Positions 1 to 64,000 of a DNA stretch of 64,000 nt are shown piece by piece. Position 1 is the stretch's first letter. Each line of letters opens with the position of its first letter. Under the pieces are notes generated by a model. The model saw only the letters and a list, made by a program, of their open reading frames with translations. It had not been told where the DNA came from and made no database searches. The stretch lies in the NCBI RefSeq assembly GCF_000196235.1, contig NC_008541.1, positions 3,534,001-3,598,000 of the forward strand, given 5' to 3'. Both the position numbers and the translations under genes were made by a program. The stretch comes from Arthrobacter sp. FB24. Lineage in GTDB: Bacteria; Actinomycetota; Actinomycetes; Actinomycetales; Micrococcaceae.

Positions 1-1506
1 TTCATCGAGAACTCCGGCGTATCGTTCACCGCCGCCCACTTTTCCCAGTGGCCCGAGCCGATCGGCCTGGCCGCCGTCGGCAGTGCCGAGCTAATCCGCC
101 GCTTCGCCGAGATCGCCCGCACGGAGTACACCGCCGTCGGCATCCGTGCCGCCCTGCACCCGACCGTCGACCTCGCCACAGAGCCACGCTGGTGCCGGCA
201 GGCCGGAACCTTCGGGCAGGACTCCGAGCTCAGCTCGAAGTACGTCGTCGAGTACCTTCAAGGATTCCAGGGCGACGAGCTGGGTCCGGACAGCGTTGCC
301 TGCACCACCAAGCACTTCCCGGGCGGCGGTCCGCAGCGCGACGGCGAAGACGCACACTTCCCCTACGGCCGGGAACAGGTCTACCCCGGCGGCCGCTTCG
401 ACGAGCACCTGGCTCCGTTCCGGGCGGCCATCGCGGAAAAGACCAGCGCCATCATGCCCTATTACGGCATGCCGATCGGCGTCGAGCTGGACGGCGAGCC
501 GGTGGAGGAAGTCGGCTTCGGCTACAACAGGCAGATCATCACCAACCTGCTCCGGGACAAGCTCGGCTACGACGGCGTGGTCCTCAGCGACTGGGAGCTG
601 GTCAACGACAACATCGTTGGCGAGCAGGTGCTGCCGGCGAGGGCCTGGGGCGTTGAAGAGCTCACCGCGCCCGAGCGGATGCTGAAGATCCTCAACGCGG
701 GCGTGGACCAGTTCGGCGGCGAGGAATGCACCGAGCTGCTCCTTGGCCTGGTCCGGGACGGCCTGGTCAGCGAGGAACGAATCGATGAGTCCGCGCGCCG
801 CCTGCTGCTGGTCAAGTTCCAGCTCGGCCTGTTCGACAACCCCTTCGTGGACGAGGACGCAGCGGCCGAAATCGTTGGCAACCCCGAGTTCCGGCGGGAG
901 GGCCACCGCGCGCAGGCAACGTCCGTCACGGTGCTGGCCAACGGAACGCACGACGGCGGGACGGCCCTGCCGCTGACCGGCTCACCCGCCGTCTACGTCG
1001 AAGGAATGGACCCGCTGAGTTTCGACGGTTTCGGGACTGTGGTGCAGGACCCGGATCAGGCCGATGTTGCCGTGATCCGGCTGCACTCCCCCTGGGACCA
1101 CCGCGACGACCTGTTCCTGGAACAGCACTTCCACGCCGGAAGCCTGGACTTCCCGCCCGGGCTGGTCTCCCGGCTCCGGACCCTGGCCGCGAAGGTTCCG
1201 CTGATCATCGACGTGCGGTTGGACCGTCCAGCCATCCTCACCCCGTTGGCGGGGTTCGCTGCGGCCCTGGTGGGCACCTTCGGCGTCTCGGACACCGCCC
1301 TGCTCGATGCCCTGTTCGGACGCATTGAGCCGCAGGGCAGCCTTCCCTTCGATATTCCCAGGTCCATGGACGCCGTACGTGGTTCACGCTCGGATGTCCC
1401 CGGAGACACCGCCGATCCCCTCTTCCGGTTCGGGCACGGCCTGCGGCTACCCGCGGCGCCCAACGCCGGAACCGCCGCTGCTATCCAGTCAGGACTGAGC
1501 TCATGA
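1..1506 (+). CDS. Glycoside hydrolase family 3 protein (5' end outside window)
   Basis: Reading from base 1, 501 residues of a GH3 beta-glucosidase or N-acetylhexosaminidase-type enzyme are visible; the N-terminus lies upstream. The GH3 signature KHFPGGG is near residue 104 and the nucleophile region GVVLSDWE near residue 195, where the Asp of SDW is the expected catalytic nucleophile. The C-terminal part fits the alpha/beta-sandwich domain of GH3 enzymes. No export signal can be judged because the start is missing. Its stop overlaps the next start (ATGA), so it is translationally coupled to the exported glycoamylase-like gene. I infer that the two degrade one beta-glucan; the exact substrate cannot be read from the sequence. 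Confidence 0.88.
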   Translation, partial: FIENSGVSFTAAHFSQWPEPIGLAAVGSAELIRRFAEIARTEYTAVGIRAALHPTVDLATEPRWCRQAGTFGQDSELSSKYVVEYLQGFQGDELGPDSVACTTKHFPGGGPQRDGEDAHFPYGREQVYPGGRFDEHLAPFRAAIAEKTSAIMPYYGMPIGVELDGEPVEEVGFGYNRQIITNLLRDKLGYDGVVLSDWELVNDNIVGEQVLPARAWGVEELTAPERMLKILNAGVDQFGGEECTELLLGLVRDGLVSEERIDESARRLLLVKFQLGLFDNPFVDEDAAAEIVGNPEFRREGHRAQATSVTVLANGTHDGGTALPLTGSPAVYVEGMDPLSFDGFGTVVQDPDQADVAVIRLHSPWDHRDDLFLEQHFHAGSLDFPPGLVSRLRTLAAKVPLIIDVRLDRPAILTPLAGFAAALVGTFGVSDTALLDALFGRIEPQGSLPFDIPRSMDAVRGSRSDVPGDTADPLFRFGHGLRLPAAPNAGTAAAIQSGLSS

Positions 1507-3128
1507 ACAAGCGCTTTGATGCCACCCCGGGATTCTCCATCGCCACCCGGCGCCAACTCCTCGCCGGTGCGGCTGCCTTTGCCGTCACCGGGCTCGCCGC
1601 CGCCACGGCGCAACCCGGCCTGGCAGCGCCCGGCGCGCAGTCGCCGTCGTACTTTTCACGCGCACGAAACCTGGGCGGAGTGGACCGCAAGGTCATCAAG
1701 CGGTGGGCGCAGGACACCTGGAAGTCCCTTGTGGCGATGACCGATCCAGCGACCGGACTGCCGGCCGACTACATCGGTGAGTCCATCACCGCACCGAAGC
1801 GGAGCGGCTTCACCTCGCCGACGAACATCGGCGGTTATATGTGGAGCACCGTGGTGGCCAGGGAGCTGAACATCATCAGCGCCAGCGAATGCCGAGAACG
1901 GCTGACACGAACCCTCACCACACTGGCCGGGCTCAAGCACCACGAGCCCAGCGGCATGCTCTACAACTGGTACGACGAAGCCACCGGTGAAGTCATCACT
2001 GTGTGGCCCGAGAACGGAAACCCCGTGGCGCCGTTCATGTCCAGCGTGGACAACGGCTGGTTCGCAGCGGCGCTCATGGTGGTCCGCAACGCCGAGCCGA
2101 AGGTCGCCGCCCTGGCCAACACCATCCTGGGCCGGATGGACTTCGGGATCTTCTACAACAAGGATGCCCGGCCCGGCGTGGCGGCCGGCCTGCTGCGCGG
2201 CGGCTTCTACGACGTCAAGCCACCGGTGGAAACGGTCCAGGGCAACTATCTGGGCAAGGGCGCAGACGTCTACTACACGATGAACCATTACGACGTCACC
2301 AACTCCGAGCCGCGGATCGCAACGTATATCGGTATCGCGTTGGGCCAGCTGCCGCCGGCGCATTATTTCGCCACCATGCGGGTCTTCCCGGACACGTGCG
2401 ACTGGTCCTGGCAGGAGCAGAAGCCGGTGGGCGAGCACCGTATGTACATGGGCATCGATGTTTTCGAGGGCGCCTACACCTATCGCGGAATGCGGATCGT
2501 GCCCAGCTGGGGCGGGGACATGTTCGAGTCCCTGATGCCGGACCTGTTCGTTCCGGAGTCCGACTGGGCGCCGAAGGCGTGGGGCATCAACCACCCGCTC
2601 ACCGTCCGTGCCCAGCGGGAGTTCGGCATGGACGACGCGAAGTACGGCTACTGGGGCTTCTCGCCCGCCAGCCACCCGAACGGCGGCTACTCCGAGTGGG
2701 GCGTCGACGCCCTGGGCATGAGCAGCGACGGTTACCCGTCCGACGTCGAACGCACCAGCGTGGACACCGGCTTCGACGGCTGCCGCCCGGCCGGCAACCC
2801 AACGCCAAGTTGGGGCGACGGCGTGGTGACTCCCCACGCCGCGTTCCTCGCGATGGAATACGAGCCCCGCGAAGCGTACGACAACCTGGTGAAGATCGAA
2901 CGCGACCTCGCCGCCTATGGCGCCGGCGGCTTCTTCGACGCGGTTGCTGTGAAATCCGGCACCGTGGCCAGGAGGTACCTCTCGCTGGACCAGGCCATGG
3001 TCCTCGGAGCGATCGGCAACGTGTTCGGCGACAACGTGATCCGCCGCAACTTCGTGCAGGGCGACGTCGAGAGGGTCATCAAACCGCTCATCGCGGTGGA
3101 GGAGTTCGGCGCCGGACTCGTCGGCTAG
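1503..3128 (+). CDS. Tat-exported glycoamylase-like (PF10091/GH144-type) protein
   Basis: 541 residues. The N-terminus has a twin-arginine signal (TRRQLLAG followed by an Ala-rich hydrophobic stretch), so it is probably exported folded. The body matches the putative glucoamylase/GH144 family: TGLPADYI, SPTNIGGYMWS, SSVDNGWFAAAL, then YGYWGFS, DGVVTPHAAFLAMEY and YGAGGFFDAV near the C-terminus, an alpha/alpha-barrel fold. GH144 members are endo-beta-1,2-glucanases and relatives; this activity is an inference. The ATG lies inside the stop of the GH3 gene (4-nt ATGA overlap), a strong sign of one operon. It faces argS convergently with a 55-nt gap. Confidence 0.75.
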   Translation: MNKRFDATPGFSIATRRQLLAGAAAFAVTGLAAATAQPGLAAPGAQSPSYFSRARNLGGVDRKVIKRWAQDTWKSLVAMTDPATGLPADYIGESITAPKRSGFTSPTNIGGYMWSTVVARELNIISASECRERLTRTLTTLAGLKHHEPSGMLYNWYDEATGEVITVWPENGNPVAPFMSSVDNGWFAAALMVVRNAEPKVAALANTILGRMDFGIFYNKDARPGVAAGLLRGGFYDVKPPVETVQGNYLGKGADVYYTMNHYDVTNSEPRIATYIGIALGQLPPAHYFATMRVFPDTCDWSWQEQKPVGEHRMYMGIDVFEGAYTYRGMRIVPSWGGDMFESLMPDLFVPESDWAPKAWGINHPLTVRAQREFGMDDAKYGYWGFSPASHPNGGYSEWGVDALGMSSDGYPSDVERTSVDTGFDGCRPAGNPTPSWGDGVVTPHAAFLAMEYEPREAYDNLVKIERDLAAYGAGGFFDAVAVKSGTVARRYLSLDQAMVLGAIGNVFGDNVIRRNFVQGDVERVIKPLIAVEEFGAGLVG

Positions 3129-3183
3129 GGCTCTCCCACCTCCCGCTGCAACTAGTGTGAGGGCGTCTCAGCTGGGGGGCGGG

Positions 3184-4959
3184 CTACATGTTCTCCGGCG
3201 TCTCGATGCCCAGCAGGTCCAGGCCCTCGGAGAGCCTGTGGAGGACGAGTGCGCACAGGGCGAGCCGTGACTGGCGGACGGATTCGTCCGCCTTCAGCAC
3301 CGGGCACTGGTCGTAGAACGAGGTGAACAGCTGCGAGAGTTCGAACAGGTAGGCGCACAGCCGGTGAGGCTCCAGCAGTTCCCCGACCTTTCGGAGGGTC
3401 GCACCGTACTCCAGCAGGTGGAGCGCCAGGGCCCGCTCGGCAGGTTCGACGACGGCGATACTCACTGCCGCCGTCGGCTCCCCCGCCGCTTCGCCAGGCT
3501 CGCCCGCCGGCGAAGCCGCTGCTTCCGCCTTCCGCAGGATGGAGCGGATCCGGGCCGCAGCATACTGCACGTAAGGGCCCGTGTTGCCACTGAGGGCCAG
3601 CATCCGGTCGAAGTCGAAGACGTACTCGGTGTCGTGCCCCACGGCGAGGTCGGCGTACTTCACGGCGCCGATGCCCACCTGCCGGGCAGTCACAGCCCGT
3701 TCCTCATCCGAGAGGTCGGGGCGGCTCGAGTCCACCACGGCGCGGGCACGGTCCACTGCCTCCTCCAGCAGGGCCATAAGCTTCACCGGGGTGCCCGAGC
3801 GGGACTTCAGGATCTTGCCGTCTTCGCCCAGCACGTTGCCGATCTGCACGTGGGTGGCTTCCACTGTGTCCGGGAGCCACCCGGCCTCCCGCGCGGTCTC
3901 AAAGACCATCCGGAGGTGCACGTTCTGCGGGGCGCCCACCACGTAGAGGATGCGGTCGGCATGGAGTTCCTGGACCCGGTACCGGATGGTGGCAAGGTCG
4001 GTCGTGGCGTACCCGTAGCCGCCGTCGGATTTGCGGATGATCAGCGGCAGCGGTTCTCCGTCCCTGCCCTTGAAGCCCGCCGGGAAGGTGCACAGTGCCC
4101 CTTCGCTGACGCGGGCCAGGCCGCGCTCCTCCAGTTCCTGGCACAGTTGTGCTAGATGGGGATCGTAGGAGCTCTCGCCGGCGATGTGGTCGTCCTCGAG
4201 GCTGACTCCCAGCGTGGCGTAGATGGCATTGAAGTAGACCTTCGAGTGGTCCACTAGCCGCTGCCACACCTCCAGCGTTTCCTCGTGGGCCGACTGGAGG
4301 GACACCACGCGAAGGCGGGCCCGCGTCGCAAAGCTGTCAGGGCTGCCGTCGGAGCTGTCGAACTTTGCCCGTGCTGCCTGGTAGAACGCACTGGGGTCCT
4401 CCACCAGCAGGGCGGCTTCGGGCGAATCCTCGCCGATCTCCAGCCAGTGTTCAATCAGCATTCCGAACGGCGTGCCCCAATCGCCGATGTGGTTCTGCCG
4501 GATCACCGTATGGCCCAGCGCCTCAAGGACGCGGACCAGGCTGTCCCCCACCACGGTGGTGCGGAGGTGCCCCACGTGCATTTCCTTCGCAACGTTTGGG
4601 GAGGAATAGTCGACGACGACGCGACGGGCCTGCGTCTCCGGGCCGCCCTGCGGCTGGGACGCCTGGGCGTTGAGAAGCTCCTCGATCCAGGTGCCGTCGA
4701 ACGTGAGGTTGATGAAGCCGGGGCCGGAAATTTCGACGGCGGTGCAGAGTCCGTCGAGCTCCAGCGCCTCGACGATCCGGGCGGCAGCATCGCGTGGCGG
4801 CAGGCCGACCTTCTTGGCGAGCGCCATGGCGGCGTTGACCTGGATGTCGGCGAACTGCGACGGCCGGACAACCGGGTCGGTGTCCCGGAACTCTTCGCCG
4901 AACGCTTGGGCAATAGCTGCCTGGACTCTGGGGACAACCATCTCGGCCGGATTATTCAC
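3184..4959 (-). CDS. argS: Arginyl-tRNA synthetase
   Basis: 591 residues. Class I synthetase that charges tRNA-Arg in the cytoplasm. The HIGH-type motif is HVGH at residues 128-131 within SSPNVAKEMHVGHLRTT, and the KMSKS region is replaced by ILKSRSG as usual in ArgS. The N-terminal Add-1-like domain and C-terminal anticodon-binding DALR domain (ending GIETPENM) are present, so the gene is full length. The start is GTG at 4959. GATAATTTT, containing TAATTT, sits 7 nt upstream, so the mRNA may be leaderless; ATG at 4941 is the alternative. It stands alone rather than beside lysA/hom, so it could be a second copy; this cannot be decided here. Confidence 0.95.
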   Translation of the reverse strand: MNNPAEMVVPRVQAAIAQAFGEEFRDTDPVVRPSQFADIQVNAAMALAKKVGLPPRDAAARIVEALELDGLCTAVEISGPGFINLTFDGTWIEELLNAQASQPQGGPETQARRVVVDYSSPNVAKEMHVGHLRTTVVGDSLVRVLEALGHTVIRQNHIGDWGTPFGMLIEHWLEIGEDSPEAALLVEDPSAFYQAARAKFDSSDGSPDSFATRARLRVVSLQSAHEETLEVWQRLVDHSKVYFNAIYATLGVSLEDDHIAGESSYDPHLAQLCQELEERGLARVSEGALCTFPAGFKGRDGEPLPLIIRKSDGGYGYATTDLATIRYRVQELHADRILYVVGAPQNVHLRMVFETAREAGWLPDTVEATHVQIGNVLGEDGKILKSRSGTPVKLMALLEEAVDRARAVVDSSRPDLSDEERAVTARQVGIGAVKYADLAVGHDTEYVFDFDRMLALSGNTGPYVQYAAARIRSILRKAEAAASPAGEPGEAAGEPTAAVSIAVVEPAERALALHLLEYGATLRKVGELLEPHRLCAYLFELSQLFTSFYDQCPVLKADESVRQSRLALCALVLHRLSEGLDLLGIETPENM

Positions 4960-4990
4960 AAACTCAAAATTATCAGTCCCCGCCCCTTCC

Positions 4991-5136
4991 GACGCTCTCT
5001 CACTTCCTGCACTTAAATCCGGAACGCTCTCTCACCTCCCTGCCATGGGGCCGTGAAGGTGAGAGAGCGTTGCCTGAAAAGCCGCCAAAAGGGAGAGAGC
5101 GTCCCGAAAAAACCCGCCAAAGGTGAGAGAGCGTCC
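4991..5136. repeat. Intergenic GTGAGAGAGCGTC repeat cluster 1
   Basis: Five copies of a 13-base core (GTGAGAGAGCGTC and close variants) lie between argS and phoX. Two are in minus orientation (starting near 4991 and 5021) and three in plus orientation (near 5057, 5091 and 5121), so the outer copies can pair as hairpins. The same core recurs near 15.4 and 17.4 kb, always between genes. It behaves like a REP-type dispersed element that may also terminate phoX. Confidence 0.8.
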
Positions 5137-5159
5137 CTACCGGGTGGGGCTAACCATGA

Positions 5160-7244
5160 CTACGCGTCCGTGCGGAAGACCTGGACCACGGACGGGCGCG
5201 GGGCGCGGGCCTGGCCGCGCGCCGGCGTCGTGCCTGCCGGAACGTAGTCCGGGAAGTACGAGTTGGGCGCGTCGAACGTGCCATCTTCGCCCGGGTGCTG
5301 CACGGAGACGAAAACGGTGCGCTCGTCGTCGTGCACGATCGGTCCGCAGGTCTCGGCGTCGCGCGGCACGGCGAGGAACTGCTCCACCTTGCCGCGCTCG
5401 GCGCCGTCGAGCGTCACCTTGAACAGGCCGTCCGCGCGGCCGATGCCGGACGGGGCGCCGTCGGTGGAGATCCAGAGGTTGCCCACGGAGTCGAACGCGA
5501 GGTTGTCCGGGCAGGAGATCGGCGAGACCTGGTCCACCGGGAAGCCGGAGAAGTAGGTGACGTCGCCCTGGCCCGGGTCGCCGCAGACCATCAGCAGGTT
5601 CCACGCGAACTTGGTGGAGGTCTGGCCGCCGGTTTCGGTGATTTCCACGATGTGGCCGTCGCGGTTGGCGTTGCGCGGGTTGATCTCGGTGGCGCCTTCC
5701 TTGCCCGCCTTGCCGCGGTCCGAGTTGTTGGTGCAGGCCACGTAGATCTTGCCGGTGTGCAGGCTCGGCTGAACGTCCTCGCAGCGGTCCATCTTGGTGG
5801 GTCCCACCTTGTCCGCGGCCAGGCGGGTGTAGACCAGCACCTGTTCCACGGACATGCCGTCGACCTTGGAGACGCCGTCCACCACCAGGGGCAGCCATTC
5901 GCCGGTACCGTCGAACGAACCGTCGGCCGGCACGGCGCCGGTGCCGGTGATCTCGGCGGCCGGGGAGTTGCCGGTGAACTTGGCGACGTAGAGGTTGCCG
6001 GCGGAGAGGAGGGTCATGTTGTGCTTGCGGTCGCCCTCCCGGTACTTCTCGGCCGAGACAAACTTGTAGAGGTAGTCGAAGCGCTCGTCGTCGCCCATGT
6101 AGGCCACCACGTGACCGGATTCCGCCACGATCACGTTGGCGCCCTCGTGCTTGAAGCGGCCCAGGGAGGAGTGCTTCTTCGGCGTGGAGGTGGGGTCGAA
6201 GGGGTCCACTTCGACGATCCAGCCGAAGCGGTTGGCCTCGTTCTCATAGCCGGACTTGCGGGTGTCGAAGCGGTCGTCGTCCAGTTCCCACTGGCGGGCG
6301 GTGGCCTTGGAAGTCAGCCCGTAGCGGAGGTCCGAAGCGGACGTGCCCGGCGAGACAAAGTAGCCGTTGAAGTTCTCTTCGCCGGAGAGGATGGTGCCCC
6401 ACGGGGTGGTGCCGCCGGCGCAGTTGCCCAGCGTGCCCTTGATGGCGCGGCCGGACGGGTCGTCGATGGTCTTCACCAGCGAGGATCCGGCAACCGGCCC
6501 GGTGAGTTCGTAAACCGTGCTGTTCAGGTAGCGGCGGTTGAGTCCCGCGCCCTTGACGTAGCTCCACGGCTTGTTCTTGTTCTTCCGCTCCAGCTCCACC
6601 ACGGACAGGCCGTGTGCCGCCTGGCCCACAGCGCGGACCTCCGCGGCCGGCATGGTGGCCGGGAACATGATGTTCTCGTTGGTGTACTCGTGGTTCGCGA
6701 ACAGCACGGCGCGGCGGCCCTTGCTGCCGGGAATCTCCAGGATGTCCGAGTAGTCGTTGTTGTAGCCGAACTGCTGTTCCTGGGCGGCGGCCGTCTGGTT
6801 GTTCAGGTCGAAGTCCGGAGCAGTGTTGAAGATGGGGTCGCCCCAGCGGATGACCGGCTGCCAGGTGAACCCTGCGGGCACGGTCAGCTTGTCCACGTCC
6901 GCTGCAACGGACGGGATAGCCGTGAACTGCAGCTTGGACTTGCCGAAGCCGTCCTTCGCGGCGGCGGCGAGGCCGGTGCCGCCGTCGGCCACTGCAGTTC
7001 CGGCGGACGTTACCGCGCTTCCGAGCACGACGGCGAGCGCACCGGCGGCGCCGAAGCCCAGGGCGGCGCGGCGGGACATCGTGGCAGAGGCGATGTCGCG
7101 GAAGTAGCTGTTGGAGCTCGTGTTGCAGACCTCGCCCGAGCAGGCGTTGTCGCACTTCAGCGCGCAGGTGACGGGGCTGCGCTTGCCTTTGGTGTGGCCA
7201 AGCATGGGGAGTAGGGCAAACTTGCGTCCGGTCGTTTCAGACAT
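5160..7244 (-). CDS. phoX: PhoX-family alkaline phosphatase, Tat-exported
   Basis: 694 residues from the ATG at 7244, which is preceded by GGAAGG. DUF839/PhoX proteins are calcium- and iron-dependent phosphomonoesterases outside the membrane. A twin-arginine motif (SRRAALGFG, residues 57-65) precedes a hydrophobic Ala-rich segment, with a Cys cluster (CALKCDNACSGEVC) ahead of it. Family motifs include LFANHEYTNE, the NCAGGTTPWGT stretch with GEENFNGYF, and GRFKHEGANV. Longer upstream starts lack a ribosome-binding site and would bury the Tat signal. It lies 65 nt downstream of menC on the same strand. Phosphate control is plausible but no pho box was identified. Confidence 0.92.
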   Translation of the reverse strand: MSETTGRKFALLPMLGHTKGKRSPVTCALKCDNACSGEVCNTSSNSYFRDIASATMSRRAALGFGAAGALAVVLGSAVTSAGTAVADGGTGLAAAAKDGFGKSKLQFTAIPSVAADVDKLTVPAGFTWQPVIRWGDPIFNTAPDFDLNNQTAAAQEQQFGYNNDYSDILEIPGSKGRRAVLFANHEYTNENIMFPATMPAAEVRAVGQAAHGLSVVELERKNKNKPWSYVKGAGLNRRYLNSTVYELTGPVAGSSLVKTIDDPSGRAIKGTLGNCAGGTTPWGTILSGEENFNGYFVSPGTSASDLRYGLTSKATARQWELDDDRFDTRKSGYENEANRFGWIVEVDPFDPTSTPKKHSSLGRFKHEGANVIVAESGHVVAYMGDDERFDYLYKFVSAEKYREGDRKHNMTLLSAGNLYVAKFTGNSPAAEITGTGAVPADGSFDGTGEWLPLVVDGVSKVDGMSVEQVLVYTRLAADKVGPTKMDRCEDVQPSLHTGKIYVACTNNSDRGKAGKEGATEINPRNANRDGHIVEITETGGQTSTKFAWNLLMVCGDPGQGDVTYFSGFPVDQVSPISCPDNLAFDSVGNLWISTDGAPSGIGRADGLFKVTLDGAERGKVEQFLAVPRDAETCGPIVHDDERTVFVSVQHPGEDGTFDAPNSYFPDYVPAGTTPARGQARAPRPSVVQVFRTDA

Positions 7245-7309
7245 GGGGGCCTTCCAAGGGATGTGATGCGGTCCCGCCCACCCTTTCAGCCGATTCCAAC
7301 CGGCAGCGG

Positions 7310-8368
7310 TCAGCCAGGTGAAGATCCGGTGAACAGCACTGCGTGGACGCGGCGGAGCCGGTCCAGCCACCAGTCCCGGCGCTCGGCGGGTGCCGCATAT
7401 CGCTCCAGCAGCCCGGCGTCGGCGGTGACGTCGCGGACGCGGATGGCGCCGTCGTCGGCCACCAGCGGATCCAGCGTGATGTCCTGCTCAAACAGCGAGA
7501 CTGTCCCCAGCCCGCACGCGTAGGGCAGTTCCGGGAGCGCCGCCGCCAGGGCCAGCCCGGCGCGGATCCCAACTGAGGTGTCCAGCGCGGAACTGACGAC
7601 GGCGGGCAGTCCGGCCTGCGCCACGATGTCCAGGGCACGCCGCACTCCCCCGAGCGGCGCCACTTTCACCACGATGAGATCGGCCGCGCCTGCCCGCGCG
7701 ACGCGGAGGGGGTCGTCTTCCTTGCGCACGCTTTCATCCGCAGCGATCAGCACGGGGATGCCGGCGGCCTGCAGCCGGCGGCGGACCTCGGCCAGGCCTT
7801 CGATGTCCGGGACCGGCTGTTCGGCGTATTCGAGCCCGACGGCGGACAGCCGGGTCAGTGCCTCGACGGCGGCGGGCACGTCCCAGCCGCCGTTCGCGTC
7901 CACCCGAATGGCGGCGTCCGGGAGGGCGCGGCGCACGGCCGCAACCCGGGCGGCGTCGTCGTCGAGCGTCTGGCCGCGTTCGGCCACCTTGATTTTGACG
8001 GCGTCCACGCGGCCAAAGCGGGCCAGGACTTCCGGAACCCGCTCCGCGGGGATGGCAGGAACGGTGGCGTTGACCGGAATCACTGACCGCAGCGGAGGCG
8101 GAAATCCTTGCCAGCCGGCTTCGACGGCGGAGGCAAGCCAGCGGGACGCCTCGGCGTCCCCGTACTCGGGGAAGGGGCAGAATTCCCCCCAGCCCAGCGT
8201 GCCGTCCAGCAGCAGGGCTTCGCGCTGTGTAATGCCGCGGAACTTGACGCGCATGGGCAGGCTCACCACGTGCGCGGAGGCCACAAGCTGCTCCACGGAA
8301 GGAAGGTTCACCGCAGGGAGGTTCACCGCAGGAAGGTTCCGGGGCTGGCGGGGTGCGTCGGCGGGCAT
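7310..8368 (-). CDS. menC: o-Succinylbenzoate synthase (MenC)
   Basis: 352 residues, enolase superfamily; dehydrates SHCHC to o-succinylbenzoate in menaquinone synthesis. Catalytic residues are recognisable: KIK with lysines 125 and 127, metal-binding D157 (RVDANGG), E183 (AEQP), D211 (AADES) and base K235 (VVKVAP). The N-terminus carries a triple pentapeptide NLPAV-NLPAV-NLPSV encoded by a 15-bp tandem repeat, which probably varies in copy number and lies outside the conserved fold. No other men gene is in the window, so here the gene stands apart from a men cluster. Confidence 0.92.
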   Translation of the reverse strand: MPADAPRQPRNLPAVNLPAVNLPSVEQLVASAHVVSLPMRVKFRGITQREALLLDGTLGWGEFCPFPEYGDAEASRWLASAVEAGWQGFPPPLRSVIPVNATVPAIPAERVPEVLARFGRVDAVKIKVAERGQTLDDDAARVAAVRRALPDAAIRVDANGGWDVPAAVEALTRLSAVGLEYAEQPVPDIEGLAEVRRRLQAAGIPVLIAADESVRKEDDPLRVARAGAADLIVVKVAPLGGVRRALDIVAQAGLPAVVSSALDTSVGIRAGLALAAALPELPYACGLGTVSLFEQDITLDPLVADDGAIRVRDVTADAGLLERYAAPAERRDWWLDRLRRVHAVLFTGSSPG

Positions 8369-8694
8369 GTTTTCACTCTACCGGCCACGTCTGACAGTCC
8401 TCCGGCCGGCCACTCCCCTGGTAGGGCCGACGGCGACTGGGGGCGAGCTTCACGTTTATGAGACTCGTCGCCGCCGGCCCAGCTCAAGGAGCCCGGGCAT
8501 GCACTCCCTGCGGTTGCCGCAGGGAATGCTGCGGGGTTCGGCCGGTCCGCAACCCGGCCGTTAGTAAAATGCTAGGGTCCGGAAGACGGTGCCGCATGAG
8601 TACCTGCTACTCGTTTTTACCCCCGGAACGTACTCACGGAAGCGGCCACCACGCGCCGCAATCAGCGCATGATGGCCTGCTGGTTTCCGTCCGT
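8369..8694. other. Intergenic gap with hairpin and TACTCG pair
   Basis: 326 bases with no convincing gene. A perfect 9-bp hairpin (TCCCTGCGG, TTG loop) spans 8505-8525 but has no T-tract. From 8598 runs GAGTA-N5-TACTCGTTTTTAC, and a second TACTC follows exactly 23 bp after the first (8608 and 8631). The same motif recurs at 14.59 and 43.78 kb. Confidence 0.5.
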
Positions 8695-9339
8695 TTACCG
8701 GTGCCCGTGATCGTCATCCTTGGCCCGGTCCAGCATCTTGCAGATGTCCTTCGCGTGCCGGACGCTGTTGTGCGTGATCTCGCCGGACACTACTTCCTTC
8801 TGGTCGGTGGAGGCGTACACCACGTTGCCTGCCAGCCGTCCTTCGGTGAAGTAGAACGCCTTGGGCAGGCCCTCGTCTTCAAAGGCCTTCTCCTCAGCAG
8901 CTCCCATGGCATAGATCAGGGCTGGCCCCCGGCCGGACAGGTGGGCGCTCAGCCCGTCCTCGGCAAGCCGCATGGTGAACGGCCCGGAGACGTCCAGCTC
9001 GTCGATCGTGGCGCCGTCGGAGGCGCGGGTCAGGTCGATCGTGGCGTCGCCGCGGTACTTGATCACCAGGGTCCCGTCATCCTTCTTCTCGCCCTTGTAC
9101 GTGACTTCGCGCTCGTCCCCGGCAGACACCTTGATGGTGGTGTCGCAGGCTTCGAACTCGTAGTCGGCGTAGTACGCGTCGGGAACGGAAACGTACTTCC
9201 CGTCCGTGTCCTCCGGGGGCCATGGCCCCACCGCGCTTCCCCCGCCGTCGGACCCCGCAAACGCAGGGGCCGAAACTCCCGTTAGCAGCGCCAGCGACAG
9301 GGCGGCAGGCAGGCACAGGTTCCTCATTTTTCGGTTCAT
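8695..9339 (-). CDS. Secreted protein of unknown function
   Basis: 214 residues. The ATG at 9339 has AGGAG 8 nt upstream, which is why it is preferred over an ATG 36 nt earlier. A Sec signal peptide (MNRKMRNLCLPAALSLALL, cleavage after PAFA) is followed by a beta-rich, acidic domain with paired Cys in EACDTTIKV and KDICKML, ending DDDHGHR. I do not recognise the family. A good promoter lies upstream: TTGACA (9508-9513, minus strand), 18-nt spacer, TAGCTT (9484-9489), giving a leader of roughly 140 nt. Confidence 0.75.
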   Translation of the reverse strand: MNRKMRNLCLPAALSLALLTGVSAPAFAGSDGGGSAVGPWPPEDTDGKYVSVPDAYYADYEFEACDTTIKVSAGDEREVTYKGEKKDDGTLVIKYRGDATIDLTRASDGATIDELDVSGPFTMRLAEDGLSAHLSGRGPALIYAMGAAEEKAFEDEGLPKAFYFTEGRLAGNVVYASTDQKEVVSGEITHNSVRHAKDICKMLDRAKDDDHGHR

Positions 9340-9483
9340 GGCAGCACTCCTGAAATGTGGCAGGAGGGGACGCATACGGACCTGTCCTGCCGATGTTAAA
9401 CATCAAATACCCGCAAGGGGCGAACGAGACCAGATGTGATGCGGTGATATTGCGGCCCGTGTGTCCAGGGCGGCAATACGATC

Positions 9484-9513
9484 AAGCTAGCGCCGCCGTC
9501 GCCGGGGTGTCAA
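9484..9513 (-). promoter_or_regulatory. Sigma70-type promoter for the secreted protein at 8695-9339
   Basis: On the minus strand TTGACA is followed after 18 nt by TAGCTT, which fits the actinobacterial TANNNT -10. An inverted repeat (9524-9572) lies 11 bp upstream of the -35 box and may be an activator site or an insulator. Confidence 0.55.
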
Positions 9514-9523
9514 CGGGTTTTTT

Positions 9524-9572
9524 GCGGATGCCAATGCCCTGCGTGTCACCGTCCGGGGACATTGGCATCCGC
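9524..9572. repeat. 13-bp perfect inverted repeat
   Basis: GCGGATGCCAATG at 9524-9536 pairs perfectly with CATTGGCATCCGC at 9560-9572, with a 23-nt loop. The T6 run lies on the wrong side for a plus-strand terminator. This is the only structure seen in the otherwise empty gap between 9340 and 9780. Confidence 0.7.
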
Positions 9573-9780
9573 CACGGTCGCCGGCTTAGTGCTGATCGGC
9601 TGACGGCCGCTGTGCCAAGCGTAAGAAAAACGACCGCCGGCGGGCACGAGTATTTGCTACCTGTTTTGGCGCAGGATTGCCGCCAGTGGCGCCCGCCGTT
9701 ACGGTGCCGAAAAGGCGGTATTCAGCCCCTGCAGCGCGGCCGGTGCCCGCAGACGGCTCCCAGCATTCTGTGGGACGCTG

Positions 9781-10701
9781 ATGGTGATGAGTTCTCACCT
9801 TAAAGATTCCCGACGACGGCGGCCCGCCGGGCAGGTGCGTGGCGCAGTAGCACTGGCTGCCTTGTGCGTTCTCGCAACGCTGGCCTGTGTGGCAGGTTTG
9901 ATGGCCACGTACTACTTCTTCGTGCGGACCACCACGGGACAGTACATTGACGAATCCGCCCTCGTGGAGGCCGTGGCCATCCACGGCCCGGCCGGCAAGG
10001 CCGCCACCAGGTTCCTGGACTGGCTGCCCACCGTCTCCCTGGTGGTTGCCGCCGTCGTGGTCCTGTTTGTCACGGTGATCCGGAAACGCTGGCGCGCCGC
10101 GGGCATTGCCGTGTCCGCGTGCATCGCCGCGAACATCGCCACACAGGTCCTGAAGGAGCTGCTGCCGGAGCGGCCGTTCCGCGGCGTGGAGACCCTGGAG
10201 CTGAATTCGCTGCCGTCCGGCCACACCACGCTGGCCGCCTCTGCCGCCGCGGCCGTGTTCCTTATGGCATCGCCGCGCTGGCGGCCGTTCGCAGGGTTCG
10301 CAGGCGGCAGCTTCGCCATAGTGTCCGGGATTTCGACGGTGGTGAACCAATGGCACCGCCCGGCCGACGTCATCGCAGCCTTCCTGCTGGTGGGCGCGTT
10401 CGCCATCCCTGCCGGCTGGCTGATCATCCGCACCGGCAACACCTGGAACGTATGGGACGGCTTCGGCGGGCACTGGGCGTCCTCACGCTGGTGGATCCGG
10501 CTGCCGGGCCTCCTCTGCCTGGCGTTCGCCGCCGCGGCCGCGTTCCTGCTTACCCGTTACGTCCCCGGTCAGGGCGGCAGCACCACGAGCTATTTTTGGG
10601 GCGGAATCTCGCTGATTGTGGTGGCCGGGTACCTGGCCACCGTGGCAACCACTGCTCTGTTTGCGTTTGCCGCACGACGGCGGGTGGCCGGCCGGGGCTA
10701 A
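9781..10701 (+). CDS. PAP2-superfamily membrane phosphatase
   Basis: 306 residues, about six to eight hydrophobic segments. The three PAP2 phosphatase motifs are complete: K125 through R131-P132 (KELLPERP), PSGH at 145-148, and S185 through H192-R193 with D196 (STVVNQWHRPAD). Such enzymes dephosphorylate lipid phosphates, for example undecaprenyl pyrophosphate or phosphatidate, at the outer membrane face; the actual substrate is not evident. The start could be 9781 or the ATG at 9787. It is convergent with the GH25-like gene. Confidence 0.85.
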   Translation: MVMSSHLKDSRRRRPAGQVRGAVALAALCVLATLACVAGLMATYYFFVRTTTGQYIDESALVEAVAIHGPAGKAATRFLDWLPTVSLVVAAVVVLFVTVIRKRWRAAGIAVSACIAANIATQVLKELLPERPFRGVETLELNSLPSGHTTLAASAAAAVFLMASPRWRPFAGFAGGSFAIVSGISTVVNQWHRPADVIAAFLLVGAFAIPAGWLIIRTGNTWNVWDGFGGHWASSRWWIRLPGLLCLAFAAAAAFLLTRYVPGQGGSTTSYFWGGISLIVVAGYLATVATTALFAFAARRRVAGRG

Positions 10702-10756
10702 CGGCCCGCCGTCCAGTGGCGCATGGCGTATGACGCCATCTCATGGCTGCCCAGCC

Positions 10757-11572
10757 CTACTTCAGGAACGCGGCGTCGAAGGAATTCAGATCCACCGGGA
10801 CGCCGTTGAGGCTGTGCTCGAACTTCTGTTGGATGCCGATCCGCATGGTGGCGGCCGTGTTCCAGCCGCCGTACTGCACCGGGGCGGGCGCGAGGTAGTC
10901 GGCCGTCCAGGTGGAGTAGGTGAGGTTGCTGGTGTTGGTGTCCCAGAGCGGAACGTCGGCGAAGGCCGTGCTGTTGCCCATCAGGTCCGGCCACATGCCG
11001 CTGCCGCTGTAAATCACGGGCCGCACACCCATGCTGCGGACTCCCTCCACCATGTCGCGGGTCACCGGAGGGCTGCCCGGTTCCACGTCCAGGGCGAAGA
11101 ACTGGAGCTGCGCGGCGTAGGGACCCGCCGCGCTGATGCCGCCCTGCCAGCAGCTGGCGTCGCGTGTGTACACGGCAATCTTCAGGCCGGCGTCCAGCGC
11201 CATCTTGAGCTGGGGCTGGGTGCGGTACCAGGGCTCACAGGTACCCCACGCTGTGGAGTGCATGACGTACAGCCTGATCCCGGCGTCGTACGTTTTTTTG
11301 AACCACGCGGGGTCAGTGATCGCTGCGGTGGTGTCCACCACCTTGACCGAGGAGCTTGCTGTTGGCGGGAGGGCTTTCTTGGACTGCACCTTCGCCTCCT
11401 GAACTGGGATTTGCTGAGCCGGGTTGGGCAGCGCCGGCTTGGCTGCGGCCTGGTTGGCTGCGGCCGGATTCACTGACGCTGGCGCCGGCGCCGGTGCGGA
11501 CGCCGGTGCGGTGCCGAGGCTCAGCAGCAGGGGTAGGGCGGCAAGGGCGGCGACAAGGTTGATCTGAAGCAA
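10757..11572 (-). CDS. Secreted GH25-like (lysozyme-type) protein
   Basis: 271 residues from a TTG at 11572 with AGGAG 6 nt upstream. A Sec signal peptide is followed by an Ala/Pro-rich linker to about residue 70. The catalytic-type domain has VVDTTA at the start of the barrel, FFALDVEPG (D162, E164, the DxE signature of GH25 muramidases), GVRPVIYSGSGMW, and ends with DLNSFDAAFL as GH25 proteins do. It therefore probably cuts peptidoglycan glycan strands or a related polymer; the divergence from classical GH25 leaves DUF1906-type relatives possible. Confidence 0.7.
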   Translation of the reverse strand: MLQINLVAALAALPLLLSLGTAPASAPAPAPASVNPAAANQAAAKPALPNPAQQIPVQEAKVQSKKALPPTASSSVKVVDTTAAITDPAWFKKTYDAGIRLYVMHSTAWGTCEPWYRTQPQLKMALDAGLKIAVYTRDASCWQGGISAAGPYAAQLQFFALDVEPGSPPVTRDMVEGVRSMGVRPVIYSGSGMWPDLMGNSTAFADVPLWDTNTSNLTYSTWTADYLAPAPVQYGGWNTAATMRIGIQQKFEHSLNGVPVDLNSFDAAFLK

Positions 11573-11765
11573 ACGATACTCCTGGGTCTGGCCCGCCCGG
11601 AGTGGTCGGGGGCAGGCATGGCGCAGCTATGGCTGCGTTCGAGGGGGTGCGGAGTTGATCGAGCCCAGTTCCCGGTCAACCCGTGGGACGCGCACACGTA
11701 GTGCAGAGGTCCGCAGCCCACTTTACGGGTGTTGCGGCGGGTAGCGAAAACCGCAAAGACGAGTG

Positions 11766-11794
11766 TTGACTATCGAGGCCCGTGAATCTAGGGG
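11766..11794 (+). promoter_or_regulatory. Candidate promoter for the aminotransferase gene
   Basis: TTGACT, a 17-nt spacer, then TAGGGG. The -35 is good and the -10 weak. It is the only promoter-like pair seen in the 343-base gap 11573-11915, which otherwise shows no gene; a GGGGG run precedes the ATG at 11916 by 8 nt. Confidence 0.3.
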
Positions 11795-11915
11795 GCTGTG
11801 GAAGGCGCATCCCATTTACATTGCTGCCGGCGAGGGCCAGAATAAATCGCACAACAGCCCCACTGGCTCAGCAGCGAGCTGACTTCCATGCTGCTTCAAA
11901 CAGGGGGTTGCTCTG

Positions 11916-13133
11916 ATGGCCGGTATCTATGATTCCAAGCTCTCCGCAAGGGTGGATTTCCCGGCGAGGGCACGGGCTGTTGCTTCCATTCCATCGCTGC
12001 TCAGGGTCCAGGGATTCCTGCGCACGCATGCCGGCCGCCAGGACAAGCCGGGGATCTGCGACTTCACCCTCGGGAACCCCCATCAAATGCCGCAGGAGGC
12101 ATATGTTGCGGCGTTGCGGGACCAGCTCGAACCCAGGAACGAAGGCTGGTTCGCTTACAAGACCAACGGCGTCGAGGCGCAGAATGCCGCTGCGGTATCA
12201 CTGCAACGCCTGTTGGAGATGCCGTTCGAACCCGATGACATCCACCTCACCACGGGCGGTTTCACGGCCATCGCGATGGCGTTGAAGGCGGTGGCCGATC
12301 CGGGCGACGAGGTGATCTACAGCCTGCCGCCCTGGTTCCTTTATGAACCGATCATCGTTGAAGCCGGGCTGGTACCGGTCAAGGTGCGCATCAACCCCGA
12401 GACGTTCGACCTGGACCTCATGGCCATTGCCTCGGCCGTCACGCCCCGGACCCGGGTGGTGATCGTCAACAGCCCCAACAACCCCACGGGCCGGATCTAC
12501 CCGGAGACGCTGCTGGTGAAGCTGGCCGCCATGCTGGAGCTCGCCTCGGAAAGGAACGGACGCCGGATCTACTTGTTGTCCGATGAGGCATATAACCGGA
12601 TTGTGTACGACGGTGCACGTTTCCACAGCCCGGCCGAGTACTACCCGTACACACTTCTCGCTTACTCCTACGGGAAAACACACCTGGCGCCGGGCCAGCG
12701 CATTGGGTATCTGGCGTTGCCGCCCACCATGCCGGACCGCGACGCCATGCGGGACATCCTGGGCGGACTGCAGGTTGCCATGGGCTGGATCTACCCCAAC
12801 GCCCTGCTCCAGTACGCGTTGCCCGCGCTGGAAACGTTCAGCATCGACGTGGGGCAGCTGCAGCGGAAGAGGGACCGCCTCTTCGAGGAGCTCACCGGGA
12901 TGGGCTACCAGCTGCACCGGCCGGAGGGCTCGTTCTACCTCTTCGTCCGCTCGCCAGTGGACGACGACGAAGCGTTCACCGAGTCCCTGGTTACCCATGA
13001 CGTCTTTGTGTTACCGGGCGTCCTGTTCGAAACACCCGGGTTCTTCCGGATGTCGCTGACTGCCAACGAGGACATGGTAGAACGCAGCCTGCCCGCGTTC
13101 GCTGAGGCGATCCGGCTGGCGGGGATCGGGTAG
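11916..13133 (+). CDS. PLP-dependent class I/II aminotransferase
   Basis: 405 residues, fold type I. The pyridoxal-binding lysine is K254 (SYGKTHLAPGQRIGY, with R262 for the phosphate). SPNNPTG at 186-192 supplies the cofactor-stacking Asn, and SDEAYNRI (D223) the pyridine-N contact. It transfers an amino group between an amino acid and a 2-oxo acid in the cytoplasm; aspartate/aromatic-type specificity cannot be told from sequence alone. It faces the SARP regulator tail to tail. Nothing nearby points to a pathway. Confidence 0.88.
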   Translation: MAGIYDSKLSARVDFPARARAVASIPSLLRVQGFLRTHAGRQDKPGICDFTLGNPHQMPQEAYVAALRDQLEPRNEGWFAYKTNGVEAQNAAAVSLQRLLEMPFEPDDIHLTTGGFTAIAMALKAVADPGDEVIYSLPPWFLYEPIIVEAGLVPVKVRINPETFDLDLMAIASAVTPRTRVVIVNSPNNPTGRIYPETLLVKLAAMLELASERNGRRIYLLSDEAYNRIVYDGARFHSPAEYYPYTLLAYSYGKTHLAPGQRIGYLALPPTMPDRDAMRDILGGLQVAMGWIYPNALLQYALPALETFSIDVGQLQRKRDRLFEELTGMGYQLHRPEGSFYLFVRSPVDDDEAFTESLVTHDVFVLPGVLFETPGFFRMSLTANEDMVERSLPAFAEAIRLAGIG

Positions 13134-13174
13134 GACGGGGCCGGCGCGCCGGACGCGGGGGCGGGGCCGGCGCG

Positions 13175-14515
13175 CTACCTGTTGCCCTGTCCGAGCCTGG
13201 CCACAATGGACGGGTGCACCAGCATGTTCCCGGACTTGGCATGGCGGAGCGTGTCCAGCAGGGTTGCCAGCGGACCTTCATTGGGTAGGAAGGCGCAGAC
13301 TCCCATTGCCGCTGCTTCGCACAGCGCTTCCGCGGTGCAGCCGGCGGCGAGCATCACTATCCGCGCCGCCGGCAACACCTGCAGGATCTGCCGTGCAGCA
13401 TCCAGTCCGGTCCCGTCGGGCAGCCGGTAAGCCACGACCAGGGCATCGGGCTTCAGGTCGCGCGACATGGCTATGGCCGAGTGAACGGATGTGGCCGCTC
13501 CGACGCTGCGCAGGCCCGGTTCGCGGTCCAGCGCATCAGTGAACTGGTCGACGAACTGCGCGGTGTGCCCGACCGTCAGGACCAGCCGCTCGGCCGCCCC
13601 GGACTCCGGCTGTATTGGTTCCGGGCGTGCCCCGACTGCCGAACGTCCCGCTGGTGCGCTCCCCGCAATCTCCAGCACCGACTCCGGTTGGTCCCCGGCG
13701 GCCGTGCCCTGCAGGAGGCGGGCGTGGGCCGCTTGCAGGACCGGGCCGGGCACGCATCCCATTTCCTGGTCCATCACGTACCGGCAGCGGTCGAACGCCC
13801 GGAGTGCCTCGGTCAGCTGTCCGGAGCGCTCAAGTCCAAGGACCAGCACCGTCCAGGCACGCTCGGCCAGGATGTCGTCCTCCAAAGCCGAGGTTGCCCA
13901 TGCCATGGCGACCTCGGATTTCCCCTGCGCGCAGGCCGCCTGGGCCGCCAGGACTTTTGCCTCCACCACGCGTGCAGCGTGCATTGACCGTTCCTCCTCC
14001 GCCCAGGCGGGCAGGAGTTCCCCGCCCAACAAAGGCGCAGAAGCCAGTGCGAGTGCATCGGTCAGGAAACCGAGGGCCCTCCGGGGTTCCGCCTGCGCGG
14101 CCAAGCGGAACAGGGCATCGAACCGGTCCAGGTCCAGGTCCACGAGGGCCCGGTCCATGAGGTAGCCGCCCGTCACTGTTTTCAGTGGGCCGGCCTTTCC
14201 CGTGCCGGGTTGCAGGTGGCGGCGCAGCACGCTGACGTGGCTTTCCAGGGTCGGAAGCGCCAATACCGGGGCCCGCCCCTCCCATAGCAGGTCGACCAGC
14301 CGGCACTTGGACACCGGGGCACCCAGATGGAGCAGTAGGATTTCGAGGATCTGGCGCGGCTTGGGTCCGCCCAGGTCGTGCGCGCCCAGCGTCTGATTCC
14401 CCCGGCGGATTGTCAGCGGGCCCAGAATGCTGACGTCCAGCTTGGCGGACTGCACCCTGGACTTCGAGGCCGACGGCGCCCGGTGCGGTTCTGAAACCAC
14501 CTCCACTTCCAGCAT
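13175..14515 (-). CDS. SARP/BTAD regulator fused to a degenerate receiver domain
   Basis: 446 residues. Residues 27-120 form an OmpR-type winged helix (LDVSILGPLTI, PKPRQILEILLLHLG, LESHVSVLRRHLQP) and 125-270 a bacterial transcriptional activation domain, as in AfsR/DnrI proteins. Residues 310-435 resemble a response-regulator receiver, but the phospho-acceptor Asp is replaced by Ala (A362 in ALVVAYRLPDGTG), so phosphorylation is unlikely. The ATG at 14515 follows a GGGGG run; an ATG at 14539 would add 8 residues. It likely activates transcription through direct repeats; TACTTG-type motifs lie about 75 bp upstream (14588). Confidence 0.78.
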   Translation of the reverse strand: MLEVEVVSEPHRAPSASKSRVQSAKLDVSILGPLTIRRGNQTLGAHDLGGPKPRQILEILLLHLGAPVSKCRLVDLLWEGRAPVLALPTLESHVSVLRRHLQPGTGKAGPLKTVTGGYLMDRALVDLDLDRFDALFRLAAQAEPRRALGFLTDALALASAPLLGGELLPAWAEEERSMHAARVVEAKVLAAQAACAQGKSEVAMAWATSALEDDILAERAWTVLVLGLERSGQLTEALRAFDRCRYVMDQEMGCVPGPVLQAAHARLLQGTAAGDQPESVLEIAGSAPAGRSAVGARPEPIQPESGAAERLVLTVGHTAQFVDQFTDALDREPGLRSVGAATSVHSAIAMSRDLKPDALVVAYRLPDGTGLDAARQILQVLPAARIVMLAAGCTAEALCEAAAMGVCAFLPNEGPLATLLDTLRHAKSGNMLVHPSIVARLGQGNR

Positions 14516-14587
14516 GCGGGTTACCCCCCAATTCCACACCGACGGCGATTAGGGACAATCTTTGCTCAGCAAGCTGATCATCCGCCT

Positions 14588-14610
14588 GAGTAGTCACTAC
14601 TTGTTAATCG
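14588..14610. promoter_or_regulatory. GAGTA-N5-TACTTG regulatory-looking motif
   Basis: GAGTAGTCACTACTTGTTAA lies in the 276-base divergent gap between the SARP gene and the gene at 14792. It matches sites at 8598 and 43778-43845. A possible TTGACT (14683) to GAATAT (14706) promoter points towards 14792. Confidence 0.4.
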
Positions 14611-14791
14611 GCCGGGGCCCCCTCATGAACGATGCCCAGCTACGCATTGCGCTTCTGTCCCGTCAAAACGCCGTCACATGTGTTGACTCGCCGCAGGTCG
14701 CGGAGGAATATCGCAGTTGTCCGCACCGGCGCTGTAAGGGCTCTCCGCCGCCGTGCAGCGTGGGTGGCCCCAGCCGGAAGAAGGATCCCCC

Positions 14792-15403
14792 ATGTCCATA
14801 TTCGCCACCACTCCCGAAAGCCAGGCGTTCGGCCTGAAGGCGAAGATTTACGACGACGAACTGCGCTCCCGCGGTTATGTCGCCAAATTCACCAAGGACC
14901 TGTCGGTGAACCCGGAGGCGTACGTGGCGTTTGAAGCGCTCATCAGCGCCATCACCCAGAACATGGATCTGCGCCGCTACGAACTGGTCACCCTGGCCGC
15001 CGCGCAGGCGCTCGGATCGGCGCACTGCCGGCTTGCCCATGGAGTGAAAGCCCTGCGGGCAATTGACGAGGAGGAGCTGGTCCAGATCGCCCGGGACTAC
15101 CACAATGCGGGATTGTCACCGGCGGAGGTGGCCATGATGGAGTACGCCGAGAGGCTCAGTACCGACGCCGTGACCATGACGGACGCGGACACGCTCGACC
15201 TGCGGGACCACGGCTTCACCGACCGTGAAATCCTGGACATCACGCTCGCGGCCGGTGCACGGAATTACATGAGCCGCGTGTTGCAGGCCATCGCGTCCGA
15301 AGTGGACGTCCCCACCAAGCTCTCCCCTCAACTCCGGAGCGCACTTCTGGCGCCCCTGGCACAGTACGGAGCAGAAGCGAAGCCGCGCCACCGCGGCGCC
15401 TGA
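14792..15403 (+). CDS. Carboxymuconolactone decarboxylase/AhpD-like protein
   Basis: 203 residues. The ATG at 14792 is preceded by GAAGAAGGA; upstream GTG starts have no such site. It has the all-helical CMD fold: RRYELVTLAAAQALGSAHCRLAHG, then EVAMMEYAERLS and TDREILDITLAAGARNYMSRV. Classical AhpD-like peroxidase helpers have CxxC; here only one Cys remains (C89, HCRLAHG), so a disulfide-exchange reaction of the usual type is doubtful. Probably an oxidative-stress or detoxification protein in the cytoplasm. It is divergent from the SARP regulator, which may control it. Confidence 0.75.
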   Translation: MSIFATTPESQAFGLKAKIYDDELRSRGYVAKFTKDLSVNPEAYVAFEALISAITQNMDLRRYELVTLAAAQALGSAHCRLAHGVKALRAIDEEELVQIARDYHNAGLSPAEVAMMEYAERLSTDAVTMTDADTLDLRDHGFTDREILDITLAAGARNYMSRVLQAIASEVDVPTKLSPQLRSALLAPLAQYGAEAKPRHRGA

Positions 15404-15411
15404 CCCCAGCC

Positions 15412-15517
15412 CAAACCCTCTCTCACTTCCGACAACAAAAGCCCAAACCCTCTCTCACTTTTTCAAGAAGAGTGAGAGAGGGTTTCAAAAGAACCTGCAG
15501 GTAGTGAGAGAGGGTCC
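15412..15517. repeat. Intergenic GTGAGAGAGGGTT repeat cluster 2 with hairpin
   Basis: Four copies of the CCTCTCTCAC/GTGAGAGAGG core: two in minus orientation (15416 and 15447), two in plus orientation (15471 and 15503). The inner pair forms a 14-bp perfect stem around a short loop between the converging genes ending at 15403 and 15540, so it can act as a bidirectional terminator. The core has GGGT where cluster 1 has GCGT. Confidence 0.8.
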
Positions 15518-15539
15518 AGCAGGCGGCGAGCGCGCGCTC

Positions 15540-16178
15540 CTAAACCAAAGCGGCGGCGAGCGCCTTGAGGATCCACTCCCGGTAGGCTTCGGGGGTCCAT
15601 CCGGCGTCGTTCACCAGGGTGCGGTAGGCCTGCGGATGGCCGAGGGACCAGATGGCTGCGGCGGCGTCTTCGTCGGACATGCCCGAGGTCAGGCCGCCGC
15701 GCTCCCTGACCGCCGCGGCCGCTTCGTGATACCGCGTCAGCCGCTGCAGGGCGCGGGCCTTTTCCAGTTTCGCCACATCGGCATCCACGGCGGCCGCCTG
15801 TGCGATCACGCCCAACACTGTGGCGGTCCGCTGGTGCACCTCGGCGAACCAGTCCGCCAGCATGGCCAGCAGCGCTTCAAGATCGGGAGCCTGGCGGGTG
15901 CGTTCGCGCATGAACTCCAGCACCTGCGCCGGCGCGTTCGGCCCTGAGGCGGCGTCATCCAGCGCTGCCGAGAGCAGCGCCGCCTTGTTTCCTACGGAGT
16001 TGTAGACGGTCTGCACGGCCACGCCGCTCTCGGCTGCAACGCCTTCGATGGTGGTGCGCACGTAGCCGTTGGTAGCGAAGAGCCTGCTGGCAGTCGCCAC
16101 GATGTGCAGCCGGGTGTCCGCCGCCTGGGCCGTCCTCCGCGTGATTCTGGGAGCTGTTGTTTTTGGTGCTGGCGCCAT
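15540..16178 (-). CDS. TetR-family transcriptional regulator
   Basis: 212 residues. N-terminal TetR helix-turn-helix at about 22-68 (RLHIVATASRLFATNGY, then TTIEGVAAESGVAVQTVYNSV). The C-terminal ligand domain is not assignable. It is divergent from the flavin monooxygenase, 82 nt away, and that arrangement normally means it represses its neighbour. A near-palindrome TGGAATGATATTCTA (16204-16218) between the two starts is the likely operator. Confidence 0.88.
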   Translation of the reverse strand: MAPAPKTTAPRITRRTAQAADTRLHIVATASRLFATNGYVRTTIEGVAAESGVAVQTVYNSVGNKAALLSAALDDAASGPNAPAQVLEFMRERTRQAPDLEALLAMLADWFAEVHQRTATVLGVIAQAAAVDADVAKLEKARALQRLTRYHEAAAAVRERGGLTSGMSDEDAAAAIWSLGHPQAYRTLVNDAGWTPEAYREWILKALAAALV

Positions 16179-16203
16179 GAACTTAGACTATCCCTCCACT
16201 CAC

Positions 16204-16218
16204 TGGAATGATATTCTA
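16204..16218. promoter_or_regulatory. Candidate TetR operator
   Basis: TGGAATGATATTCTA is a near-perfect dyad (GAAT-N3-ATTC core) in the 82-bp divergent gap between the TetR gene and the monooxygenase. It is the only dyad there. Confidence 0.45.
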
Positions 16219-16260
16219 ACGACATCGAAATACCGCAGTTGTTGGTCAAAGGAGCCAGTC

Positions 16261-17349
16261 ATGGACCAGGGCATGCAGCAGTTTGATGTGGTGGTGCTCG
16301 GTGCCGGGCAGGCTGGCCTTGCCGCCGGATATCACCTTTCCAAGGCGGGGATGCGGTTCGTCATCCTGGAGCAAACACCCCGGATCGGGGACGTCTGGCG
16401 GGCCAGGTGGGATTCCCTCCGCCTCTTCACTCCGGCCCAGCACGACGCCCTCCCCGGCATTGCCTTCCCGGCGGCCCGGAACACGTTCCCCTCCACGGAC
16501 GAGTTCGCGGATTACCTTGAGTGCTACGCCCAAAAGTTCAGCCTTCCCGTCCGCACCGGCGTGCAGGTGGCCAGCGTGGGCACAACCGGAAGCGGCTTTG
16601 CCGTGACCACCAGCGGTGGCGTGCTTCACTCGCGCAACGTGATTGCCGCCGTCGGCGCCAACGCTCTCCCCCGGATCCCGGCCGCGGCCGCGGGCCTGGA
16701 TGCCGGGATCCTGCAACTCCACAGTTCGCAGTACAGGCGTCCGTCGGGCATCCCGGACGGAGACGTGCTGGTGGTGGGCGCCGGGACCTCTGGTGCCGAG
16801 ATTGCGCTGGAGCTCGCCGCTACCCACCGCACATTTATCGCCGGCCGCCCCACTCCCCACGTTCCCGATCCCGTGTTGCGCTGGGCAGACCCGCTCTACT
16901 GGCGGTTCATCCATCTCGTCCTGACAACGGCCAACCCGCTGGGGCGGAAGGTGTCCGCCAACTTCCACCGGCGCGGGGCGCCGCTGATCCGAATCTCCGT
17001 CAAGGACCTGGACAGGGCGGGTGTGGTCCGGCTGCCGCGGTTTAGTGCCGCTGTGGGCGGACAGCCCGCGTTCGACGACGGCACGTCCCGGAACGTACGC
17101 ACCGTCATCTGGGCGACGGGCTACAAACCAGCATTGGACTGGATTGAGGGCCTGCCCGTGACGGACTGGGGTTGGCCGAAAACCCGCCGCGGGGTCGTGC
17201 CGGAGCTGCCCGGGCTGTACTTTGTGGGCATGCCGTTCCAGTACTCGCTCACGTCGGGGCTGATCGGCGGGGTCGGCCGGGACGCGGCCTACGTCGTGGA
17301 CGGCATCCTGGAGCGCAGCAAGAGCGGAGTCCCCGCGCCAACGAAGTAG
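16261..17349 (+). CDS. Flavin-containing NAD(P)H-dependent monooxygenase
   Basis: 362 residues. The ATG at 16261 follows AAAGGAG. The FAD-binding Rossmann motif GAGQAG is at residues 14-19 and a second dinucleotide (NADPH) motif VVGAGTSGAE near 172. The ATGYKPAL motif near the C-terminus and the length fit single-component FMO/Baeyer-Villiger-like or putrescine-monooxygenase-like enzymes. It probably oxygenates a small or xenobiotic molecule in the cytoplasm. The divergent TetR gene suggests induction by its substrate. Confidence 0.85.
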   Translation: MDQGMQQFDVVVLGAGQAGLAAGYHLSKAGMRFVILEQTPRIGDVWRARWDSLRLFTPAQHDALPGIAFPAARNTFPSTDEFADYLECYAQKFSLPVRTGVQVASVGTTGSGFAVTTSGGVLHSRNVIAAVGANALPRIPAAAAGLDAGILQLHSSQYRRPSGIPDGDVLVVGAGTSGAEIALELAATHRTFIAGRPTPHVPDPVLRWADPLYWRFIHLVLTTANPLGRKVSANFHRRGAPLIRISVKDLDRAGVVRLPRFSAAVGGQPAFDDGTSRNVRTVIWATGYKPALDWIEGLPVTDWGWPKTRRGVVPELPGLYFVGMPFQYSLTSGLIGGVGRDAAYVVDGILERSKSGVPAPTK

Positions 17350-17361
17350 TGCCCGCCCCAA

Positions 17362-17413
17362 CCGGTACTGAGAGAGCGTCCCAGAAAAACGCGCCGGTAG
17401 TGAGAGAGCGTCC
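17362..17413. repeat. Intergenic GTGAGAGAGCGTC repeat cluster 3
   Basis: Two direct copies of the core, with the unit (GGTA)(C/G)TGAGAGAGCGTCCC separated by AGAAAAACGCGCC, between the converging genes ending at 17349 and 17428. Spacing and spacer resemble cluster 1. Confidence 0.75.
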
Positions 17414-17427
17414 CCACAGGCTGCTGT

Positions 17428-18162
17428 TTAGTCGGGCGGGCCCGGGAGGGGGTGGTGCGCGGCGGGGTCGAACGCGTCGAACCTGGACGAGCCCATCATG
17501 AAGATCCCGCGCTGGGGAATCCAGAAGTCGCCCAGCCGGGTCTGCACCGGAAGTGCCCGCAGGGAGCCCAGGTTCTCGCCCTGCAATGTGGCGGTGCTGC
17601 CGGAGATGAACCACATCCGTTTCGGGTTGGCCCGGAAACCCTGGCCGTTCGGGACCCGGCCAACCAGCCCGATCCTGCCGGCCTGCAGCGCCGGCCCGGC
17701 CACGGCTCCCATGACCCGTAAGAAGGCCGGGCTCCCCCACAGTTTTGCCGGCAGCGCGGAGGCGAGCGCGGACATCGCACGGGTGACCGGTGTGGCGGCG
17801 AGGGTGACCTCCCAGTGGAGGCCGACGTCGTCCGCTATGTCCACCGTGAAGCGGTGGTCGTCGGCCCACGCGACGTCGATCCGGTGGACCGACGTGGACT
17901 CCAGGGCGCTGCCGAAGTAGCGGGGGCAGGACACCTCCGCGGGCACGTCCGTGTACATAATCCAGGAGCCCGAGGGGCGGCGCATCCATACGGCGGTGTA
18001 GCCGGGCCCCACTGAGGTGGTGGGAAACCGGCGCAGCGCGAGGAGGTAGCCGGAGCTGAACGGCTGGCCCATGATGCCGTAGCCGGTGAACCGTTCGTCC
18101 GCTCCTTCGGGGAGCCGGGAGTCGCGTTCCGCGGCGGCGATGAGTGACCTGATGGATTCCAT
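17428..18162 (-). CDS. Conserved hypothetical protein
   Basis: 244 residues, no signal peptide. Mixed alpha/beta with many Trp and Tyr (GYTAVWMRRPSGSWIMYTDV, RMWFISGSTATLQGENLGSL). It could be an acetoacetate-decarboxylase-like or lipid-binding beta fold, but I do not recognise the family. It starts 9 nt after the stop of the DUF1579-like gene, so the two are one operon. Ends against repeat cluster 3. Confidence 0.65.
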   Translation of the reverse strand: MESIRSLIAAAERDSRLPEGADERFTGYGIMGQPFSSGYLLALRRFPTTSVGPGYTAVWMRRPSGSWIMYTDVPAEVSCPRYFGSALESTSVHRIDVAWADDHRFTVDIADDVGLHWEVTLAATPVTRAMSALASALPAKLWGSPAFLRVMGAVAGPALQAGRIGLVGRVPNGQGFRANPKRMWFISGSTATLQGENLGSLRALPVQTRLGDFWIPQRGIFMMGSSRFDAFDPAAHHPLPGPPD

Positions 18163-18171
18163 GGCGCGCTC

Positions 18172-18699
18172 CTAGGCCTGCCTGCGGTAGGCGGCTTCGA
18201 CCACCTGGTACGGATCGTGGCCCGGCACCACGTTGTGCATGGTGATGCGCCCGCCGTTGCCGTCGCCGGGTTCGATGTGGATCTGCCAGCCCCAGTCGGG
18301 TCCCTCCGGAGCCGGATAGGAGCCGGTCAGCCGGACCACGCCGTCGTCGCCGATGGTCCCGGTAAGGGTGAGCCACTCCGGCCCGGAGTGGAACGAATCC
18401 ACCCACACCGCCGTGGCGTTTGTTCCGGAAGAAGCGTCCGACGGCGGTGCGTCGCCCGCCGCCCTAGCCCCACCTTCCGCGTCACCACGAGTGGCCGGCC
18501 CAGAGCCCAGGAGCAGCAGGCCGTTCTGCGGCTGGCCCTCGTGCGCCCATGTGTAGTCGATGGTCACGAAGTCCTTTGCCGTCACTGCCACCGTCGCGGC
18601 GGACACTGATTCCTGGTATTCGTCCGTGGGCATGATCCGCATCCGGTTGTGGCCCTGCCAGGTGCCCGTGAACGGTGCCAAACATTCGACAATTTTCAT
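18172..18699 (-). CDS. DUF1579-like protein
   Basis: 175 residues from ATG 18699. The start LAPFTGTWQGHNRMR, the alternating strands TKDFVTIDYTWAHEGQP and GLLLLGSG, and the end TMHNVVPGHDPYQVVEAAYRR fit a calycin-like beta barrel of the DUF1579 type. A low-complexity insertion (about residues 72-95, Ala/Gly/Asp/Ser) is unusual. No ribosome-binding site is clear. It is the first gene of a two-gene operon with the hypothetical protein at 17428; function unknown. Confidence 0.6.
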   Translation of the reverse strand: MKIVECLAPFTGTWQGHNRMRIMPTDEYQESVSAATVAVTAKDFVTIDYTWAHEGQPQNGLLLLGSGPATRGDAEGGARAAGDAPPSDASSGTNATAVWVDSFHSGPEWLTLTGTIGDDGVVRLTGSYPAPEGPDWGWQIHIEPGDGNGGRITMHNVVPGHDPYQVVEAAYRRQA

Positions 18700-18773
18700 A
18701 CCGGCAGTCTGGCCCTGATCCGCCCGCGCCGCCAGTGGGGGCGCCACCGGTACGGCCCGCCGATACCGCGCGG

Positions 18774-20000
18774 CTAGTAGTTCCGGCGGTGTTTGAGCCG
18801 CGGAATCGTGATGGCGAAGACGACGGCGGCGGCGAACCCCAGCACGCCGGTGGCCCACACGCCGGCCCCCAGTGAGACGGCGGCGGTGACGCCGGAGAGG
18901 AGCACCGGGCCGCCCGTGGCGCCGGCGTCGGCAATGAACCGCCAGAGTCCCAGGAACTGGCCGCGGCCGCGGTCCGGGGAGAAGTCCGCGCCGAGGGTCA
19001 TGATCAGGCCGGAGCTGATGCCGTTGCCGAACCCGATCAGCAGCGCCGCCAGCAGCAGGCCCACGAAGGTGCCCGTGATCGGGATGAGCATCAGGGCGGT
19101 GCCCATGATTACCGTGGACGGGATGGCCACCCATTGCCGGCCCTTGCGGTCCATGAGCTTGCCGGCCGGGTAGAACACCAGCATGTCGATTGCCCCGGAG
19201 AGTCCGTAGATCAGCGAGGCGTGCGTGGCGTCCATGCCCAGGTTGTCCGCCCACAGCGGGATGACCACCTGGCGGGAGGCGCGCAGGGCGCTGAGCAGCA
19301 GGATCCCGGCGCCCACGGTAAGGAACACGCCGGCGTGGGACACGGCAATGCCCCGCATGGTGGGCTCCGGTCCGCGGTTCCCGTCGGCGGATCCCGGCGC
19401 GGGCGGCAGGTCCGGGATGGTGACGGACAGGATGGCGGCCGCTGCCATGGCCGCAACGCCCACCCAGTACGCGCCGCTGATCCCGGCAAACTGCATGACG
19501 CCGGCGCCCACGAACGGGCCGATGAAGATGCCGATCCTGCTCACGCCGCCCAGCGTGGACAGGGCGCGGGCGCGGAAGGCCACGGGCACCGCCTCGGTCA
19601 GGTATTTCTGCCGGGCCAGGCTGAAGACGCTGGCGGCCATCCCGACGACGACCATCGCCGCCGCGAGCAGCCACAGTCCGTCGGGAATCACCGAGGACAG
19701 CGCTGCCGCCGCCAGCGCCAGGGCACCGGCCGCGGCGGCCCCGACGATGGACCAGCGTTCGCCGAATTTGAGGGTGATCAGGGAGGCCGGCAGGTTGAAG
19801 AACCATGAGCCCAGGCCGATCAGAGTGACGATCAGCGCGGCCACCGCCACGGACGCGCCGAGGTCGCGCGCGGAAAGCGCCACTACCGGAAGCACCGCCC
19901 CTTCGCCGATGCAGAACAGCAGCGCCGGTCCGAACGCGGGGACGGCAATGCTGCGGAGGCTGAAGGGTTTGGTGGCTTGTGCGGAGGTCATCCCTTTCAT
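18774..20000 (-). CDS. MFS transporter
   Basis: 408 residues with 12 hydrophobic segments in two halves, the usual major-facilitator layout. The loop 2-3 motif is weak (LKFGERW) and its partner in the second half is GKLMDRKGRQW. A drug or metabolite efflux role is likely from the family; the substrate is unknown. Starts are possible at 20000 or 19991. Divergent from the first CAP/SLH gene. Confidence 0.85.
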   Translation of the reverse strand: MKGMTSAQATKPFSLRSIAVPAFGPALLFCIGEGAVLPVVALSARDLGASVAVAALIVTLIGLGSWFFNLPASLITLKFGERWSIVGAAAAGALALAAAALSSVIPDGLWLLAAAMVVVGMAASVFSLARQKYLTEAVPVAFRARALSTLGGVSRIGIFIGPFVGAGVMQFAGISGAYWVGVAAMAAAAILSVTIPDLPPAPGSADGNRGPEPTMRGIAVSHAGVFLTVGAGILLLSALRASRQVVIPLWADNLGMDATHASLIYGLSGAIDMLVFYPAGKLMDRKGRQWVAIPSTVIMGTALMLIPITGTFVGLLLAALLIGFGNGISSGLIMTLGADFSPDRGRGQFLGLWRFIADAGATGGPVLLSGVTAAVSLGAGVWATGVLGFAAAVVFAITIPRLKHRRNY

Positions 20001-20181
20001 CCTATGCAGGCCCGGGCAATACCGTTTTCCGTGGCGAAAATGGAAAGTGATTGTTTGACCGCATTTGCTGTGGCATTCTTTGGATGTCGCTGCGCTTCCG
20101 GGGCCGGCGAATACTGGGGGCTACCGGAGGTCTCATCGCTGCATCTTTTCCCCCGGGTCACATGTCCAAATGGGGGAACAA

Positions 20182-21876
20182 TTGCATATCTTTCGCGGCG
20201 CTTTGTACCGCTCTCGTGAGCTCGTTTCAAGAGGAGCCAAATCAGCGCTTGGCGCGCTGATCTGCCTGTCATTGTTGTCAGCATCGTTGCTGGCGGGAAT
20301 GCCGGCAGCGCAAGCTGCGGAGCTGGTGGGTGGCGAGACAATCGACCGGACCAATCAGGCCAAAATCGTCGAAGTTTTCAATGGCATCAACGACTTCCGG
20401 GCCTCCCAAGGGCTCAATCCGGTGAATTTCAATGCCACTGTCTCGGAGATGGCCGAAGACTGGTCCGACCATATGGCGGCTTCCGGTAATTTTGTCCACA
20501 ACCCGAATTTCTACACCGATGCCAGGGTCACGGGCCGCTTCGCCGGCGCGGCCGAAATCATCGCAGCCCGTTCGGATGACTGGGCGCAGGGACTGGTGGA
20601 GCAGTGGATCGACTCACCCGGACACAACGCCGTCATGAGCGATCCCAAGCTCACCACCGTGGGCGTAGGGATCACCTATTTGGAGGGCAAACGCAGCGGC
20701 GAGCTGACGTTGTATGGCACGGTGAATTTCTTCACGTTCTGGAATCCGCCGGTTGGGATGTACACCACCGCCCAGGACTTCTTCGACGGCAAGCCCTCCA
20801 TCGACACGGCACAGATAATCACCGTCGATACTGAAGATCCCGTCTTTGACGACGGGCTCAATAAAGTGACCATCCCTGATGCCCAGGGAGTGGACTACTT
20901 TGTGAACCAGGTTCCGACGCCGCCCGGAACCTACGACGCCGTGGTGGGCCGCATGCAGGTCACTGCGACCGCCAAGGCGGGCTACCGCGTCTTCGGGACA
21001 CTGCGTTGGGAGCATGAGTTCCTGGCACCGCCCACGGAAATCGTCCCGATCGCTCCGACGTTTGATGGCGTAACCGGCCGGTTCACTGTTCCTTACATGG
21101 AAGGGGTCCAGTACTGGGTCAACGATTCCCTCTGGGGCTCCTCAACCTTCAGCAGCGAGTGGGACACAACGGTCTATATCCGGGCCGAGGCCCTCAAGGG
21201 CTACAAGCTCAGCGGCACCACGTCCTGGCAGTACTACTTCGCCAAGCCGGACCAGCCGGCTGATCCAGGCCCGGAGACGCCCGCAGAGCCGTCCGGCAGC
21301 TTTACCGATGTCCCTGCAGGAACGCAGTTCGCCACCGAGATCAACTGGCTCGCCAGCCGTGGCATCAGCACCGGCTGGGTAGAAGGCGACGGCTCTGCAA
21401 CGTACCGGCCGCTGACTCCGGTCAACCGGGACGCCATGGCCGCCTTCATGTACCGCCTGCTGGGCGAGCCGCCCTTCAACGCCCCGGCCGCGTCTCCGTT
21501 CGCGGACATGTCCAGCAGCACCAAGTTCTACAAGGAGATCACCTGGCTCGCGGACAAGCGCATTTCCACTGGCTGGGAAGTCAACGGGGCGCGGACGTAC
21601 CGCCCTGTGACGCCCGTCAACCGGGACGCCATGGCCGCCTTCCTTTACCGGCTCGCCGGCCAGCCCAGCTTCACGCCCCCGCTCGCCTCGCCGTTCATGG
21701 ATGTGGATACGAGCAACCAGTTCTACAAGGAAATCACGTGGCTGGCCGCGCAGGGCATCTCCTCGGGCTGGAACGAAGGCAACGGCAAAGCCAGCTATCG
21801 GCCCTGGTCTGCCGTCAACCGCGACGCCATGGCCGCCTTCATGTACCGCTGGAACACAAAATTCGGCCGGCCATGA
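20182..21876 (+). CDS. Secreted CAP-domain protein with three SLH-like repeats
   Basis: 564 residues. The start is taken as TTG 20182 because GGGGG lies 5 nt upstream and a Sec signal peptide follows at once (LGALICLSLLSASLL, cleavage after AQA); ATG 20170 is in frame but removes the GGGGG. CAP/SCP domain at about 57-195 with GHNAVMSDP. Two beta modules follow (about 210-360; VDYFVN, TATAKAGY, LRWEHEF), the same module as in the S8 protease. The C-terminus has three SLH-like repeats (QFYKEITWLA, ISTGW, NRDAMAAFMYR). CAP proteins bind lipids or peptidoglycan; SLH repeats hold proteins to wall polymers. Confidence 0.85.
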   Translation: MHIFRGALYRSRELVSRGAKSALGALICLSLLSASLLAGMPAAQAAELVGGETIDRTNQAKIVEVFNGINDFRASQGLNPVNFNATVSEMAEDWSDHMAASGNFVHNPNFYTDARVTGRFAGAAEIIAARSDDWAQGLVEQWIDSPGHNAVMSDPKLTTVGVGITYLEGKRSGELTLYGTVNFFTFWNPPVGMYTTAQDFFDGKPSIDTAQIITVDTEDPVFDDGLNKVTIPDAQGVDYFVNQVPTPPGTYDAVVGRMQVTATAKAGYRVFGTLRWEHEFLAPPTEIVPIAPTFDGVTGRFTVPYMEGVQYWVNDSLWGSSTFSSEWDTTVYIRAEALKGYKLSGTTSWQYYFAKPDQPADPGPETPAEPSGSFTDVPAGTQFATEINWLASRGISTGWVEGDGSATYRPLTPVNRDAMAAFMYRLLGEPPFNAPAASPFADMSSSTKFYKEITWLADKRISTGWEVNGARTYRPVTPVNRDAMAAFLYRLAGQPSFTPPLASPFMDVDTSNQFYKEITWLAAQGISSGWNEGNGKASYRPWSAVNRDAMAAFMYRWNTKFGRP

Positions 21877-21917
21877 GGCCGCTCGCGTACCGCTCATCAA
21901 CCTTCAGGGGGAACCAA

Positions 21918-23258
21918 TTGCACCTACTCGTTACAAGCCTGCGCTCGTTGCGGAGTCCACGGACCGCACGGAAGGCGGCAGCCGCTCTCACCTGCACCAT
22001 GCTGCTTTCCGCAACGTTCTTTGTTGGCGGTCCGGCCGCCACCGCGGCTCCCGTGGCGCCCGCAACCGAAGCGTCGGATACCCGCCAGGGTGAGCAAGTG
22101 GGAACTCCAGCGGTCGTACCGGCGCCCGCCGCCGCCCAGGCTCCGGCAGCCGGACCACTGCCCGGCGCGCCCACCACCGGAAGCGGACCCGTCACCGAAG
22201 GCACCACGACCGCCGGCGGAACCATCAACAGGGCCAACAGCCAGCAGCTCACCGATGTCTTCAACGCCATCAATGCCTTCCGGGCCACGAAGGGGCTGCA
22301 GGCCGTGACATTCAATGCCACGGTGTCCGAGATGGCCGAGGACTGGTCCGACTACATGGCCAGCAGCGGCAAATTCGAGCACAATCCCGGCTTCCACACC
22401 GATCCGCGTGTGGAAGGCCGCTGGACCTATGCAGGCGAAATCATCGCCGGCCGCCCGGACCACTCCGGAGCCGGTCTGGTGGACCAGTGGATCGCCTCGC
22501 CCGGCCACAACGCAATCATGAGTGACCCCAACTACACCACCATCGGCATCGGCATCGCCCGGCTTTCCGATCCCGACTACCTCCTGGGCACCGTGAACTT
22601 CTTCAATTTCGCGATGCCCCCGGCCGGCTCGTACGCCACAGCTGCGGAGTTCCTGAACGGTTCAGCAGAATCGACCCCGTTCGCGGATGTCCCTTCCGGC
22701 ACCCAGTTCGCGGATGAGATCAACTGGCTCGCCAGCCAGGGCATCAGCACGGGCTGGAAGGAAGCGAACGGAACCACCACCTACCGTCCCGTGACGCCGG
22801 TCAACCGCGATGCCATGGCAGCGTTTATGTACCGCTTGGTGGGCGAACCCCCGTACAGCGCGCCGTACTACTCCTGGTTCGCAGACATCGCTCCCGGGAC
22901 GCAGTTCTACAAGGAGATCAACTGGCTGGCGGAATACGGCATCTCCGGCGGCTGGGATGAAGGCAACGGCCAGTACACGTACCGTCCGCTGACGCCGGTG
23001 AAGCGCGACGCCATGGCCGCGTTCCTGTACCGGCTCATGGGCCAGCCCGCGTTCACCCCCCCGGCCACTTCGCCCTTCGTAGATGTGTCCACCAGCAACC
23101 AGTTCTACAAGGAGATCACCTGGCTGGCCTCCCTGAAGATCTCCACCGGCTGGGATGAAGGAAACGGAAAGTTCTCCTACCGGCCGCTGAACTCGGTCAA
23201 CCGCGATGCCATGGCCGCCTTCATGTACCGCCTGGTCACCAGCCCGGCGAACGGCTAG
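21918..23258 (+). CDS. Secreted CAP-domain protein with three SLH-like repeats (paralogue)
   Basis: 446 residues from TTG 21918, preceded by GGGGGAACCAA. Signal peptide (AAAALTCTMLLSATFF, cleavage near ATAA), a Pro/Ala/Thr-rich linker to about 95, a CAP domain (FNAINAFRATKGL, MAEDWSDYM, SPGHNAIMSDP) and three SLH-like repeats. The CAP domain is clearly a duplicate of the preceding gene's, but the two beta modules are absent. It starts 41 nt after that gene's stop and probably shares its transcript. A surface role in wall remodelling or adhesion is inferred. Confidence 0.85.
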   Translation: MHLLVTSLRSLRSPRTARKAAAALTCTMLLSATFFVGGPAATAAPVAPATEASDTRQGEQVGTPAVVPAPAAAQAPAAGPLPGAPTTGSGPVTEGTTTAGGTINRANSQQLTDVFNAINAFRATKGLQAVTFNATVSEMAEDWSDYMASSGKFEHNPGFHTDPRVEGRWTYAGEIIAGRPDHSGAGLVDQWIASPGHNAIMSDPNYTTIGIGIARLSDPDYLLGTVNFFNFAMPPAGSYATAAEFLNGSAESTPFADVPSGTQFADEINWLASQGISTGWKEANGTTTYRPVTPVNRDAMAAFMYRLVGEPPYSAPYYSWFADIAPGTQFYKEINWLAEYGISGGWDEGNGQYTYRPLTPVKRDAMAAFLYRLMGQPAFTPPATSPFVDVSTSNQFYKEITWLASLKISTGWDEGNGKFSYRPLNSVNRDAMAAFMYRLVTSPANG

Positions 23259-23262
23259 CCGC

Positions 23263-25176
23263 ATGGCTTTAATAAAACGCCCCGCCCGCACCCGCTACCT
23301 CGTTGTGGCAGCCCTCGTGGCCGGGGCGTCAACTCTGGCCGGTCCGGCAGTTCCGGCGCAGGCGTCAGAAGCCTGCGTCCTCGTTCCCAACGGGGCTTAC
23401 ACATGTTTCGACCGCGGCGACGAAGGTGCCGGCGAATGTCCCGGTGGCGCGTGGGTCGGCCCGGACAACGTGGTGCACTACGGTCCTCAACCGGAGCGGT
23501 TCCAGAACTGGCTGTTCGCCCCGTCACCGCTGATTGCGGGCCGTCCCGCCGTCGGAAGGACGCTTACGGTCCAGCCCTGCAACTGGGTTCCGGACCCCGT
23601 CACGCTGCACGTCCAGTGGAAGCGGAACGGGCGTGCCATTCCCGGAGCGACCGGACAGTCCTACACGCTGACCGAGTCGGACCAGGGCAAAGCCATAACG
23701 GTGACCGTGACCGGATCGAAGGCAGCCTTCGCCAGTCTGGCGCGGACCAGCGCACCCACGGCCGTTATTGCTCTCGCTGAGTCATACGTCGATCCGCCGG
23801 CGCCGGAAATCGTCGTCGGAAACTCCGTCACGAGCGTCGGCACGCGGCTGTACGCGACCAATACTTGGCGGTACACCGAGCTGTCATATTCCCACCAGTG
23901 GAAGCGCGACGGTGCAGCTGTGGACGGAGCCACTGGCGAAGAGTACGTCCTGACGACGGCGGACATCGGCCACAAAATGACGGTGACCCGGACGGGCTGG
24001 CGCCCTGGATGGGCCACGGTGACAAAGTCCAGCGCCCAGTCCGACGTCGTGGTGGCGGGTCCCCCGCCGTCGTTCACCCTGCCGCCGGACACCACGGCAC
24101 CGGTGGTGGCTCCCTCCCTTGCCCAGGGAACGTACCTCTACGGCCAGGCACTTTCCCTCGCGGCAGATGAGACCGCTGACATCTTCTACACAACAGACGG
24201 TTCGACGCCGACGCAAAGCAGCGGCCGTTACAGCGGCCCCTTCTCCCTGGACAGGACCACCGAGCTTCGTTTCATCGGCATTGATCTGGCGGGAAATGTC
24301 TCGGCGGCCGCCACCCAGGTTTACTCGATCAAGCCCGAGCCGGTCGTGGACTCCGCCGCCCCCTCAATGTCCATGTCCCTCCAGAACGGGACCTACCTGA
24401 CCGGGCAGCGGCTGGAGATTTCGACTGACGAGGTGGCAGCCGTCTACTACACCACTGATGGAAGCACTCCGACAACCGCCTCCTCCGAGTATTCGTCGCC
24501 GCTCAAATTGGAAGCAAGCGCGGCCTACCGGTTCATTGCCGTTGACACCAGCGGCAACTCGTCCGTTCCGGTGAGCCGAAGCTTCGTAGTACAAACGCCG
24601 GTGTTTGACGACATCGGGCCGGGAACCCAGTTCTTCGCCGAGATCAGCTGGCTCGCCAAGGAAGGCATTTCAACGGGCTGGGACGAACGGGGCTCCCGCA
24701 CATACCGGCCCGTGCAGCCCGTGAACCGGGACGCGATGGCGGCGTTCATGTACCGGCTGGCCGGGTACCCGCCGTTTATCCCTCCGGCCGCATCCCCGTT
24801 TACTGACATCGCACCCGGGAACCAGTTCTACAAGGAAATTACCTGGCTGGCCTCAACGGGAATCTCCACCGGGTGGGACGAAGGCAACGGACGCCGGAGC
24901 TACCGTCCCCTGCAGCCCGTCAACCGGGATGCGATGGCAGCCTTCATGTACAGGTTCGCCGGCAGCCCCGATTTTGGCGCGTCACCCCTTTCGCAATTCA
25001 CGGATGTCGCCGGCTCACCGTTCTACAAGGAGATCAGCTGGTTCGCTGACAAAGGCATATCCACGGGATACACGGAACCGAACTGGACGCGGACCTACCG
25101 CCCGCTGAAGCCGGTCAACCGCGACGCCATGGCTGCTTTCATGTACCGCCTCCACAGCGCCTTCGGCACTAAGTAG
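23263..25176 (+). CDS. Secreted Ig-like/chitobiase-C-like protein with three SLH-like repeats
   Basis: 637 residues, ATG 23263, only 4 nt after the previous stop, so co-translated. Signal peptide (YLVVAALVAGASTLAG, cleavage after AQA). Two Ig-like modules of the VQWKRNGRAIPGATG and HQWKRDGAAVDGATG type (about 85-260). Two CHB_HEX_C-like modules follow (IFYTTDGSTPT and VYYTTDGSTPT), and three SLH-like repeats end the protein. No catalytic domain is seen, so it looks like an adhesive or structural surface protein, perhaps carbohydrate-binding. Confidence 0.82.
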   Translation: MALIKRPARTRYLVVAALVAGASTLAGPAVPAQASEACVLVPNGAYTCFDRGDEGAGECPGGAWVGPDNVVHYGPQPERFQNWLFAPSPLIAGRPAVGRTLTVQPCNWVPDPVTLHVQWKRNGRAIPGATGQSYTLTESDQGKAITVTVTGSKAAFASLARTSAPTAVIALAESYVDPPAPEIVVGNSVTSVGTRLYATNTWRYTELSYSHQWKRDGAAVDGATGEEYVLTTADIGHKMTVTRTGWRPGWATVTKSSAQSDVVVAGPPPSFTLPPDTTAPVVAPSLAQGTYLYGQALSLAADETADIFYTTDGSTPTQSSGRYSGPFSLDRTTELRFIGIDLAGNVSAAATQVYSIKPEPVVDSAAPSMSMSLQNGTYLTGQRLEISTDEVAAVYYTTDGSTPTTASSEYSSPLKLEASAAYRFIAVDTSGNSSVPVSRSFVVQTPVFDDIGPGTQFFAEISWLAKEGISTGWDERGSRTYRPVQPVNRDAMAAFMYRLAGYPPFIPPAASPFTDIAPGNQFYKEITWLASTGISTGWDEGNGRRSYRPLQPVNRDAMAAFMYRFAGSPDFGASPLSQFTDVAGSPFYKEISWFADKGISTGYTEPNWTRTYRPLKPVNRDAMAAFMYRLHSAFGTK

Positions 25177-25181
25177 CCTTC

Positions 25182-25873
25182 ATGGATGACGAGACAGCGG
25201 CGTCCGGCCAGCCGGTTCCCCCGGATGACCGGGCGCCGCTGTCGCCCCGCCAGCGGGTGCTCCTGTACTTCAACACCACCCGGCGGAAGTTCTGGGCCGG
25301 CGCCACCCTTGTGGCCGTCTGGCTGCTGCTGGAGTTTCTGCTCGACGGCCGGCCATACCTGGGGCCTGTTCCCAACCTGTTCCTGTACGCCGGCATCGCC
25401 GTGCTGTGGATCCTGTTCACACATGGAGCCGGGCTCGCCAAACCGCCGCCCATGCCTGCGGAGATCATGCGCCAGGATGCTCCGGGACGGTTTCCAATAA
25501 GGAGGAATGGGACTCGCCGCTGCCGCCGGACCAGGCGCTCGAAGCCCTGCAGGACACCTTCGAGCAGCCCGGAGTGCGCACCGAGGTGATGGACCGCAGC
25601 CTGTGGATTCAACTGGGCAAGGAATGGCAGGCCGCCGAATGGTGGCACCGTGACGCCGCCCGGGACATGAAGCGCCGGCCGGCGCTGCAGTTCTTCGTCG
25701 AAGCGGCCGACGCCGGGTCCCGTGTCTCCGCCTACAGCGTGGACCGCACACTCATGGGGCTGTACGACGTCGTGAAACTGTCGGACGAAATGTCCGGCAC
25801 CGCCGTCGAACTCGCCCGGAAAGCCACCGGCGCACCGCCCAAAAGCAAGCCGCCGAAAGGCAAGCGGAACTAG
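25182..25873 (+). pseudogene. Small membrane protein gene with apparent frameshift
   Basis: From ATG 25182 the first frame encodes a Pro-rich head and two hydrophobic segments (FWAGATLVAVWLLLEFLL, LFLYAGIAVLWILFT), then after about 25490 turns into Arg/Cys-rich nonsense. At that point another frame opens with gene-like sequence to 25873 (NKEEWDSPLPPDQALEALQD, WIQLGKEWQAAEWW, KSKPPKGKRN). The simplest reading is one protein of about 230 residues broken by a -1-type shift, real or a sequencing error. Two overlapping genes are less likely since the second has no good start. It follows the SLH gene by 5 nt. Family not recognised. Confidence 0.5.
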
Positions 25874-25963
25874 CCATTGTTCGACTTGTTTATCCGGCCG
25901 GAATAGACTTCGCTCACTTGCACTTTTCCGGTGCCGTTTTGGATTCATTATCTGGGGGAACAA

Positions 25964-27565
25964 TTGACACTGCTGGCGCGGCCCAAAACACTGGGTCCGG
26001 TAATCCTCGCGGCCGTTCTGTCGCTGCTGTTTATGACGGCGGCGCCGGCGGCCACAGCGGCAGCCGGAGCCACCATTAGCGGCACGGTATCAGTGCCCGC
26101 GGGCGCGGATGTAAAGAATGCGTTCGTCGCAATTTCGGGCACGAATTACTCCCGCCAGATCGGCGTTTCCGCGGACGGTTCCTACCGCTTTGATGAATTG
26201 GCTGCCGGGTCCTACACGGTCCGCTTTGATTACCAGTCCTGGCCCAGCCCGGACAGTATCCGCCCCGCACCGCAGTGGTACAAGGGCGGTGCCCGTTTCA
26301 GCCAGGCCACCAGCGTCACGCTTGCCGCCGGCCAGAGCCTCGCCGGCATCTCGGGAACGCTCGACGCCGGAGCCTTCATCAGCGGCCGGCTCACCCTGCC
26401 GTCCGGGGTGGACGCTGCGAAGGTCAGGATCGTTGCCAGCGAAACCGGCAATGCCAGCTACCTGCATTCCGCCACGGTGTACGCGCGGGCTGACGGCAGC
26501 TATGTGCTGAACGGGCTTCCGCCGGGCCGGTACCAGCTGTCCTTCTCCTCGCAGGACCGGGCCGGCGGCGGAATCGTCAGCAGCTATTACGGCGGTGCCA
26601 CGGAGGCAGCCGCCACCGTCCTGGACGTGCCGCACCTTGGCGGGATCAACAATGTGGATCAGACGCTCACCGCCGCCGGGGCAGTCGGCGGGACGGTCAC
26701 GGTTCCCGAGGGCATCTCGCCGGCCGGGATCTTCGTCAGCGCCTACCCGCAGGACGGGTCCACCAGCGTGCCCAGCGCCCGGACGGACGCCGGCGGCAAC
26801 TTCGACATCGGCCATGTGAAGCCGGGCACCTACAAGCTCGCCTTTGAAGCATCCGGCCTCGAGCCGCAGTGGTACGGCCAGACCGGCAGCCCCGATGACT
26901 CGCCCGTGCTGACGGTTGACGCCGGTCAGGCGGTCGGAGGGCTGCAGCAGACCATCCAGCTCACTGCCTCCGCGTCGCCGCTGGTGTTCGCCGATGTTCC
27001 CCCGGGCACCCAGTTCGAGGCCGAGATCAACTGGCTGGCCGGCCAGGGCATCAGCACCGGCTGGGTTGAACCGAACGGCACCAAGACGTACCGCCCGCTG
27101 TGGCCCGTGAACCGCGACGCGATGGCGGCGTTTATGTACCGGCTGTCCGGCAAGCCGGATTTCTGGCCGCCGCCCGTCTCGCCGTTCGCGGACCTGGCCC
27201 CGAGCGACATGTACTTCAAGGAGATCATCTGGCTCACGGCCCGCAACGTTTCCACGGGCTGGGTTGACGGCAACGGCACCAGGACGTTCCGGCCCAGCCA
27301 GCCGGTCAATCGTGACGCGATGGCAGCGTTTATGTACCGCCTGGCAGGAAGGCCGGCCTTCGATCCGCCCGCCGTTTCCCCATTCGCAGATGTGACCACG
27401 GACAACGTCTATTATCACGAGATCACATGGCTGGCCGCGCAGGATATTTCCACGGGCTGGAAGGAAACGGACGGGACCAGGACGTTCCGGCCCTACCAGG
27501 CAGTGAACCGCGACGCCATGGCAGCCTTCATGTACCGCTTCGCTTCAAAGTTCACCCCGGTGTAG
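25964..27565 (+). CDS. Secreted prealbumin-like-repeat protein with three SLH-like repeats
   Basis: 533 residues from TTG 25964 (GGGGG 5 nt upstream). Signal peptide VILAAVLSLLFMTAAPAATA. Three copies of an about 95-residue repeat (ATISGTVSVPAGA, ADGSYRFDELAAGSYTVRF, PQWYKGGA, AAGQSLAGI), which look like carboxypeptidase-regulatory/Cna-B beta-sandwiches, then three SLH-like repeats. It is a short relative of the 1518-residue protein at 33967. It probably forms a stalk on the cell surface; no enzyme domain is visible. Confidence 0.83.
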   Translation: MTLLARPKTLGPVILAAVLSLLFMTAAPAATAAAGATISGTVSVPAGADVKNAFVAISGTNYSRQIGVSADGSYRFDELAAGSYTVRFDYQSWPSPDSIRPAPQWYKGGARFSQATSVTLAAGQSLAGISGTLDAGAFISGRLTLPSGVDAAKVRIVASETGNASYLHSATVYARADGSYVLNGLPPGRYQLSFSSQDRAGGGIVSSYYGGATEAAATVLDVPHLGGINNVDQTLTAAGAVGGTVTVPEGISPAGIFVSAYPQDGSTSVPSARTDAGGNFDIGHVKPGTYKLAFEASGLEPQWYGQTGSPDDSPVLTVDAGQAVGGLQQTIQLTASASPLVFADVPPGTQFEAEINWLAGQGISTGWVEPNGTKTYRPLWPVNRDAMAAFMYRLSGKPDFWPPPVSPFADLAPSDMYFKEIIWLTARNVSTGWVDGNGTRTFRPSQPVNRDAMAAFMYRLAGRPAFDPPAVSPFADVTTDNVYYHEITWLAAQDISTGWKETDGTRTFRPYQAVNRDAMAAFMYRFASKFTPV

Positions 27566-27701
27566 CGGCCGCCCGCGGTTCACCCGGTTCAACGGTCCGG
27601 GTCAGGGCGGGAACTTCCAGCAGCCCCTCACGCATCGCCCCGCCACGGGGCTAGGATCAGGTATCGCCGAAAAGCTTTCGTAACCCGGTTAGGGACAAGC
27701 C

Positions 27702-28442
27702 ATGACATCGAAGTCCGCCAGCACTCGCGAACCTCTTGAACAGCCCCGGGCGGCCAGCGCCGGACTGGCTGGCCAGCTCAGCGATCTTGCCCGGGACCTG
27801 CAGCAGGAACAGGACACCGAAGTCATCCTGAAGATCATTGTCCACGCCGCCCTGGAACTGATCCCGCACGTCTCGGAGGCCTCCATCAGCCTGGTGACCG
27901 GCCGCCGCACGATCGAGTCCCGGGCTGCCTCGGGTGAACTTCCCGTCAAAATAGACGCGCTGCAAAGTGAGATGGGTCAGGGCCCCTGCCTGGAAGCAGC
28001 CTATGACGAACGCGTGGTGCGGGTTCCCGACCTGGCCAACGACAACCGATGGCCAGGCTTCGCGCAGGCGGCTTACAACCTTGGCGCCCGCAGCATGCTC
28101 TCCATCCAGCTCTTCGTGGAGGGAGACAAACTGGGTGCCTTGAACCTTTATGGCCAGGACGTGAACGTCTTCGACGACGAATCGGAACAGATCGCACTCC
28201 TGGTAGCTGCCCACGCCGCCATCGCCTTCTCCGACGCCAAGGAAATCGCGCAGCTGACCCAGGCCCTGGACACCCGGGACCTGATCGGCCAGGCCAAGGG
28301 AATTCTGATGGAGAGGTTCAAGATCACGCCCCAGCAGGCCTTCCTGGTACTGACCAAGGCGAGCTCGGAATCGAACATGAAGCTCAGGGACGTGGCCGAA
28401 CATCTGGCCAGCAGCGGGGAGATTGTCACCCGCCGGAAGTGA
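27702..28442 (+). CDS. GAF-ANTAR regulator 1
   Basis: 246 residues. A GAF sensor domain (about 40-180; MGQGPCLEAAYDERVVRVPDL) precedes an ANTAR RNA-binding domain (about 185-240; LIGQAKGILMERFKITPQQAFLVL). ANTAR proteins bind tandem hairpins in nascent RNA and prevent termination. AGGGAC precedes the ATG. It is the first of three such genes within 4 kb; its target RNA is not evident nearby. Confidence 0.88.
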   Translation: MTSKSASTREPLEQPRAASAGLAGQLSDLARDLQQEQDTEVILKIIVHAALELIPHVSEASISLVTGRRTIESRAASGELPVKIDALQSEMGQGPCLEAAYDERVVRVPDLANDNRWPGFAQAAYNLGARSMLSIQLFVEGDKLGALNLYGQDVNVFDDESEQIALLVAAHAAIAFSDAKEIAQLTQALDTRDLIGQAKGILMERFKITPQQAFLVLTKASSESNMKLRDVAEHLASSGEIVTRRK

Positions 28443-28584
28443 TCGGAGGCCCTGCAAGAACGCAGTCCCGGAGCAGGGACAGTCCCGGGGAGGGTTATGC
28501 TGGTTACGGACCCTTCCCGGTCCCGGCTCAGCAGGGGGCTTTTATCAGGACGTTCCGTACGTCCTGTGTAGAGAGCCCGTACGC

Positions 28585-29322
28585 ATGCCCCAGGAACTCC
28601 CGCTTGATGAAATAACGCTCACCTTTGCCCGTATCAAGGGCCTGCTCCTGACCCGGGGGAAGGTGGACCGCGCCGTGCAGCTGCTCGCCGAAGGCATCCG
28701 CGACGCTTTTCCGGGGTGCTCCGGGGTGGGAGTTTCCCTGGTGGACGAAGACGGCGGCCTGTCCAGCGCGGGGTCCACGGACACCGTGGTGATCAACGCG
28801 GACGCGGCACAGTACGAACTCGGCCAGGGACCCTGCCTGCGCGCCTGGGAGTCCCAGCGCACCGTCCTGGTCAACGACGCCGGATCCGATGAGCGCTGGC
28901 CGCTCTGGTCCCGGGCCGCCAGGGATCTCTCCATAAAGTCCGTGGTCAGCTCTCCCCTTGTTGTGGCCAGCAGGTGCCTGGGGGCGTTGAAGGTCTACTC
29001 ATCGCTACCCGGGGCTTTCGATAATGCCGCGGCCCTGTCGCTGGAAAAATTCGCGGTTCCCGCAGCCACGCTGTTGGACCACATTCAAGGTCCCGACACT
29101 CCGCGCCGCTTCACGGAAGTGGTTACCGCGGCCCTGCACAGCCGGGACACCACCCACCGTGCGCAGGGGATTCTGATGCAGCGGCACGGATTCACCCCGG
29201 AGCGCGCCCTTGAGGAACTGATGCACCTGTCCAGGACCAGCAAGCAGTCACTTGCCAGCGTCAGCGCGGAAATCCTTAAGATCTCCGCACGTCAGGGGCC
29301 GGCAGGCCCGTACTGGCGGTAG
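28585..29322 (+). CDS. GAF-ANTAR regulator 2
   Basis: 245 residues from ATG 28585; longer readings upstream have no gene-like character. GAF domain with LGQGPCLRAWESQRTVLVNDA, then a shorter ANTAR domain (THRAQGILMQRHGFTPERALEELM). The GPC motif near the GAF middle is shared by all three copies. Intracellular signal-responsive antiterminator by family. 142 nt after copy 1, convergent with the ATPase gene. Confidence 0.83.
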   Translation: MPQELPLDEITLTFARIKGLLLTRGKVDRAVQLLAEGIRDAFPGCSGVGVSLVDEDGGLSSAGSTDTVVINADAAQYELGQGPCLRAWESQRTVLVNDAGSDERWPLWSRAARDLSIKSVVSSPLVVASRCLGALKVYSSLPGAFDNAAALSLEKFAVPAATLLDHIQGPDTPRRFTEVVTAALHSRDTTHRAQGILMQRHGFTPERALEELMHLSRTSKQSLASVSAEILKISARQGPAGPYWR

Positions 29323-29332
29323 CCCGCAGCGC

Positions 29333-30694
29333 CTAGACGTACCCGTCCACAATCGCGGCAGCGATCTCTTTGTAGGCGCGCCGGGTCTCCGGCTTGAGCA
29401 CATCCAGGGTGACCAGGTCGCCGTCGGCCACTCCGCGGTCGTGCGGAACGGCGATCAGCTGCCGGCAGATGCCGGAGAGGTGGTCCTCAATAGCGTCCTT
29501 GTCCACGCGGGAGGAGACCTCGTCCTTGTCCGTGATCACCACGATGGCGTTGCGGGCCAGGTCCTCGTAGCCGTGGCTGGCGAGCCACTGCAGGGTGCTG
29601 CGGGCGCGCTTGGCGCCACTCACCGCGTAGCCGGCGGCGATCACCAGGTTGTCCGCGGACTGCAGGATCCCGCTCATCGCATTGTGCGTGACGCCGGTGC
29701 CGCAGTCGGTCAGGGCCACGGAGTAATAGCCGGAGATGAGCTTGCGGATGCGGAGGTATTCCTCGGCCGTGAGCGAGTCGGACACTTCCGGGTCCTGCTC
29801 CCCCGCGATCAGGTGCAGGCGGCCGGCGTGGTGCATGTAGCGGGCCAGCGCCGTGAGGGAGTCCACGGAGTCGATGTTCTTGAGCAGGTCCGTGATGGTG
29901 CGCGGGCTGGACTGCTGGTAGATGCCTTCGCCCAGTGCCCGCTCCACGAGGTCGCCCGAGTCCGGGTTGGCGTCGATGGCGCAGGGGGCGTCGCCGCGGA
30001 ATTCGGCGAGGGTCAGGCCCACGCCCACGGTGGTGGAGGTCTTGCCGATGCCGCCCTTGAGGCTGAGCACGGCGGTGTTGTAGCTGCCCTGCAACTGGCG
30101 GGAGATGCGCCGGCCCAGTTCGTCCTCTTCGCGCTGCCGGGGGCCGGGGCCCAAGTTGATGGCTCCGCCGGTCATGGCGTAGAGGGCGCCGCGGAACCCG
30201 CCGCGCGGGCGCGGCTTCTGTTCACGGACAAACGAACCCGGCGCGGTGATGAAGTCGGAGATGGGCGCGTCCGCTGCTGCCAGTTTGGCGGCCTGGCGGG
30301 AAACGTTCGACGGCGGCGCGCTGGGTTCCGCAGGGACGGCGCCCCTGCGGGAGGTGGCCGGGTTTGCCGCCGGCTGCACGGCTGGCCGGTCGGCCGGCTG
30401 CGCGGGAACCGAGGCAGGAACAGCGGCCGGCACCGGGGCGGGGGCCGCCGCCGGGGCCTCGGGAGTTGCTCCGGCTTGTGCCTGTGCGTCGGCGACGGCT
30501 GCCGCTTCGGCCCAGGAACTCCGCCGGGTGGGTGCGGTGCGGCTGTTGTTCGGGGTGGCAGCGGCGGGCATGGTTCCTGTCCGGGCGTCCGGAGACGCAC
30601 CGGCCGGGCGACGGAGGTCGCGGCGGCGGCGCGGCTGGGGCTGCCCTGCATTGTGTGCAGTGGCGCGTGCGTTCTTATCGGCCGATTCGGGCAT
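29333..30694 (-). CDS. ParA/MinD-like ATPase with long Ala/Pro-rich N-terminus
   Basis: 453 residues. Residues 1-130 are low-complexity Ala/Pro/Arg; the ATPase begins near 203 with a deviant Walker A, SLKGGIGKTS (213-220), then AIDANPDSGDL as Walker A' and ALTDCGTGVTHNAM. This is the layout of MinD-like ATPases linked to type VII secretion or polar positioning in actinobacteria. There are no esx genes here, so the partner is unknown. A GGGGGG run lies 6 nt before the ATG. Flanked on both sides by GAF-ANTAR genes. Confidence 0.8.
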   Translation of the reverse strand: MPESADKNARATAHNAGQPQPRRRRDLRRPAGASPDARTGTMPAAATPNNSRTAPTRRSSWAEAAAVADAQAQAGATPEAPAAAPAPVPAAVPASVPAQPADRPAVQPAANPATSRRGAVPAEPSAPPSNVSRQAAKLAAADAPISDFITAPGSFVREQKPRPRGGFRGALYAMTGGAINLGPGPRQREEDELGRRISRQLQGSYNTAVLSLKGGIGKTSTTVGVGLTLAEFRGDAPCAIDANPDSGDLVERALGEGIYQQSSPRTITDLLKNIDSVDSLTALARYMHHAGRLHLIAGEQDPEVSDSLTAEEYLRIRKLISGYYSVALTDCGTGVTHNAMSGILQSADNLVIAAGYAVSGAKRARSTLQWLASHGYEDLARNAIVVITDKDEVSSRVDKDAIEDHLSGICRQLIAVPHDRGVADGDLVTLDVLKPETRRAYKEIAAAIVDGYV

Positions 30695-30850
30695 GTTCGT
30701 CCCCCCAGGACATTCGGCAAAGCGTGCAACGGCTCTTTACGGCTTCGGTCAAAGAGCAATTCTAGGCGCAATAGGCCAAAAGTCCCCCACGTACCCCGGA
30801 GAGAAAGCGCACACAGTTGCTCCGGCGGGGCGTGCGCTTTACATTGAGGC

Positions 30851-31585
30851 ATGGCCAACTCTCCCGAGCACGAACGCGTCCTGGAACTTCAGGACATTAT
30901 TGTGGGCACCCAGAATGTTGCCGAGTTCCTGGAGCGGCTGTCCGTCATGGCGGCTGGTGCCCTGAGCCGTGACACCTCAGCAAAGGTCGAATGCGGCGTG
31001 ACCCTGAAACGGCGGCGCCGGACTTTTACCGTGGCCGGGAGCAGCCCGAAGGCGGTCCTCCTGGACGAGATCGAACAGCGCATCGGGGACGGCCCGTGCA
31101 TCGAGGCGCTCAGGGTCAAGGAGCCGGTGCTGCTGGCCGATGTGGACAAGGATCCTCGCTGGCCGGAATACCGGAAAGCACTGGCGGACGAGGGCTGCCG
31201 CGCCACCCTGGGCGTGCCGCTGGAACTCGGCGAGGATGCCGCCGCAGCGCTGAACTTCTTCGCCTTCGAATCGGGCGTCTTCACCCCTGCCGTCATCCGG
31301 GAGGCCGTGGAGTTCGCGGACCTCGCCGGCGGTGCCGTGCGGCTGTCGGTGAAGCTGGGCACGGCGCAGTCGCTGGCGGATGACCTTGCCGCCGCCATGG
31401 AGAGCCGCACGTCCATCGACCTGGCGTGCGGTGTCATCATGGGCCAGAACCGCTGCACCCAGGCCGAGGCGATGGCCATCCTCACCAAGGTGTCCAGCAA
31501 CCGCAACCAGAAACTCCGCACCGTGGCCGAGGAGATGCTGGCCAACCTCGCCGGCGGCGACGTCCGGACCCACTTCGACGCCTAG
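30851..31585 (+). CDS. GAF-ANTAR regulator 3
   Basis: 244 residues. GAF domain (IGDGPCIEALRVKEPVLLADV) followed by ANTAR (IDLACGVIMGQNRCTQAEAMAIL). Divergent from the ATPase gene, with 156 nt between the starts. The ribosome-binding site is weak (GAGG close to ATG), so a slightly later start is possible. Role by family: transcription antitermination in response to a GAF-sensed signal. Confidence 0.85.
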   Translation: MANSPEHERVLELQDIIVGTQNVAEFLERLSVMAAGALSRDTSAKVECGVTLKRRRRTFTVAGSSPKAVLLDEIEQRIGDGPCIEALRVKEPVLLADVDKDPRWPEYRKALADEGCRATLGVPLELGEDAAAALNFFAFESGVFTPAVIREAVEFADLAGGAVRLSVKLGTAQSLADDLAAAMESRTSIDLACGVIMGQNRCTQAEAMAILTKVSSNRNQKLRTVAEEMLANLAGGDVRTHFDA

Positions 31586-31599
31586 CCGGCCGGCGCTGC

Positions 31600-32292
31600 C
31601 TAGCCGACCGGTGCTGCCTTGCCTGACAGTCTCTCGGCGAGCCCGGAGAGCAGGATGCTGATGCCTTCGTCGAGTTCCGCCTCGCCGTCGTAGTCCGCCA
31701 GCACGGGCGCGAGCTCACGGAGGTGGGGGAAGTCCCGGGCAGGGAGACGGTGCAGGCCCAGCCGGAGCAGTGCAACGTTTTCATCGGCGTCCACGATGAA
31801 CTCCTGAAGTTCGTTCAGGATGTGGCCGTAGAGGAAGCCGTAATACGCGCGGTACACGTGGAGGGCGTTGTTCGGCTCAAAGCCCGCCTCGATCAACAGC
31901 CCCAGGATCTGCTCCAGCGGCCGTAACGTCCCCAACGGCCGGAGACCCAGCGGCGTGGACAGCGGGCGCGTCACCAGCAGCGGCACAACGTTCGGGTGCC
32001 GGAGCGCCAGGAGCCGGAGGTCATGGGCGATCCGGCGCAGTTGGGCCTGCCAGTCAGGGTCCGTCGGGAAGATCGCCAGCTCGTTGAGGACAAGTTCGGT
32101 GATCCCGTCCAGGAGGTCGGCGCGGTTTGTCGCGTAGCGGTAGAGGCCCATGGGGTCCCGGTCCAGGGCTTGTCCCAGCCGGCGCATGCTCAAGGCTTCG
32201 AGCCCCTCGGAGTCCACCAGTTCGAGGGCAGTTTGAAGCACTAACTCACGGGTCAGCCGTCTTCTGGAATCTGTTTCCTGCGGGGCTGACAT
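31600..32292 (-). CDS. TetR-family regulator with TetR-C-type domain
   Basis: 230 residues from ATG 32292 (AGGAAA 9 nt upstream). N-terminal helix-turn-helix (ELVLQTALELVDSEGLEALSMRRLGQAL, then DRDPMGLYRYATNRADLLDGI), and a C-terminal domain like tetracycline-repressor class proteins. It probably represses its own gene or the small gene divergent at 32550; a CGTAGTCTACG palindrome lies 69 nt upstream of its start. Confidence 0.85.
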   Translation of the reverse strand: MSAPQETDSRRRLTRELVLQTALELVDSEGLEALSMRRLGQALDRDPMGLYRYATNRADLLDGITELVLNELAIFPTDPDWQAQLRRIAHDLRLLALRHPNVVPLLVTRPLSTPLGLRPLGTLRPLEQILGLLIEAGFEPNNALHVYRAYYGFLYGHILNELQEFIVDADENVALLRLGLHRLPARDFPHLRELAPVLADYDGEAELDEGISILLSGLAERLSGKAAPVG

Positions 32293-32360
32293 GACGGGGT
32301 TTCCTAACGTCGGAGATGGTTGGCAGATACAAGCATGTGGCTGTCTACTCTTGCTTAACA

Positions 32361-32371
32361 CGTAGTCTACG
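32361..32371. promoter_or_regulatory. Candidate operator CGTAGTCTACG with GTCTAC repeats
   Basis: A perfect 11-bp palindrome in the 257-bp gap 32293-32549. GTCTAC occurs three times between 32343 and 32383, the middle one in the palindrome. It is a likely site for the adjacent TetR protein. The rest of the gap shows no gene. Confidence 0.45.
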
Positions 32372-32549
32372 CCTAGAGTCTACGGTGTAGAGCATTCGGT
32401 GGAGACTATTTATTAGCCCTACGGATGCGGCTCGTCACTGCTGCTAACCCAGGGCGTGGAACGCCTCAGGCCTTGTGCAGGGATATGAGGTTCAGCTGCT
32501 GTAGCCGAATGGCGGCACTTGACGCACACAGTACGGAAAAGAGCCAACC

Positions 32550-32807
32550 ATGGGCGTTTCAAAAATTGACCGTTTCCTCAGCGAAGCCACCGCTCCGGAT
32601 CAGGACGGCGACGCATCACTCAGGAAAGACCAGCTCTACGGGCTGTACACCAGCTGGTGCATGCTCAACCAGTGCATCCCGGCCGCCGCCGGGGAATTCT
32701 GGTCGGAAATGAAGACCCGCAGGATCAGGTCAACGGACAGCCGCCTCCGCATGACGGGGGCCGCCGCCGCGGACTACATCCTGGCCACCCGCCCGGCCCT
32801 GGTCTAA
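32550..32807 (+). CDS. Small conserved hypothetical protein (85 aa)
   Basis: 85 residues, ATG 32550 with GGAAAAGAG upstream. Soluble, with DQLYGLYTSWCMLNQ, then a basic segment (KTRRIRSTDSRLRM) and an Ala-rich tail; it could be a small nucleic-acid-associated protein but I do not recognise it. Its last codons and stop lie inside a 15-bp tandem repeat. A strong terminator follows at 32918, supporting a transcription unit in this direction. Confidence 0.65.
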   Translation: MGVSKIDRFLSEATAPDQDGDASLRKDQLYGLYTSWCMLNQCIPAAAGEFWSEMKTRRIRSTDSRLRMTGAAAADYILATRPALV

Positions 32808-32843
32808 GGGGTCCTGGTCTAAAGGGTCCCGGCCTAAACACCG
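32799..32843 (+). repeat. 15-bp tandem repeat spanning a stop codon
   Basis: CTGGTCTAAGGGGTC, CTGGTCTAAAGGGTC and a decayed third copy. The first copy contains the final Leu-Val-stop of the 85-residue protein. Confidence 0.7.
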
Positions 32844-32917
32844 CAGGGAAGGCCGGGCGTCGGGAGAACGAAACGCACCTTCCAGCGGGGTACCGCCAGG
32901 AAAAGCACGACGACGAT

Positions 32918-32968
32918 AGGCCGGTTCGCGGTCAGCCTTGGGGGGCTGACCCGGGAACCGGCCTTTTT
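32918..32968 (+). terminator. Rho-independent terminator
   Basis: AGGCCGGTTC and GGTCAGCC pair with GGCTGACC and GAACCGGCCT around a short loop, followed by TTTTT. It terminates plus-strand transcription from the gene at 32550. Confidence 0.8.
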
Positions 32969-33034
32969 CGCGCCCCGGCAAAGGTGCGGCTTCGCCCGGA
33001 GTACCCACGCTCCCCGGGTCCGCCCACCGCTCCC

Positions 33035-33265
33035 CTAACGCGGCAGCGCCTTCATCCCCTTCTTCGAGAGCGACGATTGCTGGCCGCAGTTGGAGCAAGT
33101 GATGCGGTACGCCCGGGACATGGTGAAGACCGGAATGAAGAAGAGCGTGAATTTGGATGCCCGTTCCTCGAGGTACTGCTCCACGTACTGGCCGCAGTAA
33201 CGGCACGCTGAGTACCTTCCGGGCAATGCCCGCAGGACGGTCTTGAGGCCGAAGAGTAGAAGCAT
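33035..33265 (-). CDS. Small zinc-ribbon protein
   Basis: 76 residues from ATG 33265 (AAAGG upstream); an ATG at 33316 would add 17. Two CxxC knuckles, CRYC near residue 21 and CSNC near 57, make a treble-clef or zinc-ribbon fold of the YgiT/zinc_ribbon_15 kind. The region between is hydrophobic (FTLFFIPVFTMSRAYRI), typical of small zinc-ribbon proteins of unknown role. It is divergent from the MarR gene, 162 nt apart. Confidence 0.75.
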   Translation of the reverse strand: MLLLFGLKTVLRALPGRYSACRYCGQYVEQYLEERASKFTLFFIPVFTMSRAYRITCSNCGQQSSLSKKGMKALPR

Positions 33266-33427
33266 CTCTGCCTTTCTGGGTTTCTCGACCCAAGGGTGGC
33301 GAAACACCCGGTTCATCAGGGTGCTTACGATCTAATAGTAATCATGCTTAGTATTGGGTAGAGGTTTACAAGCAGAACCGTTACCGTGCCCCCAGCCGCG
33401 GTCTCCCGGAAGGCAGGCAACACGCTT

Positions 33428-33883
33428 ATGGCTTTGGCCCAGCAGAACAGACCGGCAGGATGGTCCACCCACCGCTTATTGTCGACGGCGGCGCGGCTGG
33501 ACGAGCGGAGAATCAACCGGCGGCTTGTTGGCCTGGGCCTCACGAAATCGTCCTTCGACGCCCTTGATTGCGTGGAGGAGCTTGGCCCCGCCACCCAGAA
33601 CCGCCTGGCCGACGAGCTCGGAATCACCGCCCAAAGCCTGGGCAAGATCCTGGACCGGTTGAAGGACATGGGCCTCCTCAACAAAGAACGCGGCGCGGGT
33701 GACGCCAGGTGCCGCAGCGTCCGGCTGACGCCCCGGGGACGGTCCGTGCTGCGGACTGCCGAAGAGCTGGTGCGCGGACTCCCCCGTCCCGAGCGCGACG
33801 TAGAGGTGGACCTGCGCCGGAACCTGGAACAGCACATCGCACACCTTTCGGAGTCGCAGCAGGCCCAGGCACGGGCCGACTAA
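33428..33883 (+). CDS. MarR-family regulator
   Basis: 151 residues from ATG 33428; a GTG at 33386 would add 14. Winged helix (ATQNRLADELGITAQSLGKILDRLKDMGLLNKERGAGDARCRSV as recognition helix and wing). It probably binds a dyad in its own or a nearby promoter; its ligand and target are unknown. It ends at the strong bidirectional hairpin 33912-33960. Confidence 0.82.
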   Translation: MALAQQNRPAGWSTHRLLSTAARLDERRINRRLVGLGLTKSSFDALDCVEELGPATQNRLADELGITAQSLGKILDRLKDMGLLNKERGAGDARCRSVRLTPRGRSVLRTAEELVRGLPRPERDVEVDLRRNLEQHIAHLSESQQAQARAD

Positions 33884-33911
33884 GCTCGCGAAGAAGCCTA
33901 GCCACACGCGG

Positions 33912-33960
33912 AAAGGGCCGGCCGCGGGTGCGATTGAACTGCACCCGCGGCCGGCCCTTT
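33912..33960. terminator. Bidirectional terminator with 20-bp perfect stem
   Basis: A perfect 20-bp inverted repeat (33912-33931 with 33941-33960, 9-nt loop) begins with AAA and ends with TTT on both strands. It separates the converging marR gene and the giant SLH gene. Confidence 0.85.
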
Positions 33961-33966
33961 GAAACG

Positions 33967-36900
33967 CTAGTTAGTTCCGAACTTCGCGTTGTACCTGTAC
34001 ATGAACGCCGCCATGGCGTCCCGGTTCACGGCCTGGACCGGAGCATAGGTCCTGGACCCGTCCCCCGCCGTCCAGCCGGTGGTGATGCCGGTGGACGCCA
34101 ACCAGGTGATCTCCTTGTAGAACTGGTTGCTGGTGGCCACGTCCGTGAACGGGGACACCGCCGGGGGCGTGAACGCGGGCTTGCCGGCCAGGCGGTACAT
34201 GAAGGCCGCCATCGCGTCCCGGTTCACGGCCTGGACCGGAGCGTAGGTCCTGGACCCGTCCCCCGCCGTCCAGCCGGTGGTGATGCCGGTGGACGCCAAC
34301 CAGGTGATCTCCTTGTAGAACTGGTTGCTGGTGGCCACGTCCGTGAACGGGGACACCGCCGGCGGGGTGAAGGCCGGCTTGCCGCGGAAGCGGTACATAA
34401 AGGCAGCCATTGCATCCCTGTTCACGGGCAGCACCGGCCCGAAGGTCTTGGTGCCGTCCGCGGCCGTCCAGCCGGTGCTGATGCCGCTGGACGCCAGCCA
34501 GGTGATCTCCTTGTAGAACTGGTTGCCCGTTGACACGTCAGTGAATGACGGCGCGGGAGCAACCGTGGCGTCCGGTGTGGTTGCCGAGGCCAGCAGCGTT
34601 CCCGTGCCCTTGCCGTCGCCGTAGATCCGCACCTGGACGGTGCTCTTGGCAGCCAGCGCGGTGAGTACGACGTCGGACTTCTGTCCCGCCGCAACCGTCA
34701 CCTTCGGACGGGTCAGGTCCCCGTTGACAATCACGTGGTAATCAACGGAAACGGTCGACGCCGAGTTGTTCAGTGAGACCGCTGCCTCTGCCGGCTTGGC
34801 CGGATCCAGCGTGACGGTTGCCTTCGGATCAGTCACCGGCGCCACCGGGGCGTCCGGTGTGGTTGCCGAGGCCAGCAGCGTTCCCGTGCCCTTGCCGTCG
34901 CCGTAGATCCGCACCTGGACGGTGCTCTTGGCAGCCAGCGCGGTGAGTACGACGTCGGACTTCTGTCCCGCCGCAACCGTCACCTTCGGACGGGTCAGGT
35001 CCCCGTTGACAATCACGTGGTAATCAACGGAAACGGTCGACGCCGAGTTGTTCAGTGAGACCGCTGCCTCTGCCGGCTTGGCCGGATCCAGCGTGACGGT
35101 TGCCTTCGGATCAGTCACCGGCACGGGTGTTGCTGTCCCGTAGGTCAGTTCACCCGCCGGCTTGTCAGATCCAACCGTCGCGCTCACGGGAACTGCTGCG
35201 GTTTCCGTGGTGACGCTGCCGGAGTACAGCTTGCCCAGCTCGGCCTTGCCGTATGGCGGGGTGACAACCAGCAGGTACTTCCCGGTGGTCAGGCCCGTGA
35301 CGCTGAACTTGCCCTGCGCATCGGTGAACCCCATGCGGGTGACCAGCGAGCCGTCCTTGGTGTATGCCTGGACCATCGCTGCGGCAAGCGGGGCCTTGAG
35401 CTTGTCCGTGACGGTGCCGCTGAGGCTGCCGCCCTTGACCAGCGTCCCGTCCTTGCCGGTGATGCTCTGCCCGGTGGTGACTGCAACGGAGCTGGCGGCG
35501 CCAACACCGGCGGACTCGGCCTTGTTCTGGAAGAACTGGGCCTCGGCCAGGGAGGGTCCGCTGGACCGGTTGAAGGCGACTTTGTACGTTCCGGCCGCCA
35601 GACCGGTGACGCTGTAGGAGCCGGTGGTGTCGGAGTAGCCTTCCTTGACCGGGGTTCCGGCACTGTCCAGCACGGTCACGGGGTGCTGCTCGCCGACGGA
35701 GAGTCCGGCCACCTTGCCGCTGATGGTCGCGCCCTTGACCAGCGTGGCGTTGATACCTGTCAGGTCCTGTCCCGCAGTGAGGGGCAGTGCATTCGCAGTA
35801 GCTGCAGTCGCCGCGTTGTTGTACCACTGGTCCACGGCACCGCTGCTGTTGCCGGCGAACCTCACTTTGTAGGAGCCCGTAGGGAGTCCCACCAATTTGT
35901 AGCTGCCGTCCGTGGCCACGCCGGAAAATGCCATGTAGATGGATTTGCCGTCTGCGCTGTCAGCGTTGACGCTGATGTTCCACAGGTTGATACCTGCAGG
36001 TACGGTGACCTTGCCGCTGATGGTGGCACCCTTGGCCAGCAATGCATTGACGCCGGTAAGGTCCTGCCCCGCCGTGACGGCCACGGGGCTGGCTGCGTCC
36101 TCGGTTGCCGCGTTGCTGTACCACTGGGTGAGGGCGCCGCTGCTGTTGGCCGAAAACTGGAGCTTGTAGGACCCGGCCGCCAGGCCCACCAGCTTGTAGG
36201 AGCCGTCAGCCGATACCCACGTGTTGGCCGCGGGGGCCGCCGCAGTACCTGAGGCGGCTGGGTAGGCGGTCACGCTGGTGCTCGAGGCACTGATGCCGGC
36301 CGGTGCGGTGACCTTTCCGCTGATGGTTGCCCCTTTCAGCAGTGTGGCGTTGATATTTGCAACGTCCTGGGCCGCCGTCACGGCAACGGCTGCGGCTGCG
36401 TCGAACGTCGCCGCATTGGTGTACCACTGGCTCAGTGCTCCGCTGTTGTAGGCGGAGAACTGGATCTTGTAGGAGCCGGCCTCAAGGCCCAGGAGGCGGT
36501 AGGTTCCGTCCGCGGCCACGGCGCCCGAGAGCACATAGCCCGACTGGGACGCGGCGGTGTAGGCCGAAACGTAGATCTGCGTGGCGTCAATGCCGGCGGG
36601 CACGGTGAGCTTGCCGCGGATGGACGCACCCTTGACGAGTGTGGCGTTGATGCTGCCCACGTCCTGGCCCGCGGTGACGGTGACAGCGGCGGCTGTTTCA
36701 ATCGTGGCTGAGTTGTTGTACCACTGGGCCAGCGCCCCGCTGTTGGATCCGGAGAACTGGAGCTTGTAGGACCCGGCGGGAAGCCCGTACAGCTGGTATT
36801 TGCCGTCGGCGCCCACCTGGGTGCTGGCGGAATACCTGGCAATGTTGTCGCCCGAGTACGCCGTCACGGTGACGCCGGTGAGGGTGACCCCTGCGGGAGC

Positions 36901-38523
36901 GCTGACAGTTCCGCTGATGGTGGCGCCCTTCGCCAGGGTGGCGTTGATGCCGGTCAGGTCCTGCGCGGCTGCCACGTCCACGGCGGTCGCTGTCGCGAAG
37001 GTCTCCGCGTTGTTGTACCACTGCGGGAGGGCTCCGGTGTTTCCGGCGGAGAACTGGAGCTTGTAGGAACCAGCTTTCAAGCCGGCCACTTTGTAGCTGC
37101 CATCCGCAAACACCTGGGCACCCGAGCTCTGCAGCGATTGCGAGTCTGCGCTGTAGAGGTTGACGTAGGTCCGGGCGGGGTCGACTCCTGCCGGTACGGT
37201 GACCTTGCCGCTGATGGAGGCGCCCTTCACCAGCGTGGCGTCGATGCCGGTAAGGTCCTGCCCTGCCGTGACGGTCAGCGCGTTGGCGGCAGCAAGCGAG
37301 TCGGCGTTGTTGTACCACTGCGGCAGCGCACCGCTGTTGAAGCCACTGAATTCCATTTTGTAGGCTCCGGCGGGCAGGCCGGCCGCCCGGTATGTGCCAT
37401 CAGCCGCCAATTGCACGAAGGAGGTGGACATGCCGCTCTGCGGCTCTGTGGGCATCACGTTGACGTACACCGAGCGCAGGTTGATGCCGGCCGGGGCGGT
37501 CACTTTGCCGCTGATGGTTGCGCCCTTGACCAGGGTGGCGTTGATGCCGGTCAGATCCTGGCCTGCGGTGATGCCGACGGCGCTCGCATCGCTGAAGGAC
37601 GATGCGTTGCTGTACCACTGGGTGAGGGCGCCGCTCTGGTACCCGTCGAACTTCAGCTTGTAGGAGCCCGCGGCCAGCCCGGACAGGCGGTAGGTGCCGT
37701 CCGCGGCCACCTGGGTGCTGCCGGTCTCATTGGACTGGGAATCGGCCGCGTAATAGGCCACGCGCATGTTCGTCATGTCGATCCCGGCGGGCGCGGTCAC
37801 TTTGCCGCTGATGCTGGCACCCTTGACCAGGGTCGCATTGATGCCGCTGAGGTCCTGGCCCTTTGCGAGAACGAGCGTTTCTGCTGCGGCGAAAGTCCCG
37901 GCGTTGTTGTACCACTGGCTAATCGCACCGCTGTTGTAACCGGAGAACTTGAGTTTGTAGGAACCCGCGGCCAGTCCGGCGAGCCGGTAGCTGCCGTCTG
38001 AGGCCACTGAAACGCTCGAGCTCTGGCTGTACTCGGAGTCGGGAGAGGAAGCGGTCGCCTGCATGTTGGTCATGTCCACCCCGGCAGGCACGGTGACTTT
38101 TCCGCTGATGCTGGCACCCTTGACCAGGGTGGCATTGATCCCGGTCAGGTTCTGGCCCACAGCCAGGGTCACTGCGGTCGCGGCCTCCTGGGTCGCAGCG
38201 TTGTTGTACCACTGGGTTTCGGCGCCGCTGTTATTGCCGGAGAACACCAGCTTGTAGGACCCTGCCGCCAGGCCCTCCATCCGGTAGGTGCCGTCTGACG
38301 CCACGCTGGCCCAGCCCCACGACGGCGATTGCGGGTCCGAAGGCTGCGCGTTCACGTAGACCGACGTCAACACAACGCCGGCAGGCGCCGTCACGGTGCC
38401 GCTGATGGTGGCTGTGTTGGTATCCACGGCCAGTGCCGGGACGTTTCCGATGAGCAATGTTGCAGCCAGAACCGCTGCAATCGTGGCGATAATCCGCCTG
38501 AAAATGTGCGTGCGCAAGCGCAT
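33967..38523 (-). CDS. Giant secreted repeat protein with three SLH-like repeats (1518 aa)
   Basis: Signal peptide (IIATIAAVLAATLLIGNVPALA), then 11 tandem prealbumin/Cna-B-like repeats of about 95 residues (ATISGKVTAPAGI, ADGTYRLSGLAAGSYKLKF, LTQWYSNA, GQDLTGINATLVKG); nine are close copies and two diverged. Two 94-residue modules follow that are encoded by a perfect 273-bp direct repeat, then three SLH-like repeats, the last two nearly identical in DNA. ATG 38523 lies 10 nt after GGGGG. It looks like a long surface stalk or adhesin. A candidate -10 (TATATA) is at 38601. Repeat identity predicts length variation between strains. Confidence 0.88.
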   Translation of the reverse strand: MRLRTHIFRRIIATIAAVLAATLLIGNVPALAVDTNTATISGTVTAPAGVVLTSVYVNAQPSDPQSPSWGWASVASDGTYRMEGLAAGSYKLVFSGNNSGAETQWYNNAATQEAATAVTLAVGQNLTGINATLVKGASISGKVTVPAGVDMTNMQATASSPDSEYSQSSSVSVASDGSYRLAGLAAGSYKLKFSGYNSGAISQWYNNAGTFAAAETLVLAKGQDLSGINATLVKGASISGKVTAPAGIDMTNMRVAYYAADSQSNETGSTQVAADGTYRLSGLAAGSYKLKFDGYQSGALTQWYSNASSFSDASAVGITAGQDLTGINATLVKGATISGKVTAPAGINLRSVYVNVMPTEPQSGMSTSFVQLAADGTYRAAGLPAGAYKMEFSGFNSGALPQWYNNADSLAAANALTVTAGQDLTGIDATLVKGASISGKVTVPAGVDPARTYVNLYSADSQSLQSSGAQVFADGSYKVAGLKAGSYKLQFSAGNTGALPQWYNNAETFATATAVDVAAAQDLTGINATLAKGATISGTVSAPAGVTLTGVTVTAYSGDNIARYSASTQVGADGKYQLYGLPAGSYKLQFSGSNSGALAQWYNNSATIETAAAVTVTAGQDVGSINATLVKGASIRGKLTVPAGIDATQIYVSAYTAASQSGYVLSGAVAADGTYRLLGLEAGSYKIQFSAYNSGALSQWYTNAATFDAAAAVAVTAAQDVANINATLLKGATISGKVTAPAGISASSTSVTAYPAASGTAAAPAANTWVSADGSYKLVGLAAGSYKLQFSANSSGALTQWYSNAATEDAASPVAVTAGQDLTGVNALLAKGATISGKVTVPAGINLWNISVNADSADGKSIYMAFSGVATDGSYKLVGLPTGSYKVRFAGNSSGAVDQWYNNAATAATANALPLTAGQDLTGINATLVKGATISGKVAGLSVGEQHPVTVLDSAGTPVKEGYSDTTGSYSVTGLAAGTYKVAFNRSSGPSLAEAQFFQNKAESAGVGAASSVAVTTGQSITGKDGTLVKGGSLSGTVTDKLKAPLAAAMVQAYTKDGSLVTRMGFTDAQGKFSVTGLTTGKYLLVVTPPYGKAELGKLYSGSVTTETAAVPVSATVGSDKPAGELTYGTATPVPVTDPKATVTLDPAKPAEAAVSLNNSASTVSVDYHVIVNGDLTRPKVTVAAGQKSDVVLTALAAKSTVQVRIYGDGKGTGTLLASATTPDAPVAPVTDPKATVTLDPAKPAEAAVSLNNSASTVSVDYHVIVNGDLTRPKVTVAAGQKSDVVLTALAAKSTVQVRIYGDGKGTGTLLASATTPDATVAPAPSFTDVSTGNQFYKEITWLASSGISTGWTAADGTKTFGPVLPVNRDAMAAFMYRFRGKPAFTPPAVSPFTDVATSNQFYKEITWLASTGITTGWTAGDGSRTYAPVQAVNRDAMAAFMYRLAGKPAFTPPAVSPFTDVATSNQFYKEITWLASTGITTGWTAGDGSRTYAPVQAVNRDAMAAFMYRYNAKFGTN
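34568..35122 (-). repeat. 273-bp perfect tandem duplication inside the giant SLH gene
   Basis: Bases 34568-34840 and 34850-35122 read the same over 273 positions, 282 bp apart. The unit encodes the ATVTLDPAKPAEAAVSLNN module. Confidence 0.85.
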
Positions 38524-38716
38524 TTAGATGATTCCCCCAATAAATGATGCGACGAACACCGCCCCCGCAAGTGAACCCTGCTAGTGGCAGGTGATCGCAC
38601 TATATAGGTACGAAATCAATTTTCCAGTCGTTTTATCCTCAAGATTGTCATAAACGGGATTACCTCCCGGCATTTCCTATCCGGGCGATACAAGTTGACG
38701 TCAAGAAAGCGCAATA

Positions 38717-40669
38717 ATGATGAGCGTTGCCCAATCTTTGACTTGGAGATTTGTGAAGAATCCTGTCGGCTCACGGACGTTCACCTCGGCGCCGGCGCTT
38801 TCCATTTATGTCATGGCGGGCTCCCTGCTCGCATTCCTGCCCGGCGGCCTGTTCAGGTTTGCCTGGGCCAAGGTGATCGTGGTGCTTCTTGCCGTGGGTG
38901 CAGCCTTATGGGCCGGAAGGGCGAACCCGGCTGCGGGCGGCCGCCTGCCGCGGTCCACTGTGATTCTCCTGGGCGCCGGCTCGGCAGTTCTGTTGCTGGC
39001 CGCATTGCTCTCCCCCAGCCCGGCAGCTGCGCTCCTCGGCAGGTGGCCCCGTTACGAAGGGGCCGTGGTCCTCGCGGTCTACGCTGCCGCCCTGGTGCTC
39101 GGGGCGAAACTCCTCGGCGGTCCGGACGGCACCTCCGGATGGCATGCCTTTCACCGCGCACTGGCGGTAGTGGCACTGCCCCTGGCCGCGATCTGCATCC
39201 TGGAGTCGGCAGGCCTGCGGCCACTGGGCGGTGCAGCTGACCTCAGGCCGGGCGCCACGCTGGGAAACGCGTCGGATCAGGGCCTGGTCGGAGTGATGAT
39301 CGCCGCCGTCCTGGCGCTGCCGTCGCTGCAGCGGCGCAGGACATCCTGGCTGCTGCGGACGGGGTGTGCCGCAGGAGTGCTGATTGCGGTGCTGTCCGGA
39401 TCGCGTGCGGCACTGCTGGCATTGCTGGCGGTGGTCCTGGTCAATGCCCTCGGCGCCTTCCTCACAGGTGGCGGACCGCAGCGAGGAAACAAGCTCACGT
39501 GGAAGGCGTCAGCAGCCGCGGCCGGCTCGCTGGCAGGGCTGGCGCTCCTTGTCTTCCTGATCCCGGGTGCACGGGACCGCTTGTTCTACGGCGAAACCGT
39601 GACCGGCCGCTGGCTCCTGTGGCAGCAAACGGCGCAAATGGCGCAGCAACACCCATGGTTGGGCGTGGGTCCCAGCGGGTTCGTGGATGCATTTCCGGGC
39701 TACCAGACCCAGCAGTGGGCGGTACAGACGGGCGGCGATTTCCCACCGGATTCCCCGCACTCCTGGCTGCTCCAGGCGCTGCTCGCCGGAGGCATCCCGC
39801 TCCTGCTCCTTGCCCTCCTGCTGGCTGCCTCCACCCTCCGCACGGCCGTGGTCCGGATCCGTTCCGCCGATGGAGCCCGCCGGACCGCCCTGGTCGGTGC
39901 GCTTGCCGCCGTGGTGGGTTACGGCGTCGGGCTGCTGACCGGATTTACGTCCCCGGGGACCACGCCGCTGGCCGCCTTCATCTGCGGCGGACTCCTCGCA
40001 ACAACCATCGTCGTTTCGAAGGAAAGCCGGACTTCCAGGCTGCGCGGGTGGTCCGTCACTCCCCCGGCCCGGAAAGCGGCAGCGGCCGCCGGGGCACTCG
40101 CCGTCGTCGGGGGCCTGGTACTTGCCGTACCGGCGGCTGCTGCGGAGTGGCCCATGGCGGCCGGTGTAGGCGCCGCCGGGAGCGGAGACATCGCCGGGGC
40201 ACAGCGGCATTTCCAGGCGGCGCAGGCGCTTCGGCCGTGGGACAGCGACACGGCGCTGCTGGCCGCCCAGGCCTTCGCCGGTCCGGCCGCCGAGGGTGAC
40301 CCGGCAGCGGCGGAGCGGGCTGTGGAGTGGGCCATGGTGTCGCTGGCCAGGACGCCGGAGTCCGTCGAAGCCGGACTGGCGTTGTCCATCGGCTACCTCA
40401 ACAGCGGGGACGTTCCGGCGGCCAAGGAACGCCTGGACGAACTCATCGTCCGCGCCCCGTACACCTCCCAGCTGTATGTTCAGCGCGGCATCGCGGCGTT
40501 CGGCCTCGGCCAGCCGGAGCAGAGCATTGCGGACCTGCAGACCGCGGCCAGCCAGTCGCCGGAGTCGCCGGTTCCCTGGCAGGTGCTGGCCCGCGTGTAC
40601 CAGCGCGTCGGCCAGGACGGCAATGCCATCATGGCGCAGGAAAGGGCCGACCGGCTCGCCTCACCGTAA
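38717..40669 (+). CDS. O-antigen-ligase-like polytopic membrane protein with TPR tail
   Basis: 650 residues. Residues 1 to about 440 hold 10-12 membrane segments with a large loop typical of Wzy_C/WaaL proteins (TGRWLLWQQTAQMAQQHPWLGVGPSGF, PDSPHSWLLQALLAGG). Residues 490-645 are TPR-like helices (AQRHFQAAQALRPWDSD, RGIAAFGLGQPEQSIADLQ). Such proteins ligate or polymerise lipid-linked glycans outside the membrane. Lying beside the SLH genes, it may make the wall glycan they bind; this is inference. Start could be 38717 or ATG 38720. Confidence 0.8.
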   Translation: MMSVAQSLTWRFVKNPVGSRTFTSAPALSIYVMAGSLLAFLPGGLFRFAWAKVIVVLLAVGAALWAGRANPAAGGRLPRSTVILLGAGSAVLLLAALLSPSPAAALLGRWPRYEGAVVLAVYAAALVLGAKLLGGPDGTSGWHAFHRALAVVALPLAAICILESAGLRPLGGAADLRPGATLGNASDQGLVGVMIAAVLALPSLQRRRTSWLLRTGCAAGVLIAVLSGSRAALLALLAVVLVNALGAFLTGGGPQRGNKLTWKASAAAAGSLAGLALLVFLIPGARDRLFYGETVTGRWLLWQQTAQMAQQHPWLGVGPSGFVDAFPGYQTQQWAVQTGGDFPPDSPHSWLLQALLAGGIPLLLLALLLAASTLRTAVVRIRSADGARRTALVGALAAVVGYGVGLLTGFTSPGTTPLAAFICGGLLATTIVVSKESRTSRLRGWSVTPPARKAAAAAGALAVVGGLVLAVPAAAAEWPMAAGVGAAGSGDIAGAQRHFQAAQALRPWDSDTALLAAQAFAGPAAEGDPAAAERAVEWAMVSLARTPESVEAGLALSIGYLNSGDVPAAKERLDELIVRAPYTSQLYVQRGIAAFGLGQPEQSIADLQTAASQSPESPVPWQVLARVYQRVGQDGNAIMAQERADRLASP

Positions 40670-40836
40670 GCCGGGCCGGCTGTTACAGGAGTTACCAAAG
40701 TGACAGAAATAAGCTTTAGTGAATCTTGATCATTTCTTTGAACCGACTTGATGCTGCTCCCGGAGACTCGATTTATCGGAGCCGGACAGGCCTCGAAGGT
40801 CTGCGGATAAGCCGCACAAGTTCAAGGGGAACTGCA

Positions 40837-41307
40837 ATGAGCAAAGTAGCTGGACGCAAGAAGCGCATCATCATCACCACCGCTGCCATGGTGGCAATCG
40901 GCGGCGGCGCGGCCTTCGCCTACTGGTCCGCAGTTGGTGTCGGCACCGGCGCGGCTTCCACCGGCGAGACGGTGGCGTTCAAGGTTGTCAGCACCCCCGC
41001 CACCGGCGACGCCCTGAGCCCCGGAGGCCCCATCCAGACCGTTGCCTTCACGGTCAAGAACGAAAACACCGGTTCGCAGAACCTGGCCAGCGTTACCGCC
41101 AAGGTGGCCAAGACTGACGGTACGGAGTGGGTTTCCGGAACCTGCTCAGCCACCGACTTCGCTGTCACTGCGCCCGCCATCGCTACCGGCCAGCTCGCAC
41201 CGGGCGCTACGGCCAACGGCACGGTCACCGTCCAGATGGTCAACAAGGCCACCAACCAGGACGATTGCCAGGGCGTCACGGTGCCGCTGTACTTCGAAGC
41301 AAAGTGA
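40837..41307 (+). CDS. SipW/TasA-type exported protein
   Basis: 156 residues; ATG 40837 with AAGGGGAAC upstream. A basic head (SKVAGRKKRI) and hydrophobic segment run straight into FAYWSAVGVGTGAA, the pattern of SipW-dependent TasA/camelysin-like signal peptides in actinobacteria. The rest is a beta-sandwich with two Cys (TCSATDF, QDDCQG) and a TVKNENTGSQNL strand pattern. It may be a fibre or matrix protein. No SipW peptidase gene lies in the window. Confidence 0.7.
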   Translation: MSKVAGRKKRIIITTAAMVAIGGGAAFAYWSAVGVGTGAASTGETVAFKVVSTPATGDALSPGGPIQTVAFTVKNENTGSQNLASVTAKVAKTDGTEWVSGTCSATDFAVTAPAIATGQLAPGATANGTVTVQMVNKATNQDDCQGVTVPLYFEAK

Positions 41308-41410
41308 AGGGGTAGCGCGCTGACGCTCCTTCTCAATTCCGTCAGGTTCATTCCCCAATGGTGAACGTGGCACCCCCACCACCCCCAGAGCCAATGTCGA
41401 GAAGGTGCGT

Positions 41411-42826
41411 ATGTCCGGCAGGCACAACACCAGCTCCCCCGGAAGCCCCCGCGGCTTCCGGCGGGGGCTGGTGTCGTTTCAGCACCTGATCCGTCGTGGC
41501 ATTGCGGTCTGCGTCGCACTGGTCCTTGCCATACTTTTGGGCGCTCCGGCGGCGTCCGCTTCCTGGTCGGCGATCGGAAAGGGAAGTACGACGGCGGCAG
41601 TCGCCACCCTGGCGCCGCCCACCAATGTGACGGTCCCTTCAAGCAGCAACTCGAACGTGTCCGTGTCCTGGACAGGGTCGGCCGGGACGCCGGCGGCGAC
41701 GGGTTACTACGTCAGCCGCATCACCGGCTCCACCTCCGTTTTGGCCTGCGGCAGCAGCCCGGCTGCGCCGATTACGGGAACCGCCTGCACGGACTCCTCC
41801 GTTCCGGAAGGTACGCACAAGTACGTGGTCACGGCACTGCACCGCTCCTGGACTGCCACTAGCGCGGCCAGCGGCAACGTCACTGTGTCCAGCATTAATG
41901 ATCTTCGCTTCGGCGTTCAGCCGGCGGCATCCGTATTGGCGGGCAACGCGCTGCCGGCATTCACTGTTGAACTACGGACCGCCTTCGGATGGCCCCTCTG
42001 GAAATCCGACGTCCCGGTGACCATCGGCCTGGCGAGCAATCCCGGCGGCGGAACCCTCGCGGGAACACTGACTGTTTACACCAACGGCTGGGGCGAGGCC
42101 ACGTTCAGCGGCCTGTCCATGACAAAGGCCGGTGTGTACACCCTGATTACGTCCAGCCCGGGATACGCCGGCGTGGTGAGCTCAGCGTTCACCGTCACAC
42201 CAGCGGCTCCCACCCAGCTTGTGATCACAGGACCGGCCTCCGGTGCCGCTTCCGCCACCGCCACCACCGGGCCCTTCACCGTCCAGCGCCTGGACGCTTA
42301 CGGGAATCCAGTGACCGCCGGCAGCACCGAAGTCACCCTGGCCTCAAACTCCACCGGCACCAAGGTGTTCGCCGCAACATCCGGCGGCGCAACCCTCACG
42401 AAGGTGACCATCCCGGCTGGGGCCGCATCGGCGTCGTTCTTCTATGGCGACACCAAAGCCGGAGCGCACAGCGTCACTGTGGCCGCAACGGGCCTGACTC
42501 CGGCCACGGCGCAGGTCACCGTGACGGCCGCAGCGGCGGTCAAGCTGGCTTTCGGGTCCGCAACAATCGCGCCGGTCAAGAACACCGTCATCGATCCGCC
42601 GGTAACGGTCAGCATCCTGGACACCTTCGGCAATCTGACGGCCAGCACGGCGACGGTCACGGTGTCGTCCCAGTGCAACCTGAAGGGCACCTTGAGCGTT
42701 TCCGCCGCCGCCGGCGTGGCCTCGTTCTCGAACCTGACATTCAACGGCAACGGATTCGGCTGCACATTGGTCGCCACCGGAACGTCGCTCCAGCCAGTGA
42801 CGAGCAACTCCTTCACCTACGGGTGA
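41411..42826 (+). CDS. Secreted Ig-like/fibronectin-type repeat protein
   Basis: 471 residues; ATG 41411 with AGAAGG 5-10 nt upstream. Signal segment (GIAVCVALVLAILLGAPAASA) runs into SWSAIGKGST, again the SipW-like pattern. A FN3-like domain (PPTNVTVPSSSNSNVSVSW) is followed by invasin/BIg-type modules (VFAATSGGATLTKVTIPAG, VTVSILDTFGNLTAS). No catalytic residues seen. It probably works with the preceding TasA-like gene, 103 nt upstream on the same strand. Lacks the SLH-like repeats of its neighbours. Confidence 0.75.
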   Translation: MSGRHNTSSPGSPRGFRRGLVSFQHLIRRGIAVCVALVLAILLGAPAASASWSAIGKGSTTAAVATLAPPTNVTVPSSSNSNVSVSWTGSAGTPAATGYYVSRITGSTSVLACGSSPAAPITGTACTDSSVPEGTHKYVVTALHRSWTATSAASGNVTVSSINDLRFGVQPAASVLAGNALPAFTVELRTAFGWPLWKSDVPVTIGLASNPGGGTLAGTLTVYTNGWGEATFSGLSMTKAGVYTLITSSPGYAGVVSSAFTVTPAAPTQLVITGPASGAASATATTGPFTVQRLDAYGNPVTAGSTEVTLASNSTGTKVFAATSGGATLTKVTIPAGAASASFFYGDTKAGAHSVTVAATGLTPATAQVTVTAAAAVKLAFGSATIAPVKNTVIDPPVTVSILDTFGNLTASTATVTVSSQCNLKGTLSVSAAAGVASFSNLTFNGNGFGCTLVATGTSLQPVTSNSFTYG

Positions 42827-43027
42827 TCCCGGGCAGTACCGGTTGACACGGGTGATCGGGAAGGATGCGTATGGGGCTGGTGATACGAGTGTTTGCCGGG
42901 CGGGAAAACGGGTAGCTGACACTCGTGCGGGACAGTACCGGCGATTTCTAGGCTGGTTCCATCGCAACGGTTCGGAAGCGGCCGCCAACAGGCCCAGGTG
43001 GCCCGGCCTTCCGGCTGCGATACACGA

Positions 43028-43088
43028 AGGGTCCGCCCCTAGGTCGTGCAGGAGCTGAGCACCCTGCACATGCGGAGGCGGGCCCTTT
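43028..43088. terminator. Long hairpin between converging units
   Basis: AAGGGTCCGCC pairs with GGCGGGCCCTTT and an inner GTGCAGG pairs with CCTGCAC. It lies between the gene ending at 42826 and the tiny operon ending at 43122 and ends in a short T run on the plus strand. Nothing else is seen in 42827-43121. Confidence 0.6.
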
Positions 43089-43121
43089 GTCTTGTGGTCC
43101 CGCCGATGCCGAGGAAGCGGA

Positions 43122-43241
43122 TTAGACCCGGAACAGCGCCGCTGCCACGACGGCACCGGTGAGCACCAGGAGGATACCGAGCAGCACATAGCCGCGCCAT
43201 TTGGGGCCGGAGCGGTGGGGATTGATGTCTACGTAGGGCAT
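43122..43241 (-). CDS. Tiny membrane protein (39 aa)
   Basis: MPYVDINPHRSGPKWRG followed by one membrane helix (YVLLGILLVLTGAVVAAALF) and a stop. Its ATG overlaps the stop of the upstream 45-residue gene (TAATG), which strongly supports both as genes translated together. Single-pass, short polar N-terminus. Function unknown; such proteins often act as small subunits of membrane complexes, but no large partner is adjacent. Confidence 0.7.
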   Translation of the reverse strand: MPYVDINPHRSGPKWRGYVLLGILLVLTGAVVAAALFRV

Positions 43242-43378
43242 TACCGGCGGACCTTAACGGGAACGGGCTTCGCTGCGGCGCCGCGCTTGAGGCGGAGCAT
43301 CAGGTATAAAGCGGAAAACGGAATGAACAGGGTTCCCATCAATGCGCACAGCGCAAAGACATAATCGGTCAGGGCCAC
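43241..43378 (-). CDS. Tiny membrane protein (45 aa)
   Basis: GTG start at 43378 with GGAGG 7 nt upstream. One membrane helix (YVFALCALMGTLFIPFSALYLML) followed by a strongly basic tail ending KPVPVKVRR, which by the positive-inside rule would face the cytoplasm. Transcribed from a near-consensus promoter at 43526-43553 with an untranslated leader of roughly 140 nt. Coupled to the 39-residue gene by TAATG. Not recognised. Confidence 0.75.
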   Translation of the reverse strand: MALTDYVFALCALMGTLFIPFSALYLMLRLKRGAAAKPVPVKVRR

Positions 43379-43398
43379 GGAATTACCTCCAGGATGCG

Positions 43399-43459
43399 TC
43401 GTTGCACTCGAGGCTGGCACGCTACGTGGAAAGCTCTCCGCGTTAAAGGCCTGCAACGA
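43399..43459 (-). promoter_or_regulatory. Structured 5' leader of the tiny-membrane-protein operon
   Basis: TCGTTGCA (43452-43459 read on the minus strand) pairs perfectly with TGCAACGA (43399-43406) around a 45-nt loop, just before the GGAGG site (43387-43391). CCACGTAG also occurs twice in the leader. The fold could regulate translation; no known riboswitch class is recognised. Confidence 0.4.
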
Positions 43460-43525
43460 ACGGTGGGATCCCCCATGTCGGATCGATCATCACCCTACGT
43501 GGGCCACGCCTGATTTGTCCAACGC

Positions 43526-43553
43526 AGTATAGGCGCCCGACAAATCCTGTCAA
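43526..43553 (-). promoter_or_regulatory. Near-consensus sigma70 promoter
   Basis: On the minus strand TTGACA, 16 nt, TATACT. The best promoter in the window; it drives the 45/39-residue membrane-protein operon. Confidence 0.75.
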
Positions 43554-43577
43554 CTGCATACCGGATTTAGATGCCTG

Positions 43578-43742
43578 TTATAGGGACCACCCGTTGGCGT
43601 CCCGCATGGGTGGCGGGAAAGTGGTCCGGGTTTCCGGGGGCATGTTCTGCTGGTCCAGCCAGGATCGGACGGGGTACGGATCATCAGCGACGATGTTCCT
43701 CGCCACAAAGCGGCGGATCGCTTCCTTGATGGCTCTAATCAT
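43578..43742 (-). CDS. Small hypothetical protein (54 aa), probably leaderless
   Basis: A 54-codon frame starting MIRAIKEAIRRFVARNIVAD, with PYPVRSWLDQQNMPP and a Pro-rich end. There is no ribosome-binding site, but TAGCGT (fits TANNNT) lies exactly 6 nt before the ATG, as expected for a leaderless actinobacterial transcript. An amphipathic basic helix then a short tail. TACTCG-type repeats lie directly upstream (43788-43839). Unrecognised; could still be chance. Confidence 0.45.
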   Translation of the reverse strand: MIRAIKEAIRRFVARNIVADDPYPVRSWLDQQNMPPETRTTFPPPMRDANGWSL

Positions 43743-43777
43743 GCACTTACGCTACGGGCCGGTAACTCTTCTAGACA

Positions 43778-43845
43778 GAGTGGTCTGTACTCGTCTTTTA
43801 CGGCATTCAACACTCGTTTAAGCCTGAGAGTGGTACTTGTTTTTC
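43778..43845. promoter_or_regulatory. Three TACTCG-type boxes at exact 23-bp spacing
   Basis: TACTCGTCTTTTAC (43788), CACTCGTTTAAG (43811) and TACTTGTTTTTCG (43834) are in phase at 23 bp; GAGTGG precedes the first and last. Single or paired copies occur at 8608/8631 and 14598. This region is the shared upstream of the 54-residue frame and the secreted protein at 44129; the rest of 43743-44128 shows no gene. Confidence 0.5.
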
Positions 43846-44128
43846 GACCCGTCCGCCCATTGCTGTTAGTGGCCTTTTTTAGCGGACCGATCACCGCAAA
43901 ATCGCCGGTAAATAAACAATTCCGCACACCCTAGCGCCGCTTTCCGCCGGAGGCGCATACTTTTAACGCCGCCCCAATCGATGGATGATTTCCACCCGGG
44001 CGGCTCATTCACCGGCAGTACCCATCGGGGCCGGCCGGCATCCTGGCGAAGAGGAGCAACTCGCACCCCTGCTTCGCGTCCCTTACCGAACAAGGAAATC
44101 TCGGGTCTCAGAGGGTTGGAAGAAAAAA

Positions 44129-44671
44129 ATGAGGAATCGCACCAAAACAGGACTGATGTCCATGGCCGCCGCCGCCGTCCTGGCCGTGGGCATGGCCCCC
44201 GGAACCGCCGTCGCGCATGAAGGCTCAGGGCACGGTGGCGGCTCGGACAAGAGTGATGACTGGAAGTCCAGTTCCGAACAGCGCAGGCTGGTGAAAACGC
44301 TGCGGAATGTTACTGACGATTACCGGTGGCTGGATAACGCAATCGAGGACGGGTACAAGAAGATCACCGAATGCATCGACAAGCCCGGCGTCGGGGCAAT
44401 GGGTTTCCACTATGCCAAGGAGTCATTGATCGATGACAAGACGCAGGCCCGCAAGCCTGAGATTCTGGTGTACATGCCCAACGAACGCGGGCGCATGAAG
44501 CTGGTGGCGGTGGAGTTCCTGTCCACGGCAGCAGAACGGCCGGAACTCGCCGGCGTGGATTTCGACGACGGGCCGTTCCCGGGCACGTTCGCCCTGCACG
44601 CCTGGGTGTGGAAGGACAATCCGGACGGCATGTTCGCCGCGTACAACCCTGCTCACAGCTGCCCGAAATAG
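44129..44671 (+). CDS. Secreted hypothetical protein
   Basis: 180 residues, ATG 44129 with GGTTGGAAGA upstream; earlier in-frame starts would bury the signal peptide. Signal peptide (LMSMAAAAVLAVGMAPGTAVA), then a His/Gly/Asp-rich segment (HEGSGHGGGSDKSDD). The body has DDYRWLDNAIEDGYKKIT, GAMGFHYAKE, PEILVYMP and FALHAWVWKDNPDGMFAAYNPAHSCP with two Cys. It looks like an exported small-molecule or metal-related protein, but the family is not named with confidence. Confidence 0.72.
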   Translation: MRNRTKTGLMSMAAAAVLAVGMAPGTAVAHEGSGHGGGSDKSDDWKSSSEQRRLVKTLRNVTDDYRWLDNAIEDGYKKITECIDKPGVGAMGFHYAKESLIDDKTQARKPEILVYMPNERGRMKLVAVEFLSTAAERPELAGVDFDDGPFPGTFALHAWVWKDNPDGMFAAYNPAHSCPK

Positions 44672-44686
44672 CCGAACAACGCGTGA

Positions 44687-44707
44687 GGGGTGACCGGCAA
44701 TCACCCC
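44687..44707. terminator. Weak hairpin between converging genes
   Basis: GGGGTGA (44687-44693) pairs with TCACCCC (44701-44707), between the stops of the converging genes at 44671 and 44701. The T run is short. Confidence 0.4.
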
Positions 44708-45270
44708 TTCGCGGTGATCAGGGCCTTCTGCAGGAGGGGAACAAGCTTGGTGTTCCGGCCCCAGACGGGGTCGAAGATCTGCAGCTCCCAGCATTCGGCC
44801 AATGATTTGGCCAGCGTCTCGTTGGTCCAGTCCGTGTAGGTTTCGTGGGCGTAGGAGGGGCCGCCGGAGCTGCCCAGCCAGGTGAACTCCCGGGCGCCGT
44901 CCAGGGTCACGCAGATCTGCCCGGTGCCCGATTCGCCCGGAGGGAACACCAGCACCACCAGGTCCGTTTCCACCAGCACCGCGGAAATAATCGCCGCCGA
45001 CTGCTCGGTGCAGCGCCCGGTCACAAAGGCGCGCTGCCCGTGGCCGCCGGACATCTCGGCCCCGGGCTGGGAGTCGTCGGTGAGGAAGCCCAGCCGGTTG
45101 ATCGCGGCCAGGGCCTCGCTCATGGGGCCGTTCTCTCCGGCGTACTGCGGCGCGGCGTAGCCGGGCACGTAGCTGAGGGTGCCCTCAAGCCAGCGTGCAG
45201 TCAGTTCGCAAGCGCCTTCGAGCGTGGTGCAGTTGCGCCACGCGTCCTCGTCGGGGACACCTTCAAACAT
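44701..45270 (-). CDS. Hypothetical protein (DUF6919-like)
   Basis: 189 residues, ATG 45270 with AAAGGAG 9 nt upstream. The opening DAWRNCTTLEGACELTARWLEG and GYAAPQYAGENGPMSEALAAINRLGFLTDDSQPG resemble a small actinobacterial family that I tentatively match to DUF6919. No signal peptide or membrane segment. The leader contains TTGGGGGAACTA, similar to the G5 cassette of the SLH genes, although a normal ribosome-binding site is also present. Confidence 0.6.
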   Translation of the reverse strand: MFEGVPDEDAWRNCTTLEGACELTARWLEGTLSYVPGYAAPQYAGENGPMSEALAAINRLGFLTDDSQPGAEMSGGHGQRAFVTGRCTEQSAAIISAVLVETDLVVLVFPPGESGTGQICVTLDGAREFTWLGSSGGPSYAHETYTDWTNETLAKSLAECWELQIFDPVWGRNTKLVPLLQKALITAKG

Positions 45271-45388
45271 GCACTGTCTCCTTTAGTTCCCCCAATGGTC
45301 ACTAGCAGAATGTATCACTGCTCACACTCGTTGCGCCCTGTCACTTGCGTAACACAGCGGTGGGCAGGGGACCGGGCCGGAAAACGCG

Positions 45389-45420
45389 AGGAGCCCCGGC
45401 ACGCTCGCGCCAGGGCTCCT
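45389..45420 (-). terminator. Terminator of the S8 protease gene
   Basis: On the minus strand AGGAGCCCTGGC and GCCGGGGCTCCT pair with one mismatch around 8 nt, followed by CGCGTTTT, 22 nt past the stop. Confidence 0.7.
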
Positions 45421-45441
45421 GCTGTCATGACATTCGGTTAC

Positions 45442-48400
45442 CTAGTGGATCAGGCCGTCCAGCCGGAAGAGGAAGGCCGCCATCGCATCGCGGCTGATGG
45501 GCTGCAGCGGCCGGTAGGACCGTGCTCCCCCGGCTTCGGTCCAGCCGGTGGAAATGCCGTTCTCGGCCAGCCAGGACATCTCCTTGTAGAACTGCTGCCC
45601 GGTGGAAACATCGGCGAACGGTGACACGGCCGGCGGGGTGTATTGCGGTGATCCCGCCATCCGGTACAGGAACGCCGCCATCGCATCGCGGCTGATTGGC
45701 TGCAGCGGCCGGTAGGTTCGGCTCCCGTCTGCCTCGGTCCAGCCTGTGGAGATCCTTTGTTCAGCCAGCCAGGCCATCTCTTTGTAGAACTGCTGGCCGG
45801 TCAGGACGTCGGCAAAGGGCGATACCGCAGGCGGCGTGTAGTCCGGTGATCCTGCCATCCGGTAGAGGAAGGCGGCCATGGCATCGCGGCTGATCGGCTG
45901 GAGCGCCCGGTAGCTCCGGCTCCCGTCCGCTTCCGTCCAGCCTGTGGAGATCTTCCGTTCAGCCAGCCAGGCCATCTCTTTGTAGAACTGCTGGCCCGTT
46001 GAAACGTCCGCGAACGGTGAGACGGCCGGAGGCTCGTAGGCTGCCGCGGTGGTTTTGAACGTGGCTGTCCATTCCGCTGCGGCCCCTTCGGCCCGGATGT
46101 AGTCCGCCTTCGCCCGCGCGGTAACCGTGACTGTTCCGGTGCCTGGATGGGTCCCGGCTGTCACGACGTTACCGCCCACGAGATAGTCGACGCCCTCCGT
46201 CGAGGGCACAGTGTAGGTGTCGTCTGCAGTGCCGTCCCTGTCGGAGAAGACGACGGCGGCAGGTGTCACCGAATAAGGGGTCGCCTTGAAGGTGGTGCTC
46301 CATTCGGCGATAGCGGCTTCGGCAAAGACGTAGTCGGGCTTGGCGCGAGCGGTGACGGTGACCGTCCCGGTGCCCGGGTAGTCGCCCGCACCGGTGAGGA
46401 TGCCGGCCACGAGGTACTCGACACCGACGGTGGTCGGAACCCTGTAGGTGTCCTCGGCAGTGCCATCCTTGTCGGTGAACACGGCGGCGGCAGGCGTCAC
46501 CGAGTAGGGCGTCGCCTTGAACGTGACAGACCATTCGGCTGTGACACCCTCAGCCAGGACATAATCAGCCTTGGCCCGAGCCTTCACCGTGACCGTCCCC
46601 GAACCTGGGTAGGTTCCGGCTTCGACTGTATTGTCCCCGAGCAGGTATTCGACGCCCTCGGTCGCCGGAACTGTATAGGTGTCCTCGGCGGTGCCGTCCT
46701 TATCGACAAATACGACGGCGGCGGGAGTCGCCAAATAGGGCGTCGCCTTGAAGGTGAAGGACCACTCCGCGGTCGCGCCCTCGGCCAGGACGAAATCCGT
46801 CTTGGCCCGCGCCCTCACAGTGACTGTCCCGGATCCCTGGTGCGTTCCTGCTTCGACGACGGTGTCCCCGAGGAGGTATTCGATGCCTTCCATCGACGGA
46901 ACCGCGTAGGTGTCCTCGGCAGTGCCGTCCTTATCGACAAATACGACGGCGGCAGGGGTCACCGCATAGGGCGTCGCCTTGAACGTGGCGCTCCACTCCG
47001 CGGTCGCGCCCTCAGCCAGGACGTAATCGGTCTTTGCCCGAGCCTTGACTGTCACAGTTCCCGACCCAGGATGAGTCCCAGCCTCAACGACCGCTTCGTC
47101 GAGCAGGTACTCAACACCCCCGGTCGCAGGAACTGTGTAGGTGTCCTCGGCAGTGCCGTCCTTATCGACAAATACGACGGCGGCAGGGGTCACCGAGTAG
47201 GGCGTCGCCTTGAACGTGGTGCTCCACTCCGCGGTCGCGCCCTCAGCCAGGACGTAATCGGCCTTGGCTCGTGCTCGCACGGTAACTGTGCCGGTGCCCG
47301 GATGAGCCCCAGCCTCAACGACCGCGTCGCCGAGCAGGTACTCAACACCCTCGGTCGCAGGAACCGTGTAGGTGTCCTCGGCAGTGCCGTCCTTATCGAC
47401 AAATACGACGGCGGCAGGGGTCACCGAGTAGGGCGTCGCCTTGAACGTGGCGCTCCACTCCGCGGTCGCGCCCTCAGCCAGGACGTAATCGGCCTTGGCT
47501 CGTGCTCGCACGGTAACTGTGCCGGTGCCCGGATGAGCCCCAGCCTCAACGACCGCGTCGCCGAGCAGGTACTCAACACCCTCGGTCGCAGGAACCGTGT
47601 AGGTGTCCTCGGCAGTGCCGTCCTTATCCGTGAACACGACGCCGGCAGGCGTCACCGCATACGGAGTCGCTTTGAAGTTGAAGGACCACTCCGCCGCGGC
47701 GCCCTCGGCTAGAACGTAATCCGTCTTGGCCCGGGCCTTCACCGTGACCGTCCCCGACCCCGGATGCGTCCCAGCCTCAACGACCGCATCGCCGAGCAGG
47801 TACTCAACACCCTCGGTCGCAGGAACCGTGTAGGTGTCCTCGGCAGTTCCGTCCTTATCGACAATTACGACGGCGGCAGGGGTCACCGCATACGGAGTCG
47901 CTTTGAAGTTGAAGGACCACTCCGCCGTGGCGCCCTCGGCCAAGACATAATCAGCAGTGGCCCGAGCCCTCACGGTGACGGTCCCCGACCCCTGATGCGT
48001 CCCAGCATCGACGACCGCGTCGGCCACCAGGTACTCAACGCCGTCCGTCACCGGGACCGTGTAGGTGTCCTCGGCAGTCCCGTCCTTATCGGTAAACGTG
48101 ACGTCAGCCGGCGTAGCGCGATTCAACCGGACCACATCAACAGTTCCAATGGTCTGGAACCCCGTGGACGTATTGCCCAGCGTGTCATCCAGGGGATACA
48201 GGTTGGCCTTCCATTGACCTGTCGCCGCATCCTGCGGGATCGTGATCGACCGCTCCCAGACACCATCCTTGGCATCCCCCGAAACAAGCGCCAAAGCACC
48301 AAAGCCTTGGGTCTGACCCGACGCATCGTGCCGCAGCAGCGCATACGGAGCCTCCGCCCCCGTCTGATCCGTCAGTCGCACGGAGACGACCACGGTCGCC

Positions 48401-50505
48401 GGGCCTTCATCCAAATTGAACGACGTCGGAGACACTGACGAACTCGCCAAAACCGGTCCGGTCATATCGGCAGGGGTGCCGGCCACATCAACAGTTCCAA
48501 TGGTCTGGAACCCCGTGGACGTGTTGCCCAGCACGTCATCCAAGGGATACAGGTTGGCCTTCCACTGACCTGTCGCCGCACCCTGCGGGATCGTGATCGA
48601 CCGCTCCCAGACACCATCCTTGGCATCCCCCGAAACAAGCGCCAAAGCACCAAAGCCCTGAGTCTGACCCGACGCATCGTGCCGCAGCAGCACATACGGA
48701 GCCTCCGCCCCCGTCTGATCCGTCAGCCGCACGGACACAGTCACCGTCCCGGGCCCATCATCCAAATTGAACGACGTCGGAGACACTGACGAACTCGCCA
48801 ACACCGGACCGGTAATGTCCGGGTCAGCGGTCGAAGTGTCAAACGAGTGGGCCCACTCCGTCTGTGCGCCGGACGCCAGCATGAAACCAGCCTGGGCTTT
48901 CGCCGTGACAGTCAAAGTGCCTTGGCCGGGGTATGTGCCAGCTCTAACCAGTAAGCCGTCGACGACATAGTCAACGCCTTCCGTGGAGGGAATCGTATAG
49001 GTGTCGCCAGCGGTACCATCGGGATCCGCGAATACCACCGGAGCCGGTGTAGCCACGGCGACGATCTCGTGAACGGGTACCCCCAATGCGTTTGCTGCGT
49101 CCGCAAGGCCGGCTCCACATCCTCCGCTACAGCTTCCCGGCATAACCCGCGCGGTGCCCTTGATTCTGTCTTCAACGCTCTTGGGGGTCACCTGACTCCC
49201 ACCAGCAGCCATCAGGAGCGCAGCGAGCCCCGAAACGTGGGGAGCCGCCATGGAGGTTCCCTGTGAGTAGAAGTAGCCTTCAGCAACAGCGCTGTAGGCA
49301 CCGTTGTTCTTGGTAGACGCGATCCCATCCTGCGCCGACCAAGTCATGTCACCGCCGGGAGCGGTCACATCCACGGCGTCTCCGTAGTTGGAGTATGGTG
49401 CGCGGCTTCCGGAGCGTCCGCTGGCGGCCACCGTGATGACGTTCTGGCAGTTCGCCGGCGCGGAATCGGCCGCCGGGCGGTTTTCGTTGCCAGCCGCGAC
49501 CACAACAGCTGCTCCAGCGCCGTATGCGAAATCAATGGCCGTCTGATACGCAGTGGAGCAGGCCCGGTTCCCGCCGAGGCTCATGTTGATCACCCGGGCA
49601 GGGGTCGGGTTGACGGGGGCACCGGGAACGAGCCCGCCGGCCGCCCATACGATCGAATCCACAATGTCGGAGGTGTAGCCTCCACATGCCCCTAACGCGC
49701 GAACGGGAAGGATCCTCGACTCGGGTGCGACACCGGTCACGCCTTGGCCGTTGTTCGCGATGGCAGCCACAGTTCCTGCCACATGTGTGCCGTGCCAGGA
49801 GGAGTAGCTACCCGTAGTGCCGGCCCCGCAGGTTCCATCCAAGGTCCAGTCCCCTTCGTCCCTTGGGTTGGCATCCCGTGCATCACCGTCGCGGGCTATG
49901 GCGGAACTTGAAATCATGTCGTATCCGGGAAGGACGTTGGCGTTCAGGTCGCTGTGGTCGGTGATGCCGGTGTCAATGACGGCCACAACGACACCGCTGC
50001 CCTTGGTAACGGACCACGCGCGCGGCATGCGCATCCCACCAGTTTGTTCAAACATGTCCCACTGCAGCGAGTAATACGTGTCGTCTGGGTCGGCCAAGGG
50101 GTACATCCGGGCGTCCGGCTCAGCGAATTCGACGTCGGGGTCAGCTCGCAGGCTCGCCAGTACCTTGTCCGATGCGGGCCCCGCGAGCGCCGTGCCGGTC
50201 TGCAAGACCCGCGCTCCAGTGGCGGTCTCCCGGACGTCGGTTACCGGAATCCCCAAATCCCGGGTGACGCGTCCGTATGCTTCATTTCGGTCGGCCGAAC
50301 TCGCGTTAGCTTTCTCCTTGAACTTGACGATGAATTGGTCCGTCAATACATCGGAGGGGTGCAACGGCCCTGTCACGTTCCCGGGAGGAAGCGCCAATTC
50401 GTCGTCAGCGACGGCGGGTGTGGAGACCAGTGACGCGCTGACAAGGGAAACAACACCGGCCAAGACAATACGTCCGGCTAAACGTGCGCACAGCGCATCC
50501 AACAT
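45442..50505 (-). CDS. Secreted S8 subtilisin-like protease with repeat stalk and three SLH-like repeats
   Basis: 1687 residues. Signal peptide; I9-like propeptide (about 55-135); S8 domain with D178 (VIDTG), H238 (HGTHVAG), N340 (AAGN) and S418 (GTSMAAPH), so active. Then one 78-residue module (VVFADPDGTAGDTYTIPS), two 113-residue Ig-like modules nearly identical to each other (SSSVSPTSFNLDDGP), nine more copies of the 78-80-residue module (DKDGTAEDTYTVPATEGVEYL), and three SLH-like repeats. It is a protease held on a long stalk at the cell surface. The ATG at 50505 follows CTAGGATG; a frame-internal TTG three bases on is possible. Confidence 0.9.
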   Translation of the reverse strand: MLDALCARLAGRIVLAGVVSLVSASLVSTPAVADDELALPPGNVTGPLHPSDVLTDQFIVKFKEKANASSADRNEAYGRVTRDLGIPVTDVRETATGARVLQTGTALAGPASDKVLASLRADPDVEFAEPDARMYPLADPDDTYYSLQWDMFEQTGGMRMPRAWSVTKGSGVVVAVIDTGITDHSDLNANVLPGYDMISSSAIARDGDARDANPRDEGDWTLDGTCGAGTTGSYSSWHGTHVAGTVAAIANNGQGVTGVAPESRILPVRALGACGGYTSDIVDSIVWAAGGLVPGAPVNPTPARVINMSLGGNRACSTAYQTAIDFAYGAGAAVVVAAGNENRPAADSAPANCQNVITVAASGRSGSRAPYSNYGDAVDVTAPGGDMTWSAQDGIASTKNNGAYSAVAEGYFYSQGTSMAAPHVSGLAALLMAAGGSQVTPKSVEDRIKGTARVMPGSCSGGCGAGLADAANALGVPVHEIVAVATPAPVVFADPDGTAGDTYTIPSTEGVDYVVDGLLVRAGTYPGQGTLTVTAKAQAGFMLASGAQTEWAHSFDTSTADPDITGPVLASSSVSPTSFNLDDGPGTVTVSVRLTDQTGAEAPYVLLRHDASGQTQGFGALALVSGDAKDGVWERSITIPQGAATGQWKANLYPLDDVLGNTSTGFQTIGTVDVAGTPADMTGPVLASSSVSPTSFNLDEGPATVVVSVRLTDQTGAEAPYALLRHDASGQTQGFGALALVSGDAKDGVWERSITIPQDAATGQWKANLYPLDDTLGNTSTGFQTIGTVDVVRLNRATPADVTFTDKDGTAEDTYTVPVTDGVEYLVADAVVDAGTHQGSGTVTVRARATADYVLAEGATAEWSFNFKATPYAVTPAAVVIVDKDGTAEDTYTVPATEGVEYLLGDAVVEAGTHPGSGTVTVKARAKTDYVLAEGAAAEWSFNFKATPYAVTPAGVVFTDKDGTAEDTYTVPATEGVEYLLGDAVVEAGAHPGTGTVTVRARAKADYVLAEGATAEWSATFKATPYSVTPAAVVFVDKDGTAEDTYTVPATEGVEYLLGDAVVEAGAHPGTGTVTVRARAKADYVLAEGATAEWSTTFKATPYSVTPAAVVFVDKDGTAEDTYTVPATGGVEYLLDEAVVEAGTHPGSGTVTVKARAKTDYVLAEGATAEWSATFKATPYAVTPAAVVFVDKDGTAEDTYAVPSMEGIEYLLGDTVVEAGTHQGSGTVTVRARAKTDFVLAEGATAEWSFTFKATPYLATPAAVVFVDKDGTAEDTYTVPATEGVEYLLGDNTVEAGTYPGSGTVTVKARAKADYVLAEGVTAEWSVTFKATPYSVTPAAAVFTDKDGTAEDTYRVPTTVGVEYLVAGILTGAGDYPGTGTVTVTARAKPDYVFAEAAIAEWSTTFKATPYSVTPAAVVFSDRDGTADDTYTVPSTEGVDYLVGGNVVTAGTHPGTGTVTVTARAKADYIRAEGAAAEWTATFKTTAAAYEPPAVSPFADVSTGQQFYKEMAWLAERKISTGWTEADGSRSYRALQPISRDAMAAFLYRMAGSPDYTPPAVSPFADVLTGQQFYKEMAWLAEQRISTGWTEADGSRTYRPLQPISRDAMAAFLYRMAGSPQYTPPAVSPFADVSTGQQFYKEMSWLAENGISTGWTEAGGARSYRPLQPISRDAMAAFLFRLDGLIH
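46050..48118 (-). repeat. Nine tandem 78-80-residue modules in the protease stalk
   Basis: Period about 230-240 bp, coding DKDGTAEDTYTVP to LAEGATAEWSATFKATPY. Copies near 47.1-47.6 kb are almost identical at DNA level, which shows recent duplication or gene conversion. Confidence 0.85.
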
Positions 50506-50689
50506 TCGTGCATCCTAGGGGAAGCGCGTCGCCCCCCAAGAGACGGAACGCGGAATCAAAGACAGCGAACCGCATGTCCCGCTTGATTGTAACAACAAGT
50601 TTATTTATTACTTGCCGACCACACACTCGCCTGAGAGTGCGGGCACAGCGTCCGTGATCCCCTCGGGTCGAGCGTTATCCGCCTCCCCT

Positions 50690-50930
50690 CACGACTGGTT
50701 GCGCACCTGTACATGAACGCTGCCATCTGGTCGCGCAGGACGGCCGTGCCCGGCCGGAAGGTCTGCGTGATGCCATTGGCGTTGTTGGCGACGGCCGCCA
50801 CCGTGCCGGCGCCCCTGCTGACCGGCCATGCGGCGGGCAACCGGAGGCCGACGACGGCTCCCCCAGTCCGCTCAGTGCCTGGCCCGCGGCTCCTCCCACT
50901 GCACGAGAGAGTCCGCGTCTCAATGTGGCT
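50690..50930 (-). pseudogene. Relic of a second S8-protease/SLH gene
   Basis: Across frames on the minus strand run DSLVQWEEPR (compare YYSLQWDMF of the intact protease), then LRLPAAWPVSRGAGTVAAV (compare MRMPRAWSVTKGSG), ANNANGIT (compare HVAGTVAAIANNGQGVT) and directly RDQMAAFMYR, the end of an SLH-like repeat. Frame changes and a large internal deletion make this a decayed copy. It occupies part of the 494-base gap 50506-50999. Confidence 0.6.
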
Positions 50931-50999
50931 CAGTGTTGTTTTCACGGCCGGAAAGCCTTTTAGTTGGTCTTCTGGGTAGTCCGTTTTTTGGGGGTAGCG

Positions 51000-53900
51000 G
51001 TGTTTTCTCGCGGTGTCGCGCGTTTGTTGGCTGTGGTCTTGTTTGTTGTCGCACCGGCTTTGGGGGTGTTGCCAGCGGCTATAGCGGCCGATCCTGTGGT
51101 GGAGGATGTGGTGTCGTTCGCTGATGTGCCGGACTCGTCCCAGTTCCACAAAGAGATCGCATGGCTGGCTTCGGAAGGCATTTCCACCGGGTGGGATGTC
51201 GGCGGCGGAGTGCGGCAGTACCGTCCACTGGACAGTATCGCCAGGGATGCGATGGCGGCGTTCCTTTACCGGAAGGCCGGATCGCCGGCGTTCACCCCGC
51301 CGAATCCGTCTCCGTTCACAGACGTGGCGCCCGGGGCGGCGTTTTATAAGGAGATCACCTGGCTCGCCTCGAAGGGCATTTCCACCGGATGGGACGTCGG
51401 GGGCGGCAAGCGCGAGTACCGGCCGTGGAACCCGATCGCCCGCGATGCGATGGCGGCGTTCCTGTACCGCTTTGACCAGTCCCCGCCGTTCACCACCCCG
51501 GCACAGTCCCCGTTTGTGGATGTCGTCGCCGGCGGCGCGTTCTATCGGGAAATCACCTGGCTGGCGTCCTCCGGGATCTCCACGGGCTGGGACGTCGGAG
51601 GCGGCGCGCGCCAGTACCGGCCGCTTAGCGGGATCGCCCGGGACGCGATGGCCGCATTCCTGTACCGGTACTCCTCGGACAAGGTCCCGGCGGACCCTGC
51701 CGCGCCGGCGGCCGGGACAATGACGGTGGCCCCGGACGTTGAGATCCTCGACGCGGCACAGCTGGACACGGCACAGCTCTCGGCCGGTGTCCTGACGCTC
51801 CCCTGGGACAAGGCCTCGGAGATCCGACCCAACGATGTGCTTGTGGCCGGTGTCACGACGGGAACCCCGGAGGGATTGCTGGTTCGTGTGGTCCAGGTCG
51901 TCCGGGACCCGGGCGGGGTGACGGTCGTGAAAACCAGGCCCGCCACCTTGACGGAGGCTGTGGTGTCCACCTCGGGACTCCTTGAGCTCAGCGGGTCCCC
52001 GGAGTGGTCCACGTTCACTCCGGAACCGGACGTCACCGTCACCACACCGCCGGCCGGCGCGGCTCCTACTTCCGGAATCCCACAGCCGGAGGCCACGGTC
52101 GAAGGAGAAGTGTTCTCCCAGTCGTTCTCGGTGAAGAAGACGCTCAAGGCCGAACTTGGGACCGACCAGCTCCATGGCGGCGGCTCCATCACCGTGGAGT
52201 CCACCATTAAGGCCGCGGCGAGAGCAAAGATGACCTTCGAGGCCGGGTTCCTCCAGCTCAAAGAAGCATCTGTGGTGCTCACGCCGTCCTTCACGGCCCA
52301 GCATTCCGTGAGCGTGAGCGGCAGCCTGGAAGGCAAAGCCAGCGCCAAACTGGGCGTACTGAAGGCCATCTTTGTTTACCCCGGGGCGGTCCCCGTGGTG
52401 GTCACTGCGGAGGCGGAAGTTGCATTGAACCTCACCGCCACCGGTGAAGCGGAAATCTCCTTCGTCACCGCCCAAAGCATTTCGTCGGATGTCGGAATCA
52501 AGTACCGCGACGGCTCCTTCAACTTGATCAACACCAAGCCGCAGACGGCGGGCGTGCAAAACGACGTCAAGGCGACCGCTTCCCTGACCGCTGCCCTGTC
52601 CCTGGACTTCGATGCCACCATCAAGCTTTACGGCGTTGCGGGGATCACCTTCGGCGCCGGCCCGTACGTCTCAGCAGAGATCGCGGTCACCACCAGCAAC
52701 GGAAATCAGACATGGTCCTGCCCCATCGAAATCGGCTTCGCCTCCCGCCTCGGAGCCGTCGCCGGCATCGAAGTGATGGGATTCAAACTTGGCGAATGGA
52801 GAGACGTCAACACGCTCACGTGGAATCTCGCAGAACCGAACCCCTGCGAAGGAACGCCCGTCCAAGCACCGGGAACATCGACGGCACCGCTTGCCATCAC
52901 AACCGCCGAACTACCCACAGGAACGGTAGGGCAAGCCTACTCGGCAAGCCTGAACGGGTCCGGCGGCACGAAACCCTACACGTGGACCATTACATCCGGG
53001 TCCCTTCCCCCGGGGCTTCGCCTCGAGCCCTCCAACGGCAGCATCACGGGCACGCCCACTACCGCAGGCGTGCAGCCCCTGGTGGTCGCCCTGACTGACA
53101 GCCACGGTTCTAGGACAGCCCTCAGTGCACCCCTTACCGTCGCACCAGCCGGACTCGCAGGCATCAAAGCTGTAAGTGCAAGTCATTCAGCGGCATATGC
53201 CCTACGGAACGACGGCACAGTCTGGGCGTGGGGGCGGAACAATGCAGGGCAACTCGGAAACGGCGCCACCACCGACTCTGCCGCGCCCGTCCAGGTCACG
53301 GGAATTACTGACGTGGAAAGCGTCGCCACCACAAGCGGCGGGGCCGTTTACGCGAAGAGGACAGACGGAACCGTCTGGGCGTGGGGAAACAACGCCTACG
53401 GTCAGCTGGGCAACCGAACCACCACAAATTCCGCTGTCCCCGTTCAGGTGACGGGACTGAGCGATGTTCAAACTGTTACTGCCAGCGAGGAAGAATCAGC
53501 TTTTGCAATCAAAGCGGACGGCACCGTGTGGGCTTGGGGCGCCAACTGGGGCGGCCAGCTGGGAGCCGGCCACTACGCGAACCAGTCGTCCCCAGCTCAG
53601 ATCCCGGAACTCACGGGTGCCAAGAGCATTACGACTGGAAGCGGAGTCTACGTGGCTTATGCGGTCATGGCGGACGGTTCCGTCCGGGCGTGGGGGGACA
53701 ACTCCTCAGGCAAGCTTGGCAATGGCAGCACCGCAACTACTTCCCCCGTGCCGGTCCAGGTCGTCGGACTCACTGACATTACGAGCGTCAAGAGTTCCGG
53801 CGGAGCGGCGATTGCGCTGAAACTTGATGGCACGGTCTGGGCATGGGGTTCCAATGGCTGGGGAGAGCTAGGAAACGGCTCCTACGGAAGCTACTCCTCG

Positions 53901-54389
53901 GTACCCGTCAGGGTGAACGGGCTCTCAGACGTGGCCAGCATTGAAGCGAAACGCTCCGCATCCATTTACGCGCTAAGGAAGGACGGCACAACCTGGGCCT
54001 GGGGAGCAAACCTGCAAGGTGAGCTAGGGATCGGGAGCACCACGCCTTCGCCAACCCCTGTTCAGGTCACGGGCCTGTCCCAAACCCTGAGCATCATCAC
54101 GAACGGCTATTCCTCAGTCCATGCCCTGCAAAAAGACGGCACGGTGTGGGCCTGGGGATGGAACGGCTATGGTCAGCTGGGCAACGCCACGACAACGGAT
54201 TCATGGGTTCCTGGGAGAGCCCAAGGGATCAGCGACGTCCGCCAACTCATGACGACAGATGGTTCGGCGTACGCCCTAAAAGCCGACGGAAGTCTCCTCG
54301 CCTGGGGTAACAATGAGTTCGGCCAACTTGGCATCGGCACAACCACAAACGCAACAGTCCCGGTCCTGGTCGGCAGGCAGTCCGGCTAA
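51000..54389 (+). CDS. Secreted RCC1-repeat protein with N-terminal SLH-like repeats
   Basis: 1129 residues from GTG 51000, which has GGGGG 5 nt upstream and a signal peptide (LLAVVLFVVAPALGVLPAAIA) directly after; a TTG at 50964 is in frame but has no such site. Three SLH-like repeats (about 38-215) are N-terminal, unlike the six relatives. A beta-rich domain (about 370-620; SFSVKKTLKAELGTDQL) is followed by a putative-Ig (He_PIG) domain (LPTGTVGQAYSASLNGSGG) and about eight RCC1 repeats (DGTVWAWGNNAYGQLGNR) forming a beta-propeller. Probably a surface binding protein. Confidence 0.87.
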   Translation: MFSRGVARLLAVVLFVVAPALGVLPAAIAADPVVEDVVSFADVPDSSQFHKEIAWLASEGISTGWDVGGGVRQYRPLDSIARDAMAAFLYRKAGSPAFTPPNPSPFTDVAPGAAFYKEITWLASKGISTGWDVGGGKREYRPWNPIARDAMAAFLYRFDQSPPFTTPAQSPFVDVVAGGAFYREITWLASSGISTGWDVGGGARQYRPLSGIARDAMAAFLYRYSSDKVPADPAAPAAGTMTVAPDVEILDAAQLDTAQLSAGVLTLPWDKASEIRPNDVLVAGVTTGTPEGLLVRVVQVVRDPGGVTVVKTRPATLTEAVVSTSGLLELSGSPEWSTFTPEPDVTVTTPPAGAAPTSGIPQPEATVEGEVFSQSFSVKKTLKAELGTDQLHGGGSITVESTIKAAARAKMTFEAGFLQLKEASVVLTPSFTAQHSVSVSGSLEGKASAKLGVLKAIFVYPGAVPVVVTAEAEVALNLTATGEAEISFVTAQSISSDVGIKYRDGSFNLINTKPQTAGVQNDVKATASLTAALSLDFDATIKLYGVAGITFGAGPYVSAEIAVTTSNGNQTWSCPIEIGFASRLGAVAGIEVMGFKLGEWRDVNTLTWNLAEPNPCEGTPVQAPGTSTAPLAITTAELPTGTVGQAYSASLNGSGGTKPYTWTITSGSLPPGLRLEPSNGSITGTPTTAGVQPLVVALTDSHGSRTALSAPLTVAPAGLAGIKAVSASHSAAYALRNDGTVWAWGRNNAGQLGNGATTDSAAPVQVTGITDVESVATTSGGAVYAKRTDGTVWAWGNNAYGQLGNRTTTNSAVPVQVTGLSDVQTVTASEEESAFAIKADGTVWAWGANWGGQLGAGHYANQSSPAQIPELTGAKSITTGSGVYVAYAVMADGSVRAWGDNSSGKLGNGSTATTSPVPVQVVGLTDITSVKSSGGAAIALKLDGTVWAWGSNGWGELGNGSYGSYSSVPVRVNGLSDVASIEAKRSASIYALRKDGTTWAWGANLQGELGIGSTTPSPTPVQVTGLSQTLSIITNGYSSVHALQKDGTVWAWGWNGYGQLGNATTTDSWVPGRAQGISDVRQLMTTDGSAYALKADGSLLAWGNNEFGQLGIGTTTNATVPVLVGRQSG

Positions 54390-54447
54390 TCGGGGCTGCC
54401 CAAGAGAGTGGTCACAACACGCTGGCGGCAGCCAACCACCTCAGGGG

Positions 54448-55263
54448 TCAGTGCCCCGCCTGCGTCTCCTGCAGCCGCTTGATGAACCAGCGGGACTGTT
54501 CCGGTCCGTACGGCAGCACCGGGATCGCCTTGGTGGCGTCGCTGGGGGTGTCGCGGATGGACTGGATGGCCTGGCGGACGGCGGTGGACATGGTGTTGGC
54601 CATGGTCTTCACGAACTGGTCGCTGCAGGGGTCGCCGTGGCCCGGGATGAGGAATTCGTAGCGGTGCCTCAGGGCGGAGATGTGCCGCAGGGCATCTGCC
54701 CATTCCTCCGGGAAGGCGTCCTCAAACGACGGGTGTGAACCCTGCTCCACCAAGTCGCCGGCGTACAACGTGGTGGACGTGCCCACCAGCAGGTCGCCAT
54801 CGGTGTGGCCGCGGCCCAAGTAGAAAAGGGTGACGGTCTGGCCGCCGAGGTCTACCAGGACGGGCTGGTCCTTCACGATTGCATTGGGGACCACCAGTTC
54901 GGCGTCGGCACCTTCGCCTGCTGCCATCTCGGGTTCCAGAGTGGCGACCGAGCGGCGCTGCCGGTCCCCGTTTTCCTCAATCTCGCGTGCGCAGTTCTCG
55001 TGGGCATAGAACTCGGTAACCCCCTCGTCGGCGAAGATGGCGTTGCCGAAGAAGTGGTCGTAGTGGGCGTGGGTGTTCACCACTACCAGCGGCAGCTGGG
55101 TTTTTTCGCGCACGGCAGCCAGGATCTCCCGGCCCTGCCGGGGTCCGCCGCCGGTGTCGATCACCATGGCGCGTTCGGCGCCGACTATGAGTCCGGTATT
55201 GAGCTTCGAGCCTTCGGTGGTCAGCACGTAGTTGTCCTGGCCGACCTCCATCCATCGCGACAT
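54448..55263 (-). CDS. MBL-fold metallo-hydrolase
   Basis: 271 residues from ATG 55263 (GGAG 8 nt upstream). Metallo-beta-lactamase fold with THAHYDH (H65, H67, D69, H70), a second metal site GRGHTDGD, the bridging AGDLVEQ and PGHGDP. A cytosolic binuclear zinc or iron hydrolase; the substrate is unknown (quinoprotein-relay-type and glyoxalase-type relatives share the motifs). It is convergent with the RCC1 gene. Confidence 0.87.
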   Translation of the reverse strand: MSRWMEVGQDNYVLTTEGSKLNTGLIVGAERAMVIDTGGGPRQGREILAAVREKTQLPLVVVNTHAHYDHFFGNAIFADEGVTEFYAHENCAREIEENGDRQRRSVATLEPEMAAGEGADAELVVPNAIVKDQPVLVDLGGQTVTLFYLGRGHTDGDLLVGTSTTLYAGDLVEQGSHPSFEDAFPEEWADALRHISALRHRYEFLIPGHGDPCSDQFVKTMANTMSTAVRQAIQSIRDTPSDATKAIPVLPYGPEQSRWFIKRLQETQAGH

Positions 55264-55353
55264 TCTGTTCTCCGTATTCATGCGTTCCGGCGATCGTAGG
55301 CCTCGATTCTACCCACGCCTTGCTGTTGGAAGGCCGATGAAATGCACGCGGCG

Positions 55354-55383
55354 GCGGAGCAATAAGAGTCTGCGGAGCAATAA
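55354..55383. repeat. 18-bp direct repeat GCGGAGCAATAA
   Basis: GCGGAGCAATAA at 55354-55365 and again at 55372-55383. It is the only feature seen in the gap 55264-55594, at the edge of the accessory island. Confidence 0.6.
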
Positions 55384-55594
55384 CGGAGCCTCCTTACGCT
55401 TCCTGGTCGTCAGGAGACGCACGACGCCGGTACGCACCGTTCCAGCGCCGGGGCCAAGGGGCTCGTCTGAGTCGGAGCGTCGACCGTCCGGGCCTGTCTT
55501 GCCCCCTTTTTCGGCAGAGGCATGAGGCGCCCTGACTCTAATTCTTTTCACACTGGTAACCAACGGGAAACCTCCGCCTGCCTACGATCTGGAT

Positions 55595-55738
55595 ATGGCT
55601 ACCAAACAACAAAAGGCGCACTGCGACCCGTGTGGGGTCACCACGAACCACGTCACATCTTACGGGCCGCCTGACGGCAGCAACGGAACATCAGTTGTTA
55701 GCCTCACGTGTAGCGAGCACTCTGATCTGCGGCCCTAG
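55595..55738 (+). CDS. Tiny Cys/His protein (47 aa), probably leaderless
   Basis: MATKQQKAHCDPCGVTTNHV, then a Gly/Ser turn and LTCSEHSDLRP. CDPC and CSEH could bind one zinc. There is no ribosome-binding site, but TACGAT (TANNNT) lies 6 nt before the ATG. It opens the accessory island ahead of the phage-like genes. Function unknown. Confidence 0.5.
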   Translation: MATKQQKAHCDPCGVTTNHVTSYGPPDGSNGTSVVSLTCSEHSDLRP

Positions 55739-55776
55739 AACGAGGTCTCGGACTGCGCCGAACCAGGCTCTTCGGT

Positions 55777-56181
55777 TTGGCGCACTGCGCGGCGGCCGCA
55801 CCCTTCGTACTTCAGCTGAAATATTTCCGTATGTCAGGAAGGTCGCACCACCGCCTGGCCGTCGGAACCATTGAAAAAGGCTTGCCCCTCAGGGTACAAA
55901 ATCTCACTTATGCCGGACTGATCCAGCTCGCTAAAAACCCGGACACACTCATTGCCGGGGCCGTCACCGTGGACGGCAGCAACCTTGTCGCGTCCGCCGT
56001 CGTGCTGTGGCCTGACGGTTCGCCGGGAACGCTCACGATCACGAGCCGCGACACCCTCGGCGGCGTCCTTGCGTACAACATCACCTACGGCTCGCCCGTC
56101 ACTAAGACATGCACGCAGCCGACCATCACCCGGAACGCTGCTGGCGCGGCAACCAACGTCCCCCAGATTGTGGTGAGCTAA
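55777..56181 (+). CDS. Phage-tail-like protein, start uncertain
   Basis: 134 residues if begun at ATG 55777, 116 from ATG 55831. The gene-like part is LRVQNLTYAGLIQLAKNPDTL to TITRNAAGAATNVPQIVVS, a short beta-rich sequence like the small structural proteins that precede tail-tip genes in actinophages. The N-terminal part has poor character, so the gene may be a 5'-truncated remnant. Its TAA abuts the TTG of the SGNH gene. Confidence 0.5.
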   Translation: MAHCAAAAPFVLQLKYFRMSGRSHHRLAVGTIEKGLPLRVQNLTYAGLIQLAKNPDTLIAGAVTVDGSNLVASAVVLWPDGSPGTLTITSRDTLGGVLAYNITYGSPVTKTCTQPTITRNAAGAATNVPQIVVS

Positions 56182-57303
56182 TTGGGTATCCTCGACGCCC
56201 CCGCAGTACAGCCATCCAAGGTTGGCCTGGAAGCCCTCTATGCGAAGACCTCGGCATCACTCGGGCTCTTCCATACCTCACTGGCCGGGCGGCATTTCGC
56301 GCCCTGCAAGATCCTCGTGGTGGGCGACTCCATCAGTGAAGGCGCAGGCGCGACCCTGAACATTCGGAACCGCTGGCAGGACCGCCTGAAAGAGAACCTG
56401 CGAAGCCGGTTCCCCACGGACGGGAGCCCCGGAACGACACTCCACTACGTGCCCGCCATGAACGTCGTGAACATGCCCGGCGATATGGCTGTCCGCTCGG
56501 CAGGCGTCACTACGGGAACCAGCTTCGGCTTTGGTGCCCGGCACGCACAGCTCACCGCAGCGGGTCACACTGTGACGTTCACGGTCACCGGCACATCCGC
56601 CAAGGTGGTCTATCCCAAGTCGTCGGGCGGCGGGTCATTCACCTGGCAGGTTGATGGCGGCACCGTGTCGTCGGCTGTCTCGCAGTCGGCGGGATCCCTG
56701 ACGGACGGTTTCACCACGGATATTCCGCTCGGCGCGTCCGGCTCGCACACCGTCGTTATCGCATGGGTGAGCGGTGGCAGCGTGTTCATTGACGGTCTGC
56801 TCGTCTACAACGGTGACGAGACCAAGGGTATCCACGTCATCGACGGCGCGCACTCCGGCTGGGGCGCACAGAACTTCCAGCTCAACGGCATCCAGTTCTA
56901 TCAGGGATCGCTCACGACGATGCTGCAACCATCGCTCGTGATTATCGCGCTGGGCATCAATGACTTTGCGTTCGGCTCGCTCTCCATCGCCAACTACAAA
57001 ATCCACATGCAGTCGAACATTGACCGCTACCGGGGTGCGATCCCCACCAAACCGCCGTCCATTCTGCTGGTAGCCATGCACCGCCGCTCCCCGGTCAGCG
57101 CCGTGGCAACGTGGGCCGAGTACGTCCAAGCCATGAAGGAACTTGCGCAGGCAAACGACGGGGTAGCTTTCCTGGACCTCTCAGCCCGCCTCCCGCAGGT
57201 GTCCGGCGACACTCGTGGACTCTACGCTGACGAAGTCCACCCGGCCAATCTCGGCCACTCGGCCATCGCCGACAACGTAACCAGCTTCATCGTTCCGCGA
57301 TGA
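56182..57303 (+). CDS. SGNH/GDSL hydrolase of phage minor-tail type
   Basis: 373 residues from TTG 56182, directly after the preceding stop (TAATTG). SGNH blocks: GDSISEG (residues 48-54), ALGIND and DEVHPANLGHSA (catalytic Asp/His). Between them is a beta-sandwich insert (TVTFTVTGTSAKVVYP). SGNH domains of this layout occur in actinophage minor tail proteins, where they are thought to de-esterify surface glycans. No signal peptide is seen, which fits a virion or former virion protein. Flanking genes are not a prophage. Confidence 0.75.
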   Translation: MGILDAPAVQPSKVGLEALYAKTSASLGLFHTSLAGRHFAPCKILVVGDSISEGAGATLNIRNRWQDRLKENLRSRFPTDGSPGTTLHYVPAMNVVNMPGDMAVRSAGVTTGTSFGFGARHAQLTAAGHTVTFTVTGTSAKVVYPKSSGGGSFTWQVDGGTVSSAVSQSAGSLTDGFTTDIPLGASGSHTVVIAWVSGGSVFIDGLLVYNGDETKGIHVIDGAHSGWGAQNFQLNGIQFYQGSLTTMLQPSLVIIALGINDFAFGSLSIANYKIHMQSNIDRYRGAIPTKPPSILLVAMHRRSPVSAVATWAEYVQAMKELAQANDGVAFLDLSARLPQVSGDTRGLYADEVHPANLGHSAIADNVTSFIVPR

Positions 57304-57467
57304 ACATGACGGATGCGCAAGCCCAACTGCGCGAGATTATGGATGGGTGTGACCGATCAGACGGAAGTGAGAACGCCTGGTGGGAGACGGATGCTGGAGC
57401 AGGCTTTGGATCTGGACGCCTCGCGCTACTAGAAGCACTGGTCGCTGACCTCACGCGGGGCGGCTAG
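57300..57467 (+). CDS. Small hypothetical protein (55 aa)
   Basis: The ATG overlaps the stop of the SGNH gene (ATGA), a coupling signal. Acidic, MNMTDAQAQLREIMDGCDRS, with AWWETDAGAGFG and a helical end LALLEALVADL. Its TAG overlaps the stop of the minus-strand Cys protein (CTAG is shared). Phage-like small gene; not recognised. Confidence 0.6.
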   Translation: MNMTDAQAQLREIMDGCDRSDGSENAWWETDAGAGFGSGRLALLEALVADLTRGG

Positions 57468-57598
57468 GCAATGTTGTCGGCGTACTCTTTCCCGCACTCG
57501 TCCGAACAGAACGAGTGATCGGGCGAGGGTACGCCGCACGTCCAGCACGTGCGCGGATGGTTGAACCACATCAGCAGACGGTCGAGGGGCGTTGACAT
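57464..57598 (-). CDS. Tiny zinc-finger protein (44 aa), probably leaderless
   Basis: MSTPLDRLLMWFNHPRTCW then TCGVPSPDHSFCSDECGKEYA. The CWTC and CSDEC knuckles should bind one zinc. The paralogue at 59986 has the same order (LLAWFQHRASLC, then CSEDC). TAGACT (TANNNT) lies 6 nt before the ATG and there is no ribosome-binding site. Such mini zinc fingers are common in actinophages; function unknown. Confidence 0.65.
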   Translation of the reverse strand: MSTPLDRLLMWFNHPRTCWTCGVPSPDHSFCSDECGKEYADNIA

Positions 57599-57693
57599 GC
57601 GGCAAGTCTAGGGCAAGAGGGCGCGAGGAGTCCAAGCATCAGCTAAGAAGCCGCCCGGTAAGCACCGTGCGACTTCGACAACCATTAGATCCG

Positions 57694-59760
57694 CTAGTTG
57701 CGGATACCAGCGAAAGACATGCGTTTCTGAAGGTATGTCGTCAGGGAGCGCGCGTACGTCGTAGTCATATGATTGCCGTCCCGATAGACGAGGACGCTCC
57801 CTGCTACTGCGGGGCACTTGGATTCAATACAAAACAGGTCGTTCATGTCGAGGTAATCGACTAGGTCCATGTCCTCGGCTGCCTCTTTCTGAGGATCGCT
57901 TGATAGCGCTTCCGCCCTGTCGAATGAGCATCCATCCACTCCTTTGGCCTCGACGCATGAAGGAGGATCGGCGACGCCGGCAGAGCTGGCCCGGGGCGTG
58001 TCGGCAATGGCAATGATCTTGGCGCCGCCGTCATTGAGGCCTTGCCACGTCCTTCGGAAGCCTTCTACACCAGCGGTGTAACCGCCTACGTAGTCAGTTG
58101 TGGCCACATTGGAAGTAATAATCACATCGAATCCACCGTCTGCAAGGCTCAATCTGACGGAGGAATTCCATTCGGCACAGCTCTTATGGCCAGAAGGCGC
58201 CATATTAAACGCGCATCCTGACTTGAAATAGGTAGTCAGGGTCCAACCTTTGTCCTCGGCGATTTTTGCGACGGCCGGAAACCACTGGTTGGCATGCGAG
58301 TCGCCCACCATAGCAACTTTCAGTTTTCCAGAATTGCCGTACATGCAGCTGATGACAGCTGCCCTCGTGACGCGTTGCTGGCACCCCTGGTCGGCAGCGC
58401 TTGCGGAGGCAATCAGCGGATCCGGGAAGACCGTCTGGCTTTGAGTAGATCCACATATGATCGCCTCGGACGGGTCGAGCGCTCTAGCGCCACGACACTC
58501 TGTCGGCCCCGACTCGAATTCAGCCAGCTCGGCGGTTGCCTCCGCGACTCTACTATGGCTGACCGCGGCCGCAGAGCCTCCCACCAGTCCGACAAGCATC
58601 ATCCCAGCCAGCGCGGACGCTAGAACAGTCCTGGACCTCGGGCCGCCGCTGACCCGACGCCGTGATCGTTCAGGGCGACGGCGGTATCTGTCTTCGATTT
58701 GCACCTTCGTGGTCCAGGCTAAGACGACACTTGCGACAATGATTCCCACCTTGGCCGCACTAGTAAGCGTTGATCCGATGCCAGAGACGGCGATGGGGAC
58801 AATAACGATGAGCGGCCAGTGCCATAGGTAGAGCGAGTAGGAAATGTCACCGAGAAATTGGACTGGGCGTAAGGAGAAAAGCCTTGTTGGCGCCCACGCA
58901 GTATCGACACTGCCAGCAGCAATCACCGCGGCCGTGGACAGCACTGGCAGCAGCGCGGCATAACCCGGGAACGGGGTTGAACCCGTGTAGATGACCGCTG
59001 ACGCGAGAACACCCACAACGCCTACCCAAGAGAGGGCGGACCTGAATGGCTTCGATCCGACCTGCCTCGTCATGCAGATCGCCAACAGTGCGCCCACCCC
59101 GAATTCCCATATCCGCGTCGGAGTAACGAAATATGCGTCTTGGGGGCTTGAGGCAGTAGAGATCAAAGAAACTGCGAACGAGACAACAGTGGCAGTGGCA
59201 ACACCCAAAGAAACTGTCAATCGGCGGCTGCCGCCGAGTCGTTTGACAATCCACAGCAGCGAGATCAAGAAGAGTGGCCACACAAGGTAGAACTGCTCCT
59301 CCACCGACAGCGACCAATAATGCTGGACAGGGCTTGCGCCAGCGCCGGCGGCGAGATAATCGACTGAGTCGGCGGCAAGCACCCAGTTTTGGACGTAGAA
59401 CGCACTGGCAAGCACCTGTCTCCCTACTGTGCCCCACAGGGTTTGCGGCAAGAGGACGAAAGTGGAGATTCCGACCACAGCCAGGACAAACAGTGACGCG
59501 GGCAGGAGACGTCGAATGCGGGCGCTGTAAAAGTCACTAAGCCGCAGGCGTGGAGACTCCGCAAAACCCTTGAGTAAGTGCATCGTGATGAGATATCCGG
59601 AGATGACGAGAAAGACGTCAACGCCTACGTAGCCGCCTTCGATCCGAGTCGGCCACAGGTGATACACGACAACGAGGGAAACGGCCAAAGCACGAAGAGC
59701 CTGAATTTCAGGTCTGAATTGATCCTTGGTCTTATGTCCTCGCGTTAGAGCCAGGCCCAC
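57694..59760 (-). CDS. OatA-like O-acyltransferase with SGNH domain
   Basis: 688 residues from GTG 59760, with GGGGGACAA directly upstream. Acyltransferase-3 membrane domain (about 15-365; EIQALRALAVSLVVVYH with the catalytic-type His, WSLSVEEQFYLVWPL), about 11 membrane helices, then an extracellular SGNH domain (GDSHANQW near 480, YRDGNHMTTTYA near the end). This two-part layout moves acyl groups across the membrane and onto peptidoglycan or wall glycans. A TGTGGT-N4-ACCACA dyad lies at 59775-59790 just upstream. Confidence 0.87.
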   Translation of the reverse strand: MGLALTRGHKTKDQFRPEIQALRALAVSLVVVYHLWPTRIEGGYVGVDVFLVISGYLITMHLLKGFAESPRLRLSDFYSARIRRLLPASLFVLAVVGISTFVLLPQTLWGTVGRQVLASAFYVQNWVLAADSVDYLAAGAGASPVQHYWSLSVEEQFYLVWPLFLISLLWIVKRLGGSRRLTVSLGVATATVVSFAVSLISTASSPQDAYFVTPTRIWEFGVGALLAICMTRQVGSKPFRSALSWVGVVGVLASAVIYTGSTPFPGYAALLPVLSTAAVIAAGSVDTAWAPTRLFSLRPVQFLGDISYSLYLWHWPLIVIVPIAVSGIGSTLTSAAKVGIIVASVVLAWTTKVQIEDRYRRRPERSRRRVSGGPRSRTVLASALAGMMLVGLVGGSAAAVSHSRVAEATAELAEFESGPTECRGARALDPSEAIICGSTQSQTVFPDPLIASASAADQGCQQRVTRAAVISCMYGNSGKLKVAMVGDSHANQWFPAVAKIAEDKGWTLTTYFKSGCAFNMAPSGHKSCAEWNSSVRLSLADGGFDVIITSNVATTDYVGGYTAGVEGFRRTWQGLNDGGAKIIAIADTPRASSAGVADPPSCVEAKGVDGCSFDRAEALSSDPQKEAAEDMDLVDYLDMNDLFCIESKCPAVAGSVLVYRDGNHMTTTYARSLTTYLQKRMSFAGIRN

Positions 59761-59774
59761 TTGTCCCCCTCGGT

Positions 59775-59790
59775 TGTGGTGACTACCACA
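59775..59790. promoter_or_regulatory. TGTGGT-N4-ACCACA dyad
   Basis: Perfect 6-bp inverted repeat starting 15 bp upstream of the acyltransferase GTG, overlapping where its promoter or leader must be. The rest of 59791-59985 shows no supported gene. Confidence 0.35.
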
Positions 59791-59985
59791 CAGAAATTGT
59801 GGGGGGCATAATCCAGCTCAAGGCTGTGGACCCTCCCCCATCTTTGGTCCTCGTCCCGAAGCTTACAGCTCTCGGGTTTCTGCCCGCTAAATGGGGGCCG
59901 ATAAGTCGCCAGTTTTGGCACGTCGGGCGACAGATCGTTCACAAGATGCCGGCCACCGACAGTCCTGCGGGTGCATCCCAACCTC

Positions 59986-60162
59986 TTATGCGATGGACTG
60001 AATCTCTCCGTCCAAATTAGCGCAGTCTTCCGAGCAGTAACGGTTGTCGCCGTCTGCCGCAGTTACCTTCGGGTTCTTGTGGCAGACGGTGCACAGGCTG
60101 GCCCGGTGCTGAAACCAAGCGAGTAGGTGGAAGATCGGCGGTGCTTTCAGAGTGTTCCCCAT
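59986..60162 (-). CDS. Tiny zinc-finger protein (58 aa), probably leaderless
   Basis: MGNTLKAPPIFHLLAWFQHR, then ASLCTVCHKNP, RYCSEDCANLDG. CTVC and CSEDC form one zinc site; paralogous to the protein at 57464. TACAAT, an excellent -10, lies 7 nt before the ATG without a ribosome-binding site. It lies between the two acyltransferase genes. Function unknown. Confidence 0.65.
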   Translation of the reverse strand: MGNTLKAPPIFHLLAWFQHRASLCTVCHKNPKVTAADGDNRYCSEDCANLDGEIQSIA

Positions 60163-60190
60163 GGCCGCAATTGTAGGGCACTGCCGGTGA

Positions 60191-61264
60191 TTAGGTGCGG
60201 GCGGCTTCGGTGACAGCCTGCGTCTCGGTTGCCCGGCCTGCGTGGAAGCGGTGCTTGTAGCGGTCCTGAATGGGCTTCTCGAAGTACTTGAACGAGGCCC
60301 AGGCAAGCAGTGCTGAGGCCGCGAGTAGGGGCAGAGTCATCTTGAGCCCCTCGACTTGAAGGCCGAATGGCTGGACCTTGAAGAAGATCTGATGCCAGAT
60401 GTACCAGCCGTAGGAGATTGTGCCGGCGAACAGCAGCGGCTTGATCGTGAGCAGCTTCAACTTGGGTGCCGCCGCCACCGCCACGACGGCGAAGAGTGCA
60501 GCCGCCGCGCCGACGTAGAGGGTGACTGTCCGGTCAATCCCGTCCACCTCAATGCTCGGGATGGCAGCCAGCACACCGAGCACGGCGACCGCTGAATATC
60601 CGGCCCAGCGCGGAACTTCGACCGATCCACGAGGCAGTAGCGCGAGCGTGCATCCGATGAGCAGCGCATAGAACACCGTGTCGGGACCGTAGTAGGTCCG
60701 CTCCCAGTCGCTGAACACCATCGGCGCGGCCAGCCGCCACGCCAGCGCCAGCAGCGCGGCGCCAGCCACGATCCAGACGGCATGCTTCCGGCTCTTGGCT
60801 ACCGCCATGGTGCCCACGAGGGCCAGCGGCCACACAAGATAGAACTGCTCCTCGATGGACAGTGACCATGTGTGTCCCAGTACCTGCATGTCGGCGACGC
60901 CGGCCATGAAGAAGTCGCTGGTGTAGGTCAGGGTCGAGACGACCTGAAGCCAGTAGTTCCCCGCGAGCTGCGGGTCACGAGTCACCAGCATGAATATGGT
61001 GGTCAGGATAACGGCGGCGACAATGGCCGGGCCCAGGCGAAGGAATCGGCGCATGTAGAACTTGACCAGCGCGACGCGGCCAGTCTGCGACAGCTCGCGG
61101 TCCAAAATGCTGGTGATCAGGTAGCCCGACAGGACAAAGAAAATGGTCACGCCGACCACGCCCGAATATCGGAGCGGCAACCCGGAGTGATAGGCAACGA
61201 CGGCAAGAATTGCAAGACCTCGGATGCCGTCAAGCGCGGCGACCCTATCCCCAGTTTTAGTCAT
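60191..61264 (-). CDS. Acyltransferase-3 family membrane protein
   Basis: 357 residues from ATG 61264 (a GTG at 61285 would add 7). About ten membrane helices; RVAALDGIRGLAILAVVAYHSG contains the conserved His, and HTWSLSIEEQFYLVWPL matches the second acyltransferase. There is no SGNH domain, so it is a one-part enzyme that probably O-acylates a lipid-linked or exported glycan. Distantly related to the neighbour at 57694, and the pair with zinc-finger genes between them looks like an island of transferred surface-modification genes. Confidence 0.85.
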   Translation of the reverse strand: MTKTGDRVAALDGIRGLAILAVVAYHSGLPLRYSGVVGVTIFFVLSGYLITSILDRELSQTGRVALVKFYMRRFLRLGPAIVAAVILTTIFMLVTRDPQLAGNYWLQVVSTLTYTSDFFMAGVADMQVLGHTWSLSIEEQFYLVWPLALVGTMAVAKSRKHAVWIVAGAALLALAWRLAAPMVFSDWERTYYGPDTVFYALLIGCTLALLPRGSVEVPRWAGYSAVAVLGVLAAIPSIEVDGIDRTVTLYVGAAAALFAVVAVAAAPKLKLLTIKPLLFAGTISYGWYIWHQIFFKVQPFGLQVEGLKMTLPLLAASALLAWASFKYFEKPIQDRYKHRFHAGRATETQAVTEAART

Positions 61265-61440
61265 AGTCCCGAACTTTACCGGCACCCAGTTTCCGAACGG
61301 TAAACAGCGGCCCGAAAGACCGGCTAACTGCCCTTGACGTTTCTGTCCAATGGCACCAGCGGAATTTCAGTCAGAGCTGCAGGGGCGTCCGAAGTAAATG
61401 CCGAACACCCAAAACGCATGTAGTTCCTGTCCCGTCATAC

Positions 61441-62997
61441 CTACATATCTGCCAGCACGGACCCCGGGTTCTCGATCGCATCAGCCACGTACCGCAGGAA
61501 GCCGCCCGCCGTTCCGCCGTCGCACACGCGGTGATCGAAGGTGAGTGTTAGCTCCGTGACCTTGCGGACGGCCAGCTCGCCGTTGACCACCCAAGGCTTG
61601 TCGATGATGCGCCCTACGCCCAAGATTCCAACCTCCGGGTGATTGATGATCGCTGCTGAGCCGTCCACTCCGAAGACCCCATAGTTGTTCAGAGTGAAGG
61701 TGCCACTTCCCAGCTCTGAAGGTGTCGCCTTGCCTTCACGCACGACCGCTGTGAGCCTGCGAATCTCAGCGTCCAACTCACGGGCGCTCATCTTGCCCGC
61801 ATTGCGCACCGATGGCACCATAAGTCCCCGGTCCGTCTGCGCGGCGAAGCCCAGGTTTATACCGTCGAACGCGACGATTTCCTGGCTCTCCCCACCTGCG
61901 GCGTCCTCTGTGGTGACAATTCTGGTATTCAGCTCCGGATACTTCTTCAGTCCCGCCGTCACAAACCGTGCGATGAATGCCAGCAGCCCCGGGGTGTTGT
62001 GCGGATCGGACTTCTTAAGCGCCGCACGCATTTCCACAAGCGCTGTGGCATCCACATCGACCCATACAGTGGCTTCTGGGATCTCGGAGCGGCTTCGCGT
62101 CATGTTCGCGGCCACTGCCTTGCGGACTCCTCGGACCGGCGTTCGTGCTGTGATGCCGAGGCCTGTTCGTGGGTCGGTTTCACGATGGCGGGTTTCGACA
62201 GGCTCAACCACCGAACGTCGGTCATCCACCGAACGCGCCGCGGCCACGGGGCGGCGGGTTTCGACTGGCTCAACCACCGAAGGCGGCTTTACCTCGGGCG
62301 CGGGAGCTATGGCCGCCTCGACGTCCTTGCGCATGATCAGCCCGCTTGCGCCTGATCCTTGGAGTCCTCCCAGGTCAACTCCGTGGTCACGGGCCATCCG
62401 GCGGACGAGCGGCGAAATCACCGCCCCCAATTTTCCCGGCACGCGTGTGCGCAGGAGCAGGACATCGTCGGCGGACTTTTCCGCACTTGTGGTTTCGACA
62501 GGCTCAACCACCGAACGGAAAGGCTCAACTACCGGGGTGTGAGTTGCGACAGAACCGGTCTCGACAGGCTCGACGACCGGCTGCTTCCGCGCGCGCGTGC
62601 GGCGGGCTACACCGTGGCCGCCGGGTGTTCCGTAGCCGATGAGGACGTTGCCGGAGCCGGCTTTTTCCTCTTCCCGGTAAGTTTCGGCGGCGGCGGTTTC
62701 GACAGGCTTGGTCTCGACGGGCTTGGTCTCGACAGGCTCGACCACCAAGGTGCCAGTGGGCGCGACCGAAATCAGCGGCTTGCCGACGTCCAGGGTCTGG
62801 CCTGGCTCTCCGTGAAGCACGGCAACTGTGCCGGCGTACGGGGACGGGACTTCCACCATGGACTTCGCGGTCTCGACCTCGGCGATGGGCTGGTCCACCC
62901 GGATTTCGTCGCCCACGGCCACGAGCCAGTTCACAAGCTCGGCTTCGGTGAGGCCTTCGCCCAGGTCCGGCAGCAGGAATACTTTCGTTTCGCTCAT
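61441..62997 (-). CDS. Dihydrolipoamide acyltransferase E2 of a 2-oxoacid dehydrogenase
   Basis: 518 residues from ATG 62997. One lipoyl domain (1-78; lipoyl K45 in VETAKSMVE), a peripheral-subunit-binding domain (ISPLVRRMARDHGVDLGGLQGSG), and a catalytic core ending with TFDHRVCDGG, which holds the catalytic His. It transfers acyl groups from lipoate to CoA, probably in branched-chain keto-acid degradation. Both linkers are filled with copies of VVEPVET, encoded by a dispersed DNA repeat. The start is 4 nt after the E1-beta stop, so the two are co-translated. Confidence 0.92.
   Translation of the reverse strand: MSETKVFLLPDLGEGLTEAELVNWLVAVGDEIRVDQPIAEVETAKSMVEVPSPYAGTVAVLHGEPGQTLDVGKPLISVAPTGTLVVEPVETKPVETKPVETAAAETYREEEKAGSGNVLIGYGTPGGHGVARRTRARKQPVVEPVETGSVATHTPVVEPFRSVVEPVETTSAEKSADDVLLLRTRVPGKLGAVISPLVRRMARDHGVDLGGLQGSGASGLIMRKDVEAAIAPAPEVKPPSVVEPVETRRPVAAARSVDDRRSVVEPVETRHRETDPRTGLGITARTPVRGVRKAVAANMTRSRSEIPEATVWVDVDATALVEMRAALKKSDPHNTPGLLAFIARFVTAGLKKYPELNTRIVTTEDAAGGESQEIVAFDGINLGFAAQTDRGLMVPSVRNAGKMSARELDAEIRRLTAVVREGKATPSELGSGTFTLNNYGVFGVDGSAAIINHPEVGILGVGRIIDKPWVVNGELAVRKVTELTLTFDHRVCDGGTAGGFLRYVADAIENPGSVLADM
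62191..62746. repeat. Eight copies of the TTTCGACAGGCTCAACCA element in the E2 linkers
   Basis: Full or partial copies at 62191, 62257, 62491, 62521, 62557, 62695, 62710 and 62725. Read on the coding strand they give VVEPVET or KPVET. All keep frame and all sit in linkers, none in a folded domain. Confidence 0.85.
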
Positions 62998-63001
62998 CTG
63001 T

Positions 63002-64000
63002 TCAGTCTTCCCACTGGAGGTCGTCAACGGCGTCGAGGATGCGGTCCACGCCGGGCAGGTAGTAGTGCTCGAGCTTCGGCGCCGGGTACGGCACGTCGAA
63101 GCCGGTGACGCGCCGGATCGGCGCGGCCAGGTAGTGGAAGCAGCGCTCCTGGACCCTGGCCACAATCTCCGAAGACACGGAGGCAAACCCATGGGCTTCG
63201 GCGATCACCACTGCACGGCCGGTCTTGCGGACCGACGCGCAGACGGTCTCGTCGTCGAAGGGCACGATGGAACGAACGTCGATCACTTCCAGCGAGCGGC
63301 CTTCCTCGGCCGCCGCGGCAGCTGCGGCCAGCGCTGTGGGCACGGACGGACCGTAAGCAATCAGCGTGGCATCGGTGCCGGGACGGGCGACGACGGCGCG
63401 GCCTTCCGACGAGGTTCCCCGTTCGGTGTTGGCCGCATGCTCGGCGCGTAGTCCGTCCAGGTCCACCAGGTCCTTGGACCAGTAGAGCTTCTTGGGCTCC
63501 ATGAACATCACGGGGTCGTCGGAGTCGATGGCTTCACGGAGCATGCGATACCCGTCGGCCACGGTGGCCGGGGTGAAGACTTTCAAGCCGGCGGTGTGCG
63601 CGTAGTAGGACTCGGAGGAGTCGCAGTGGTGCTCCACGCCCCCGATTCCCCCGGCGTACGGGACACGGATGACCATGGGAAGCTTCACCGCACCCTTGGT
63701 CCGGTTGTGCATCTTGGCCACGTGGCTGACGATCTGCTCAAAGGCCGGGTAGGCGAAAGCATCGAACTGCATCTCGATCACCGGACGCATGCCGTTCATG
63801 GCCATCCCCACGGCCATGCCGACGATCCCGGACTCTGCCAGCGGGGTGTCAAAGCAGCGTGACTCGCCAAAGGTCTTGGTGAGGCCGTCGGTGATCCGGA
63901 AGACGCCGCCGAGCATGCCGACGTCCTCGCCGAAGACGAGCACTGAGGGGTCTGCGTGCATGGCGTCGGCCATGGCGGTGTTCAGGGCCTTGGCGAGGGT
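63002..64000 (-). CDS. 2-Oxoacid dehydrogenase E1 beta subunit (N-terminus outside window)
   Basis: 332 residues visible; the frame stays open to the window edge (TLAKALNTAMADAM), so the start is upstream. Transketolase-like pyrimidine domain (VLVFGEDVGMLGGVFRIT, TPLAESGIVGMAVG, GGIGGVEHHCDSSE) and C-terminal domain (EVIDVRSIVPFDDETV). With E1-alpha it decarboxylates a 2-oxo acid using thiamine diphosphate. The order E1-beta, E2 fits a bkd or pdh-type operon; E1-alpha should lie just beyond the window. Confidence 0.92.
   Translation of the reverse strand, partial: TLAKALNTAMADAMHADPSVLVFGEDVGMLGGVFRITDGLTKTFGESRCFDTPLAESGIVGMAVGMAMNGMRPVIEMQFDAFAYPAFEQIVSHVAKMHNRTKGAVKLPMVIRVPYAGGIGGVEHHCDSSESYYAHTAGLKVFTPATVADGYRMLREAIDSDDPVMFMEPKKLYWSKDLVDLDGLRAEHAANTERGTSSEGRAVVARPGTDATLIAYGPSVPTALAAAAAAAEEGRSLEVIDVRSIVPFDDETVCASVRKTGRAVVIAEAHGFASVSSEIVARVQERCFHYLAAPIRRVTGFDVPYPAPKLEHYYLPGVDRILDAVDDLQWED

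Follow-up and report, generated by a model that had tools for sequence, protein, structure and literature searches.

Seven genes lying close together in the genome of Arthrobacter sp. FB24 encode apparently exported modular proteins that carry the same triple repeat, raising the question of what this repeat is and what it holds on to at the cell surface. We analyzed a window of 64 kb, the whole stretch of DNA under study (contig C4, 3534001–3598000), together with the complete genome (5.07 Mb) and genomes of relatives; our computations cover the repeats and their membership of the S-layer homology (SLH) family, the predicted fold, how well Gly29 and Arg43 are conserved, and a CsaB-like gene, including how often it occurs together with SLH genes and lies near them. 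The answer that we consider probable is that the repeats form SLH trimers holding a pyruvylated wall sugar, that a CsaB-like enzyme adds the pyruvate, and that the window is a surface-protein island.

A degenerate DNA motif for NRDAMAAF matched 21 times in the window, compared with 0.05 matches expected from shuffles, and the seven translations contain exactly three repeats of ~57 residues each. Both counts bear out the original prediction of seven proteins with a triple repeat, 21 copies in all. Alignment of the 21 repeats gave a mean column identity of 72% with 13 invariant columns. The whole genome holds 33 full repeats in 11 proteins, that is, four such proteins beyond the seven in the window.

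Six of the seven proteins carry the triplet at the C-terminal end. P0001 (20065–21876, plus strand) and P0002 (21738–23258, plus strand) both combine a CAP domain with a triplet, at 21292–21855 and 22671–23237, respectively; the two ORFs were reckoned from the first possible start, which makes P0002 overlap P0001, and the true start of P0002 lies further in. P0003 (23206–25176, plus strand) contains two CHB_HEX_C_1/Fn3_assoc stretches before its triplet at 24592–25155, and P0004 (25931–27565, plus strand) contains CarboxypepD_reg/SdrD_B-like stretches before a triplet at 26978–27544. On the minus strand, P0005 (33967–38523) has 11 CarboxypepD_reg stretches and a triplet at 33988–34554, and P0006 (45442–50505) has a subtilase domain (Peptidase_S8), a long repeat stalk, and a triplet at 45457–46023. 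In P0007 (50964–54389, plus strand), the triplet is N-terminal (51108–51674) and accompanied by He_PIG and RCC1 repeats. Read by eye, all seven translations show a signal-peptide-like stretch near the start. The cargo had been described as N-terminal and as different every time. The first statement is correct for six proteins and fails for the gene at 51000 (P0007), whose RCC1 cargo is C-terminal; the second does not hold, as Pfam finds CAP in both P0001 and P0002 and CarboxypepD_reg/prealbumin-like cargo in both P0004 and P0005, giving five classes. Sortase anchoring was rejected, an LPXTG-type tail being absent after the last repeat in the translations read by eye.

Other genes share this stretch. 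A Wzy_C O-antigen ligase/polymerase-like protein with a TPR tail is encoded within the island between P0005 and P0006 (38717–40669, plus strand), and two GAF-ANTAR genes lie mid-island (27702–28442 and 30851–31585). Beside the island, 56182–61285 holds a GDSL lipase-like gene and two genes that appear acyltransferase-3-like by eye (57694–59760 and 60191–61285), a group possibly involved in O-acetylation of a wall polymer.

Because mean identities are 0.70 within the same protein, 0.62 at the same position of other proteins, and 0.60 at other positions, little position signal remains, and a position-specific ancestry of the three repeats was discarded. Two of the three P0005 repeats are 96% identical, compared with ~58–91% among the repeats of other proteins, which suggests a recent duplication or conversion. 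A half SLH repeat between P0006 and P0007 (50703–50783, minus strand) covers profile positions 31–56 only and is apparently a relic of a decayed SLH gene. Arthrobacter sp. LjRoot14 has a protein on record (P0009) whose triplet shows 98% identity.

All seven proteins score above the gathering cut-off of 20.8 bits for Pfam SLH (PF00395). Scanned singly, 18 of the 21 repeats matched SLH at E ≤ 0.01, and no other Pfam family was found. The family commonly shows three repeats in tandem at one end of an exported protein, and the seven proteins, with export read by eye, have this layout. The modeled P0002 triplet is predicted to fold as an SLH trimer, which a fold search places with the trimers of Sap (3PYW, 6BT4) and SpaA (6CWC and others) as the closest. 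All window repeats (21 of 21) keep SLH-Gly29, which is the most conserved residue of SLH domains, and SLH-Arg43. The HMM comparison and the structure prediction thus both assign the repeat to SLH, and on these grounds we reject a family unrelated to SLH that merely shares the RDAMAAFMYR end. The Trp-rich core, earlier seen as the repeat's own, is real but sits inside the SLH fold. Searching solved structures with P0002 by phmmer returned no SLH chain and only a CAP protein at E = 0.023; a profile of 48 triplets gave weak matches to the SLH-annotated entries 8BZ2, 8BYM, and 8BYS only (E = 0.004 to 0.015). Sap and SpaA are therefore out of reach by sequence alone.

CWB2 (cell wall binding 2) resembles SLH in being a trimeric non-covalent wall anchor, for which Arg-based recognition of an acidic group has been proposed; the surroundings of the core helices differ from SLH (excerpts of PMC6081394). 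None of the seven proteins matched CWB2 at E ≤ 1 in the Pfam scan. Actinobacterial entries listed under the title “S-layer homology domain-containing protein” in Arthrobacter, Pseudarthrobacter, and Microbacterium carry the same repeat. The best explanation for the 21 repeats is that they form seven SLH trimers belonging to a distinct actinobacterial type, and this common anchor in seven apparently exported proteins would mark the window as an island of surface proteins.

What such trimers might bind was approached through the pocket. Pyruvate binding in SpaA involves two side chains, SLH-Arg43 and a Lys, plus the backbone at SLH-28 and SLH-Gly29; SLH-Trp13 stacks on ManNAc (excerpts of PMC6081394). 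The ligand-bound SLH structures from our fold search, those of Sap and SpaA, contain pyruvylated ManNAc in every case. Residue statistics were drawn from 288 distinct repeats at 72 loci of named species; positions follow the numbering of PMC6081394, with GISTG and RDAM as the points to count from, and an alignment to SLH chains gives the same assignment. Gly29 is Gly in 287 of 288 repeats, and Arg43 is Arg in equally many. Compared with the full TRAE motif, the Arg is kept and the Glu is replaced by Ala (287/288), in a motif that varies among accepted SLH members, SpaA itself having TVEE and TRAQ (same excerpts). At the place of SpaA Lys130, which forms a salt bridge with pyruvate, Ala is found in 286 of 288 repeats. 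The RDAMAAF end differs from that of Sap and SpaA, and an invariant Trp19 (288/288) is new relative to both.

A further change affects the register of SLH-Trp13, which is aromatic in the Sap/SpaA type and in none of our 288 repeats, Gln being present in 186; one place further on, 287 of 288 have Phe, Tyr, or His. We therefore do not class these trimers as the SpaA/Sap type that binds pyruvyl-ManNAc. The loop after Gly29 is longer than in Sap and SpaA in most repeats: the distance from Gly29 to the Pro of YRP is 11 residues in 237 of 287, 10 in 24, and 7 in 23. In the P0002 model, short strands are predicted to form a small hairpin in this loop, which lines the groove. The other four SLH proteins of the genome include both short-loop and long-loop forms. 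With Gly29 and Arg43 kept and the Trp13 register and loop altered, recognition of pyruvate may persist while the sugar-facing parts have changed. The same residues bear on an alternative that we consider unlikely, in which the trimers bind a wall polymer independently of pyruvate, the altered pocket reading a different acidic group, for example a uronic acid or a teichoic phosphate, and the pyruvyltransferase serves a capsule. The missing Trp13, Ala in place of Lys and Glu, and the inserted hairpin would fit such a pocket, whereas the retention of Arg43 and Gly29, both pyruvate contacts in SpaA, argues against it.

The earlier statement that no csaB gene is visible is accurate for the 64-kb window, in which PF04230 has no match, but not for the genome, where a search for a csaB-like pyruvyl transferase yielded one clear PF04230 match at C4:1361469–1362428 (E = 1.4e-33; 117.7 bits against a cut-off of 25.3), ~2.2 Mb from the window; a second match, at E = 0.2, is below the cut-off. 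Its best NCBIfam family is S_layer_CsaB (TIGR03609), with 60.6 bits against an equivalog cut-off of 213.1, and we therefore name it CsaB-like only. Judging from its sequence, the product is probably a pyruvyl-transferase of the kind that makes the SLH-bound wall sugar. The very next gene encodes a glycosyltransferase-2, a 1650-residue SLH protein starts 3.4 kb beyond the csaB-like gene, and an SLH polysaccharide-deacetylase-like protein is encoded ~15 kb before it.

The likeness to CsaB consists of the PF04230 match above cut-off, S_layer_CsaB as best model, and genetic linkage to SLH genes; the differences are the low equivalog score, a length of ~500 residues, and the usual position beside a glycosyltransferase-2-like gene. 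Among relatives, six of seven regions have a glycosyltransferase-like gene (one of them Pfam-scanned) next to the CsaB-like gene, G062 being the exception. SLH genes of ~1300 residues also adjoin the CsaB-like gene, two of which are subtilases by Pfam scan, and in G030 the adjoining SLH protein carries a polysaccharide deacetylase cargo. The invariant R-Y-H of the CsaB-like family would correspond to R306/H308 of Paenibacillus CsaB (excerpts of PMC10435577).

We then compared 149 genomes of the family, taking the best 44 candidates per genome in the repeat search, so that repeat counts are lower bounds. The repeat was found in 44 genomes and PF04230 in 80. PF04230 is present in 41 of the 44 SLH genomes (G002, G080, and G109 showed no match) and in 39 of the 105 others (Fisher, 5e-11); Pfam SLH matched in none of these 39. 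PF04230 also serves other polymers, and its co-occurrence alone therefore says little. A profile built from eight CsaB-like proteins encoded beside SLH genes (match threshold E ≤ 1e-10) detects a dedicated family in 24 of 149 genomes: 21 of 44 with SLH and 3 of 105 without (p = 1e-10). Since the members of the profile are SLH-linked, and the sample contains seven of the eight genomes that supplied them as well as the window's own, this comparison leans toward SLH genomes. The enzyme search covered the best 10 candidates per genome and a search of the class the best 22, and some absences may be misses. Because relatives are not independent, we permuted within genera, using members with a stated genus only; in the seven genera that have the enzyme and both SLH states, 19 co-occurrences were observed (p = 2.5e-5). 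In the class sample, PF04230 occurs in 6 of 7 SLH genomes (G339 is without a match) compared with 116 of 289 others (p = 0.02), a sample so sparse that the test is weak at best.

To assess physical linkage, we took the best PF04230 gene of SLH genomes together with its surroundings, 40 regions in all, five of them shorter than 19.9 kb. An SLH triplet gene is present in 16, compared with an expectation of 1.3 (1.8 by a harsher reckoning; p below 1e-12), and absent from 24. Of the regions with the dedicated enzyme, 14 of 20 are linked; of the remaining ones, 2 of 20. G356 belongs to another family of the order; there, ~35 bases separate the end of an SLH gene from a CsaB-like gene that follows on the same strand. 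In the congener G062, the island is recognizable by its MFS and MBL genes and two upstream genes, and the CsaB-like gene is located in it, flanked by the MBL gene on one side and a P0007-like gene on the other. This congener island also holds a 40% identical relative of the Wzy_C-like protein. Three P0007-like SLH genes of G062 have triplets (G062:C1:3397771–3398334, 3404296–3404859, and 3413725–3414288; L145, L191) that score equally repeat by repeat, as if recently copied.

These distributions bear on the pyruvate-independent alternative. It is favored by the absence of the dedicated family from 23 of 44 SLH genomes, by the three that lack any PF04230 match, and by the genomes with PF04230 and no SLH; the physical linkage of the dedicated enzyme to SLH genes and its co-occurrence with them within genera speak against it. 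The dedicated enzyme occurs without SLH in three genomes, G048 (weakly), G068, and G144. In the last, which has no SLH match, the GDEA motif of the enzyme reads GHEA, and the gene (L187:9923–11446) has a neighbor that looks purA-like by eye, an arrangement also seen in G032; the enzyme gene is possibly decaying after loss of the SLH proteins.

The reading that we prefer, anchoring of SLH trimers to a pyruvylated wall sugar, implies the following mechanism. Each protein would be exported, and its three repeats would fold into a three-pronged spindle whose grooves hold a pyruvylated sugar on a wall polymer with no covalent bond. The pyruvate would be added by the CsaB-like pyruvyltransferase, encoded elsewhere beside a family-2 glycosyltransferase, and the island would display CAP, subtilase, prealbumin-like stalks, RCC1, and chitobiase-like C-terminal domains via one shared anchor. 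Secretion, wall location, the ligand, and the CsaB-like enzyme as its maker are what we infer; the notion of an SLH-related wall-attachment system is supported computationally by the predicted trimer, the Pfam SLH matches, and the CsaB-like gene linked to SLH genes. Several observations weigh against this reading: no aromatic residue in the Trp13 register, Ala at the Lys130 and TRAE Glu positions, SLH genomes lacking PF04230 or the dedicated enzyme, three genomes with that enzyme and no SLH, an equivalog score below the cut-off, 24 unlinked regions of 40, and the ~2.2 Mb between the csaB-like gene and the window. A place in the biofilm matrix and not the wall, with the SLH modules serving mainly to attach the proteins to one another or to a secreted pyruvylated exopolysaccharide, is quite improbable: the Wzy_C-like gene with its congener relative and the glycosyltransferase beside the csaB-like gene would suit a matrix, whereas solved trimers of the same fold (Sap, SpaA) bind wall-linked polymers (excerpts of PMC6081394), and the deacetylase cargo in G030 suits a wall site.

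Finally, we considered which sugar is involved. PF02350, which we take to be the family of the MnaA-type UDP-GlcNAc 2-epimerase, has no match in this genome in a search that was positive in 11 of 14 controls, and the ligand may therefore be a pyruvylated sugar other than ManNAc. In the family sample, PF02350 occurs in 102 of 149 genomes; 11 of the 44 SLH genomes show no match, as do 7 of the 21 SLH genomes with the dedicated enzyme. The genome has two matches of the WecG/TagA type, a family that also transfers sugars other than ManNAc. In Paenibacillus, the epimerase MnaA supplies UDP-ManNAc (excerpts of PMC11464976); the walls of Promicromonospora have been recorded to contain pyruvylated galactose, glucuronic acid, and Kdn (excerpts of PMC6801904). 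Perhaps, then, the ligand sugar in this organism is not ManNAc. A wider proposal, to which we give somewhat less than an even chance, is that SLH anchoring has switched sugar, with a reshaped pocket, a pyruvylated non-ManNAc sugar, and a dedicated actinobacterial pyruvyltransferase-glycosyltransferase pair. The PF02350 gaps, the loss of the ManNAc-stacking residue, and the hairpin inserted at the groove are offered in its support. Alternatively, ManNAc may come from an enzyme outside PF02350, or the neighboring Phe may do the work of Trp13.

The occurrence of SLH in Micrococcales and in Actinobacteria has already been stated in reviews (excerpts of PMC5817068 and PMC6801904), the second of which, from 2019, places CsaB-like sequences of a published network mainly in Firmicutes and Cyanobacteria and treats sugar pyruvylation in actinobacterial wall polymers as a chemotaxonomic marker without known function. 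In the titles and opening lines of abstracts for Arthrobacter, Micrococcaceae, Micrococcales, and actinobacteria, a scope outside most subscription journals, a coupling of SLH to pyruvyltransferase is not described, and a search for wall pyruvate in Arthrobacter returned a sole match that concerned indole-pyruvic acid. The domain family is a known one in an unusual form, and the genomic evidence that it works with a pyruvyltransferase, as in Bacillus, is good. If this coupling holds, pyruvylated actinobacterial wall polymers would be protein anchors, two sugar chemistries would be available for comparing the specificity of the SLH pocket, and a soil genus would gain a defined route for the surface display of proteins. 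If the switch of sugar is also true, the pyruvylated wall polymers of actinobacteria, until now markers without a known function, would gain one.
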